From Dictyophora rubrovolvata (Eukaryota; Basidiomycota; Agaricomycetes; Phallales; Phallaceae): 64,000 nucleotides of DNA. This document shows, one piece after another, positions 1-64,000 of this stretch. Where the stretch lies: positions 1,922,001-1,986,000 of the forward strand of contig CP114117.1 in the NCBI GenBank assembly GCA_029959195.1, read 5' to 3'. How positions within the stretch are numbered: the first letter of the stretch is position 1; every line of letters starts with the position of its first letter. The notes under the pieces are model-generated. The model made no database searches, was not told where the DNA came from, and was given only the letters and a program-made list of their open reading frames with translations. Made by a program: the position numbers and the translations under genes.

Positions 1-2989
1 GTTGCGAACAAAGGTTCTTCGTCCATCATAAGTACTCGCGATCGTCGGGATAGCTGACGGCCCTCGTGTGAACGTGTGTTCACGGATTGTTTGGAACTCA
101 AAACAAATTGGAACCCTTGTGAAAGTCTAATTGCTGCTTGGCTTTTCATGACCGCCAGGGCAAAGCTATCTTTCGCTTCCTGCGGGGATAGCGACTTCCA
201 ATCTCCGGTTATTTTGATGCAAAACGATCCACTCATCGACGGAGGATCCACGACAATGTCGTACCAAAAGTATTCAAAAGCAGTATCAAGTTCCTTTTGC
301 GTAGGTAGATGCTCCACAGTGAGAGGTAGACATCCTGAAGTGATAAGGGACTTCCATTTAATCTGGTGATCGAAGCTAGGAGTTGCAAAGATATGCTGCC
401 ACCGCCGAGCTAGGGATGCTTGATTATATGAAACAAAGGTGATGGGACGGCTTGGGTTGGAGGGTGGCCTCGGAGGAGATGATGGAGCCAACATCATATT
501 CAAGTTCGACAATGTAGGCCGCCTTGGTGCCGGTAGAGAATCATGTTCTCTAGGTGAGTTCGCAAGTGGGGATACGCGGTGAAAGGGGGAACGGTTTATG
601 TTTAATAGACTAGTATCTTCAGAATTCCTGCTGGTACCTTTTCTCTGCTTGATGGTAACCGGTTTAGGGGGTACAGATACTTGTGTTGGCGGTGCAATTA
701 AAGGTTCGTAGGGAGGCTTTGCTTGGACAGTTTCTTTGGGTTCAGAAGGTTTACTTCTAGACATTGTCAATGAATGTGCTGGATTGGAAGATCTGAAGGG
801 ATTGAAGAGCCAGCCACTGGTAAACATCGAAACAATTGAGTTATTGTTTTCTATGCTTTTTGATTGAGTGGACATATTCGAATGTAAAGATGTGTGGGAA
901 GGTGAAATGTTGAGCGTTTTCAATTGTACTTCATCATGGTTATTTTTAATAGTTAATGACAATGCATCAGCCTCTTCTTGCAGTGCTGACGGCTTTGCTG
1001 AATTTTGACTTGCATCTTCTACAATTGGAGCAATTCGTGTAGATGCACTAGACGATAATGAATGGGGAAGACGTTCTCGGTTGAACCCAGCTTGAGTGAC
1101 AGTGGACGGAACTATTGTACCTGCGCTGCCTGAAGACGCACCGACAGAGCTACGAGCATCGGTGAAGTACAAACTATTCCTGCCGGAAGAAAATACATCC
1201 ATATCAAACAGATCAGCATCCATCTTCCGAGAATTTTGTACGTTCAAACCACCATGTTGCGCTGGACTAGTATCATCCAGGAAAGGTATTTCAATGGTGG
1301 AAAGAAGATCATGTTCTAATAGCCCTAGCATCTGGATTTCCTGCATCCTTGCTCGGGCAACGAATCTATCAGTTCTGAATGGTAAATCCATCTGATGATC
1401 CCAAAATGTTGTCGAGATCCAAAAAGGTTCCCACCAAAATTGGGTTTTCAAAATGCCCTCCTCATCCCCACCACCCCAAAGAGGATCCAAATCTCTACTC
1501 CCATTACTTCCTACCCTGCTATCCTTCTCACTTAAATGAGGTCGAAGCTCCGGGTGCTCTCCCTTGAAGCTGAAGATCGGTGTTCTGTGGAGAGGTTTCT
1601 TAGATAGACAAACAAGATCTATACCAAATCCTTGATCTAAGAGACGTAGTGTGGTGTACCGTAAAAGACGTTTAGAAACCGCAAAATGACCTGTTCCTGG
1701 GGTTATTATAATCGTCGACACGCCCGTTAACGAAAAAGAGCGATCGATATAATTTGTTTCACTGGGATTCAAAGAGAGATTAATGGCTTCCAGAATAGGG
1801 CCATCGTGTGCATAAGACAGCGAGCCAACGAGTCGAATTTCATTGGGCAAAGCATCAGCAGACTGAGGAGACCGAAGAGAGATCTTTGCCATTTGAAATG
1901 CACGGTGATAATGATGTGTTAGGAGGATGTCACGTTGAAATGCAAAGAACGAATCCTTTAAGCTAACAAGAGTCGGTCTCCAGTCTTGGATTGCTTCTAG
2001 GTCTGTAATAACCTTGTAGAAATCTTTATACCATTTGCCGTCGTCGTCTTGCCGCAAAGGTCCCGAGGCATATTCCACTTCTGTTTGATCGTAGTGAACA
2101 CGAGAAATGAGCACTATCGTGACAATGTGTTTTGCGCCAGCTTCTTTCCAGCGGAGAAACAGGACGGGAAGAAAAGAGTGTACGATTTTCTCGTAATAAC
2201 GCTCTCCGTCGCCAGCAAAGTCCCATAGTTCGCGGCATACTTGGATAAATATAGTCGTTTTCGCAGACAAAGATCGGAATATAGTTTTAGGAGACATTTC
2301 GGAATGTGCGGATTTGACCTATAGGGAACATCGTGATCACTAACAATAGGGTACTCACAAAAAGAGGATGTCAACCTTTGAGCCACGGGTGAATATGCTG
2401 CTGATCACACCAGCAGGGATGCCGAGCAAGTTAATTTCCTGACCCACATACATACATTGATCAGTCAGCATCGTAGACACACGCCACATGTCGCAGCGAC
2501 CGAGGTATTGGTCCTGAAAGGCAATCTCCACAAAATCAGCAGGATACTGTGATTTATCCACTTTTATTAGGGTAACTTCCTTATGATTGACAAACCCAAA
2601 TGAGTCTGCGATTTGTTTTGAAAGGGTAATCTTTTACCAAGTTAGGTTTCATCGGCTCTGAGGGACTTCGGGAATTGAAGACTCACTTGCCCAACAGTCT
2701 GTTTGGCTACTCCCGCATCACTTTGCACAGTGAATAAAAAGCCCGGGCGATCGGTCTGAGACGGGGTTATAACCTCAATCAAATCGCCCTCGGCGACACC
2801 AGGCCAACAATCATGGTTGAGTATGACAGGAAAAGCTGGTGCGTCGGAAACCCAAACGCTCACGGTTGTCGAGTCCCCAACACGCAGAGGTAAAGCGGGC
2901 GACCTAAATAGCGAAGTGCTTGATACCGTACTGGATCGCTTTCGTCCAAAAGGAGGATTTGATTCACCGCGAACATTGTGGCTCGTCAT
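1..2989 (-). CDS. IML1: Iml1/DEPDC5-like SEACIT (GATOR1) subunit, 3' end outside window
   Basis: Family role: Iml1 is the subunit of the SEACIT/GATOR1 complex that restrains TORC1 at the vacuole when amino acids are scarce, through the Gtr Rag GTPases. Seen: after about 30 residues of S/R-rich leader, the N-terminal domain has VILNHDCWPGVAEGDLIEV, like the DEPDC5 start. After an intron (2606-2686) comes VEIAFQDQYLGRCDMWR, the strongest family signature. After a second short intron near 2300-2365 comes FRSLSAKTTIFIQVCRELWD and then a long uninterrupted exon to base 1. That exon has the EAINLSLNP block, the FWWEPFWIS block, a low-complexity S/P-rich linker (about 1250-450) and the start of the next conserved domain. 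The DEP domain must lie beyond the window. The start at 2989 is the only Met upstream of the conserved domain. It is divergent from the acyltransferase, with 150 bp between start codons. Confidence 0.88.
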
Positions 2990-3139
2990 GGATTCAACGG
3001 CCAGCGCATTTAGCGTGTTCAGTGTGCACGCTGTTTACGTAAAGAGAAGCTATGAAGTCACTAATGCCATGGGCGCTTGTGAACTCCCTGCGGTGAGGTC
3101 TTTGCCTGTCCCGACCAGTATTCTACAGTTTGAAGGACC
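2990..3139. promoter_or_regulatory. Short divergent intergenic promoter, Iml1 / acyltransferase
   Basis: Only 150 bp separate the two start codons, so both promoters must lie here or overlap the 5' coding regions. I see no clear TATA box or repeat. Confidence 0.5.
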
Positions 3140-5954
3140 ATGTCAGCAACGAACGCTGGGCCTCATGCTGCAAACTCAAATCATGTCGTGACGAATGTCA
3201 CCTACGATGTAATGCTCACGTTTTGGAGGATAGTAACGAACATTTTCTTCAGAGAGATTCGACCCCGCGGGGCATACAACATCCCTCGAGAAGGCCCGGT
3301 GATTTTCGCTGTTGCCCCTCATCACAATCAAGTAAACAAACACAGGGGGTCACGCGAATTTACATGTTCTCACCTGTTTTATTAGTTTCTCGATCCTTTA
3401 TTGGTAATGTCTGAAGTTTACCGTGAAACACACCGTCGAATTCACAACCTGACTGCTGCAAAAAGTATGGAACGAAAAGCTATAGGAATGTTTGCTTCAC
3501 TCATGTCAAGCAGTAAATATTCTGTTATTAACAGCACGTCACATCGTTTCACTATCACTTCTTTTTCTTAGTCCCTGTCTCTCGTGCTCAAGATGCGGCT
3601 AGAAACGGAAGCGGCGAAGTTATCCTTTCGGAAGACGATCCTTTCCTTGTGAAAGGTTACAATACCAAGTTTCTTTCAGAACTGGGGCCAAAAATGCAGA
3701 TCGTGTTACCAAAATCTACTGGTTCAGCATTGGCCACAGTCGTTGAAGTTCTATCAGATACCGAATTACGTATAAAAAAGGATTTTGCTTCAGAGGGTAG
3801 CAAAGGTTCCACTCGAATAAAGGAGCAATTCCAGGAAGTTCAACGAACAGGAAAGCATGGCTTTTCCTATAAGGTCCTTCCGTTCGTGGACCAACGAGAT
3901 ATGTATGCTCAAGTCTTCCAATGCTTGAAAGAGGGTGGTTGCATTGGTATATTTCCTGAAGGTACCAAATTTGAACTCGCTTCATTTGCTAGAATATGAT
4001 TGGTTTTAAGGTGGTAGTCATGATCGTACCGACCTGCTTCCATTGAAAGCTGGTGTAGCCCTAATGGCTCTCGGTGCTATGGAGCACATTCCCGGTTTAA
4101 AAGTCCGTATAGTACCTGTTGGTCTATCCTATTTCCACCCCCACCGATTTCGATCGCGCGCCGTTGTAGAATTTGGCACTGCACTTGATATTCCTGAAGA
4201 ATTGGTAGATCAGTTTCGCTTGGGCGGGGATGAAAAGCGTAAATCTGCTGGGAAACTACTGGATATGATTTATGATGCCTTGAAGACCGTAACGATACGA
4301 GCCCCTGATTACGAAACTTTGATGGTATTATGACTTTTTTCTGCGAGAGAAAAGTCCTTGGCTAATTGCGTTCAGGTTATCCAAGCGGCTCGGAGGCTAT
4401 ACAAAACACCTGGCCAACATCTTACGTTAGGCCAAGTGGTTGATCTAAACAAGAGATTCATTGAAGGTTACATGCACTTTCAGCACGAGCCGAAAGTTCA
4501 ACAGCTGCGAAAAAATGTTTTAAAATACAATAGACGCGTTAGGGATCTTGGTTTGCGTGATCATCAAGTAAGTATTATTCACCGAACACTTGAAGCGTTT
4601 ATCAGGTGATGCACCTTGTACCTTTATAGGTTCCGAGGGCAAAGCGTGCTGGGTGGAAAACAGTAGGGTTACTTCTTTACCGAATAATACTCCTTTTTAT
4701 ATGGACGATCTTGGCCCTTCCAGGCATGGTGCTAAATGGTCCTATATTTCTTCTTGCATCCATAATATCTCGCAAGAAGGCTAAAGGTCAAGGTTCTAGT
4801 GGCTGATTCACCTTAAAAAATACTCAAACTAATCTACAGAGGCTCTGGCTGCTTCCACTGTAAAAATAGCTGGAAGAGATGTTTTGGCCACTTGGAAGGT
4901 CCTCATCTCTTTAGGAGTCACCCCTCTCTTATATGCATTCTATGCTGCTTTGGCAACATTTGTTGCGATACAAGCGAACATGCCTTTTCGGTGGAAAATT
5001 TGGACCCCATTCATAATAGCAGCAGCTTTACCATGCATTGCATTTGCGGCGTTAAAATTCGGAGAAGCTGGCATGGACGTTCTAAAGTACGTTCCATAAT
5101 TATCGCCATTCGAATGGCACCTAAAGTTACAGGTAGATCCCTCCGACCATTAGTTGTATCCCTATTTCCAGGTCAACAACGCCTGCTTAACCAATTGAAA
5201 CAGCAGAGAGCTGCCCTCGCTAATGAGCTAACCGATGTTATAAATGAATTTGGACCTAAGTTGTACGAGGATTTCGATCAAGTTCGTATTCAGTCTCTTG
5301 CGGTTTGATACCCACTGCTAAGATTTTTACTAGTTCCGTATCTTAGTCCCTTCAGCAACAGCACCACCTTCGGGCGGCTCACAGGGCCTTTGGAGACGGA
5401 AGACGGCTACCGGGGCTGTTGATGCTCAAGGATTAGGTTTCTCTCATCCTATGACCTGGTTAGACGAAAGACTATTCGGGTGGAGCCGTAGTACACGTCG
5501 TGGGACAAGCGCATGGGGTGGCGGCACCCCTATGACAGAGCTGAGTCGCGCTGCTACGCCCGATGCGTCCGACTCGGAGGAAGGAGATTATGAACACGTC
5601 ATTTCGTATCTGGGATCGTATACAGGGGATAATGCATCTTACAGAACACGATCGAGAAGTCTTAAAGGATCATATGCGGATTTACATTTGCTGAAAACGA
5701 AAGATTCGGTTGGGAATAGTGCCGACTCGACGAAACCAGAGCTCAAGAACGCCAATAGTCCCGCGCTTCGGTTCCGGGCTACGGGGAACGATCTAGGCTC
5801 TGATCCATTTCAAAATGGGCATCGAGAAGCCCCTAGGGCACGCAAATCCTCCCTGACGGACCGTGTTCCGGTAGAAAAGATTGGGAACTTGACATCTACT
5901 GATAGCTTTCAAACTTCCACGAGTATATTGAACAAAGAAATTAAAAAAGATTGA
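3140..5954 (+). CDS. Glycerol-3-phosphate / DHAP sn-1 acyltransferase, Sct1/Gpt2 family
   Basis: Known role: ER-membrane enzyme that acylates glycerol-3-phosphate (or DHAP) at sn-1, the first step of glycerolipid synthesis. Seen: the acyltransferase motif HHNQFLDP (an H-x4-D box) is split by the first intron, which ends just before the bases for FLDP near 3391. The IFPEGGSHD motif is split by an intron at about 3962-4011, and KVRIVPVGLSYF follows. Near residues 400-520 are hydrophobic segments (WTILALPGMVLNGPIFLL; LISLGVTPLLYAFYAALATF), as expected for the family's membrane region. The C-terminus is long, polar and S/R-rich (5451-5954), where yeast Sct1/Gpt2 are phosphorylated; regulation here is inferred. 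At least six short introns; about 730 residues, usual for the family. It converges with MAP1, the stops lying 92 bp apart. Which yeast paralogue it matches cannot be told. Confidence 0.88.
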
Positions 5955-6046
5955 AAGACCAGGTTAACTTTTTCTTTCACTGGGTAGCGTGTCAGAATAC
6001 ATCAATTGATTTTCCTTCGTCGCAATATCACCATTCTTGATTTAAT

Positions 6047-7859
6047 TTAGTCAAGCTCCCAGTAATCTTTACGTGAACCGGCTGTTAAATTTTCGACACC
6101 GGTTTCGGTTACCCTAAAACAATCTCAACACCAACCCAATTTTATTAAAATAGTTCATACATACAAAAGAGTGTCTTCGAATTGAGCACTAGGCCCCCCG
6201 TCAACCGTGGTTGCTGTCCAATTGTCCGGCCAGTGTTCATCTTGCCACTTGCGTCCCAAATTAACCATCTTTGAAAACAAAAGGTTAGCCATACGATCTA
6301 TGTATGTGTACAAAATGTCATACCGGTTCAATAGTAAATACCTGACGGTTATAAATTTAACGATAGGAACAATTGTGTTATTTAAGTTTCATACCATTCC
6401 AGCTTTCATAGTGCCCACAGCTTTGTTCTTGGCATAATGAGGAATATTAGGCGCAGGATGAAAAAGCTGGTTGATACCATGACCCGTGTATGTTCGAACA
6501 ACGGAACAATCGTTAGCGATAGCAATAGGTTCGCTATAGTCTTGATTACGTAGGGAAGGATAGGAGCAACCAAACAACATACATAACTTTGCCTAAATCA
6601 CGAAATAGCGTTCCCGGTTTACAAAGCTTGATAGCCTCGTCAAGACATTTCCGCGTCGTTTTAATTAATTTAGCCTTTTCTTCGGAAATTTTGCCTACAG
6701 GATATGTTTCGTTTACGTCGCCGTGGAAGCCTGTGGTGATAGATGGATAAAAAAAATGAAAGAGAATACATGCGCTAGCTTACCATCGTAATAGAGACTA
6801 ACGTCTGCACATAATTAATGAGTAAACCAGACTGATAAGCAGCTCGAATTACCTAAATTTACGATATCCCCTTCTTTGAGCTTCCGTTGGTCAGGGATAC
6901 CATGGCATATCACTTCATTAACTGATCTATATCATACATTAAGGGGTTTGAAATGTTTGGGCAGATGCAAAAAACCTACGTGCAGAGTGATTTAGGGAAA
7001 TTACGATAGTTGAGAGGAGACGGGTATGCACCACGTTTAATGGTCTCTTCATGTACAATTGAATCGATGAAATCCGTTGTGACACCTGGTTTGACGTGCT
7101 CGGCAGCAATATCCAAAACTTCCCGAGCCAGCTATTCATAAAGTCAAATCTGTATGCGATCTTTTAATGAATCGGAAGATTGATCATACTTTACAAACGA
7201 TTCGTGATTTTTCTTGTTCTTCTTTGGTCAATATCCGCGGAGGCTGTCCAGAAGCTGCTCTTTCCGACCTGGGTATACCTGCACGGCAAGTGTCAAATTT
7301 GGCCATATTAAAACATAACAGCTTTTATACCATCATCTGCATAGTCTGGTCGGGGAATCTCAGGAGGTACGATGCGAGGGGCTGAGAGGGGATAGACAGG
7401 TCGGATCTCTCCAGTATAGGGGAAGGAGGGGAATGGATCGTAAGTTCCTAATAAGCAATAGATAAGGGTTCTTTTCGAGTGTGCACGTTGTGTGAAAAAG
7501 AAAAACCTTGAGGTCGAGCAGAATCTCGTTGCACAAAGTCGTGTATGAACTTGTGCTTTTTCTGAAAGCAAACCAGTCTCGTTCAGGAATGAACCCTGTC
7601 GAAATATATAGAATTCGTACCCCTGAAAATATTTAGTGTGGGACAGCCAATGAAGTACAAAGAACCGACAGTCAGCTTTGAAACACTCTTGGTTGCAAAA
7701 AAATGATCCTTGGATGCCTAGTCTAGAAACCGTAAATGTCAGGAGAACATCCTTGGCAAAATTATATGGTGGTCTTTACTTATTGCATGTAGGACATTCT
7801 AAACGAGATGGTGGGTTCCCACTTATACAATGTTCGCTCTGGCAAGTTATGACCATCAT
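6047..7859 (-). CDS. MAP1: Methionine aminopeptidase 1
   Basis: Removes the initiator Met from nascent proteins in the cytosol; ribosome-associated, dinuclear metal enzyme. Seen in order: an N-terminal zinc-finger region with [23 protein letters not shown] and NQECF split over two exons; then the linker [12 protein letters not shown] and [10 protein letters not shown]; then the pita-bread catalytic domain with [26 protein letters not shown], the metal ligands in [19 protein letters not shown], the His in [20 protein letters not shown] and the Glu in a VFTIEPM-type block. The last coding exon needs an intron (about 6098-6148) that joins DTLL to [10 protein letters not shown] and ends WELD-stop at 6047. 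Without it the frame closes too early, at 6155. The join of the zinc-finger exon near 7600-7650 is the least certain. Seven or more introns. Start at 7859 is the Met just upstream of the first zinc-binding Cys. Confidence 0.9.
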
Positions 7860-8557
7860 GTAGTGGAAGAGTGCTGACGTAACTCGGCCTTCAGACTTTT
7901 AGGGCAGCTTAGTCATTTTAGGGTTTAGTAAATCACGTAATCTAGAATTGCCAGTGCCAGTGCGCTCTAGTGCGCCGCAGCCTATTGGCTAGCAGTCTGA
8001 TATGTTGACCCAGCTAGTGTTAGTTTTGCTGGGTCTTTTTCGGAGCTATAGAACTGACAGCCAAGATACAGGAATATCTAAAACCCCAGGAAGATTTGGT
8101 AAGACCATGTACTTCTTGCGTGCTTTGAACGTGATTGGGCTCAGGGCCTCAAAATCTTGTTCAGAAAATTAATTAATAATGTAGATCAATTTCCCGGAGA
8201 ATTGAGTCCGAACACTCACCAAAACTAGGATATTGTCTTGAACCCGATCGGCGCTGAGACTCGCTGAGGCAATTGCAAAGTCTTTCGTTTCGCACGGTAT
8301 AGCACGCAATCTCCTGTGCCCAATGCGTCATATCCCATCTCAGGCACCATTTTGCCTTATATTTTAGTGCAACGCCAGATAGTTGACATCCCAATTCAGT
8401 CGTATCGCATCACATTTGGCAGAAATTGTATGCTTTGCGTAGCTAATCAGAACTAAGGCCCTCCCGGTAGTTCCTGGATTCGACGCAGCATCACTGTTCT
8501 CCATTTCACTGGATTTAATTTCCCAATCACGAAGTATATATACGATCACCTTTTGAA
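7860..8557. other. Intergenic 698 bp, MAP1 / sulfate permease; contains a hairpin
   Basis: Holds the divergent promoters of MAP1 and the sulfate permease. Short open frames on the minus strand (8173-8394, 8364-8549) resemble nothing I know and I do not call them. The only structure that stands out is a perfect 8-bp stem (GACCCAGC/GCTGGGTC) at 8007-8035, followed directly by a run of five T. Confidence 0.5.
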
Positions 8558-11380
8558 ATGGATTCCCCCCGTCCGCCCTCTGTCGATATGGATCGTGCCG
8601 CTTTGAAGGACAGGCTCAAAGAGACTGGCAAGAAAGCGATTAACTATTCGGACTCTCATCCGTACATAAACACCGTCTCTTCCAAAGACTGGCTAGTCAA
8701 TCTTCTCCCCAACCCCAAACAACAGGTCCGTTTCAATTAAATAAAATCATTTCTCCCTCTCATGTTGCTCAATCATACATATATTAGATAGTTGACTATT
8801 TCAAAAGTCTTTTCCCTATTCTCCAATGGATTGGTCGGTATAGTAAGCAGCCAGTTTACTGTTCTCGCTATCGTATCCTTCGATTGACCGCATTCACATA
8901 GATTTAGGTTGGGCGACCGGCGACCTTATTGCTGGTATTACCGTCGGTCTTGTCCTTGTACCCCAGAGCATGTCATACGCCAGAATAGCGAATCTTGCGC
9001 CCCAATTCGGACTTTATTCATCTTTCGTCGGCGTCTTCATCTACTGTGTTAGTATCTCACCTGTTCATTACAACGAACGCTCCTAATTTTTTTTTTACTT
9101 TGTTGTCTTCGACCCAATATAGTTTTTTGCTACCTCTAAAGATGTGTCTATAGGTCCCGTCGCCGTCATGTCCTTGGAAACTGGTCAAATCATCGCCCGC
9201 GTCATGCACGCACATCCTGGTGTTTGGGACGCCCCAACAATCGCAACAACCTTGGCGTTCTTATGTGGTGTTATCGTTCTTGGTCTAGGTCTTTTGCGTT
9301 TAGGATGGCTGGTGGAGTTCATTCCCGCACCAGCTGTTAGTGGCTTTATGACTGGTTCAGCCTTAAACATCGCTGTTGGCCAAGTCCCAGGTTTGTTCGG
9401 AATTGCAAACCGCCTTAAGTGAGCTATATTCTTTTTTCGGTGTCAGCTGACCCCTTAAGAATTTGTTCTTACACGTTTCGAAAGCACCCGAGCTGCTACC
9501 TACCACGTTGTCATTAACATCTTCAGGAATCTCCACTTGTCTACTCTCGACGCAGCTTTTGGCGTCGTTGGGCTGTTTAGTAAGTGGACAATTGTCGTGA
9601 GCTTGACTTTGGAGTTCATGTCGTTAGGTCTTTATGCCATTAAATGGACCTTCCGGTATCTCACCAAGCGATATCCCCGTTATGAAAGAGTCTTTTTCTT
9701 CATCTCGGTTCTGCGGAACGCCTTCGTTATGGTAGTTTTGACTATTGCAGCTTGGTTGTATAGTCGACACCGTAAAAACAGCAAGGGGGTCTACCCTATA
9801 TCTCTTTTATTGACCGTTCCAAGAGGTTTCCAAGTATGGTCGTCCCTCTAACTGTCTTACCTTCTTATTAACATTTCTCCGATAGAACGTACAACTTTTC
9901 CATGTAGATCCCAAACTCGTAAGAGCTTTAGGTCCTGATATATTTGTGGCAACCATTATTCTCTTGTTGGAGCATATTTCCATCGCCAAGTGTGCGTACT
10001 CATACATCAAATTAATCCAAGATTTTTATCTAATCCTGTTTCCAGCATTTGGCCGCGTAAATGGCTATAGAATAAACCCTGGACAAGAATTAATTGCTAT
10101 TGGCGTGACGAATACCGTCGGGACCGTATTTCATGCATATCCCGCGACAGGTTCGTTCTCTCGCTCGGCACTCAAAGCAAAGTCTGGCGTTCGTACACCT
10201 CTCGCTGGCTTGTTCACTGGTCTCGTTGTGATTGTGGCTCTATATGGACTTACCAGCGCATTTTTCTGGATTCCCAATGCAGGTTAGTATCAATTTCACA
10301 GCACTAAGTCGTCATAATTATTAACATTAACGTGTTTTTCTAGGGCTCAGTGCACTAATTATTCATGCTGTTGCCGACCTCGTCGCTTCTCCTGCTCAGT
10401 CCTACTCGTTCTGGCGAGTTAGTCCGTTAGAGTTCATTATATTCCTTGCCGCGGTCATAGTTACGGTTTTCTCGACAATCGAGATCGGTATCTATACTAG
10501 TATTGGAGCGAGCATTGTTTTATTACTAGTCCGAATTGCCAAACCACGAGGAACTTTCTTGGGTCGCGTGACGCTCCAAACCGGACAGGATGGACGCACT
10601 CGAGATGTTTATACTCCGTTCGATACACCATCAGGAAAAGGAAGACGCCAAGGAGTTATTAATCCGGATATCAAAGTTCAACCACCAAGTCCAGGCATAG
10701 TTATCTATCGTTTCGAAGAATCTTTCGTATATCCAAATTCCAGCCACGTTACAACGGCCCTCGCGGAATACATCAAGAAGACTACAAGAAGAGGTGGCTT
10801 TAGCGGCCCAGTTTCCGCAGCGGACCGTCCGTGGAACGATCCCGGGCCTGGACCCAATAGCACCGAAGACGTAAATGAGAGTCGCAAAGCAGTCATTAAA
10901 GCCGTAGTTCTTGATATGTCTGCCGTTGGGCATCTTGACACTACTTCTGTACAAAATCTTATTGACACACGGTAGGCTGATTCCTCTTCTGTATTTTAAT
11001 GAGCCTGATTGAACCACTTTTGTAGGAAAGAGATTGAGAGATGGGCTGACGGGCCTGTGGAATTCCACTTTGCTAATATTCTCTCACCCTGGATACGACG
11101 TGCTTTGGTTGCTGGTGGTTTTGGAATGGCAACATCAGATAGGATTGTTCCGGCAGAGGTTGCACCGGTATTCACGCACCATCTCTCTTCAACGAAAGGG
11201 GTGTTTGACAATTTCACGACCAACTCGGATACAGAAGCCAATTTCTCACACAAAGATATCAACGATGGAGTGTCGACAGAAGAGCGTGTCGAGCCTGTAC
11301 TAAGTACGGAGACGCCATTCTTCCACTTTGACCTAGACAGTGCTGTTCGGAGTGCTGAGCAAGCGCTGAACAAGTCTTGA
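8558..11380 (+). CDS. Sulfate permease, SulP/SLC26 family (SUL1/SUL2-like) with STAS domain
   Basis: Plasma-membrane sulfate uptake by proton symport, feeding sulfur amino-acid synthesis. Seen: cytosolic N-terminus of about 70 residues; the SulP signature GDLIAGITVGLVLVPQSMSY; repeated hydrophobic segments (FLCGVIVLGLGLLRLGWLVE; IFVATIILLLEHISIAKSFG); FHAYPATGSFSRSALKAKSG, conserved in fungal sulfate permeases; then the C-terminal STAS domain with VIYRFEESFVYPNS and VVLDMSAVGHLDTTSVQNL. Introns interrupt the membrane domain several times, for example just after the NPKQQ codons near 8725 and at about 10284-10343. About 760 residues, near the family norm. The start at 8558 is the first Met and fits the usual short N-terminal tail. 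Sulfur-responsive sites were not identified in the promoter. Confidence 0.92.
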
Positions 11381-11684
11381 TTGGAATATGTACGATATGA
11401 TATTAGTATAATGTAATGTTTACAGGCACTGTTATGTCAGGACTATTAACACTGTAATTAAGACTAACATGAGACTTGGAACAGTCACTGAGTACTGATG
11501 CTTGGTCAATGCAGCCAATAGGGTGACATTATGTGAGCACAAGATCAATCGTGAGAAGAGTGACCGGCTGTTGCGGTGTCGCAGTAGAGCAGCACTGGCC
11601 TGCATGCAGGTTACCCTCAGTCTTCAAATTCGTTTTGCGTTATCCTCCGTATTGACAGGTTAATAGCCACTCGCCATCGCCAAG
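11381..11684. other. Intergenic 304 bp
   Basis: Sulfate permease 3' UTR and promoter of the next gene. No gene, repeat or clear motif seen. Confidence 0.5.
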
Positions 11685-13420
11685 ATGTCAGAACAAGAGA
11701 GCAATACCCCTTCGAAGCCCAAAGTTGGATCGTTGAGGGACAGAATCGCAGCGTTCGAAAAATCGGCGCAAAATGATAATACACCAGCGCAAAAACCGCT
11801 GGCACCACGCGCGAAACCGGGTCCTGTTTCGTGGAAACCGTCGTCGTCGTCGTCGTCTCCGAAGGATGAGGGCGACGAACCAAGTAGCGACAAGAAGCAG
11901 GGTGGGATGTCTGCTGAGGATGCTAAGGAAAGCATCGCGGCTGGGGGTGGATTGAAGGCTCGGATGGCAGCGCTGCAAGGTAATATGAATAATGTTGGAG
12001 GTTCTCCGGCAACTCCTCCTCCCCCAGCCCCCAAACCGATGAGAAAGCCATTCGTCCCTCGGCCTCCCACTCCGGATGAGGATGGTGAAGAAGGGTCTGA
12101 AAACAAGGCAAAATCCAAAGAACCGTTAGTCTCTCCGCGTCGTCGATTAGATAACTGGGACCCGCTCGCGGCAACTGTTGCTGCAGTAGGTGCTCGTCAG
12201 AGATCGGCCTCTCCACCAGGCGCCCATGAAGACCATCGTGATGAACACGCTGCTGAATCAAACGTTGAAGGACAAAACCAGGAGCAACCCGAAGAGCAAG
12301 AGCAAGATGAAGAAACGAAAGAGCGTGAGCGTCGTGCTGCGCTCGCTGCAAGAATGGCTCGCCTTGGAGGTGCTCGTATCGGTATGGCACCCCCAATCAT
12401 CCCCAAGAAACCAAAGCCAGCTACTTCTCTTGAAGAGGAGCCCCCGGTTACCAGCAAGGCTAACTTCCCTACGCCTGTGAGAGTGCTCCCCACACCCGAG
12501 GGCCGCGCGACCGAAGACAGAGCACAGACCCCAATCGAAGTTAAAGAAACTGGATCGGATAATTTACGGATCGTCACTGGTTAGTCTAATCAAACCCAAC
12601 ACCGTAAATACGTGTATTTACAAAAAAATTTCTAATAGCTGAGGATGAAGCTACCTCAAGAGCTGCTCCTTTACCTCCAACTTCTCCACTAACTTCTGGA
12701 GGATTGTCCGAAAAGAGAAGCTACAGCTTCCACGAAGAAACTTCATCTTCCCAAACATCTTTAGCCTCCTCTGGTTCTCATCCCAATTCCATACCAATAC
12801 CAGCGATGCCACGCCGAGTTGCGCCTCCTAGAAGTAAACATAGTGCTCGAAGCCTCAAATCAGAACAATCGAGCCATGAACCTGATTCTTCGGAGACCAA
12901 AGTTGCTCAAGATGTAACTAGCGCTGCAGCCGAAGAGAAGCCAGAGCCGGAAACCCCAGACGCTGTCCAAAGTCCACCCATTGCAGAAGATCCCGCAACC
13001 CCACAAAGGGAAGAAGAGCATTATGAAGATCATGAAGAAAGTGACTTGACCGAGCAAGTCAGATCCTCCAGTTACGAAAATGAGATGGCTGAAGAAATTG
13101 AATATAATGTCGACCACGAAGAAAGGAAGGAGGAGGAGGAGGAGGCGGAATTTGAAGAAGAGGAGAAAGCTACAGATGAAGAGAACTTCGCCGAACCCGA
13201 GAAAACTGAGGAAGGGGACGAAGCAGCTGGAGAACAAGCGTCTCAACTATATACCCCTCAGAAAGAAGAAGAGGAAATACCTCCCCCTCCTCCTCCTCCA
13301 CGGCGTCAAGAAGGCTCTCACTCAGTAATAAGCAGTTCTAAAGCAACTGAGTCTTCCTCTCCCACACTGGATGGCAAACATTTTTTTCAAGATACGGCAG
13401 GCGAATTAAACGATTCCTGA
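11685..13420 (+). CDS. Low-complexity actin-patch-type protein, Bbc1/Aim21-like
   Basis: I recognise the style, not a certain orthologue. Seen: SLRDRIAAFEK near residue 17, GGGLKARMAALQG near 88, and ERRAALAARMARLGGARIG near 207. These R-I/M-A-x-hydrophobic repeats resemble those of fungal Bbc1/Aim21, regulators of actin patches during endocytosis. There are proline-rich stretches suited to SH3 binding (PATPPPPAPKP; IPPPPPPPRRQ), a Glu-rich block (about 13110-13210), and many SP/TP sites. One intron (about 12581-12638) joins two exons in frame. There is no SH3 domain, unlike yeast Bbc1 with its N-terminal SH3, so Aim21 may be the closer comparison. No membrane segment or signal peptide. Membership in the actin-patch network is inference from composition and the repeat motif. 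Confidence 0.55.
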
Positions 13421-13630
13421 CTCACGTGAAATATTTAAGAAAGAAAGCCTAAAGCCTGATATTACCTCTTCGTCTCTCCTTTTTTTTTGTTTATTTGGGT
13501 GGCATGTAAATACTTCAGCTTCTTGCTCTCAATCTGAGTGCCCATCGAGTATCTATGTATGTATCTATTGGTTTCCAGTGCCATGAGCTCGTAACGTTAG
13601 CAGGTAGCTGACAAATCTGATCCTTTAACA

Positions 13631-15066
13631 ATGGCAGACGTTCAAGTTACGGTTGATGTCGACATCGACGAACTCGCACAGCGTCTCGCCGCGCGATGGA
13701 TTGATAAATGTGTAAGACGAGGTCGCCATCCTCGTGCGCCTTCTGCAGCCGAGTTAGCGACTGTTGCTGTACTTGTCGCAGCCATTCGCGCAGGTTCTGG
13801 TTCGACGACAGTAACCCGCTATGATACCCACAGTCGAGCAGCAGCTCAACTGATAGCAACCATTGAATCGCTAGATAGACAAATGGATAGGTATGAAAAT
13901 TCCAGACTATTGGCAAGCATTAAATCTCTTCCTGTGGTCGTATTAGACTTATTTCTCACGATAACGTACCTTTAGGACGACGCCTTAGAACATATTCCAC
14001 TTCAAGAATTACATGAGAAGGCTGATGCTCTACAGTCCTCTGGAGAATCTTTACCTTGTTTTGAAGACGCGTTAGCCGAGGTTCTCGTTCGCTGGTTTCG
14101 AGACAGCTTCTTCGTCTGGATTGATCGGAAAACCGAGAAATGTCCTGTTTGCGGGATAAATCCTTTGAAACCAAGTAGTACACCCCCTCCAACCGTCGAA
14201 GAAAAACAAGGTGGTGCTAGTCGTGTGGAAGTCTTTCAATGCGCAGACCCTCAATGTCCAGGAACTTACCGATTCCCAAGATACAAGTACGATGATAATT
14301 TATTACGGACAGGTTATTGTTTTATTGAAGCAATAATCCCTCAGCGACCTTTCAATACTGATGCGTACTCGCGTGGGCCGATGTGGCGAATTTGCCAATG
14401 TTTTTACACTATTCTTACGAGCGATGGGGCTACGTGCTCAATACAGTACGGATACTTACCATTTTCTTATAAACACATATATGCCCACTTCTTCTTTTAG
14501 TTTGGAATAGGGAAGATCATGTTTGGAATGCTGTTAGTGGTTTTCTCATTCCCCTAACATTCTCTTTTGAATCTTCATCACCGTAGTATTACTCTCCGGC
14601 CCAAGAGCGCTGGATTCACCTTGACTCATGCGAAGCGGCACGAAATAAACCTCTTCTATATTCCAAAGGTTGGGGTAAACGAATGAGCTATTGCCTGGCA
14701 TTTTCCTGCGATGGCGCTATGGATGTTTCCAAAGGGTACATACAGAATGAGAAATGGGTTGAAGCATGTTTACTTCGAAATTTGATACCTGAACCCGATT
14801 TATCCAAGGTATGACCATCTTCATTTGAAACTAAGATTCAACTGAGTATTTTGCAGACTTTGAAAGCTATTACAACGAAAAGGCGCATGGGTCGATCCAC
14901 CGAAGCTATAAAAGCTCTGGAGCATGAGGATGCAATGATGGAGAGGTGGTTGATAGCTCCAGATGCTGTTCGGGGAGGTGAAGATCGCCTTGAATCACGG
15001 AAAAGCGGCAATGTAGAATGGAAAGAAAGCAGGGGAGAAGCAGGACCAAATTCCTCTTCGCAATAA
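13631..15066 (+). CDS. PNG1: Cytosolic peptide:N-glycanase (transglutaminase fold)
   Basis: Removes N-glycans from misfolded glycoproteins exported from the ER, working with Rad23 and the proteasome. Seen: zinc-binding CPVCG (about 14142) and CADPQC; intron at 14287-14344, whose removal gives [20 protein letters not shown], the family's hallmark approach to the catalytic Cys; then [18 protein letters not shown]. Two more introns give the catalytic His in REDHVWN and the Asp in [10 protein letters not shown]. All three triad residues are present. The acidic residue usual after HVWN/T appears as Ala in my splicing (WNAYYSP); a different donor there could change this. It lacks PUB and PAW domains, as do yeast homologues. 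The C-terminal tail is charged. The window also holds a PNGase A-type gene at 22940-25483, an unrelated deglycosylating family. Confidence 0.92.
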
Positions 15067-15392
15067 GTCCTCTCATCGCAGTTTCCAGCAGTGCAGTTCC
15101 AGCGACTTCATCCCCATGATTGAACCTGACACGACAGACGTGTTTTTGAATCATTTCTGTATATATTTCATAGTTTCAGTCATACTTCCCTATTTTATTT
15201 ATTTATTCATTCACAATGGAACCGGCTGGGATGGCGTGACGCGTAACTTCGCGTAACTTCAAAACGTTGCTTTAATTGTGTTATCTACTCAATCGGTGTC
15301 AGTTTGAGTTGCGCCTCGAAGACAAGGTATAAATATTTCTTTCAAATCAACTTTGTCCTGAAAGAAAGTATTCACGGGAAGAATGGTTCAGC
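15067..15392. promoter_or_regulatory. Intergenic 326 bp with direct repeat and MCB-like site
   Basis: Contains a T/A-rich run near 15194-15214 (TTTA/TTCA units) and a tandem GCGTAACTTC direct repeat at 15240-15259. The first unit overlaps ACGCGT, the Mlu I cell-cycle box sequence. Function is inference only. This region is upstream of the coiled-coil gene. Confidence 0.4.
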
Positions 15393-16334
15393 ATGAGTCT
15401 CCCATCCCCCAGCGTGATTAACCAGGCTCCTACCACGGTGGTACGCAATTTTGGGCAGGTCAAACTTACCTCAGAAAGCACACGTAATGCCAATGGTGCG
15501 TGTTCCTTCAATATAAAATCTCTCTCGAATTGACCCATGAAATTACGGGAGAAATATCCAACTTAGTAGAGCACCAGACCTTTCATAACACTCGGCCTTC
15601 TACTAATTCAACGACCAACGATCATGATGGGCCGCATATACAACATGTAAACGCCGTGACAGGCCTTGTAAGCTCTGTGATCCAGTAAGCCATTAAACTG
15701 GTCTTAAAATTGAATGAACTCCTCCTAATTATGGTAGAGATATCTCTAGGTACAGTTGACGAAAAGGATTGCAGCTGCATTGCACGATGTCAATCTTAAT
15801 GTTCTCAGGTGTCAGCTTCAGATGTGCGAAAATGAGCGGAAACTAGCAGATACGAAAGCAAAGCTTCAAAAAATTGAAGAATTGGCTGATTCTCTTGGAG
15901 AAACGAGCCCAACAACACTTCCTATCATAGTGAGGAATTTCTTTTGCTTCCTCCACATCAAATCACCTATTCCGACTTAGACTCCCCTTCTAAAGAAGAT
16001 GAGAGCTGAACGCCGTTCCCTCGAAATGAAGGTCGAGCGAGACATAAAAAAACTAACAGAAGCTTGGGAAGAAGCGTTGAATATTTTCCTCCGTGCTATT
16101 TGTGAACAGTTCGATAAAGAAGTGGAAGCCGGAACTGAATTCCTTTATCAAGAAACCCGTGTTTTCTTGGACTCTCTATCTAAAAAGTACACGGTTCCCA
16201 GTCAAAAATTTGCAAGCTCACCTTCTAAACCTTCTAATTCTCTCAGTCGGCGTCCTGATCCTGACGAAACACCTGGGCAGTCTCTGTTCCTAAAAGCATC
16301 GAGAAGAGCTGGCAGGAACAATGGTGGATCATAG
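15393..16334 (+). pseudogene. Coiled-coil protein gene cut at the inversion breakpoint (3' end replaced)
   Basis: Unrecognised protein. Exon 1 starts MSLPSPSVINQAPTTVV at 15393. Introns follow at about 15496-15552, 15669-15758 and 15929-15979 and leave one open frame. The middle is strongly helical and heptad-like (DTKAKLQKIEELADSL; RRSLEMKVERDIKKLTEAW), so a coiled coil is likely. The host sequence ends at 16286; the last 15 codons and stop (FLKASRRAGRNNGGS) are antisense FAN1 sequence inside the left arm. The complement of 36221-36069 continues the frame from 16286 with no gap, adding 50 codons that include a further helical stretch (RMQEQLDRQSEKIKYLLHQ). The present gene therefore looks like a 3'-truncated host gene with an accidental new tail. 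It may still be expressed. Its 3' end overlaps the FAN1 fragment antisense. Confidence 0.6.
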
Positions 16335-17410
16335 GTCGTGCTTGTTTGCATGTGTCAGACTCTGAAAACAGATTGACCATGAGAGTGATATAAGTGTACC
16401 TTCGAAAAAAAATGATGTTCAATCGATCGAGAATTTCTAATAGTTCGCTCCGTAACCTAACACAGCGGCCTGCTTCGTGAAATTTAATACCCTCAGGAAT
16501 CATGATTATCATACCTGTCTCCTTTAGTATCTGCCTTCTAAAGTATAACTGAGACAGCGACTCCTTTCTAGTACCTAAACAATATTGAGACTTGCTACGA
16601 AAAAATGCCGTCACAGTTGTTTGGTGATTGCAGTGTGAAATGATCTTCGGGATTATGATATCACGCTACGTAGAATATATTTAATCCATTATATATGACA
16701 AGGATGCTTATTTTCTCAAACTCTCACTGTTTGTCTTGGAAATATTATCCTCATTTCCTTTCCCATTCTTTTCAATCGTTCCAAAGAAAGAGAATGTAGC
16801 AAGTCAGATAAGCTAGCAGCATTTTCATCTTCGGCGAATGTGTAAGGCGGTCCATATGTACCTAGTAAACTGTTACCATAAAATAAATCGTGACGATCGA
16901 AGAAACATTACGTGAATCCTCCTCAGTCACAGTGAGGTCAATGAAGTTGGACGCGGATTCCCCTGGAATCGCGGATGGGCCGCAAAGTTGGTCAACCAGA
17001 CACGAAATTTTTTCTTTATCGCCTAGCTCTTTTCCATAGCTTTTTTCCAGAGAAGCCACTGTGTGCCATTTTTGCCGTTTACGCAAAGATAGCCGGATAA
17101 GAAGATAACGGGTAGTATCTGCAACCTGCTTTCAATTTGGATGAACGAGCTCTACAAAAAAGTTGCAAACTTGGAAGTGAGTGCAGGGCCTGCAGGTAAT
17201 TCAACTCTTGTTCGGTGAATAGATAGTTTTCTTTTTCCAAAACGATTGAATAGATATCTACGAAATTGGGTAAAAATATGGCACGCGTATTCACCAGAAT
17301 TCACCAGAAGACTTACGATCAAAGAGCTTGACATACAATGAATCAAGACGTTCCGTATATTCCTCCACTCTGCCCAGTTCTTGGTTTAGGCGCAGCGAGA
17401 GGTTCTCCAT
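16243..17410 (-). pseudogene. 5' fragment of FAN1 in the left arm
   Basis: Copy of the first 1.1 kb of the FAN1 gene at 38026. The start codon corresponds (17410) and the same introns can be read, giving LPNTTRYLLIRLSLRKRQK and SYGKELGDKEK. Arm homology stops at 16287. The frame runs 15 codons more into the neighbouring coiled-coil gene's antisense strand and stops at 16243. The nuclease half, including the VRR-NUC domain, is missing, so no FAN1 activity is possible. Two differences from the intact copy were seen here: 16324/39112 (synonymous) and 16670/38766 (intron). Transcription through it would be antisense to the 3' end of the coiled-coil gene over about 90 bp. Confidence 0.85.
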
Positions 17411-19214
17411 CTAACTCCACCCGCAAAGAATGGCTGCAAGAATGTTGTTATTACTATCAAAACCGTGTCTCAGTTTGGGTTCGCGTTCTGTAACGTCAGT
17501 GTCACAATCGGTCTATAAATACATTACAAGATAAAATATTACAAGACAAGATATACACAACTGAAAATAGGATCTACAGCCTTCGTCTTAAACTTTCATT
17601 ATCCCTCTTCAGCTGAACATTCTCTTCCGCAAGTGCTTTCAAATCGCGTGCGTGCTGGTCCATTAATAACCTTAGTTCACTCTGATGGACGGAGTAGAAC
17701 CCAGTCAGCAAGGAAACTTGAATCTCGGGCTGTGGTGGAATCATACCTTCCATGCTCGTCCCATTCTAAGGACGTCTAAATGCAATCCTTTTATATCTTC
17801 TCGCAATTCACTTCGACACTCGTTCAATGTTTCCATTAAAAGTGTATGCATTGATGTTTTGGAGAGACCGGCTTGACAAGATTCAGGTTGTATGTCTAAT
17901 GTAGGTTCTTCACCTGAGACTTCGGCGTCAGACAACGATTCCGTCAAGGCGTTTGGCTGTTTGGAGCGTGTACCCGTTTCAGCGACCATCCATCCCACTT
18001 GCTTCTCTTTCTTCTCAGTGGTCGAGATCCCCCATGCCTGCGTCGATCGGGATGCGTTATTTTTCGACTTATCTGGCTCAGAAGACACTACTTGATTATC
18101 ACTCGAGCCGGCAACAGACGTCGACTGATGCACATCGTGTGTCTTCAATGAATCAGATGGTTCCTTTATTTGTTGTTGTAAGTCGGGACTGCTTGATTTA
18201 CTGTCAGCTTTGCCGACTATCCTGGAGTTTATTGGTTCAATTCGGTAACGAGGCTTAGTTGCCAAAGTAATATTTGAAAGTGTTGTTCTGGTCTGAATGA
18301 TGGGACGTGAATTTGCCTGACTTCGTAGGACCGAGGTTGCGTCATTCTCGATGCTGGACATCCGAAGATGAGTCGGCTTAGACAGCTCCTTTATATGAAC
18401 ATTAACCTCAGCTACAGAAACGAATCAAATCTTATTATAGAGCGAATAAATGATGTAGAACTAACGTGGACACCTGAAAGGCATATCCGGCGTACCGTCT
18501 GATTCACCTGTCCTCAGGGCCGCGGAGAGAGTTGGAGAAGCGATTCTAGTCGAGTTTATTTTACTTGTCTGCGAACCGAATTCCACAGGACTCCTAGAAC
18601 CACTGTGCCGAGTAGAAAGTGTTGTATTTTTAAGTTCGACTAAGGGATGGCTCAATTTTGAAGCTGTTAATGATGTAGTATTTGGTTCGACTGGATGCCT
18701 TGTTTGTTTGATACGACGCTTTTGTCTGTGAGTATACTAAGAATATGTCTTTTAGAATGTTTATACTTTACCTGAATAGCAAGCGCAACGACGCGTTCTT
18801 CACCTCCATTGTCGTCTAGAGCAATCATCTGATCGTCTTCTTCAGCAGAACGCCATCCTTTCACGATGATTTTTCCGGACCCTGTCCCAAGAGCAATCGC
18901 AGTGCCATCTGAGGTAAAGTCCATTGCGGTGATGGGTGTATTCACACCGAGAACCTTTAACAATCTAAGGAAAGTGAATCATCCAACTTTTTGGCGAAAT
19001 AGACTATCACTTACGATCGATCTTTTTCCAGGTCGACGAGAGCAACTTGTCCGGAGCTAAAGGCCACCGCCAACAGAGGTTTACTGAATGGACTCGACAC
19101 TATAGCAACAATAAACGAGTTCACAGGTATTTCAGAAAATTTGATTGTTTTGATCGGATTAGAAGGGCGGGTAACATCGTAAATGGCAAATACCCTCCCA
19201 CAGCCAACGAGCAC
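16287..19214. repeat. Left arm of a 2928-bp inverted duplication
   Basis: Pairs with 36222-39149 in inverse orientation (left position = 55436 minus right position). Both arms are exactly 2928 bp. Differences seen: 16324, 16670, 18103, 18474 and 19011, all transitions, no indel, so about 99.8% identity. Homology ends sharply at both sides, though 9 of the 11 bases at 16280-16290 also match across the FAN1-side edge, which may be breakpoint microhomology. The arm covers the 5' part of FAN1, the 163-bp NEDD1-FAN1 gap and the 3' part of NEDD1. Confidence 0.95.
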
Positions 19215-19751
19215 CCGCGTGCGGTTGTGCGAGTGGAATGCACATACTAGTCTTTTCGCATTGCTAGTCGTTATCGGAAACCCTTTCAAAAGGGTCAACG
19301 AATTGTGATTCAAGTTATGAATGCATAGGGTCCCCGAAAGAGATGCGGAAGCAAGTAATGATCCGTCATTTGACAGAGAGAGGGAAACAATTGGACTCGA
19401 ATGGCCAATCAACGTGTTCGATACCTTGGGCTTCGTACCAAGCGAGAGAAGGTGGACACTTGGGCCTTGAGCAAAAATGACTGTGGATGTATCTCGGCAA
19501 AGCAGAATGGGCTGAAGGGTCTGCCCTTGAGGCGTAACGTATATCACCGTGTTCTCAGAGGATGGAGAAGAAGACAGGAAGGAATAAATTGTATCAACGG
19601 ATGCAATAAAAAAGGTAGAATTGTCAGGAGACCAAGCGATGGCTCGAGGTTTACTGTCCAAACGAATCCTTTTCAAGCCAAGTGTTGTTCGTTTGAAGGC
19701 AACATTGTCTGCGATGAAAAGCGCGGCATTTGATATTGCTAGTAAAGACAT
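17574..19751 (-). CDS. NEDD1/GCP-WD-like gamma-tubulin recruitment protein, complete copy
   Basis: NEDD1 proteins tie the gamma-tubulin ring complex to spindle poles and spindle microtubules: an N-terminal WD40 propeller and a C-terminal helical part that binds the complex. Seen: exon 1 (19751 to about 19013) codes WD40 blades (PRAIAWSPDNSTFFIASVD; SPIVSLSLSNDGSLLASAS; PLLAVAFSSGQVALVD), and exon 2 a further blade (TAMDFTSDGTAIALGTGSG). An S/T-rich linker follows. The C-terminus is helical: ETLNECRSELREDIKGLHLD, then after an intron SELRLLMDQHARDLKALAEE, ending with a heptad run to the stop at 17574. This C-terminal pattern (R-x3-HxDI-x-LH, then LL, then E-IE-L-EN-LR) is the NEDD1 signature. 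About 530 residues. Bases 17574-19214 lie in the duplicated arm; the first 537 bases of coding sequence are unique, so this is the only complete copy. Orthology is moderately firm; the blades are weak. Confidence 0.72.
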
Positions 19752-20101
19752 GAGCTTTTGAGGTGCGCACAGGAAAAAAATATACGCTGTGAACTGCGTA
19801 TAAAGAGATATTTCGTTCTTGGACGTTTTCTATATAGACTTCCTAGCTGTGGTGCAGGCGACGGGAATTGCTGAAGTTGACTTTGAAGTTTGAACGCGAC
19901 GCGCCAATCGACACGTGACTCGCGTCACAGGGAAAGGCCAAGAGAGGAATAACTCATTATTATACAGTCGAAAAGGGAATTAATGTGGTATATTGACTGA
20001 ATTTAAAAAGGAACAAGTCCGAGTACATCAAGAAAATTATCATTCCTGTTACGATACCACGAAAGACGATATGGGAAAGAAATTCAGTAGGGGGGTATTT
20101 T
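19752..20101. promoter_or_regulatory. Intergenic 350 bp: NEDD1 promoter and septin 3' end
   Basis: Contains a CACGTG E-box-like palindrome within a CG-rich stretch (about 19893-19928, including GACGCG and ACTCGCGT, loosely like cell-cycle boxes). No gene seen. Confidence 0.35.
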
Positions 20102-21435
20102 TTAGGCAGGAGGCACAGTAGGACGGGATGCGGAAGCATCCTTAAGAGCCAAAAGTTGCTGAGAGCGGAATGCTTCGTAATGAATTTGCGCGGTCGTTTC
20201 TATAAGATCTTGCAAGTGCGTCCTAAAGCAGCGTTAAAAGAATCACGGGATTATGCAAGTATTGCAGACCTAGTCAAGAAGTTTCTCAAATAAACAAATT
20301 CGCAGTGACTTTCATCTTCAACATTGATAACACCCCAACGAGTTTTTCGGCCGCGAACTGGCTTGCCGTCAATAGTCACATTCCTATCAGAACCAACAAC
20401 CGCAAAGGGAATCAATCTCTGGATAATCTGTAAGAAAGAGATAAAAGCAGGGAAGGGAAAAGAAACACCGACTCTGATTTGGTCATTTAGCTGCAGTTCC
20501 TCCTCATCCAACTCGTCGGTATCAAATGGATATAATCCAATATGTTGGTAGACAAGTTCAGCGCGGATCTTGAGTACTCAATTTCAGGTGGAGAGTCAAT
20601 TCAGTCAACAGGCCTGCAAACTGACCTTTTGTTTAAAGGCTTCTCTTTCCTCCAAGGTTAAGGAATCTGCTTTAGCAATCACGGGAACAACATTAACGAC
20701 CTCGGAAAGTTTTTTCATCACGATGATATCAATAGGGCGAAGGGAATGACCAGTAGGATTGATGAAATGTACAGCACAATGGATGCGAGTATCTTGAATA
20801 TACCGGTCCCGTTTCGCGGTTAACTCTTTGCGAAGATACGCGCTATGTTGGTCCTATAGCCGGGTAATTAATGTATGATTTGTCAAGTCAGAATAGAGCA
20901 TACTTTAATATATTTGATAATAGGATCCCAGCTAAAGAGCATGCTATCATTCATTTGATCATTTTTTGCGTGATGGTAACCTACCAATCTTCATTATTTA
21001 CTTGATCACCGTATCCGGGGGTATCGACAATGTTTAGCCTTAGTCTAACACCATTTTCGACTATGACTGAGCGTGGTGTCAGAAAACGCAAGCGAGAGTA
21101 CCATTTCTCTCTGAGAGAAACTTTACCATGAGACACTGCCTGGATGTCCGTAGTTTTCCTGGCTGGTTCGTCTGCTTCTAGACGACCTTTAGAATCAATT
21201 AAATGAGAGGCAAAGATAGTATTAATGAGAGTAGATTTTCCAAGGCCAGTTTGTCCTGTAAAGTCACCTCGATCACAAATAGCTCTTGTAGACTTTAGAC
21301 AGTGAGACACAGACCTACGACGATAACATTGAATTGGAAACCGCGCTTGAGAAGTTTGTGCTCTATTTGACGAGTAATAGAGTCAAACCCAACATAAGAC
21401 GAGGCACGAATTTCCTCAACAGCAGGAGTAGCCAT
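20102..21435 (-). CDS. Septin, Cdc10 type (copy 1)
   Basis: Septins are GTP-binding proteins that polymerise at septa, bud necks and hyphal tips. Seen in order: [20 protein letters not shown] leader and polybasic patch; P-loop [33 protein letters not shown] (G3); [49 protein letters not shown] (G4, AKAD); [56 protein letters not shown]. The end is short with no long coiled coil, which fits Cdc10 rather than Cdc3, Cdc11 or Cdc12. About eight introns; the start at 21435 begins MATPAVEEIRASS. A close paralogue with the same architecture lies at 50757-52140 on the same strand. Confidence 0.9.
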
Positions 21436-21598
21436 GGCAAACGAATGGGGGGGATAAGAAGAAGTGAGGATTTTTTAGGCTCTGGAAGCGTGACCGTCGC
21501 TTGATGTAACAGCCCGTCAGCCTCATTTGCCTACACACGCCCATACTCTTGGCGCCTAAATTCAACCTTCCCTTCTCTTCTGATCACTGAGGGCACAT

Positions 21599-22574
21599 AT
21601 GAATCGCCCTGTACAGTTCACCAAACCCAGCCTCAAACCCAAAACACACCATGGTTATTCAGTTGTCTTGTTTATTCTCGGCACTCTGTTACCACCATTA
21701 GGTATGGTGTATCCAGCCGTTTCTTCGTACTATAAATGACTGTGCATTACAGCGGTGGCCGCTCGCTTTGGGTTCGGTAAAGATTTCTTTATTAATCTCG
21801 TTTTAACAATTTGTGGCTACTTTCCAGGTAATCTCTCTCGTATATCATTTGCACACATGCTGACACGCATTGCTAGGCCACGGCCATAATTTCTACGTTC
21901 AGGTATAGAATGATCCTTCGATTCCCGTCATCTTGTCACCTGATGATATTGATTTAACGCAGAATATTCGTAACAATAAGAATCATCAGCGCACACCTAA
22001 ATGGGCAATTCGATACGGCTTGATCGACACAAGTGAGATAGAACGGAAGCAACGCAAGTCGCAATGGGCCAATCGATATAACGACAGATTGCCTCACTCT
22101 ACCCTGGAAGATCGTGAGGTAGAAGAGGGACAAAATCCGTCACGTTCTGTCGACTCGATCAATAGCGACACACAACGCCCTTCTGATCGCGCAGCCGGTT
22201 TATGGAATGAGACAGATGAGTCGTACTACGGGCGAGATGGCTCATCATCGAGCCTACAAAACGGCAGCTCCAAAGGCCGTTGGCACTATCCTACTAATTT
22301 CGATAATATGGACCCTCTGACTCTTCAGGATTCCGGCAAAGCGAAAAAGGATCGCTGGACCCGTACGGAGGACGCCAGAAGAGGGATCGGTCTCGAAGAT
22401 TCAGGGCGGCGAAAGAAGAAGAAGAAAAAGACCAGAGCCGTCGACAATAATTCTGATTTCATTAATAACAATCGCCAGAGTTTGGACTCATTTGGCCAAG
22501 CCGATGCTAGTCCCGGACAGCCCAATACCTCTACACAAGGAGAGGTCGGGGGCGAATTCGATCACGAGTTTTAA
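21599..22574 (+). CDS. Pmp3/UPF0057 small-membrane-protein domain with long basic tail
   Basis: Seen: MNRPVQFTKPSLKPKTHHGY leader, then two hydrophobic stretches split by introns (SVVLFILGTLLPPLAVAARF; GKDFFINLVLTICGYFPGH) followed by GHNFYVQN. This LPPLAV, then G-DFxINLxLTxxGYxPGHxHxxYV, is the UPF0057/Pmp3 signature, a plasma-membrane proteolipid linked to salt and cation tolerance. Canonical Pmp3 is about 55 residues. Here about 220 polar residues follow (IRNNKNHQRTPKWAIRYGL and a RRKKKKKKTR-type basic run at about 22408-22437), as in many filamentous-fungal members. The tail is predicted cytosolic and disordered; its role is unknown. Start at 21599 gives the only good leader; introns at about 21702-21751 and 21828-21875, and a third near 21903-21960. 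Confidence 0.8.
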
Positions 22575-22939
22575 TTTGCCTTTGTAAAGCGTTTATTAAC
22601 CTATTGTGTTATTTAGGAAAGTAACTATGATATTATATCTATTATATTCAATACCTTTGGACTATGGTGTCATTGTAGTTTGCGTCTGCCAACCAATTCC
22701 CACGGCGAACCGTCACATGCTTCTGGTTCTATACGACTGTGAAACTCTTATGAGATGGGTTTCTTTTATTCGATGATAAACCATATTCGATGCATCGACA
22801 AACAATGCCAGCGCATGCAGTTCGCCTATGCGTCCGCTTCTTTGACTAATAACTCAGCTGAAATGAGATGACGCTTGAGAACGTTGTAGTTTGGGTTATA
22901 TAAAAGACTTAGCAGATCGGTTCAATTAGTTCCCCAATC
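22575..22939. other. Intergenic 365 bp
   Basis: 3' region of the Pmp3-type gene and promoter of the PNGase A gene. TATATAAAA at about 22896-22904 lies 36-44 bp upstream of the next start codon and may be its TATA box. No other feature seen. Confidence 0.45.
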
Positions 22940-25483
22940 ATGCGGTTCTCAACGCTCCTGCTGTTTTCCGCCAGTACTCACATCTGTTTCACTCCTTGGA
23001 CAACTGCATCCCTTGTTGAGAGAGATCCCGAGGACAATAATACTTTACCTCTACTCGTTGATTTCCAGGTAGCACAGCCTCCCCCACTTCCGCAGGATGC
23101 CAAACAATGTACAATTCAAATCCTGGAGTAAGATTTGTTCAATAAACACGAGCAATCTCACGCATATATTTGTTCTCAGACGCACATTTGGAAACTCTTT
23201 TGGAGAGTACGTGTTTAAATTTTCTCATCGAAAAGGCGAAAAATACTCAAAGATGTTCTCGTAATGCACAGTCCAGAGGTCGTTCAGTATACGTAAGATT
23301 ATATGATTTTCTTTGTGTCTGAACATACACGTAACCGATCCACGTTGAAGACCGCCCACGGACTGTGGTGCTCCTGGGAGTTGGACAGGAATTAGTTTAA
23401 ATTGGACTGCTCATGCTAACGGAGTTTGTATCTTTTCCTTTGAAAAGAAGAGAAAAAAAGTGAACTGATTAATATGCAGACGCAATTTGATCGACTTAGT
23501 GCAATATCTTTCCACAATGTCGAAAGTAGAACGCAATTAACTTAGCTTTCAAACTAATACTTACGCCCTTTAGTATGGCGTACCTCGACTCCAGAACCTT
23601 CCGATGGCTTAGAAATAACTTGGACGTTTTTGAAAGATGTTACTCGATATACCCCGCTTTTCGCTAAAGCTGGGACGCTGATTCTGGATTTAAACAACTT
23701 GATAGAACCGGATGAAGGTCTGATTGGTGAATATGCTGGTGATTTCTTCTTCTTCTAAAGCCCTTCCGCATCAATTACAACAATCAATACACAGTTACCT
23801 TGAGTGCAACGTTTTTTGCTTCCGATAAACAACATCCTCCTGCAAAGACGGCAGATGCAATCATTCCCATATCCAATCTTTCCCCAAATATGGCGAATTA
23901 TGTTTCAGTCCCACCAGATTTTTCTGTGAGGAATAAATGCTATTGTCTTCTCCTTTAGGCGTCTCATTCAATTCATATGTAGCTCAATCAGACATTTCCT
24001 ATCAATACTATACAAGCATTTGCCGAACTATATGCTAGTGGGAACGGGAATGAAGAGTTTTGGGTTATTTTTTTTCTGTTTACGTACGCGATGTTTCACT
24101 TCTGACACCTCATTCGAAGTACTTCAATGCTGCCGATGAATTTTTCGACGATCTTCCTCCGGGCTTCACTTTCCCAGACGGCCCCTTCCGAGAGGTTCGT
24201 TTATTAGTAGATGGCCAGGTTGCTGGTGTGGCATATCCTTATGCGGTATTTTTCACAGGTGAAAAGCTGGTTTTCTCAGAAGTTTCGAGCTTGATTAACC
24301 ATTTATAAAGGTGCCATTGTCCCTCCTGCTTGGCGGTGAGTTATTTGTTTCTTTTTCCGGCATTCAACTTAAACGGTATCACAGGCCAATAACCTCTTAT
24401 GGCGCCTTGGACCTTCCAACTTATTATATCGACTTGACACCCTTTGTTCCCATGCTTGCTGATGGAAATCCTCATAATCTTACTTTGGACGTCGTTTCCG
24501 GAGAATCAAACCATACCATTAACCAAAATTGGTATGTTTTTTTTATGAGACAAAAAGATTCTTTTTTTAAAAAATCGCCAGGTTCGTTTCAGGAAACGTA
24601 CAGGTATATCGGTTTAAACCTGCCCAAAGTATTTTATTCTGACTAATAATATTCTATTTTCAAGGCCATAACAGATCCTTCTGGTAAACGAACTACTGGC
24701 AAAATTACCAAATACGAAGTTGGTCCTTTTGGCACCTCATCCGCTAAGGCTTCAATTGGCAACGGTGATATCAATATCACTGTTACTGCTGCGCGTAGTT
24801 TGCATATCGAGGCCGAAGTAGTCAGTGGAAGCGGAGAAACCAATCGTGTTGTTTGGCAACAGGACCTATCGTTCTCTAACACACAGTTTTATCTTGATGA
24901 CTTCGACGTCCAAAATTTAGTACAATCCAGTCGGGGAACTTCCTCATCAACACACAATGGGGTGACGGTTGTTCAAGACATTTTCGATTTCCCCGTTACA
25001 ATTGATCTTTCAGGAAATGCTACTACTAGTACGCCACTTGTACATGTGTCGCCATTAAAAATTGAATTCTCATTGCTCGACAGCTCTCTGCACGTTTGAC
25101 CATTCTTACATTAGGAATTTGATACCCAATCCAATTGTGACAGGAAGCACGATCAATGAACGCCAGTTCGCAAGTAAGTACGGAACTCTGTATCCAGTGG
25201 GTTTGTTTGACCGTCTAACATCTTTCTAGGCGGCTCTATTATCGAACTTTCTAACGGAGAACTAGCGGGAGGGGACAGTTCGAATAACAATACTTTCAGC
25301 TATGCTGACCTCGACGGAAACACCTTTACTCGAAGTGTGAATGCTTCAAACAATGTGATCCTGCTTGATCAACAAGGAGGCACTCTAGCTGGGGCCAGTC
25401 ATCATGGGACGAAGCTTTCACCCGAACAATTAGGATGGGTCGCTAAATTGCCTAATGGAAGAAATAAAGTCAAGTTAAATTGA
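22940..25483 (+). CDS. Secreted PNGase A-type peptide N4-asparagine amidase
   Basis: Family (PNGase A domain) members are secreted or vacuolar acid glycoamidases. Seen: signal-peptide-like start MRFSTLLLFSASTHICF; LPLLVDFQVAQPPPLPQDAK and the Cys-containing entry; then through several short introns WTGISLNWTAHANGTQFDRL, NVEVWRTSTPEP, GLEITWTFLKDVTRYTPLF, FREVRLLVDGQVAGVAYPY, FTGAIVPPAWRPITSYGALD, and LPTYYIDLTPFVPMLADGNP. The VWRTSTPEP and GGIxPxxWRPI blocks are characteristic. Many N-x-S/T sites suit a secreted protein. A further exon block (to 25483) encodes the conserved end with NNTFSYADLDGNTFTRSV. About ten introns, about 640 residues. Converges with the C1-THF synthase gene, 129 bp between stops. 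Unrelated by fold to PNG1 at 13631-15066. Confidence 0.87.
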
Positions 25484-25612
25484 TCTTAGCCGTACATATT
25501 GACACAAATACATGCACATAGCAAGCTGCAAATATAGATGACAGACTTGTATCGTGTTGAAACGATTAGTCATGTTCGTAACCCAGCGTTGATTAAAATT
25601 TTTATGAAGTCT

Positions 25613-28600
25613 TTAGAATAGACCAACAACTTTCCCACTTGAGTCTAAATCCACCTCCCAGAAGCCCGGTCTGAATGATCATTAAAACAAACGAAATCTC
25701 CTAGAGGGAATTTTTAGCTAACCTTGTGTTTAAGCCGGGCATTGTCTGCATGTCGCCAAGTAAGGGATATAAGAAACCAGCGCCAGCTGATAGTTTAACA
25801 GCACGAATTGGAATTGTAAACCCTTATATTCATCCGTTAGTCCAAGGCAACGAAAAAGATGGACCCGTATTGTCAATACTTGCCTGTCGGAGCACCCTTT
25901 AGAGTCGGATCATGACTGAAGCTATATTGAGTTTTGGCCATGCAGACTGAAAGGAAGCCAATCACAAAGGGGCATGGGGTAAATGAAGTAAAACGACTGA
26001 CTCGGTAGATGACCGTAACCTTGGCGAGTATAGGTTTCGATTTGTTTCTGAGCTAATTCGCTGAGTTCAACATTCTCCGCACGGTAAATCTCTCGTGCAA
26101 TTGTTGTAATCTTGTCTTCGATTAAGGAGTCCAAGTCGTACAAGAATTTGAAGTTTGATGGTTGTTCACAAGCTTCAATGACTGCCTTAGCGAGGGCGAC
26201 GGCGCCCAAACCACCTTCAGCCCAGTGGTTACTAACGACAGCAGCGTCTGCTCCCGCTTTTATCGACTCTTCCCGAACGAGTTCCAATTCCGCCGATGTG
26301 TCGGTCCTGTATATATATTTTTTATTGGTAGAAAGTGACAGAAAGATAGAAAGATGCATACGCAAACTGATTTATGGCAACAATAACCTTAACACCAAAC
26401 TTACGACAATTCTCGATATGCCTCGTAAGATTTTTAATCCCCTCTTTCAGTGTAACAAGGTCTTCTTTTAGGTAGCTGGCGTCAAGAGGTTTTCCTGGTG
26501 TCACATCAGGCGCACCACCATGCATCTTCAAGGCTCGAGTGGTCGCCACAATGACCGTGGCATCGGGTTTCAGTCCACTGACACGACATTTGATGTTACA
26601 GAACTTCTCCATTCCCATATCTGCACCAAATCCGCCCTCTGTTAAGACATAACCTTGATACTCGGGAGATTCCCCTTCCTCTATACCGGCAAGTTTCAAC
26701 GCTACCATGTCCGCCAAGATAGAAGAGTTTCCGTGGGCGATATTTGCGAATGGACCAGCATGTACGAACACTGGAGTCCCCTTATGGAACGCGTCGGTAA
26801 ACTAAACACAATATCAACGCTAACCTTACCTCTAAAGTTTGCATCAGGTTGGGTTTAATGGCATCTTTCATTAGGACAGCCAGGGCACCGCCGACTCCAA
26901 TATCGTCTGCCGTGATAGGATCACCATTTTTGCTTGTAGCAACAACCATTGCGCCCAATCTGAGCAATGCGATGGCGACGATGGTTAGAATATACAAGTA
27001 CAATAGCGTGAGCGCACAAACCGTTCTCTCATGTCAGCGAGATTGTTGCTTAAGGCGAGAACCGCCATTGCTTCACTTGCCACGGAAATATCAAAGCCAG
27101 CTTCCCGTTCATGACCCTTTTCCGTCGGATTACGACCGAGAGTAACTTTCCGTAAGAATCTATCATTGACATCGAGGACACGATTCCATGTAATTGTTTC
27201 TAGATCGACATCAAGTCGGGCGAACGATCGGATTTCTTCCGCCGTCAGATCATCTGGGTTGGTTTTAGTGATTCCAAGTTTTTTGAGACGTTTCAGCATT
27301 AATGGAGCGAATGATCGGGAGCCCTTTTTCCCAGGAACTAACCGACTATAAAGTGCTTTATCGGTCTGGGTAGCCTCATGAAAAATTCTTGCATCTAATG
27401 CCGCAGCTGCAAGAATCATTATTGCATTGTACTAGAATTGAAGAGTAGATCTCTACCCAACAAGTTGTTCGCAGCAGTCACTGCATGAATGTCTCCCGTG
27501 AGGTGTAGATTGAACTGGAACTCGCGTCACGAAAATTATGAATGCTTTCGAATAATCTTAGCCTTACTTCATCCATGGGAATTACTTGACTGTAACCTCC
27601 TCCTGCAGCCCCACCCTTGATACCGAAGGTGGGTCCTTGACTTGGCTGTCTTACGCACGCAAATGCTGGTCTACCAAGGTGAGCACCTAGAGCCTGGGCC
27701 AAACCGATGGTTGTGGTGGATTTTCCCTCTCCAAGGGGTGTTGGAGTAATTCTATAAACATGTGATAAGGAAAAACGACCAAAAAAATGGAGCTGATCTT
27801 CTTACCCAGATATGACAATATATTTTCCATCTTTTCTGTGTGCAAGTCGCTCTAAAACGCTCAGCTCGACTTTGGCTTTATATTTACCATAGCTCTCTAG
27901 TTCATCCGAACGTAAACCAATCTCCGCGGCTAAGTCAGCAATCGGTTTGGGTACTTGAGATTGAGCAATGATGATATCACTGGAGGCAGTTCATTATTCG
28001 TTGCTAGGCTTCTTGTTTTTTGAGGGGCTCACCTTGGAACTTTGGGCAGGATATTCAGCTTAAGCGGTTTGATAGAGCGTTCCAAAGATCTATTAAACAG
28101 TCGGTGTGCACTTTGAAAAGTGTTTTCCATTAACATGGCCACCGTCATTGGACCCACTCCTCCAGGCACAGGCGTAATGTGAGCAGCAACTTGAGAGGCA
28201 GATGAAAAATCGACATCGCCCACAAGACGTTGACCAGATTTTTTGGAGGAATCTACAAGCACTATCAACAGACAGAACTTCTCAGGGGAGTAGAAGGAGC
28301 TTGCCAGGGATATAGGTGGTACCAACGTCGATTACGACAGCTCCGGGCTTAATCCAACTTCCCTGGACAAATTCGGGCTTCCCCATGGCACAAACCAAGA
28401 CATCAGCGGACTTGATCTAATAAGACCATAATATATGCTAGGTCGAAGGAAGGACATATGGTTGCTTACAATCTCAAACATATTCTTGGTTCTGCTGTGG
28501 CACTGTGTGACTGTTGCATCTCGTTTTCGAAGCATGGCAGTGACCGGAGTTCCGACGATATCACTGCGACCCAGCACAACAGCATGAGCACCCGATAAGG

Positions 28601-29311
28601 AGACGCCTGTTGTTTCAATCAGCTTGATAACACCTGCGGGCGTACAGGGTGCAAACAAGGGAGAAGAGGCTTTAGAAGCTAGGTGACCGACATTATAGGC
28701 ATGGAATCTAAGATAGAGGATTCAGCATCAACATGCACAGCAGCACAGATAAGCGGAAGGGACAGACCCGTCGACATCCTTCTCCGGATTTACAGCTTCA
28801 GTAACTAATCTTTCTTGCTCGGAGGTCACGTGAGGACCTAACGGTAGCTGGACTAGGATTCCGCTGACAGCTTCGTCTGCATTGAGCTGTCTAACGATGG
28901 CAACGACCTCTTCGTATGTGGCTTCCAAGGGTAGAGTGATGTGCTTGAACCGTATGCCCACTTCTTCGGCGGCCTTGGCTTTCATTCGGACATATAGGGA
29001 CGAATCAGGCCGTTCACCAGCTTGTACTACTACAAGAGTTGGGCGGAACCGAGGGAAACGGGATTTTACATCTCGGATGCGATTTGCGATATCTTCCCGT
29101 ATTGATCTGTTTTGAGATAGAGAAATAAAGGATAGTAACCGTGAGCTGGTAAAATACAATTGCAGATGAATACAAACTTGGCGAGTGCACTCCCATCGAT
29201 GATTCTCGAACTCGTCGTCATCATGCGACAAAATCGTAACGCGTTGAATGTAGTCAATGGCAGATATCGCAGACGGTTCCGCCAAATTTCATGTCGTACG
29301 AGCGCTAACAT
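25613..29311 (-). CDS. C1-tetrahydrofolate synthase (dehydrogenase / cyclohydrolase / formyl-THF ligase)
   Basis: Trifunctional enzyme of one-carbon metabolism (yeast Ade3/Mis1), supplying 10-formyl-THF for purines. Seen: N-terminal FolD domain with [20 protein letters not shown] (first intron donor GTTTGT after ALA plus AA), [78 protein letters not shown]. The formyl-THF ligase domain has P-loop [97 protein letters not shown], and ends [18 protein letters not shown] at 25613. About 940 residues, full length. Two possible starts: 29311 ([17 protein letters not shown], Arg-rich) and an internal Met-Met at about 29224, next to IIDGSALAK. The longer form resembles a mitochondrial presequence, so dual targeting is possible. 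Confidence 0.93.
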
Positions 29312-29806
29312 TCAGTTGAGCGCACGTGAGCTCAGGGTCAATCGGAGTCGCAAGTTTGATAAGCTTTCTGAAAACTTGAAGAATAATGCAGTTACTGCGA
29401 GACAAGAGAAAAAAGGACGCCAAAATGAGGATGAATATTCACTGCTATATAAATAAAATGACGATGATGACGGCAGAGTCAGGCTTGTGAGATTGATTCT
29501 CCAGCCTAACACGTACAAGATCCACTAAAATTTAGCTCAGGTTTTACTTTTTTGCGTGCCGTGAAATTATTAGCGCGAGACAACTGCTAAAAATTGCCCA
29601 ACAATGCCGCCAGCTCAACGTCAAAGCCAACGGCGACTCTTCATTACTGGGAAAACTATGGGCGCTTATACGATTAGTAATCAGCATGCTGCGAAGCCGT
29701 CACCTGACCGTGACCGCGGTTGAAATTCCTATCACGTTGCTTCTGAGGCGCGCTCATTTCCTCGCAGATTCATCGTGCAAGTTTTGACTTCAATGTACTT
29801 TGGAAG
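29312..29806. other. Intergenic 495 bp, divergent promoters
   Basis: Between C1-THF synthase and the S/P-rich nuclear gene. Short open frames occur on both strands without any resemblance; nothing further seen. Confidence 0.45.
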
Positions 29807-32562
29807 ATGTCCCCCTCCACTCTGGCACTAACTTCTGATACAGACTCAGACTCCGAACCAAATACTACTCACGCGAATGTCTTCTGGGGGCATTTAAAAA
29901 CACCCGAGAAATCCAGGATCGACAATGACCCACCTCAAACCATTCTTAGGTCCAAGCTAACTGTCCTAGCACGGCCCAATGAGTCGCCTACTAACTTAAT
30001 GCGCGAAATTCCTCAGAACTTGAGCACTGTCGATGGCGAAAAAACAGGTATGTGTTCTTATCTGTCGACGATCGGTCACCCGTTTAGTTTTGCTATCACA
30101 TAAAGATCCCTCACAAGCCGCCTTCGCTGATTCAGGCCTTCAAGAGAAAGGCCGTAACCCTGGTGAGTTTTCACTAGAAGCTGTGCGTTCCCTTCTCATC
30201 ATTCTCCCAGAGTTAACGACCACTGCTTCGTCTGCAGTTTCAATCGTTGAGAATGCGAACGCCCTCGGCGTGAAAGAGCCCAGCCCTCACTCACCCATAC
30301 GGAGTCCTGAGAACGACCGGAAGAACGACAATGTCAATCTCACAGGCACTACGCCTCCTAATACAAGTGCTCCAGCCCCAGCCACCCCACCGAGTACTCG
30401 ACCAAGCGTCTCGAATATACATTCCTCTGAATTGGACCTCCAAACTACTCCGCGTGTTATCTCACCCGTTAAACCTACGCGTCAATCTCCCAACCCTTCG
30501 TCTTCGCACTCCACCTTCATCAAAGCATTGGACAAAACACCTGTCAAACCAGCAAATGGCCCTCCCCACTGTTTAGTCTCTCCAAGCACCCCACAGGTCG
30601 GCGACAACAGTATTCGGAAAGAGAGACGGATGAAGTTGAAAAATAATGAAGATCGAGGACGATTTCAATTGTTGTCTCTTAGTCCAGCCTCTACTAACGT
30701 ACTAAACCTAGTACAATCACCGCTTCGAAATGTCGACAATAAACTTACCATACCCCAGAGTCCCGTACAAAAAAAGGCGCAACGAATACTCGTTCCGGCA
30801 TTATCACGGTCTCCAGTTAAACCCTTTGGATTACTCCGTCTTCCATCTCCAGTTAAACTTGATGATCCTAATCGAATACCTGCCCGTCGAGTTCCCATTC
30901 CTCATAGTCCTTTACGAACGGTCCAAAATGATTCTCTTATTTACTCATCTGCACGTCGGATCCCAATCATCGGTGGCAATAAAAACATGGCTAACCATCC
31001 TGATACACCGAAACAGACTGCTGATATCTCCATGTCAACTCCGTTCGCGCCATCTGACCTCCTCGGACATTCCCATAATATTGTCTCTTCGACTAGTCCC
31101 CCAAAAAGAAGCACAGAGCTTGTTCCAAGCGCAGGACCTTTCACATCCTCCCAGAGGAGGTTAGACCCAACTCGAAGCGGCAGCGCCGCCAAAGCAGGGC
31201 CGTCTAGACTCCCTATACTATCCGCTCGATCTGTAACAATTCAACCCCCGTCGAATTCGTTGGCCGTTCGAAAAAGACTTGACCCGACGCCAGCCGCCAC
31301 AGTAGTACGTTGATTGATCCGTCTCAAGTCACATTATATCTGAAATTATGCAGCCTTCACAAATACCTTCTCCGGCCAAGCCGAAAACGGGGAATAATGC
31401 ATTCGCGCTTGTGTCTCAGACTCAAAACATATCACCAGAGTTGAAACGTAAACGGGCAGAAATCGAATCAGAAGATGAGCTCAACGAAAGACCGCATAAA
31501 CGAACAACTGCAGAGACGGGCCGGCCGCGAATAGAGATTTCACAAGGGACTACTGGGTCGATTATTCAAGGAACCTTGGGTATTACCCACGATCCTCCTA
31601 AACTAGCGAGCGATAAGATGGAAACGGACGAGCCAACTTCCTTAATAACAAAGGCAGAACCATCGGTAGTACCCAACTCACATCCAAGACGAACGTCGCG
31701 CGTTCGTAAATCAACTACAACACCTCTAAAAGCTCGAAGTCGGCCGTTGACTCAAACTAGTGCTCGGCCACTTTCCTCTCGCACAGACTCACCATCGCCG
31801 TCAAAATTGCATGCTAGGCCCCCATCGCGGCCACCTTCGAGAAGTGCTAGTCGTAGCGCGTATAATCTTGATATTTACCCCGATAATCCACGTCAGCTCC
31901 AATGGCTCACGTCACACAATACACAACGCAATCAAGAGTCCGTTGTCGAACTTGAACATCAAACCATCCGGAAATTCGGACATCGTCCTCCTAGTCCTAG
32001 CAGTAGGTTCCGCGTTGATGCAAAGAAGAGCCGCGAGGAACGAGAAGCCAGAGCAGAAAGACGTCAGCGACGAGATCGAAACAATGATGGTCTGATTTCT
32101 GACGTCACATCATGCGTCGAGGCTACTGCTTCCTCCTCCAACGTAACCAACCAACACAAGCACATGCGAGCACCCGGTGATGATGACGACTACGAAACAC
32201 CAGTCAAGAGTCAGTCACTGGATGGAGTTACTAAAATGGTTAAATGGAATAGAGACCTCCTCGCGACCTCTGGTTCCGAATCCTCTGAGCAACAAACCCG
32301 GCCGAAAGTTAAACTTAAGAGCTGTCTTTTACGGGAACCCACAGTAAGCGGTGACGACAACACTACTACGAATAGACCATTTGAAATTTTCGTTTTTGTT
32401 TTTTCTTTCTAGACATTAGCCCTTAATTTTCTTGGTAATGTGGCCCACGCAGATGAACCGCTTCCTGATGTGGTAAAAGAACACATCGTGATATCACGAT
32501 TTGTCTATGACGATGATATACAAGAAGAGTCCCCTCGTCGGTCAAAGAAGAAACTCGTATAA
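29807..32562 (+). CDS. Unrecognised S/P-rich, likely nuclear protein with repeated SPVK sites
   Basis: I do not recognise a family. Four exons join in frame: 29807 to about 30047, then 30109-31302 (junction codes EKTDPSQAAF), then from about 31352 (TPSQIPSPAKPK) to 32343, then 32413-32562 (TLALNFLGNVAHADE). About 840 residues, mostly disordered, rich in Ser, Pro, Thr, Arg. Repeated S/T-P-x-K/R motifs (ISPVKPT, KTPVKPA, RSPVKPF, PSPVKLD) match the cyclin-dependent-kinase consensus. Basic clusters (LKRKRAEIE, RPHKRTT, RRSKKKLV at the very end) look like nuclear localisation signals. A Glu/Arg-rich stretch (KKSREEREARAERRQRRDR) may be helical. Inferred: a nuclear, cell-cycle phosphorylated protein. 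No enzyme motif is visible. Confidence 0.65.
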
Positions 32563-32661
32563 ATTGGATCACATCTAAGTACACTTCTTACATATGTAAA
32601 TGGCACACTTAGCTAACGCTACCTACTTCTTTACTGTTTGTACAAGTTATCTATGTAATAT

Positions 32662-33902
32662 TTACGCCTTGGGTTGCCTGTAGTTTATGGTTACCGAAGC
32701 CTGGTTAACAGGTAGTATAAGGACATCAGCGATGTTCACGTGTGGTGGACGCGAGGCGGCCCAGACGATCTCTTCAGCGATATCGTGGCCGGTCACTGAA
32801 GTTTGTTGTAGTTAGTTCTGTATGTCAAGAAAAAACTGGACGAGTACGGATACGCAAAGACATACAAGGGTGTAGTCCGTCATATACTTTATTGGCAGCC
32901 GCTTTGTCCCCGCGGAATCGAACGAGTGAAAACTCTAAAAAGAAAGGAAGATTATGAGCATCCGTTTTTAAAGAATACAAGTCTAATCCTATTCACCTGT
33001 TTCGACCATTCCTGTCGTTATAGTACAATTTAGCTCACAGTTGTGAATTTTAGTTTCAGTCATACCTGGTAAGATTTGGGTTACGCGAATAGGCGTGGCG
33101 ACAAGCTCGCGACGAAGGGCACCATTGAATGCATCAACGCTAAAAGGGAAGGACGGAATTACATACATCGCGCCTCGCGGTGGAATTGCGTGAAGGAAAG
33201 AAAGGCACACACGCATGTTTAGTTGCACAATAAATGGAGCCACCTGCATATGTCTCTATTCCAGCAATTGAACCCAGATTGATAACATGGCCTGCATTTC
33301 GTTCCTTGAAGTCTATCATAAATGAATAAGGACAAGTCGAATATACGATATAGGGTGCCTCACGTCGGACCAAGATCTGAGTAATAGCAATGAGCCCAAG
33401 TACGTTGGTTCCAAACATGGCATCAATATCTGCTTCGGCGATGTCTCCTACTTTCTCTACACCATACACAAAGCCAGCATTGTTAACTAGAAAGAAAACA
33501 AACGTAAGACACATGTTGTGTAAGCCATTCCAATGGGATGAAAAACACACCCAGTATATCAATGTCCTTTAAGTGAGGAGGGATCTTGGACCATAGGTTG
33601 TTGACTGCTGTGCGATCGCTGATATCTAAGACGACTGATTCAAATACCCCGCCAGACTGCGAACCCCCTTCCTTGTGCGCAGAAACGCAAGCCTCTTTTA
33701 CTGCAGCTAGAGCCTCGGCTCTGCGTGCAAGCAGTATTACATTGGACCCGGCTTTGGCAAAAAGGACGGCTGTAGCCTAGTAGATCCGTCAATATCTGGC
33801 TTGGTCAAAGGGCCTGCGGAAACGTGCCTTGCCTATACCTGCGCTCGCACCCGTTACCAGAACAGTCTTTCCGGCGAGACGTGCACCACTGAAGATAGAC
33901 AT
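32662..33902 (-). CDS. Short-chain dehydrogenase, NADP 3-hydroxy acid dehydrogenase type (YMR226c-like)
   Basis: Classical SDR with Rossmann fold; yeast YMR226c oxidises L-allo-threonine and 3-hydroxy acids with NADP. Seen: MSIFSGARLAGKTVLVTGAS and GIGKATA (TGxxxGIG cofactor site, split by an intron near 33788-33816); FESVVLDISDRTAVNNLW; DIDILVNNAGFVYGVEKVGD (NNAG); NVLGLIAITQ; HVINLGSIAGIETYAGGS (catalytic Ser); YCATKHAVDAFNGALRRELV (Tyr and Lys of YxxxK); RVTQILPGMTETEFSLVRF. These blocks are conserved in the YMR226c group. About six short introns; about 280 residues. End at 32662. The Met at 33902 sits ideally before the first strand; an upstream open stretch to 34289 is not needed. Divergent from the SET gene, 258 bp between starts. 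Confidence 0.9.
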
Positions 33903-34160
33903 TCTGTGTAGCGAGAAGAACGTCGATGAGGAACGAGGACGATGTCGACCCTTAGTAATGTAGCAATTACCTTCTTGGAAAGTTACTTGACCACGGTCTG
34001 TGGATTGGTAGAGAAATAAATGCGCTCTTCCAAAACATGCTGCATGTTCGTCCGATGCCCCGGTCGGCAGCCTGAGAATACAACCACCATCCGGCCCGCC
34101 GTCACCCGAGTTATCGCTCAAAGCTAATGACTGCTCTCCCTTCCAGCACATCATCATCTT

Positions 34161-35859
34161 ATGGCAAGTTCTACAGACGATAATGCAATCGATGTCGGCT
34201 GGGAAAATCTTATATCTTGGCTGGAGACATTCGACCCAGATATCCAGAAAAACCTTTGCGTTTACAGTAAAATAATTCCAGGTTGGCACTGGACATCATG
34301 ATGTTGCTCAAAGCCATGCTTTGTTAATTCATCCATGTTTAGGAGCCGGAAGAGGTCTATTCGTTAACAGAGACGTGGCCGTAAGTAAATAGTATACGAA
34401 TTCATCCTAGATCGCGTATGTTCCACGATAATCGAACCAGCCCGATACACCCTTGTTCTCCGTCCCAAGTGCTGCCTACTTGAACGCTTCCACGCTGGCC
34501 AAGCTCTATATAAACTCCGACAATGACCACAAATTATCTGCAGTGCAGTTGATATCATTGCATCTATACATCCATAGACCTGACACACAAAACAATATCG
34601 AACAATCTAGTCACCATGCATATAGTCCATACCTTGCGATTCTACCCCAAAATTTCGCCAGTCATCCTTTGTCATGGCTTGCATCGAATGTTCATTCAAC
34701 ACTGTTAGCCTGCATGCCCCCGGTAGCTCAGAAGAATCTCCACAAAAGGTTCGATCAATTTCAACAGGACTGGAAGGCAGTCTCTGCATACCTAGTAAGG
34801 CAATGCGCTCCAATGTCTGCCTGACAATCAACTAGTTCTTCAGAATTACTTGTCGCAAATATCTTCCGAACCCATTCCGTCTTCGTTTGAAACCTGGAAG
34901 TGCACAGCGAACAAGGAAGCAGAACTAGAAAGATATCTCTGGGCCTGGCTTAATGGTTGGTACTATCAAACTCGTCAAACACGGACTGGTACTAATCAGA
35001 ATCACCTAATAACTAAGTTAATACCCGCTGTTTCTATATGTCGTTATGTCCCTCCAGATCAGACCCCGATAATATTACCTTGTGTCCTCTGGCTGACCTC
35101 GCAAATCATAGCTCTCTCGAACAGCAAACCACTACCAAAACCCCCGTTCCCACTTTTTATTCCCCTTCAACATCAGCCCTGCGAAAAGACAACGAGATTT
35201 ATCTAAAATACGGCTCACACAGTAATTCAACGCTTTTCACGGAGTACGGTTTTGTTGAAAAAGGTTTCCCGAATGGCGGCCAAGTTGATGTAGAAGATGT
35301 CATAAAGGCTCGGTTCGAAGCTCTCGGAGATCTAGGGATATGGATGAGATCTCTCCTTGAAGATACCGGCTTTTGGGGGTAATAAGTATTTTTTATGTCG
35401 TCGTTTTTTTGGGATTTGGACCTGATATTAGTTGTATCTTTAAACAGTGATTGGTTTTTATACGACTTTCCTCCACCAGCGTCCCCTTCTTATCGGATCC
35501 TCCCTGCCTTGCGGCTTCTTCAGCTTTCTTGCACCCTTTCGCGTGATATCATGCTGACTCGCGATCCCTTTACTTCTTCAAAGGATCTACAAGCATGGAA
35601 GGATACTATATTTGGAGAAAATGAAGTGGTCTCCCAATCAAATGAGAGTGCCGTTTGGAACTGTATCTCTTCCATTTGTGAATTGATTAGCACTCGTGCT
35701 CGTACAGGTTTGCAAGCTTTACAAAAGGCTCAACCTACTACTGGCGAGGCTTTCCACGAATGGCAAAACCATGCCGTGGAGTGTATTCGACAACTTTGGC
35801 TGGAGGAATTGTGCGTTGCAGAGGCGGTCATCCAGACTATCAAATCTGGAGAAGTCTGA
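34161..35859 (+). CDS. SET-domain protein, Rkm/SETD3-like lysine methyltransferase family
   Basis: Likely cytosolic or nuclear protein-lysine methyltransferase; substrates in this group include ribosomal and elongation-factor proteins. Seen: MASSTDDNAIDVGWENLISW; after a short intron the SET N-half GRGLFVNRDVAPDTPLFSVP; a long helical insert (SWLASNVHSTLLACMPP; WKAVSAYLVRQ); then SET C-half with LCPLADLANHSSLEQQ (NHS, S-adenosylmethionine contact), EIYLKYGSHSNSTLFTEYGF (the conserved Gly-Ser/Asn and EYGF-type block), and a Rubisco-LSMT-type helical C-terminal part (RILPALRLLQLSCTL). Introns near 34270, 34381-34438, 34800, 34960-35060 and 35381-35450. Which lysine substrate it has cannot be told. 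In the inferred ancestral order this gene stood next to the broken coiled-coil gene. Confidence 0.82.
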
Positions 35860-36068
35860 TACGGTTCTCTTAATAAACATTAAAATCGTACATCTTCCCT
35901 TCTGACCACACAGATATGCGGAACTGTCAGTTCGGTTACATATATATCTGGCGAGACACAACTTCGAAAATTCGAAGTGAAGGAGGAGGAATTATAGCAT
36001 TCTATGAATATAAATTCTGCATCTATCCGCAACTCCCTGATCAAAACTAGGAAGTTAATGGAAGGAAA

Positions 36069-36221
36069 TTACTGAGGGCTTACAAATTCACTCTGGTGCA
36101 ACAAATACTTAATTTTTTCAGACTGTCTGTCGAGTTGTTCTTGCATTCTAGAGAGTGTGTCCATAAAATCTATGGATTGGCGGTGTGTATTGAAACGGTT
36201 GTGAAAACACACAGTCCTTGT
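36069..36221 (-). pseudogene. Orphan 3' exon of the coiled-coil gene
   Basis: On the minus strand, bases 36221 to 36069 form 50 open codons and a stop (TRTVCFHNRF at the start; RMQEQLDRQSEKIKYLLHQ later). They follow in phase from base 16286 of the truncated coiled-coil gene, and the sequence has the same helical, charged character. It now abuts the right arm and has no promoter or start of its own. Minus-strand reading through the arm gives only meaningless antisense NEDD1. I infer that this is the displaced C-terminus. Whether an intron lies at the old junction cannot be seen. Confidence 0.6.
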
Positions 36222-37862
36222 GTGCTCGTTGGCTGTGGGAGGGTATTTGCCATTTACGATGTTACCCGCCCTTCTAATCCGATCAAAACAATCAAATTTT
36301 CTGAAATACCTGTGAACTCGTTTATTGTTGCTATAGTGTCGAGTCCATTCAGTAAACCTCTGTTGGCGGTGGCCTTTAGCTCCGGACAAGTTGCTCTCGT
36401 CGACCTGGAAAAAGATCGATCGTAGGTGATAGTCTATTTCGCCAAAAAGTTGGATGATTCACTTTCCTTAGATTGTTAAAGGTTCTCGGTGTGAATACAC
36501 CCATCACCGCAATGGACTTTACCTCAGATGGCACTGCGATTGCTCTTGGGACAGGGTCCGGAAAAATCATCGTGAAAGGATGGCGTTCTGCTGAAGAAGA
36601 CGATCAGATGATTGCTCTAGACGACAATGGAGGTGAAGAACGCGTCGTTGCGCTTGCTATTCAGGTAAAGTATAAACATTCTAAAAGACATATTCTTAGT
36701 ATACTCACAGACAAAAGCGTCGTATCAAACAAACAAGGCATCCAGTCGAACCAAATACTACATCATTAACAGCTTCAAAATTGAGCCATCCCTTAGTCGA
36801 ACTTAAAAATACAACACTTTCTACTCGGCACAGTGGTTCTAGGAGTCCTGTGGAATTCGGTTCGCAGACAAGTAAAATAAACTCGACTAGAATCGCTTCT
36901 CCAACTCTCTCCGCGGCCCTGAGGACAGGTGAATCAGACGGTACGCCGGATATGCCTTTCAAGTGTCCACGTTAGTTCTACATCATTTATTCGCTCTATA
37001 ATAAGATTTGATTCGTTTCTGTAGCTGAGGTTAATGTTCATATAAAGGAGCTGTCTAAGCCGACTCATCTTCGGATGTCCAGCATCGAGAATGACGCAAC
37101 CTCGGTCCTACGAAGTCAGGCAAATTCACGTCCCATCATTCAGACCAGAACAACACTTTCAAATATTACTTTGGCAACTAAGCCTCGTTACCGAATTGAA
37201 CCAATAAACTCCAGGATAGTCGGCAAAGCTGACAGTAAATCAAGCAGTCCCGACTTACAACAACAAATAAAGGAACCATCTGATTCATTGAAGACACACG
37301 ATGTGCATCAGTCGACGTCTGTTGCCGGCTCGGGTGATAATCAAGTAGTGTCTTCTGAGCCAGATAAGTCGAAAAATAACGCATCCCGATCGACGCAGGC
37401 ATGGGGGATCTCGACCACTGAGAAGAAAGAGAAGCAAGTGGGATGGATGGTCGCTGAAACGGGTACACGCTCCAAACAGCCAAACGCCTTGACGGAATCG
37501 TTGTCTGACGCCGAAGTCTCAGGTGAAGAACCTACATTAGACATACAACCTGAATCTTGTCAAGCCGGTCTCTCCAAAACATCAATGCATACACTTTTAA
37601 TGGAAACATTGAACGAGTGTCGAAGTGAATTGCGAGAAGATATAAAAGGATTGCATTTAGACGTCCTTAGAATGGGACGAGCATGGAAGGTATGATTCCA
37701 CCACAGCCCGAGATTCAAGTTTCCTTGCTGACTGGGTTCTACTCCGTCCATCAGAGTGAACTAAGGTTATTAATGGACCAGCACGCACGCGATTTGAAAG
37801 CACTTGCGGAAGAGAATGTTCAGCTGAAGAGGGATAATGAAAGTTTAAGACGAAGGCTGTAG
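36222..37862 (+). pseudogene. 5'-truncated NEDD1 copy in the right arm
   Basis: Carries the 3' part of the NEDD1-like gene with all its introns: the last WD40 blades, the S/T-rich linker, and the C-terminal helices to the stop at 37862. It lacks the promoter and about the first 179 codons. By chance an ATG at 36096 opens a frame through 42 codons derived from antisense of the orphan exon and runs in phase into the NEDD1 codons, so a chimeric protein with half a propeller and an intact gamma-tubulin-binding-type tail is conceivable. Coding differences from the complete copy: Ser to Gly at 37333 and Arg to Lys at 36962. The open frames are still undamaged, so the duplication is recent. Confidence 0.8.
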
Positions 37863-39149
37863 ATCCTATTTTCAGTTGTGTATATCTTGTCTTGTAATAT
37901 TTTATCTTGTAATGTATTTATAGACCGATTGTGACACTGACGTTACAGAACGCGAACCCAAACTGAGACACGGTTTTGATAGTAATAACAACATTCTTGC
38001 AGCCATTCTTTGCGGGTGGAGTTAGATGGAGAACCTCTCGCTGCGCCTAAACCAAGAACTGGGCAGAGTGGAGGAATATACGGAACGTCTTGATTCATTG
38101 TATGTCAAGCTCTTTGATCGTAAGTCTTCTGGTGAATTCTGGTGAATACGCGTGCCATATTTTTACCCAATTTCGTAGATATCTATTCAATCGTTTTGGA
38201 AAAAGAAAACTATCTATTCACCGAACAAGAGTTGAATTACCTGCAGGCCCTGCACTCACTTCCAAGTTTGCAACTTTTTTGTAGAGCTCGTTCATCCAAA
38301 TTGAAAGCAGGTTGCAGATACTACCCGTTATCTTCTTATCCGGCTATCTTTGCGTAAACGGCAAAAATGGCACACAGTGGCTTCTCTGGAAAAAAGCTAT
38401 GGAAAAGAGCTAGGCGATAAAGAAAAAATTTCGTGTCTGGTTGACCAACTTTGCGGCCCATCCGCGATTCCAGGGGAATCCGCGTCCAACTTCATTGACC
38501 TCACTGTGACTGAGGAGGATTCACGTAATGTTTCTTCGATCGTCACGATTTATTTTATGGTAACAGTTTACTAGGTACATATGGACCGCCTTACACATTC
38601 GCCGAAGATGAAAATGCTGCTAGCTTATCTGACTTGCTACATTCTCTTTCTTTGGAACGATTGAAAAGAATGGGAAAGGAAATGAGGATAATATTTCCAA
38701 GACAAACAGTGAGAGTTTGAGAAAATAAGCATCCTTGTCATATATAATGGATTAAATATATTCTATGTAGCGTGATATCATAATCCCGAAGATCATTTCA
38801 CACTGCAATCACCAAACAACTGTGACGGCATTTTTTCGTAGCAAGTCTCAATATTGTTTAGGTACTAGAAAGGAGTCGCTGTCTCAGTTATACTTTAGAA
38901 GGCAGATACTAAAGGAGACAGGTATGATAATCATGATTCCTGAGGGTATTAAATTTCACGAAGCAGGCCGCTGTGTTAGGTTACGGAGCGAACTATTAGA
39001 AATTCTCGATCGATTGAACATCATTTTTTTTCGAAGGTACACTTATATCACTCTCATGGTCAATCTGTTTTCAGAGTCTGACACATGCAAACAAGCACGA
39101 CCTATGATCCATCATTGTTCCTGCCAGCTCTTCTCGATGCTTTTAGGAA
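36222..39149. repeat. Right arm of the 2928-bp inverted duplication
   Basis: Inverse partner of 16287-19214. Starts within the NEDD1 WD40 codons VLVGCGRVFAIYDV and ends within FAN1 at the codons for SMLLG. The differences on this side are at 39112 (T), 38766 (T), 37333 (G), 36962 (A) and 36425 (G). The 36425 change turns the intron start GTAAGT into GTAGGT. Confidence 0.95.
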
Positions 39150-40924
39150 AAGAAACCATGCTCCTCTCGATTATGTTCGCACCACAGATATTTTCCCAAC
39201 CAGGGAGATATTCCTTGACTTTAGAGAAGCTTTACGCCTAGAAGCTGAACTAAACGACCTTTCCGAACAAGATCCTGTCCTAGCGGCTCAGGAGGATGAG
39301 GATTCCAACACGGTTTCTCCGAGCTTACACAAGGCACGGCGCGGAAAGGATATATTAATGATAGCCCATTCTCGGTGGAAAACACTGATTTCAGCCAATA
39401 AGGAGGACGTGGAGAACCCTATTTTTGACAAATTTCGTTGCGGTAAGATCGAGCCATATCTGAAAATGTACGGTCGTTTATCTCTTCTGTAGAACATATT
39501 CTAACACGTGTGATTGTAAGAGATTCACTTATTGTTTACGGGACTGTTACCCATATCCACATAGGATGGTTCATCTGCATTTCTTGGTGTATTAAAGGAA
39601 TATGACCTCTTAAGTGAGGTACTTCAGTCCCTTTTGATGCAACGGAGATGGGGGATCAGTCGTCGAGGGTGTGTCTTACAGAGTCCTTGTTGTAATCACA
39701 GATGCACTAACGTGCATACTCAGAGCGTGGTACAATAACCTCGCACTAATTTATATGGTACACATGGGAAATAACCCCAAAATGTTTGGAAAGGCGATGG
39801 AAATCGTTCGAAATGGCTTGGAGGACCCAGAGTCACGGTTAGGTGAGTGCTCTGCATTTCTTTCCCTCGATAAAGGTTAAGCCGGACAGTTTATCGCCAT
39901 CAATTGGAGCGACGACTGGTACGCCTTGAAAAAAAATTGAAAGTTCCCATCAAAAAACGATATGAAATTAAACGACACTTAAAAAATGCAGAGGAAGTCT
40001 ATATTAGCGGCTCTCGAGTTCGTGATGACTCCTTGAATACGATTCTTACTTCAAGCAGAACCTGGTGGATGGGGAAGGAGGGTCTTATTTCAGTGGAAGA
40101 ATATGCGTTAGAACACTACTCTAGACTCGGATACAAAGGGTATGGGATAAATTACGCAGACTGGATGTTCAAGTACTGACAATCCCCCTTAGACAGCACA
40201 CCGAGAGTCGAATTTTATCAACGATCTATGGCTTACTTTTCTGGGATATGTACTTCGAGCACCTGGTACAAAGATTCAGGCTGACTTTTCTTTTCCAGAA
40301 TTTTCTTGCCAGTACCAGGCGCATTTGAAACACCATATCAGACAGCTCCATTAGATATAATGGACATGTCATTCTTTTCCGCACGGCGGGTTGCTATCGA
40401 GGCTCGAATAGAGGACATACGAAACGGGAATGCGAGGGAATTGGCACTAAAAGTGCTGGAAAAAGAAGAGAAATGTCGCTCAGTTTGCGTCGGTGTATAT
40501 TGGACTTTCGCTCCGGACGATATACTTGAAATCATTGAGGTATTTAATAGACGTTCAAGCATTTGAGCGTTACTAAATGTTAATTGCGAAGTGCATTGAA
40601 GCCAGCGCACTGGCTATTGTTTGTCGTCTAATTTCAGAAGATTATAGAACTGTGCGTGGAGGGGTACCGGATCTGATAGTTTGGGATATCCGCACCAAAG
40701 ACTGCAAATTCGTCGAAGTCAAGTCAGATAACGACAAACTACAGGAAAACCAGAAGGTAAGGGAAGTTCTGTAAACAATGAGTAATCATAACTCCTATAT
40801 TCACTAGTTATGGATTGACATTTTACTCCGGGCTGGTATTTCGGTGGACCTCTGTAACGTGATTGAGGAGGGTTCGAAAAAAAGGAAGGGCAAAAAACTT
40901 CACAACACCACTAGTGAATCGTAG
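38026..40924 (+). CDS. FAN1: FAN1 structure-specific nuclease (VRR-NUC), complete copy
   Basis: FAN1 cuts branched DNA next to interstrand crosslinks. Seen: the in-frame TAG just before ATG 38026 fixes the start. YSIVLEKENYLFTEQELNYL then, after removal of a 52-nt intron (about 38257-38308), LPNTTRYLLIRLSLRKRQKW; SYGKELGDKEK; LSDLLHSLSLERLKRMGKEM; GRCVRLRSELLEILDRLNII; REIFLDFREALRLEAELNDL; TPR-like HMGNNPKMFGKAMEIVRNGL and EDPESRL; SVEEYALEHYSRLGYKG; TIYGLLFWD; DMSFFSARRVAIEARIEDIR. The VRR-NUC core has RGGVPDLIVWD and CKFVEVKSDNDKLQENQ, with the Asp, Glu and Lys of the PD-(D/E)xK site all present, then LWIDILLRAGISVDLCNV. It ends LHNTTSES at 40924. About ten introns. The N-terminus is short, with no UBZ finger. 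Lies 163 bp downstream of the NEDD1 stop. Confidence 0.92.
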
Positions 40925-41028
40925 TCACCTAGTACAAGCCACCGTTACTCCTTAATTTATGAATGATAAATAGCAAACAGTATTACATGAAGTAAATAGT
41001 CATGGCATATTCCAAAAGTACAACATAA

Positions 41029-44000
41029 TCACTCGGGAGGTGAGGTGTCATGAGAAGCGTCTGCGTTATGGGCTGTCCGTTTTCGAATTGTACGTCTCAA
41101 GCTAGGGAATAAGGTTCGTCGTTCTTTACCACTACTTTCTTTCGTCTTTCCTCTTAAGCGGAAACGACGCTCTGATAAGTCGGTTTGTATACGCCGTAAA
41201 TGAACACCACCTTCTTCAGCCGCAAAGCCAAAACCACGGTCCGTGCTTTGTATCCCGCCCATACTCATATCCGTGACACTTCGATTCGACAGTTCCATCA
41301 CAGGTCTCGTATCGGCCAATACTTGTAAGGGATAGCTATCAATAGTGCTAAGCATTTCTCCCCGCTCTATAATATCCTTCTTTTGCGGTCCTCCTAAAAG
41401 AGGATGTGTCGCAAAATCAAAGTGAGGGTTCTGTCTTTTTACTTCCTTTAAAATATCGAAGTCTGTAGGCCAATACTGTCGCTGGATAGCTTTGTAAAGA
41501 TAACGCGGCAACAGGGCTAAGAAGAAGACTAAGAAGACGCTGAACCAAAAGATGGGGGATCTGAACAGGAAATGATCGTTTCCGCTGAATATGTAAATCA
41601 GTAGATACCCAACGAGAACGAGATGTCTACTTACAAAACTGGGGTAACAATCCAACCCGGTGATATAATGGAATAAATTGCCTGATAAAAAGGAGTGCTT
41701 AGCATTACCAGCTCAATTGAGGTGCCTTCATACTTCATACGTACGGTGTATGCCCAAACCAAAATAATGCCGATAGAAACTGCAAACCAGACCCATCCCG
41801 TCCAAGCCCAGGTGTTCAAGCCATTGAAAGCATTGGCGATCGTGACAGTGGCAACGGCCATGGCCTATATTGGAGAAATGAGCAAATTGTATGCACACCA
41901 TCTAACGAACAAGATCCTTACAGTAGAAAATTCGTATATGTACACGTCGTACCCATCGTTTCGTGCAGAAATACTGAAATAGGCGTATGTCACCAAGAAG
42001 AAGATAATCGCAGACTATAATAGAGATCAACATTGCGTAAATAATATATATATTATTTTTTCACCTGAACAATTCCGTCTAACATGTAAACGGTGAACAA
42101 GCGAAAGCCAAACCAAGTGCCTTTCCTTCCATAATGGTACAGCTCGGGGACAGCCATAAGAATGTCTGCATCTGTTTTGTATAAGAATGGTAGCCTGCAC
42201 ATATTCGATGAAATACTGACCTATGAAACGATCAAATACTCCGATGGCGATAACGGGACATAATGTAAAGAACACATTCCAAAATAGAAGATAGGTATAT
42301 TCGAAGACACTGACAGAACGCTAAGAAAATAAACTTCCGAGAAAAAGTAGACTTACTATTGAGTGCTCCACGCGCAGTATATTTGAAACCACCATAACAC
42401 ACCGATACAGATTATGTTCTTATAGAAGAAGTTGACAATCCTGACGATGTTCATCAAGAAGCGCACTGAATCGAATCATCATAATCATACATACATAGTA
42501 CCATTACGGGCATATGACCAATGGCCATGAACCAGTAAGAGACGCTTCAAAAATCTAAACTATACTGAGGATTTAGCAGCGCCTTTGGAAATTCTTAAAA
42601 AATGACCCAACCTGAGCGATAGCATAATCCGCAGAATTCACTGCCTGCAGCCCTTCCTCGCCTCGAATACCAACGCCGACATGAGCAGCCTGAATCATAC
42701 TAACATCGTTCGCACCATCACCAATCGCCAATGTAATGGTTTTCAAACTGTCTTTGACAAGTTTGACCACCAGAGCCTTCTGCAAGGGAGATACACGGCA
42801 GCAGATAACGGCGTTGCATCGCAGTCCGATCTTTAACAATAAGTCTTTGCCAGAAGGGGCTTCCAATGCCTGATAACAATATTTAGTAACAGCGTTGTTG
42901 ATTGGTTCAAAGATTAAATTTTACATGTCCTAACGCGAGACCATCAATGACCAAAACATAACCACCAGGTCTTGTGCCGTTATCCCTGCCTACCAGATCG
43001 GCTATACCAGTAGAGAAACGTTTCGGGTTGGGAGGACGGGTAGCCGACGATGACACTTTTTCTGTTAAATCGCTTGTAAGGCCAGCTTCGGGGAAGAATT
43101 GTTCGATGGCATTCAGCAACTGCGACTCCACGCTTCGAGTTCCGTCGTCACCACCTCGGACAACAACAAGATTTGCGTCTCGAGCTATAAGATTTGTACT
43201 ATAACCAATAGCTTTTCATGCCAATATCAAAAATAAATTAAAAAGGACTGAGAAGATGAGTGCATACCGATAGCCGTTTCGAGCTTGTCGCCAGTCAAAA
43301 CCCAAATTTTGATCCCAGCGCGTTTCAAATCAGCAATGGTATCTGGAACACCATCTTGTAGCTTATCTTCAATGGCAGTGGCACCCAAGAGATGCAAGTC
43401 CGTTTCAAGTTCACCGCTAACTTGCTCTATCTTGTCCTCTCTGTCATCTAAGGCCACGGTCGCATCGTGATAACGATGCTCCCATATGTCATAATCTGCT
43501 TCCGAAAGAGCTTTATACGCGAGACAGAGTGTACGCAGCCCTTTGAATGATCGTCAATGATTAGCTTGGCGAATGTGTTAAACATACATACCCTCGCTAG
43601 CAAATTGATCCAGATGCTGTTGAGTGGTTAATTTAAGATCCTCAGACTCGTCTTTTCTCAAACGCTCATAGATGATATTATCCGCGCCTTTTGTCAACAG
43701 GTAGACCTTTCTACTCGGGTCATTGACTTTGCGCAGAACAACGCTCATACGTTTTCTCGCGCTCGTAAACTCTAAAACATTGAGAAGCTCGTATTCTTGA
43801 GGAGTCTCACTGAACGGCGTTTTCAGGCGCATAGTTTCCCGTTCACGGCCAAGAAAAGAGAAGCCTACATCCGCTGCAGCTTGCACTAGGGCTGCCTCAT
43901 CCGGACTCTGTGCCTTGTATTGAATCTCATTAACGTTAGGATTCTGAGCGACGAGGACAGTATGACACAGGGCTAAAACAGTGAAAAAGCCGCTATGTAG

Positions 44001-45958
44001 GTTCGAAAAAAGATCTTCAGGCTGTACAACGTGCTTTTGAAGATCGGTACTCAATGGCGTTGAGTGGAAGGCACCCTCGCGTTTCTTGGAAGCATCGCTA
44101 GGGGCGGCTTCGGTACTCATCTGGATAGAAGGGGCTGCGTCAGTCGAAGTGCTGATTTCCTTGACTTCTTCGGTCTTCTCTTCACTGGTTTTCTCGGGTG
44201 TGGTACCTGTGGACTGGACATCTTCTGCATACAGCATACCGCCCACAGAGCATTGTCGGAAAACCATGATGTTCTACAATATCAGGCGAATAAGAAAGAC
44301 AGAAAGGGAAAAAAAGTGAACGTGAAGACCTGTGTAAGAGTTCCCGTTTTATCAGAGAAGATATATTCGATTTGTCCCAAATCATCAGACAAATTCCAAC
44401 TACGAGCTAATGTTGCTTGGTCTGTCTTTTCATAATAAATCTGGTGGTCGGAAAATATGAAAGCAGCCTGGCACGTTCGGACAAACTCTATAGAAAGATA
44501 AAGGGAAATGGGTATGATGTTTTGGAATCTGAGAGATAAAATTCAAAACTCCATTTTCAGAAAACAAAAAATACAAAGACCTACGTAATGAATCCGTTTA
44601 TCAACGTAATAAGACCGTTTATGTGGGGATTGTCGTCAGATCGGTTATCATCAAATAGCCAAGGGGCATTCTCGGGGAATTTTCGCTGCTCATTGATAGC
44701 ATCGACGATACCACAGACAAGCGCCAGAATAACTAATATTACAAGATTGGCAATTCTGGGCAATACTGTAAGGATCTAAGTGTTCTTAGTAGACACTGGA
44801 CACTCACACTTGCGGGTTCATCTTCCTCTCTACTCTGCTTCGTTTACTTGGTGTATCGCCGGAGTTAAGACTAATCTTGGTATCTTCTCCGGTGTAGAGA
44901 ACGAGTCCTATAACCCATTGGGTATTCCGCAAGACGGTACCTCGTAGCAATGTAGTTTGTAGATTCATTGGATATTTTCCCCCCTTTGTGACAACGGCGC
45001 CATTGAGCCTGAACATGCTCACGTCCGGAGCATCACAATCAATGCGGAATCCAGCAGATTCTGCACATGCGCGGGCGCTCCGGAGATCTTGAAGGCCATC
45101 AACGCCTTGCCTTGATTTGAGATTCGTTTCACCGTCCAGATTTTTAGTTTCAACGAAGGCTTCATTATCTTCTTCCGATGTCGCACAGATCAAGATATCC
45201 GCGGGAATAGGCTGGTCGCTACGAATTTTGATGAAATCTCCAACTTGAATGTCCTCCCAGAAGGTCCGTTTCCAGTGTGCCGTAGAAGAACTGGATGCAT
45301 ATGGATTAGAAGGGTCCGAAGGAAGTAAAGTCTCTTGTCCATCGAATTCAACGTCACTAATGTCCTGGACGTGATCGGGTGCTGGATTGTTTGGTTTCTT
45401 CTTCCGTTTAAAGACGCCTCTTACGAACGTTTTTGATTTTTTTCCAACACGGTTAGGATTCTCCCAACCACCACCAGATAACACGAGAGTTTCACTATGA
45501 TTCACGCTGCGATCTCCTTGATGCCGCTTGATATCTTCGTAGCCATCCTTGATTGCGGTGATGGCGATAACGATGATAAGCGGGAGGACGACAAGTCCCG
45601 GAGATATAGTGCCGAATTTGGGAAAAAATTGAAGGATGTCGACGGCAAGGAAAAATCTATTTTGAAGGACAAGTCAAATATTGCAAAATGAAGAAAATCA
45701 ATGAACGAACATATTAGCAACACGACGGAATTGTTCCAACAAATTTCTCGGTACGAAAGTAAAAATTGTGTATTTAGACGTCACCACTTGATTCGTAATA
45801 TAAATATGTTCTTTCTTGATACGGTGTTTGTGGTCAAAGTAGTCTGGAGGGAGGGGTTCGTTTACGAATATTGAGCGTTTTATCTTTGGAGGTGCCCGGC
45901 GGGAGAAGAGTGATTCGACCTTCCAATTGGAGATACGACTAGACCAGGACTTTGACAT
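41029..45958 (-). CDS. P4-type phospholipid flippase ATPase, Dnf-like
   Basis: Flips phospholipids from the outer to the cytosolic leaflet of plasma or endosomal membranes, usually with a Cdc50-type subunit. Seen: [20 protein letters not shown] and [20 protein letters not shown] before TM1; actuator [11 protein letters not shown] (DGET); [20 protein letters not shown] in TM4; phosphorylation motif [12 protein letters not shown] (about 44345); long acidic insert ([17 protein letters not shown]); nucleotide-binding [20 protein letters not shown] and [64 protein letters not shown]; then six C-terminal membrane segments and a basic tail with [16 protein letters not shown]. About 1300 residues, many short introns. 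The first exon starts at 45958. The orthologue among yeast Dnf1/2/3 is not fixed, but it is Dnf-like rather than Drs2- or Neo1-like. Confidence 0.9.
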
Positions 45959-45983
45959 CCTTATAAAGAAAAGAATAAAATAA

Positions 45984-46008
45984 TAAGAAGAAGAAGAAGA
46001 AGAAGAAA
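45984..46008. repeat. (AAG)n microsatellite in P4-ATPase 5' region
   Basis: About eight AAG units; on the transcribed strand this is a CTT pyrimidine tract 26-50 bp upstream of the ATPase start codon, a common place for such tracts in fungal promoters. Confidence 0.8.
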
Positions 46009-46368
46009 TAGAAATTAAAATAATTGGAGAAAGACTAAGAAAATACGGAGCGGGTGATGGTAGAGTAGTGATGGGGTAAGCGCTAAAAGTAGGACGGCCT
46101 CTGAATCATGAGTTGGAGGATTGCGCCCGGCCACTCCTGTTTGTAATCGTACAGCTGGGAGGTGGGCACTATTTAAGACGAGCGGGGAAGATGGGAAGAG
46201 TGGCTGTATATTATTTAAACGAAATACAAGACATTACTAATACAAAGGACATTCCGGGGATATTACGACCACGAAAGTCTTCGGCCTCTCCAGGCTTGCA
46301 CACGGGCTTGTGAAACCGACCGTCACACAGGTGAATTTCCCACGTGCATGGGCGGTGCCTTAGCAGTC
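46009..46368. other. Intergenic 360 bp
   Basis: P4-ATPase promoter and 3' region of the next minus-strand gene. A 66-codon plus-strand open frame at 46113-46313 has no recognisable features and I do not call it. Confidence 0.45.
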
Positions 46369-47671
46369 TTAGCCAGCAAGCGGCTTATTTTTAAACGCTG
46401 CGCCCAGTATATGTGGCCCAAGGATTTGGATCTCATGATGAGCAAAGGACTTCTGCAGTAGAAAGTGAGCGGAACATGCGATTTGGCATGTTACATGGCA
46501 ATACATACCTCGTACTGCATAATCTGTTGGCTTTGAGCTTGCAGATCGAATGTGTTCTTCTGAGGTCGTCTCTCAACTGATGTTTCCGTTGTCGGAAAGA
46601 GAATGTGGCTCACCAACTGCTCATTCCGCAGCATCCTTGCATCTTCTCGCATTTTGTCCAGCTGTTTTCGACGTTCCTGGGTGCTCACCCTTGGGCAACT
46701 TCAGAACAAAATCATAAATTAGACATGGGGCTTGCCGTTTTTCAATCCCAACACGGGGCCCAGAATTCGTCGTTTTCTGTCAGGCCCGATAATAAATAAA
46801 TGAATGTTCCGGTAGAAATTCTTCTAAAACGCTTACTTTTCCTAATAAACTTTGCCACGTATTTGAGTCACGTAAGTCAAAGTCGCCAGACCCACTAGGA
46901 TTCAGTGTTGTAACTGGAGTGGTTTCCTTCCCAGTCGCCGATGCTAGGGCAGTTGGGATCTTAGTTGATGGAGAGGATATTGCGGATGGCGTAGTGGAAG
47001 CCAGGGTAGGCGGAACAGCTCCTGGTGGTTTCGTTTTCTTTTTGATGGTTGGGAGCTTCTTCCTCTGTGGTATGTCGGTGGCGGCCGCTGAGACTTCAAA
47101 GGCATTCTTTTCCGCTTTCTCTTGCTCTTCTTGTGTAACTACAGTCCCTTCTATGTTTATATCATCCGTCCTTGAGGCCTGCTGCTTTTCATTCTTGGCT
47201 AATTTGACTATGGTTGATGTTGACGTTGAGGCTTTAACCTTCCCCTTTCCGTCGCGTTTCATCTTCGTTAAATTAGGTTTCTCGTCGGGTGGAAGAGATA
47301 AATCCCTATCGTCTTCGTAGTCATCGTCCGAAAGGACTCGTCGCTTCTTGCTTGGCCTTCTGCTCAAGGTTGGTGTATCTCGCGTTTTGACATCTCTTAT
47401 CTTCGAAGACGTGCCCTCTCGGTCGCTGAGCGACAGACTGTGAATAAAACTGTCCTAAAACAATACAAAAAAAAAACAAAGCCAGACCTTGATGATGGGG
47501 ATATATTATAGTTGGATGCTTCGTCATCGGACAACTTGCGTCTTTTCAAAGGCTTGGAGGACGACCCCTGGGTAACTTAGAAGGTTATAATTCCCCACGA
47601 ATACATAAATAAGAAACCTTTGAAGACTGCTCTGTGTTTGGCTTAGGTATCTTCAGCTTTAGCGAATTCAT
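46369..47671 (-). CDS. Unrecognised basic nuclear-type protein
   Basis: No family recognised. Exons read in frame: MNSLKLKIPKPNTEQSSK (47671); VTQGSSSKPLKRRKLSDDEA; a long exon with RPSKKRRVLSDDDYEDDRD and RKKLPTIKKKTKPPG and ending TWQSLLGK; a short exon KRRILGPVLGLKNGKPH; a helical exon ERRKQLDKMREDARMLRNEQ; and a last exon KSFAHHEIQILGPHILG to the stop at 46369. The repeated KRRKLSDDE / KKRRVLSDDD pattern gives two NLS-plus-acidic (CK2-like) modules. The C-terminal WQSLLGK to QIMQYE region looks like the conserved functional part. About 330 residues. It shares a 63-bp divergent promoter with the mitochondrial Phe-tRNA synthetase gene. A chromatin or RNA-related role is only a guess from composition. 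Confidence 0.6.
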
Positions 47672-47734
47672 TGTGCTCCAGGGAGGAAAACGTGAGAGTA
47701 ACCCAAATTAGTCATCAACCGTGACAGTTCCGGA
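47672..47734. promoter_or_regulatory. 63-bp divergent promoter
   Basis: The start codons of the unknown nuclear gene (47671, minus) and MSF1 (47735, plus) are only 63 bp apart; promoter elements must overlap or lie inside the 5' coding regions. Confidence 0.6.
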
Positions 47735-49189
47735 ATGCTAAGTCGCCACTTTCTTCCAGCACTGAAAAAAGCTTTCAATGTTCGGTATTCTTCAACGTGC
47801 AACATCTCAGGGAGAAATTATAATTTGGACGATTTCAGCAACACACGGCAGGCCATTCTTTCTTACGTGGATCGAAATGTCTACCTCCTGCCAAGCCATC
47901 CCATTTCAGTTCTAAATTCCCTTATACATTCTTATTTCGGTCCATCGTATACCGTCATTCCACCGAAATCACCCATCGTTACACCGGAGCAAAATTTCGA
48001 TTCCCTATCATTTCCTCCAGACCACCCGGGAAGGCGAGTAAGTGATTCGTATTATATCAACCGACAATGGATGTTCCGCACGCACACCTCTGCTCACGAG
48101 GTCGAAGTGTTCGCAGAGGGGCATAAACGATGGTTGTTTACCGCTGATGTTTACCGCCGAGACGAAATTGATGCTAGTCATCACCCCGTTTTTCACCAAA
48201 TGGAAGGCGCAAGATTGTGGTCAAATACGGAAATGCCCTTGTTAACGGAAGAAAACAGACAAAAAGAGAACGAACTATCGCGTCAAGACATTATAATTGA
48301 AGATCTGACGACTATTGGATCGTCTAATCCTATACAAAAATCCCATGACGAAACGTTTATTAATCTCATTTCTACGAACTTGAAGCTGTCGATTAATGGT
48401 CTCATTCTGAAGTTATTCAAGACGGACGGAAAAGGCCCGCTGAGGGTTCGTTGGATAGATGCATATTTTCCTTTCACCAGTCCCAGTTACGAAGTGGAAG
48501 TGTTTTATCAAGGAAAATGGTTGGAAATTCTTGGTTCCGGAGTTGTCGCTCAATCGACTCTTGATAAGGCTGGTCGGTAAAACCACCGTTTTGACGAAGT
48601 ATTTTGTGTTTTTTATGGATGATATTAGGTGTGAAATCCGAGGCTGGATGGGCTTTCGGGCTTGGACTGGAACGGATAGCAATGATCCTTTTTCAGATCC
48701 CGGACATTCGATTATTTTGGACAACGGATGATCGGTTTCTTCTTCAATTCCAGCCAGGCATCGTGACTAGTTTTAAGCCATACTCAAAATATCCACCCAT
48801 CACTCACGATATCAGCTTTTGGCTACCCACCGTTCGAGAAGGACAAGCTCCATTCCACGAGAATGACTTTTGTGATATTGTCAGAGATATTGCGGGTGAT
48901 ATCGCGGAGGACGTAAAACTTGTAGGTACCACGTATAGAGGGAATTATAGCATACTTATTTTTCACTACGTTAGGTCGATAACTTTTCACATCCCAAAAC
49001 TGGCCGTGTAAGCCATTGCTACCGCATACAATACCGATCTATGGAAAGGTATGTTTGCCAACATAAGAAACAAAAGGGGGAGTCTCATGAAATTATTGAA
49101 GGACACTAACACAAGAAGAGGCCAATATCATTACCAATGATATAAAGATGCGATTGGAAACAACGTTTGGTGTGAAGAGTCGTGGTTAA
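47735..49189 (+). CDS. MSF1: Mitochondrial phenylalanyl-tRNA synthetase
   Basis: Monomeric class II synthetase that charges mitochondrial tRNA-Phe. Seen: presequence-like start MLSRHFLPALKKAFNVRYSS; RNVYLLPSHPISVLNSLIHS; NFDSLSFPPDHPGRRVSDSY; motif-2 region RTHTSAHEVEVFAEG, WLFTADVYRRDEIDASHHPV and FHQMEGARLW; EVEVFYQGKWLEILGSGVVA; motif 3 GWAFGLGLERIAMILF, followed by IPDIRLFWTTDDRFL; C-terminal FDX-ACB domain with YPPITHDISFWLP. The first exon runs to about 48557; the next intron removes about 60 nt before GVKSEAGWAFG-type codons. A 3' intron near 48934-48974 and one near 49045-49100 are needed to reach VSHCYRI-type codons and the end VKSRG at 49189. Converges with MGE1, 54 bp between stops. 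About 430-460 residues. Confidence 0.92.
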
Positions 49190-49243
49190 TTAAAATCATC
49201 TAAGTAGTTGAAATATACGATCTATAGAATATATCCATATATA

Positions 49244-50144
49244 CTAGCTGTCCTTTCCGGGTTCCGCCGGCGGTTCGGATGCTACACCGACTTGGGCAGC
49301 TCGTAGTACACGATCTTTAATCGTATACCCAAGTTTTTGACAATCCAGGACTTCTCCTGCTTTCTTTCCTGGAACCGGGGCCGAATACATTGCTTCATGT
49401 CGATTAGGATCGAAGTCCTCTCCCGTTGGATCGAAAGGCTTGATACCATATTTTGCAAATGTTTGAATGAGAATCCGATATGTGGCTTCAACTCCCTGCA
49501 ACAACGCATCTGTAGTCTGTGTTGAGGGCTGGAAATAAAGAGGCGGTGAATCATCAGATGTAGCTTCTTTTGATGAGGGTGGAACACTCCGTAAGGCCAT
49601 TGTTAGGGTATCGGCCGTCTCTAGTAGATCGGTAGCAAAGCGAGAAATAGCGAATTCTTTTGTCTGTTCTTTTTCGCGGGCTGATATCCGTTGTAAATTT
49701 ATAAAATCAGCTTGGGCATATCGCAGTCGACCCTGAAGTCAAGAAAGTGAGTAAATGAGATATCACAAAGGTATGCCAAAAACTTGCAGTCAGCTCAGTA
49801 ATTTCATCTTGTTTCGCTTGTAACTGTGCAAGAAAGTCGCCTTCTCGATCGGGCTTTTGCGAATCAGCTACTTCCGACTCTGGCTTAGTCGTTGTCGAAT
49901 TGTCTTGTGAAGGATTTGTATGGGACGAATTGTTTTGATTTGGGTTACTTTCTTTTGCTTTGCCTTTTTCTTCGGAATAAAACCGACGGGGAACTTGTTT
50001 TAGGCGGGTATGGTTAAAAACAGTGGGGGATACATAACGCGGGTACGAGCAAGCAGGAAAATTAGTACAACATTTACGAGTTGCTCTGAGTAGATTCATA
50101 AAGAATGGCCCGGACAACCGTCGGGAGCGAAGACGAAAAAGCAA
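49244..50144 (-). CDS. MGE1: Mitochondrial GrpE nucleotide-exchange factor
   Basis: Releases ADP from mitochondrial Hsp70 in the matrix during import and folding. Seen: Arg-rich, acid-free presequence (MLFRLRSRRLSGPFFMNLLR), then a polar Asn/Ser/Thr linker; coiled-coil GrpE stalk FLAQLQAKQDEITELT, an intron of about 56 nt, then GRLRYAQADFINLQRISARE and SRFATDLLETADTLTMAL; the beta domain with FDPNRHEAMYSAP and GYTIKDRVLRAAQVGV. The signature (F-DP--HEA plus G--L--R-LR-A-V-V) is clear. An alternative start at 50099 (MNLLRATRK) also leaves a plausible presequence. Two exons, about 280 residues. Confidence 0.93.
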
Positions 50145-50275
50145 GAGTTACGAAATTTTGTAACCGGTGGATTATGTAATCCAATGAATTATTTAAAACT
50201 CCGACGTTGTATCTATAAATTCAGTGAACTCGGCGCCTGCTCTTTGCAAAGCCTTCACTTCGTCTCTCCACAGTT

Positions 50276-50494
50276 TCATTTTTTAGTTGGTGAGCCTCTT
50301 ATTCTTTTTTTCCTTGTTTTATTCTTGAGATGAGTATCATGCTGTGCACCAGTCGGAGCATCTGCTAAGGCGACATTTTTTTGCCGGCTTTCTTTATACG
50401 CTTGAAAGCCCTGATAAAGTTTCTTATAGACTATTTTAAAAAGGCTTTGGAACTGATAAGTGCTGTTTCTTTTACTAGGTTGCATCGACATCAT
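50276..50494 (-). CDS. Small basic open frame, uncertain gene
   Basis: A 72-codon frame in a 612-bp gap between MGE1 and the second septin. It starts MMSMQPSKRN and ends with a strongly basic tail (KNKTRKKRIRGSPTKK). The middle (YQFQSLFKIVYKKLYQGF) is amphipathic. No family recognised; it could be a small real protein, an exon of an unrecognised gene, or chance. The rest of 50145-50756 holds nothing I can support. Confidence 0.25.
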   Translation of the reverse strand: MMSMQPSKRNSTYQFQSLFKIVYKKLYQGFQAYKESRQKNVALADAPTGAQHDTHLKNKTRKKRIRGSPTKK

Positions 50495-50756
50495 CCCTTT
50501 ATGAGTTTTGAGAGTATTTGCTTCTGGTTAGGGCCTCGGATTGCACACTATCATACGAAAGCCTGGTAGTAAAATAATAAAACATAATCCCTCCCAGGAA
50601 TATACTAAAGAAGTCTATTCAGCCATGGAGAAATGCACTTATGCACAGCAGTAATTGCATTTCTGGTATACAAGCTCAAGTATGTATATAAAGATCATAC
50701 GATAGATATAACATTGCCATGTGACTCGGCTAATTTGCCAGTGACTGGAGGGTATC

Positions 50757-52140
50757 TCAATGTTTCTCGGGGGAGGCAGTTCCTGGTTGAGGTCGAGATG
50801 CGTCTTTGAGGGCCATAAGTTGTCGAGACCGGAAGGCTTCATAGTGAATTTGAGCAGTAGTTTCAATGAGATCTTGCAAGTGAGTTCTGCAGGAAAGCTC
50901 AGCTAGAAATTTAGCTAAGGCACGGGGATAACTAAACTTACCTTGTCAAGAAATTTCTCAAGTGAACGAATTCGCAATGAGTCTCATCTTCTACGTTGAT
51001 AACACCCCAGCGATTTTTGCGGCCTCGAACAGTCTTCCCGTTGACGACTACATTACGTTCGGATCCAACCACCGCGAAGGGAATCATGCTCTAAGAGGAT
51101 TGGGTTTCAGTTCGACTGGATTCTATTCGTTGAGACTCAACTGACTCGGATTATTTCATTAAGCTGAACTTCTTCCTCGTCAGCGTCATCGGTATCAAAA
51201 GGATATGAAACAATATTATTGTAGCTTAGCTCGGCACGAATCTTAAAGAGTATTGATGATTAGTATGGTGTCAATTATTTTATCAGTCCTCTCACCTTTT
51301 GCTTGAAGTTTTCGCGTTCTTCCATAGTAAGAGAATCCGCTTTAGCAATGATAGGGACTACGTTAACTACCTCGCTGAGCTTTTTCAGGACTATGACGTC
51401 AATGGGACGTAAGGAATGACCGGTAGGATTGATGAAGAAGAGGCAGCAATGAATACGAGAGTCCTGAATGTAGCGGTCGCGCATGGCTGTCAGTTCCTTC
51501 CGAAGGTAAGCACTGTGTTGATCCTACATAACAAGTATGCTGTTAGAGATTCACGGTTGTAATAATATTTCAAGTTAGTAGTATATGACCTTGATATACC
51601 GAATAATAGGATCCCAACTAGAAAACGCTGAGAGATAGGTATGCTCATCGTCCGGAGAGGGACGCGACTCACCAGCCCTCATTATTGATTTGATCACCGT
51701 AACCTGGAGTGTCGACAATGTTCAGATTGAGTCTCACCCCATTCTCAACAATAGCTAGAAAAAAATTTCGGTCGATATCACACCAAACGCTGTGGGGCTG
51801 CGGCTTACTATGCGAGACAGCTTGGATTTCAGTTGTTTGACGAACTGGTTCATCAGCCAAAAGGCGGCCATTACTGTCAATTAAATGAGAGGCAAAAATA
51901 GTATTGATGAGAGTGGATTTTCCAAGGCCCGTTTGACCTGTAACAAACAGAATTGAGTTAAGGTACCACTGCCGAAAGAGAGAAAAAAAAAGGCTAATAA
52001 ACGTAAATAAAGGGCTTACCGACAACCACGACATTGAATTGGAATCCCCTTTTTAAGAGTTTATGCTCGATTTGTCGAGTAATCGAGTCAAACCCGACAT
52101 AGGACGCGGGCTGAATTTCTTCAACGAGAGCGGTGGCCAT
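50757..52140 (-). CDS. Septin, Cdc10 type (copy 2)
   Basis: Same architecture as the septin at 20102-21435: [21 protein letters not shown]-loop [150 protein letters not shown]; ends after [17 protein letters not shown] at 50757. Protein identity to copy 1 looks high (roughly 80% over the GTPase domain by eye), but introns and third positions have diverged widely, so this is an old duplication, unlike the inverted arms. GTP-binding residues are intact. Two Cdc10-type septins could give alternative filament ends or compositions; this is inference. Confidence 0.9.
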
Positions 52141-52620
52141 GTGTAGAAACAATTTTTTAGGTAGGAACTTCTGGAGTCACTTAGGCTCGATTGGTTGCTT
52201 CCTCACGTGACAATGTGACTCATGTGTTACAATATAGATGGTTCCCTCGCATCACGTTCAAAGCGCGGTTACCGCGTGCGGCGCCGTGCGCCGTAAATTG
52301 TCATCAAAGCGAAGTGTTAGTTTGAAAAACACACTTCAGTAATTAATATTTTCTTTACACATAACAGTGTTTGGTCAGGGATATCAACCGTAATGAGAAA
52401 AGTAAGACTGGTAAATTGCATCTATAAGACTCAAACTTGACGTGACATGATACATCCGTCAGTCAACTTGTGCCAATATCTTGCTAATAATCTTTAGCTC
52501 TCGTCTAAGGCAACAGAAACCGTACTCACGTTCTATTGCTTACAAGTTCTCTACAGTCTACAGTTACAAGTAAGTTCTTTAGCATTTTCATATTGTCTCT
52601 TACTCACCCTCTTATTCCCC
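52141..52620. other. Intergenic 480 bp
   Basis: Septin promoter with CG-rich palindromic stretches at about 52267-52291 (CGCGGTTACCGCG and an adjacent GCGGCGCCGTGCGCCG run). No gene seen. Confidence 0.4.
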
Positions 52621-53405
52621 CCTCTCTTCCTCCAGTGGCTGACGCAGAAGTTCCGCAAGAATTTCTCGGCTTGTGCTTCGACATCGCGAGGATATCTCGT
52701 ACCTCTTCTACCATCACTATGGGCTCCGAGTCTGGCTTCATCTCCACAGACAACAGTCCCCCTACTTCGCTCGACGACGTATTACCACGGCTTGTTTTCG
52801 AAACTCACCTTGGTCTTTCGTACGGGGCTCCCCGTCGGAGAAGCTAACCGGCCATGAGACATACCGTGAAGAGGTAGATCAGGCCAGTCTTCGACGACAA
52901 GTTCGCGGCCGTACGGGGGGACATGGGCACACGCGTCTACAAGTACCTGCAAGTATCTGCACTCTCCATCTATTCTAACTGCTATATTCAGGGACGGAAA
53001 TTACGCCAGGCAATTTTATGTCGATGATGTACTCCGACCCGACGGCCCCCTCTATGTTCAAGTATCCCTCTGACCGTCTCTTTCCGATTCAGGGTGTCAT
53101 CCCAGAAAACGAGCTGGCGCGTCCACGAATGCGGGCCGTGCATCCTTCTGATCAAGAACGGCGGCACGACGAACATGACCATTGGCCGTGGCACCGGCAT
53201 CAAATCGTTCGTGCGCGACTACTTCCCGGACGACACTGAGCAAACGTCGATGAAGTTTGCGATTCTTAGGTACGACAAGTTCGCAGCGTTCTCCGACCGC
53301 GGTGACAGACGAACTCTATTAATATTACCTACGGAGCTCCCTTCGAATAGCTAGCGTATCAAGGTCAAGTTCCCCAACACCCACCTCTCCTCGACTACGG
53401 CCTAG
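52620..53405 (+). pseudogene. Decayed copy of an agaricomycete gene family with a GDSGS-like motif
   Basis: Blocks of a family that I know as large, uncharacterised and confined to Agaricomycetes are visible in different frames. These are FRTGLPVGEANRP (about 52820), VFDDKFAAVRGDMGTRVYKY (about 52889-52949), VHECGPCILLIKNGGTTN then TIGRGTGIKSFVRDYFPDDT and TSMKFAILRYDKFAAFSDRG (53115-53300), and INITYGAPFE with RIKVKFPNTHL (about 53319-53383). Intact members have a long Gly-rich segment between the GD of GDSGS and ITYGAPFEW; here that segment is missing (roughly 30-40 codons), and stops interrupt the 5' blocks. GC content is higher than around it. The intact family resembles trypsin-fold proteins with a Ser in GDSGS; I do not claim an activity. 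Confidence 0.6.
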
Positions 53406-55870
53406 GCGTCGCGACGTCGATCTACAAAACGGTATGGTTCCAAGGAATATCAGGTCTATTTGTTTGCGCGAGTGATTTCGACGCATTCGCCCACAAGTCA
53501 TCGTTTGTCTTTTATTTGTAGGGACTATTTCATTTTGCATGGCTTGATTTGTTCGCCATATCCCATTTTCTCAACTTTTGAACAACGCTCGTCACCTGGA
53601 GCATGGTATTAACTTGAGAGAAATCCTTATCATTGTGCGTTCTTGTCCGTCGAACTGTTTGATCATGGGGATCTTTTCAACAACTGACTTCATCCTTTTA
53701 GCTATGGACGTGTGATCAAGCGCGTTCTATAAGGGGGGGCGCGGTTGGGTTTTTTCGCGAGGAGTTTCCTGCGTTCTATCTACTGTAGGTCCCAAGATGT
53801 ATGTCGGTGTACCTGGAAAGCCGTCTACACATCAGCACCGCGTGATTCACCTCTACCATGTCACTTGCAGAAGTTTGGGTATTGGTATTTTCCCCCCTGT
53901 GTTACTTGTTCATGGTATTAAAGTTATCTAACTACAGATGTAAATTGGGGATCAGACAAATTCATAAGGACTAGCAAATATTGACCGTACAAAATATATT
54001 CAGTTAAAGAATATAAATGAAAGGACAGACTATTGAGCAAGGACACGAGGAGTGTGGAATACGCGCGGCCTTTGCTTAATTGACGCGTCACTTTCGCGTC
54101 CTGTGGGACAAACCTGGCACGCTCGCTTAACATTTTTTGCCAGTTATCTTTTTCACATTTTCTGCGACAAGAAAGTTCCAAAGAATTTTTAAAAGTGCAT
54201 GCATAACGCCCCTATACACCTATATCTTTAAAACCCCGCACCCTGGGATAGTCGCTAAAGTGATAGGCAGGCGCCGGCACGGCACCAACGTCCTGCTGAG
54301 CACGCGAGCGCCCTCTTTGCTCTTTGCTCTCACCATCAGCGCGCTCGAGCATCAACCAACCTTTCCACAATCCTTCGTATCATTCAGTTTTTCATTCCCA
54401 CCGTCCCACCTTTCTTTCTTTTTTCGTTTACTCTACATTACCATGTCATAGCTAGCCTTACATCACAACTAATAGAATCTTGCTTCTTTCCAAGTTGGCG
54501 TCCGAACCCGCCGAGCAAGAGCCCGCCCACCCGGCGGTCTTCTGTTCCGCGTTCCGAGCATAGCTCGCCCCCCCAACCTATCACAGACTCTATCACCGAG
54601 AGCGAGACGAGGCAGGACCAAAAGCAATTGGAGGAGTCTGCTTATAAGCCCCAGCCGCTCGGTACCTTTTTACGACTTGCTCTACAGATCGATGAAAGGC
54701 AAACAATGAGGAAGGGAGCGAATAATTGATGCCCTATTGTCCGCTTGAGGTTCTGATCACGGTTTGACATTTTAGGGGTTGTACATAAGCACAATACAGC
54801 ATGAAGCGGTTATCTTTACCTTACAAGTTTTTTTATTGTCAGTTTATTTGGTAACAACAAAAAGGGGTGTTGGATACTGCGAATAGAAAGATCGAAGGTT
54901 GCATGAGATCTGAATCAAAAACTCTAAATTCTGTCTGAAAAAAAGTGACTCGGAGGTGTTTGTATTTTTACACTATCTGTATCTTGGGTTTAGCGACTAA
55001 ATAGGACGTTTATTCCGAAACATCCATGATTATGTGGGGGCGCCGGCTGCAGAAAGCAAGGGAATTGTTCCTTGATTCAAGAAGACCGAATATTCTATTC
55101 ATATATCCATATGCAGTAGTACTCAGTGGGCAACTTGAAGCTTGAAGCCTCGTTACTAAATCGTGTTTGGAATCAATGCCGACGCCTGATACGCACGAAA
55201 CAATGCGAGAACGCCTGAATGATATAATTTGCAGTGGAAAATTCGCGTAACCACTGGAATATTTGAAGGTTACGCCGTTATATGAATTGTATTAGGCTTT
55301 TCAAACACCCCGCATCACTTAACGACGCGGAGGAGTTTATTAACCAAATAACAAACAAACAAACAAACAAACAAGAGCAAGGGGAGTCATTTGGGCGTTT
55401 CAAATAAAGATACAGCCTCCGTTCGCCGCCGCTGCACGGAACTTTGGCCCTTTCTCTCTCTTTCTCTTTATGTTTTTTTTTGTGAAAAAATATTCACAGA
55501 CAGAGTGGTCATGGGGGATAGCAGCATTTAATATTCACCTGCCATATTTGGTTTATTGTGGTAGCCTCGTGTTTTGTTCTCGGTGTGGCTCCAAAATGGA
55601 CGGCTCCTGATTTAATGATCTTCCACACGGACATCGAATCTTCCCACGGCCATTACCCTCGAATTCAGGTCCCGCCTGGCAACAACAGGCAACGCAAAAA
55701 ATGATTCCGTTGGCACGATCCGGATGTTTGGCGAGCTCCTCCGATCATCGAATTCTATTGTTTATAAATCTTTTCCCCGAATATACATATCCTGCTTTGG
55801 GCCGCCCCTCCTCCTTCCATTCCACTTCACGACCACCGTCTCCCAATTTTTTTTTTCCTATTAAATAGTC
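53406..55870. other. Gene-poor 2.5 kb
   Basis: Longest stretch without a supported gene. Notable parts: a promoter-like segment (about 54200-54445) with TATATCTTTAAA and a pyrimidine tract ahead of an ATG at 54441 that stops at once; an open frame at 54495-54729 lacking its own ATG (see findings); AT-rich sequence to about 55340; a (CAAA)n run; and a CTCTTT-rich tract near 55452-55470. No transposon ends or protein remnants recognised. Confidence 0.5.
55351..55374. repeat. (ACAA)n microsatellite
   Basis: Six tandem ACAA units within the gene-poor region. Confidence 0.85.
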
Positions 55871-56658
55871 ATGACCTGCTCGTATGCCTCTCATCTGCAC
55901 TCCATTCACGAAATGTCTTCGTCTTGCAATTTTCTCCAACCCTCTCCATTTGCCGCCGACCAATTTGTAATCGCGCCACCGCCAACAGCGAAGGCTAATA
56001 TTAATGTACGTCTAACCTCTGGCAGTCATATGCGTGCGCTCGACGTGTCATCTGACTAGTTCGTTTTCTTATTGTCTTATAGACCTCATGCCTGCCGGAA
56101 GGATTCATAAAAAAACGACCATTACAACTTACCGAGGAACTCATCGCGGGTCGTATTGTCTTTTGCCCCTCTCGTCCCCGTCTTCCTCCTGCCAAAACTC
56201 CTTCGAGACGGCTTTCGCTCGAAGAGCTTCCCCCACTCCATCTTAGCGCAATGGACTCGAATCCAGTTACGCCGCCTCCAAAGCATCCTTATCGAATACC
56301 CAAATGTGTCCGTAACGCAACACCGCAGCGCCGTTCAACAGGTCTTATATGCTATTCATCCCCTACTAGAAGACGCGTCCGAAAAACGCGTTCTCCCAAG
56401 TCGAGGAGATCGTGTACCCTATCCAGTTCCAATAAAAGTCCCTCTCTGTGTTCAGCGCGTGTCATTCGAACCAGTCGGCCGCCGTTAGTTCGTTGGACAC
56501 CTCCTTCAATTTTGACATGCGATTTCTATACACCCGAATCCGCCCACTACCCAATTACCCCTCCCAGTAATGTAGCATCGGTCATGATCGCCACGAACTG
56601 TCCTTGGACTGTCTCATCATCCTCGTCATCACCGTATTCTCCACAATTCAACAATTAG
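55871..56658 (+). CDS. Unrecognised S/P/R-rich protein, two exons
   Basis: No family recognised. Exon 1 (55871-56005) codes MTCSYASHLHSIHEMSSSCN onward to AKANIN. A 77-nt GT-AG intron (56006-56082) joins in phase to TSCLPEGFIKKRPLQLTEEL, and exon 2 runs to 56658 ending SPYSPQFNN. About 235 residues. The segment LPEGFIKKRPLQLTEELIAG looks structured; the rest is Ser/Pro/Arg-rich with TPSRRLS and SPTRRR sites suited to basophilic and proline-directed kinases. Strong pyrimidine tract and TT-rich run just before the start (55840-55862) are typical of a fungal promoter. The in-phase junction is the main support for a real gene. Confidence 0.55.
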
Positions 56659-57343
56659 TTCGTTCGCCTACTAGAGCCTCATCTTTAATTTTTCTTTCCC
56701 CCGTCTAATAATACCTGGCTCGACATCTCGGTCGATCGACTATTCGGTCTTCCAGCTTCATTTAACGTTTCTGATATACCCGCGTCTTTTGGAGCAAAAC
56801 TGTATCAATTTTGATGTGATTTATTGCGGACTCTTTAGACTTTATTTGTTCTTTACTAACCAGTCAAATGCTTTACGCCCTTGTTCAACACCCCCACCAT
56901 ACATATGTGACTACTTTTCACCTTTTAAGAAAAAGATATTCCATACCCCTAGTACTATAATCCTCTAATCAATTTTTTTTTTTCATGCCATAGTTTACGC
57001 TACTGGATGTCATGTTATTTGTTGTGTTAGTCTATAATTTTTTTTTTTACGAAATCGTTTTCTCATACGTAGAGATAATTCCATAAAAAAGAATCATGAT
57101 GATCGTGATTCTTCTATGCTTGTGATGTGTTGGACGGTCCGTGCAAGTGCCACGTCGTGCTCGTCAAAGTTTACAAAGCTCCTTCGCTCGACGGAACTGG
57201 ACTGGCTCGGGACCGTGCGTGTCACACGCATGTACACACAAAAGTACCTTATGATTAATACAGCGTATTACTCAGTACTCGTGTCTGTTGATTATTAATA
57301 GGACCGAGTAAGTATCATCTCCGTATCACCACCACCAACATAT
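56659..57343. other. Intergenic 685 bp
   Basis: T-rich tracts (56967-56984 and 57036-57050) and no convincing coding frame; 3' region of the preceding gene and promoter of SER1. Confidence 0.5.
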
Positions 57344-58709
57344 ATGTCAGAGCGTGTGCAGGTCGTTAATTTCGGGGCGGGGCCTTCAGCTCTGCCAGAT
57401 TCAGTACTAGAAGAGGCTGCCAAGGGCCTCTTGAATTATCAAGGTACAGGAATCGGTCTGACAGAATTGTCTCATCGCTCCGAGCAATTTGGCGCGCTCG
57501 TGAAGCATCTGGAGTCGTCAATTCGCGAACAGCTCAATGTTCCGTCCAGCCATGTTATTTTGTTTACTCAAGGAGGTGGATCGGGTCAATTTTCGGCTGT
57601 CGTTTTGAACCTTCTGGCTCGGCATCGACTGCGTTACCCAGATTTATCGGACGATGAGCGTGTAATGGACTACGTCGTGACAGGTTCATGGAGCAAAAAG
57701 GCTTCAGAAGAAGCCAAGCGATTAGGCGGAAGTGGAAGAGTGAATATCGTCGTTGATGGCAGACGATTCTCCCAAGATGACAAATCTTTCGATAGCATAC
57801 CTCCCCATGAGAACTGGACCCTGTCGCCCAAATCAGCCTTTGTTTATTATTGTGAAAACGAAACAGTGGATGGCGTTCAATTCTCATCTGATCCAGCTTC
57901 ACCTCAGGCATTCCCCTATCATCTAATCCAAGATCCACTTACGACCTGTCTAGTCGCCGACTTCTCTTCCTCGTTCATGTCACGCCCTATTCCTCGTTTG
58001 GCTGATCATGCCCTCATCTATGCCGGCGCACAAAAAAACATCGGTCCATCAGGCCTTACTATATTGATCGTTCGACAGGATCTTCTCGTGGATACCGACT
58101 CCGCTGCCAAATTAGGCGCGACTCCAGTGCCGTATACAATGGCTTACAAGACATTAGCTGACTCAAAAAGCTTGTATAACACCCCTCCCATGTTCTCCAT
58201 TTACGTTGCCGATCTTGTTCTGGAAAGAATCAAGGTCGACGGCTCTTTGCAGCACTTGGAAAGTGTGAACAAGGAAAAGGCTCGTCTCCTATACACGACT
58301 TTGGAGGAAGGAGAAAAGAGACGCATTGTCAAAATCAAAGTAAAAGAGGGAAGCCGTAGCTGTGTGAATGTTACTTTCCTAATCCTTCAAGGAGCGGAGA
58401 AAGGTTTTTTGGAAGGTGCCGAACAACGAGGGTTTAAACAATTAAAGGGTCACCGGTGGGTGAAAAGTTAAAGCCTTTTACCTGCCAAATTCCTTATATT
58501 GACTTCTTCCGTCATTTTTATTTTGTCAAGATCTGTCGGGGGTAAGTAGCACGGCATGAATTTTACTATTCTTAGATCTCTGGACTGACGTATGCAACCC
58601 TTGGCAAGGTATCCGAGTGTCACTGTATAACGCAATAACATTAGAACAAGTCCAAAGACTTGTTGGGTATCTCCAGGAATTTTATGAAATCGCACCAAAA
58701 CTCCAATGA
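57344..58709 (+). CDS. SER1: Phosphoserine aminotransferase, with 11-nt microexon
   Basis: PLP enzyme converting 3-phosphohydroxypyruvate and glutamate to phosphoserine, second step of serine synthesis. Seen: NFGAGPSALPDSVLEEA; GIGLTELSHRSEQF; HVILFTQGGGSGQFSAVVLN; DYVVTGSWSKKASEEAKRLG; VYYCENETVDGVQF; CLVADFSSSFMSRPI; PLP-lysine in YAGAQKNIGPSGLTILIVR; NTPPMFSIYVADLVLE. Exon 1 (57344-58455) ends within the Arg of LKGHR. The unspliced frame stops at once (WVKS), without the conserved end. Removing introns 58456-58530 and 58542-58608 leaves an 11-nt exon (58531-58541) and gives GHRSVGGIRVSLYNAITLEQ, then YLQEFYEIAPKLQ, the conserved family ending, with stop at 58709. Full length about 400 residues. 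Its stop lies 17 bp from the convergent TRM9 stop. Confidence 0.95.
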
Positions 58710-58726
58710 TGGGCACTACCCTAAAT

Positions 58727-59703
58727 TTATACCTTCCTCCAGCATTTCAACTCAATGTACCAGTTAGATCTTTCCCACCCTTTTTGTACAATCTCAACCC
58801 CTCTTCGTTCAACCGAAGAATCTGTAGAACCCACAACCATGCCGAGATTTAACGTAGCATCCCGAACCAGATTCTCCAATTCTCCCTCAACAAACATATG
58901 GTAGTATCTATTAAAAACCAGGGGGCCGTCGTCTAGGGATTTTCTTTCGTTATTCTGTGAATGATTGAGGACCCAAGGCACAAATACATCGCGCCCTGCG
59001 GAACTAGAATCCCCTCCCGTTGGGGGAATGTACCGCTTTGATAGATTACCTTGTTCCACTGCCCAAACATAAATCAGTATTCTACCATGCGAGGGTGACA
59101 CTGAGCGTATTAATGTCTACATGTCCGATTATTATACGCAATATCGGTGACTTAGGAGCACTGACTTGAACAGCTTGAAGTCGTCGAGACGGACTACCAA
59201 GATGATGGATGGTCGCGATTGAAATGGCATAGTCCTGATTCAATATTCAATGAATGCCTTTCATCAGGAATAATACACATATAATCAGAATGTACGGCTT
59301 ACAAAAACCCCCGTTCTCCACCCAGTGCCAAGAATGTCCCCCCGGACGACGTCTCGTTCTTTACCCCCAGCTTGTCGTGCAAATTCGAGCAGATTGTGAC
59401 TCCGGTCAAGACCGATGGTCCATAATGAATTCGGCTTATTCAAAGGCAGAGAAAGATATTTCCCGTTCCCTGTTCCCGAATCTATGCCAATCGATCCTGT
59501 TGGGAGTGACTCTAAGAATTTAGCGATGATGGGCCATGGCTTCAATCAATCCGTGAGTAGTGCCATCAATGCTGAAAGAAAAATACCCATACCTTATACC
59601 GTGTAGAAGAAAAATGTGGAGCTATCCGATCATACACGGTATGAACATGTTGTTCTTCATATGCCCGTATATCATCACCGACAATGGTAGGAACAACAGA
59701 CAT
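58727..59703 (-). CDS. TRM9: tRNA wobble-uridine carboxymethyl methyltransferase, Trm9-like
   Basis: SAM-dependent enzyme that, with Trm112, completes mcm5U at wobble position 34 of some tRNAs. Seen: AYEEQHVHTVYDRIAPHFSS and STRYK, intron (about 59542-59594), then PWPIIAKFLESLPTGSIGID; SAM motif I here SGTGNGKYL (usually G-C-G); WTIGLDRSHNLLEFAR; DVVRGDILG; after an intron IATIHHLGSPSRRLQAV; ILIYVWAVEQ; FNRYYHMFVEGELENLVRDA (Y-Y-H-F-x-GEL, typical Trm9); ending WYIELKCWRKV at 58727. About 270 residues. Start 59703 (MSVVPTIVGDD) is the first Met before the conserved part. Confidence 0.9.
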
Positions 59704-59912
59704 CTCGGCATAACACTCTCGGAATGGACAGAATGCTTATGTAAACAGCAGACAACGATATCATCACCGTTTCATGTATTTTATTCTTTTGTGGGGAGAG
59801 GATTGGAGCAGAGCTCATACAGAAATGGCATTATCATGCGTGGATGTAACAAGGCGAGAGAGAGAGAGAGATGATGTGTGCAGAATGAAAATAATAGAGA
59901 TATGACCAGAAT

Positions 59913-60501
59913 TTAGTCGAATAGACCGAAGCCCTGTCATTGTGTGTGAGCCTATCAAGGCGAGCTATTTCTAAAAACCCAGAACATACCATATCATCGT
60001 CTGATTCCTCCTTCTCTTCTTTTTTCTCCTCTTCTTTGGGAGCTTCCGCAGCGGCCGCACCGCCAGCTGCAGCTGCACCCGCCGCTGGGGCAGCGGCGCC
60101 AACAGCAGGAGCACCACCGCCTGCACCAACATTCAACAACATTTCCTTGACGTTCTTTCCTTCCAGTGCTTTTGCTAATAGCGAGGCCCAGATTGGTTCA
60201 ACCTCTACATTGGCCGCTGTTATCAGTGCAGTAATTTTGTCGGCCTGTAAAACATTGAATCAGTTGAGGAATACATGCCCACAATTCACGAAATAAGCAT
60301 ACTGTAATTTCAACGTTATCATCACAAAGGATGAGAGCAGCGTATGTTGTGGCTAATTCTGCGGTTGCCTGTTGTGCAAAACAGTTAGACCTCACGTCAT
60401 CTACATCAACACCATTGCATCCATCGCAAAGCAAGCATTGTTTAATAAATTCTTGACAATGCCAGACAACGCTATCTTTTCCAAAGGATTATGCTCACCA
60501 T
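59913..60501 (-). CDS. RPP1: 60S acidic ribosomal protein P1
   Basis: Part of the ribosomal P-stalk that recruits elongation factors. Seen: ATG at 60501 followed at once by a 130-nt intron (60369-60498), then [60 protein letters not shown], an Ala/Gly hinge, [14 protein letters not shown], a final intron, and GFGLFD-stop at 59913, the universal stalk tail. Length about 110 residues, as usual. Exon 1 of coding sequence is the start codon alone. A (GA)n run lies at about 59855-59870, downstream of the stop. Divergent from SEC13. Confidence 0.95.
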
Positions 60502-60876
60502 TACAATAGAATAAACGGAGTATGTCTAGAAGACGAGGAACGCAACCGACGAGGAGTAAAAAGTTGGCTGAAAATATGAGCGCCCACCTTCGTCCACGAC
60601 AGAAAAGGCGCCCGCCAACAGACTTGAGTCAGGCAAGTCAATTAACATTGTAGTACTGGGTGAAACTTTACTCTATCTTTACATATTCCGACTCTCGACT
60701 TTGTCGAAAGAAGCAGTACATTGGTCATAATTCTGAGTAGTAGGTTAGATATGGGCCAGATTGGTTTACTGGACGTCAACAAAAATGCCGACTTTGAGGG
60801 TGTGTGATGCGTTACATGTTACATGTCACAAGTATACTTTCATAGACGCTTGAACACGTTATCACCAACGTAGAAA
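60502..60876. promoter_or_regulatory. Divergent promoter, RPP1 / SEC13 (375 bp)
   Basis: Between the two start codons. No TATA box obvious; ACATGTTACATGT (about 60815-60827) is a tandem near-palindrome facing SEC13. Confidence 0.45.
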
Positions 60877-62284
60877 ATGGTATGTCGAGACACTACTTCT
60901 CTTCAATATTCCTATATGAAATCCATAGGCAAGTGCGACTTCTTCAAAGGCAATTTCCATTGAAACGTCTCACGACGACATCATTGTAAGTCCAATTGCC
61001 CGTCTATCACGACGCGTACCGTCGTCCTAATATGTTCCTATAGCATGATGCCCAGCTGGATTACTATGGTAAAAGACTAGCGACATGCTCATCTGATCGT
61101 GCGGTAAAAGTCTTTGAAGTTGTGAATGGGGAAGTACAGAAAAAGGAAGGCCAAACATTGAAAGGGTATGTATGTCGTTATCTGTCGCAATGCTAGTGCT
61201 GACAATTTTATTCCAGACATAACGGCCCAGTCTGGCAAGTTGCATGGGCACATCCGAAGTTTGGGCGCATCCTGGCTTCGTGCTCCTATGATGGAAAGGT
61301 TTTTATTTGGAAAGAACAGCCTCAAGGACAAGCTCAAGGTGGCGGTTTTGGTACATGGACCAAAATCAAAGAACACAATCTTCATACAGCGTCCGGTTAG
61401 TCTACCGACAGTGTAACCTGAGTAAACCGTGCCTCACTTTCTTTGCAGTCAACTCCATTAGTTGGGCTCCTCATGAGCTGGGGTCAATCGTCGCTTGCGC
61501 ATCCTCTGACGGGAAATTGTCAGTTTTGACATTCAAAAGTACGTATCATCAAATATATTCGTAGCTTTTGTATGTCACATCCCACACTTTCCCTCAGATG
61601 ACGGTACATGGGGTGCCGATATATTCAATGGCCACGCCATAGGCTGCAACGCAGTCTCTTGGGCTCCGGCAGTGCTGCCAGGATCATTGATTACGCCATC
61701 CACTCAATCCACTCAACAATCAAATTCATTCTCAGACTCAGATCAACCGTCCTATGCAACCGTGAAACGTTTCGCTAGTGCTGGCTGTGATAATCTTGTA
61801 AAGATTTGGGGATACAGGTTCGTGTTTCGCGACATCACCATTCGTTTGCGTGGTTCTCAGCGTGACTAAAGGGAAGATCAACAAGCATGGTTCGAAGAAG
61901 AAACTTTAGAGGGACATTCAGACTGGGTTCGTGACGTTGCTTGGGCTCCAAACATTGGAATTCCGCGTTCGTACATCGCAACAGCCTCCCAAGTGAGTTT
62001 TTCACTTGTACAAATTCCTAAATGCGGTGTGATCAACATCCCTAAAGGACAAAACAGTAATTATTTGGACTAAAGATATGCCTACTTCGCCCTGGGTCAA
62101 GACGCTCTTGGATCCATCATCCACGCCCGGTGCGTCTAACAACAAATTTCCTGACGTCGTTTGGCGAGTGTCCTGGAGTTTGGCGGGAAACATCTTGGCT
62201 GTTAGCTGTGGTGACGGCAAAGTTACGCTATGGAAAGAAAAGCTGCAGGGAGGGTGGGAATGTGTTAGCGAAATGTCGAGCTGA
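60877..62284 (+). CDS. SEC13: COPII coat / nuclear pore / SEA component Sec13
   Basis: Six-bladed WD40 protein shared by the COPII outer coat, the Nup84 complex and SEACAT. Seen: ATG at 60877 then an immediate 49-nt intron (60880-60928); [183 protein letters not shown]. All are classic Sec13 blade sequences. About eight introns, about 340 residues. The window also encodes Iml1 of SEACIT, a partner subcomplex, at the other end. Confidence 0.95.
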
Positions 62285-62644
62285 TGAAGCTCCTTCCGTT
62301 GCTTTGTAAAATTCCGGCATTTACATCCACGTCGACCGCTTTTTATGACACATTAGTCCATCAATTGTCTACCAGAAAGCGCGGGTGAAGCCCGCTGGGG
62401 ACCTTACTTCCTTTCATGTTAAATATTATTACAGATAATTGTTTTTCGGACAAAACAACCCTATTCAAAGTCGAAATAACAATACTATGTACCCCACTTC
62501 ACCAGTCACCCCTAGAAGTGAGCTTGCTCTGCAAGGCGATGCAGCATGTAAATATATGTTGATTGATGTGTAGAGTACGAAACAAAATAGAAACTAAAAG
62601 AACGAAAAACCGACGCTAGGATAGGCAAAGTTCCAAATGAAACT
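62285..62644. other. Intergenic 360 bp between convergent genes
   Basis: 3' regions of SEC13 and HSP90. No gene or structure seen. Confidence 0.5.
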
Positions 62645-64000
62645 CTAATCGATCTCCTCCATGGCAGATGTAGTGGCTCCTTCTGAGGCCGCAACTTCCT
62701 CTACACCAGATGGAGCGGGCACGGTCTCTACCTCCTCATCGTCAACATCTAAACCTAGAGAAATCATGCGGTGGATACGCTTCGCGAAGCTCATGGGTTC
62801 GTCGAGAACAAAACCGGAGGTAAGCAAAGCTGTCTCGAATAGCAGATACGTCAAATCTCGAGCGGCCTTGTCACCCTTGTCCGCTGCGACCTTTTTCCTC
62901 AACTCTCTGACGATGGCATTATGAGGGTTGAGTTCCAACGTCTTCTTCGAAGCCATGTACGATGACATGGAGGAATCTCTTAAAGCCTGAGCCTTCATTA
63001 TACGTTCCATGTTGGCACTCCAGCCGAATTGGCCAGTGACGAGAACGCATGGGGAGTCAGCAATACGATTCGAGACGACAACTTTCTCAACCTTATCACC
63101 GAGAACATCCTTAACGACTTTGCACAAGTCTTCGAATTCCTTAGCCTCTTCCTCGCGCGCTTTCTTTTCTTCTTCGGTCTCCTCCAACTCCAGACCCTCT
63201 TTGGTAATGCAAACCAACTTTTTGCCGTTGAATTCCTTCAATTGAGTGATGGCATATTCATCAATTGGATCCACGAGCAGTAAAACTTCAAACCCTTTCT
63301 TCTTCAGAACTTCCAAAAACGGAGAGTTCTTGGCAGCAACCAAAGACTCGCCAGTGAGATAGTAAATGGATTTTTGAACCTCGGGCATGCGAGTAATATA
63401 ATCTGAAAACGAATAAGAGATTCCATTTTTTTAAAGACTATATATCCAACATACCGTTGAATGAGGTCATTTCATCGTTGGATTTGGTGGAATAAAAGCG
63501 CAAAAACTCGGCGAGTTTGGAACGATTTTGGGCGTCTTCATGAATACCCAATTTGAGATTCTTACCAAAACCTAATAGCAAACAGCGAGTTTAGGGACAT
63601 GCGAAAAGATAGATCGTACAACATACCTTCGTAGAACTTGTTGAAATTTTCCTTATCCTCTTGTATTTCAGAGAACAAATCCATGCACTTCTTGACCAAA
63701 TTCTTACGAATAACCCTGAGGATCTTGTTCTGCTGCAGGGTTTCACGAGAAATATTGAGAGGTAAATCTTCGGAATCGACGATGCCTTTTACGAAGTTAA
63801 GGTATTCAGGAATAAGATCCTCGCAATCGTCCATGATGAAGACCCGACGAACGTAGAGTTTGATATTGTTACGCTTCTTCTTAGTCTCGAAGAGATCAAA
63901 AGGCGCACTGTTACGTAGACCTTCTAGCGACGACACACGATACAGATCAGAACAACGCTTACCGTTTTGGTATGAAAAGGATAGCTTTAAACTCCAATTG
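62645..64000 (-). CDS. Cytosolic HSP90 chaperone, 5' end outside window
   Basis: C-terminal part of Hsp82-type HSP90. Seen from the window edge inward: [60 protein letters not shown]; an intron (about 63574-63626); [20 protein letters not shown]-type codons; a second intron (about 63404-63453); [116 protein letters not shown]. The ATPase domain lies outside. The last five residues read MEEID rather than the near-universal MEEVD (bases 62648-62662). Two introns within the visible part. Confidence 0.96.

Follow-up and report, generated by a model that had tools for sequence, protein, structure and literature searches.

In the stretch of DNA that we analyzed (the window; 64000 bp, GC content of 44.6%, no N), there is good support for an inversion in which the interval at one break was duplicated. 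Of the single explanations for this structure we rank staggered breaks first, although they are unproved. The present order of the region is L-D-S-D'-R, where L and R are the left and right flanks, D and D' the two arms, and S the spacer between them:

16287 to 19214, plus strand: left arm (D), 2928 bp, with a FAN1 5' stub (17410 down to 16287), a 163-bp gap, and the NEDD1 3' part.
36222 to 39149, minus strand: right arm (D'), the inverse copy of the left arm, with the NEDD1 3' part, the 163-bp gap, and the FAN1 5' part.
19215 to 36221, minus strand: spacer (S), 17007 bp, probably in the reverse of its ancestral orientation, judging from the reading frames across its boundaries.
16286 to 16287, no strand: new join between left flank and left arm (L|D), zero microhomology.
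36221 to 36222, no strand: new join between spacer and right arm (S|D'), zero microhomology.

The arms, their flush ends, the reading frames across the boundaries, and the microhomology-free joins are all direct observations. Alignment of the left arm with the reverse-complemented right arm is ungapped over 2928 bp each, with zero indels and 5 differences, all of them transitions (left/right positions 16324/39112, 16670/38766, 18103/37333, 18474/36962, and 19011/36425), which bears out a first-pass annotation of this DNA that had described inverse arms of equal length separated by five transitions. Both arms are flush-ended, and the first bases beyond either end are unlike. When we compared the window to itself by BLASTN (word 11, E values up to 1e-3), the arm pair and one diverged septin gene pair were recovered and nothing else; the duplicated interval is otherwise single-copy within the window, and within these 64 kb the self-comparison found no further repeat at the breaks, and a transposon-mediated origin would need a repeat whose other copies lie elsewhere in the genome. 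A search for a motif shared by the breaks found an 8-mer near two of the break sites, not at the joins, and by a rough estimate about half a match would be expected by chance over the four comparisons.

The arm boundaries fall within two genes, each of which is present as one whole and one partial copy:

17574 to 19751, minus strand: intact NEDD1-like gene, a 632-aa model with its 3' end corrected by eye and with propeller matches.
36222 to 37862, plus strand: truncated copy of NEDD1 that covers model residues 180-632, lacking the gene start and about half of the propeller.
38026 to 40924, plus strand: complete FAN1 gene, crossing 39149|39150, with the exons between ~39030 and 39150 uncertain.
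16287 to 17410, minus strand: 5' stub of FAN1 with roughly 260-280 residues and neither the TPR nor the VRR-NUC match.

Gene models were built with a simple purpose-written spliced-gene finder, and those of NEDD1 and FAN1 were then corrected by eye. Short introns and the content of genes suggest a mushroom as host, in line with the first-pass annotation. They agree with the earlier account of what the arms contain (the NEDD1 3' part, a 163-bp gap, and the FAN1 5' part) and of NEDD1 being complete on the left only and FAN1 on the right only; read by eye, 163 bp separate the NEDD1 stop (37860-37862) from the FAN1 start codon (38026). On the left, the first large NEDD1 exon (19015-19751) runs unbroken through 19214|19215. 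The NEDD1 model has WD40 and beta-propeller matches, and in structure comparisons it matched PDB chains named NEDD1 (9qvm_W, E value of 1.8e-7; 9i8m_U, E value of 6.5e-6), with eight PDB chains of other names outscoring 9qvm_W.

On the right, the FAN1 model matched VRR_NUC in Pfam (E value of 1.3e-25) and FAN1_TPR barely over the cutoff (24.4 versus 24 bits), and it aligned to structure 9cma_A (E value of 1.1e-44) in one stretch, residues 149-696, that spans both sides of 39149. The protein used in these Pfam and structure comparisons contains a few mis-spliced residues near 39040-39100, where two overlapping frames were strung together. Scripted re-splicing recovered an open FAN1 path from 38026 to 40924 (727 letters including the stop, no internal stop) whose acceptor, at 39146, lies within the arm by three bases; by eye, we prefer an exon at 39096-39442 that crosses the boundary and has the acceptor AAG. 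Both splice versions place the 5' part of FAN1 in the arm and the remainder in the right flank.

The boundaries at 19214 and 39149 are old, since they are spanned by NEDD1 and FAN1, respectively, and those at 16286|16287 and 36221|36222 are therefore new. The boundaries of the duplicate thus lie at two different junction points, and each split gene is whole at one end. This arrangement suggests an ancestor of the order L-S'-D'-R, with one copy of D and both genes whole, and such an ancestor predicts that position 16286 once adjoined the reverse complement of position 36221. The features at this predicted contact are as follows:

15216 to 16334, plus strand: coiled-coil gene, cut at 16286, with its last 15 codons arm-derived and its 5' end uncertain (the gene finder splits the model).
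36069 to 36221, minus strand: putative former 3' terminus of that gene, with 50 codons and a stop that follow in frame once placed after 16286.
34161 to 35859, plus strand: SET-type (Rubisco-LSMT-like) gene, ending 362 bp before the new join 36221|36222.

The coiled-coil gene has no Pfam match up to an E value of 0.1, and its being cut at 16286 was absent from the first-pass annotation. Both Pfam matches of the SET gene fall under their curated cutoffs (substrate-binding domain, 20.9 against 21.6 bits; SET, 14.3 against 22.4 bits); this gene would have been the convergent ancestral neighbor of the coiled-coil gene.

When 16286 is joined to the reverse-complemented 36221, the coiled-coil frame, open from 15981, runs for 50 more codons, a heptad-like stretch included, and stops at 36069-36071, beside the convergent SET gene. 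Past the rejoined point, the other two frames reach a stop after 16 and 23 codons, and in the present window the coiled-coil frame enters the arm for 15 codons. The length of the extension is in itself unremarkable, as 15% of the 127085 positions examined on the two strands of the window have at least 50 open codons. Of 6000 positions drawn at random from the window, 28 reached its coil score before a stop, and 23 of these also had at least 50 codons; the test used a coiled-coil table and a score picked after the sequence had been viewed. The codon log-odds of the 50-codon extension, -6.7, is the best of six frames but negative and not supportive, and it falls in the bottom 25% of the 2813 open frames of 150 nt (median, -0.7). 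Run on the rejoined sequence, the gene finder carried the coiled-coil gene across the join, but spliced it to a different end. Taken together, the rejoined frame offers fair, although not conclusive, support for the predicted ancestral contact. The ancestral order proposed earlier agrees with NEDD1 across 19214, with FAN1 across 39149, and with this rejoined frame, the last being the weakest of the three.

A staggered-break inversion as one event is, in our estimation, somewhat better than an even prospect. The ancestral chromosome would have carried, in order, the coiled-coil gene, SET, SDR, the rest of the spacer, septin, NEDD1, and FAN1, with a single 2928-bp interval. At one end, a clean break would have occurred within the 3' part of the coiled-coil gene; at the other, NEDD1 and FAN1 would each have been broken, at points separated by 2928 bp, through staggered breaks on sister chromatids or staggered nicks in a single chromatid. 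A segment of ~20 kb would then have been rejoined in reverse by blunt end joining, which would put one copy of the interval at each end, in opposite orientation; one complete copy each of NEDD1 and FAN1 would have remained, and the coiled-coil gene would have lost its last ~50 codons. The ancestral orientation, the single event, and the chemistry of the breaks are what we infer here, and the zero microhomology at the joins, which is also common by chance, mildly favors end joining. Staggered breaks, whether confined to one sister chromatid or spread over two, are described as leaving inverted duplications in the inverted state only, and the one- and two-chromatid versions as giving the same pattern, with the chromatid version favored given the length to unwind (PMC7584159). 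The ancestral state was deduced here from one inverted chromosome.

The pattern is alike for staggered breaks, for replication-based repair, and for a duplication with a later flip. The last of these would take two steps, in which an inverted 2928-bp copy first entered the coiled-coil gene at a clean break and recombination between the arms later flipped the spacer, and we consider it unlikely. By reasoning, it would give the same product and the same joins, and 2.9-kb arms at 99.8% identity should be good recombination substrates; however, it calls for a second event and for a templated insertion of 2.9 kb whose source lay ~17 kb away. Precedents for the second step come from D. subobscura, where inversion of a spacer between inverted repeats has been proposed (PMC7584159), and from herring, where recurrent inversion between flanking inverted duplications is referred to as "toggling" (PMC11499932).

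Replication-based repair could have acted in one event and with no staggered breaks, if a stalled or broken fork switched template, copied the interval backwards, and was then resolved by end joining; this we regard as quite unlikely. Template switching generally leaves some microhomology, and the zero microhomology at both joins counts against it. In a DNA-fold test against 400 random 80-mers, two of the three old break sites were in the most stable 3% (0.032 and 0.030; third site, 0.75), which is at most a slight point in its favor, and the two new joins gave 0.068 each. Replication-based repair can leave a footprint like that of staggered breaks, and such duplications have been argued to be possible footprints of repair instead of staggered breakage (PMC7584159). 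An assembly artifact, or chimerism between two nuclei or haplotypes, is very unlikely: the structure is taken from one assembly, but both separate joins fit one inversion, three gene frames agree, and the arm flanks differ where a fold-back chimera would have symmetric ones.

Three further candidates were considered and rejected. A plain duplication fails on logical grounds, as it could not produce an intact NEDD1 at one end together with an intact FAN1 at the other; a clean inversion is incompatible with two new joins at different points of the interval. Fold-back inverted duplications have a short spacer and symmetric flanks, and a fold-back palindrome does not fit the 17007-bp spacer and dissimilar arm flanks found here.

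The divergence of the arms bears on the age of the inversion. The 5 differences in 2928 sites (0.17%) comprise, by gene model, one in NEDD1 coding sequence, one in FAN1 coding sequence, two in introns, and one in a splice donor. This last lies at +4 of a NEDD1 donor, which reads GTAAGT in the intact copy and GTAGGT in the truncated copy; this hints that the latter is under relaxed constraint, and the polarity of the arm changes needs an outgroup. The low divergence could also be explained by gene conversion or by old allelic differences. Under a "chromosome model" two homologues take part, and allelic differences may therefore pre-exist (PMC7584159). Because conversion between the arms or pre-existing allelic differences would break the divergence clock, a "fresh" inversion is unproved, and arm identity by itself is a poor clock. 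Of the first-pass interpretation of the locus as a fresh staggered-break inversion, the inversion with its duplicated interval stands, the mechanism is retained as the best single explanation without being proved, and the freshness is not established.

The staggered-break inversion that we favor also has consequences for the genes involved. Both arms carry the NEDD1 3' part, and NEDD1 would thus be complete in either orientation of the spacer, while FAN1 stays whole on the right. Recombination between the arms that flips the spacer back should therefore be tolerated, and both spacer orientations could coexist. An extension of this idea, which we view as very improbable, is a two-way switch in which the arms recombine often, conversion keeps them identical, both orientations are maintained in the population because either leaves NEDD1 and FAN1 complete, and the 5'-truncated NEDD1 copy is expressed with an acquired role. 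More broadly, the locus illustrates that a gene pair can be split by an inversion with both genes retained, and it provides a clean, apparently fungal case, with exact arms, no microhomology, and matchable gene halves, in which the origins of an inversion are testable at the base level.

Small inversions whose ends record their origin have been documented in flies (PMC5080602, PMC3355041). Among the matches listed in the open-licence literature, we found neither a mushroom inversion attributed to staggered breaks nor any account of a NEDD1-FAN1 gene pair. The mating-type inversion of 140 kb in Agaricus bisporus var. burnettii likewise involves a mushroom and a gene split at one breakpoint, but unlike at the present locus, an inverted duplication of the break interval is not reported in the portion of that study cited here (PMC8305134). 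In Zymoseptoria tritici, 4.9% of rearrangements were inverted duplications according to one counting method, and the part of this survey that we cite does not give a base-level inversion mechanism (PMC8192914). The fold-back inverted duplications of yeast also yield inverted duplicated DNA (PMC7467729, PMC10622511), whereas the arms described here are set apart from that type by a 17-kb spacer and unlike flanks.

The closest parallels are in Drosophila. In the D. subobscura inversions O8, E1, E9, E3, E12, and O3, one breakpoint interval is inversely duplicated at both ends, as it is here, and these duplications have been explained by staggered breaks (PMC5080602). In that system the uninverted arrangement is known (PMC5080602), whereas at the present, apparently fungal, locus the ancestor is reconstructed from the inverted sequence. 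In D. mojavensis inversion 2q, the duplicated intervals are ~1 and 4.3 kb, compared to 2928 bp here, and both breakpoints are staggered, compared to one here (PMC3355041). That inversion also left a second, 5'-truncated copy of CG1208 without its first exon, which resembles the truncated NEDD1 copy; the CG1208 copy has been proposed as a new gene (PMC3355041), whereas truncated NEDD1 is known as a sequence. The kind of inversion that we report is thus already known from flies, and the present locus is a new and clean case of it.

When the old break sites of the inversion were folded as DNA and ranked against 400 random 80-mers, both the sequence obtained by joining 16247-16286 to reversed 36182-36221 and that at 19175-19254 fell within the most stable 3%; the third site, 39110-39189, lay outside the most stable 3% in the same ranking. 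One of the five differences between the arms (19011 in the left arm, 36425 in the right) occupies position +4 of a NEDD1 splice donor, which reads GTAAGT in the intact copy versus GTAGGT in the truncated copy.

Two septin paralogues share 77% protein identity (253/330 aligned positions):

20102-21435, minus strand, septin paralogue, inside the spacer between the arms
50757-52140, minus strand, septin paralogue, beyond the right arm

With the spacer reversed, as inferred for the ancestor, these genes would have been oppositely oriented.

Two further genes flank the left arm:

13631-15066, gene with a Rad4 transglutaminase-like match, on one side
22940-25483, PNGase A gene (E = 8.5e-93), on the other side

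The Rad4-like match is weak and below the cutoff (18.6 versus 27 bits), and its gene may be PNG1-like. Together the two genes perhaps represent unrelated kinds of peptide-N-glycanase, and the flanking of the left arm by both candidates is probably a coincidence.
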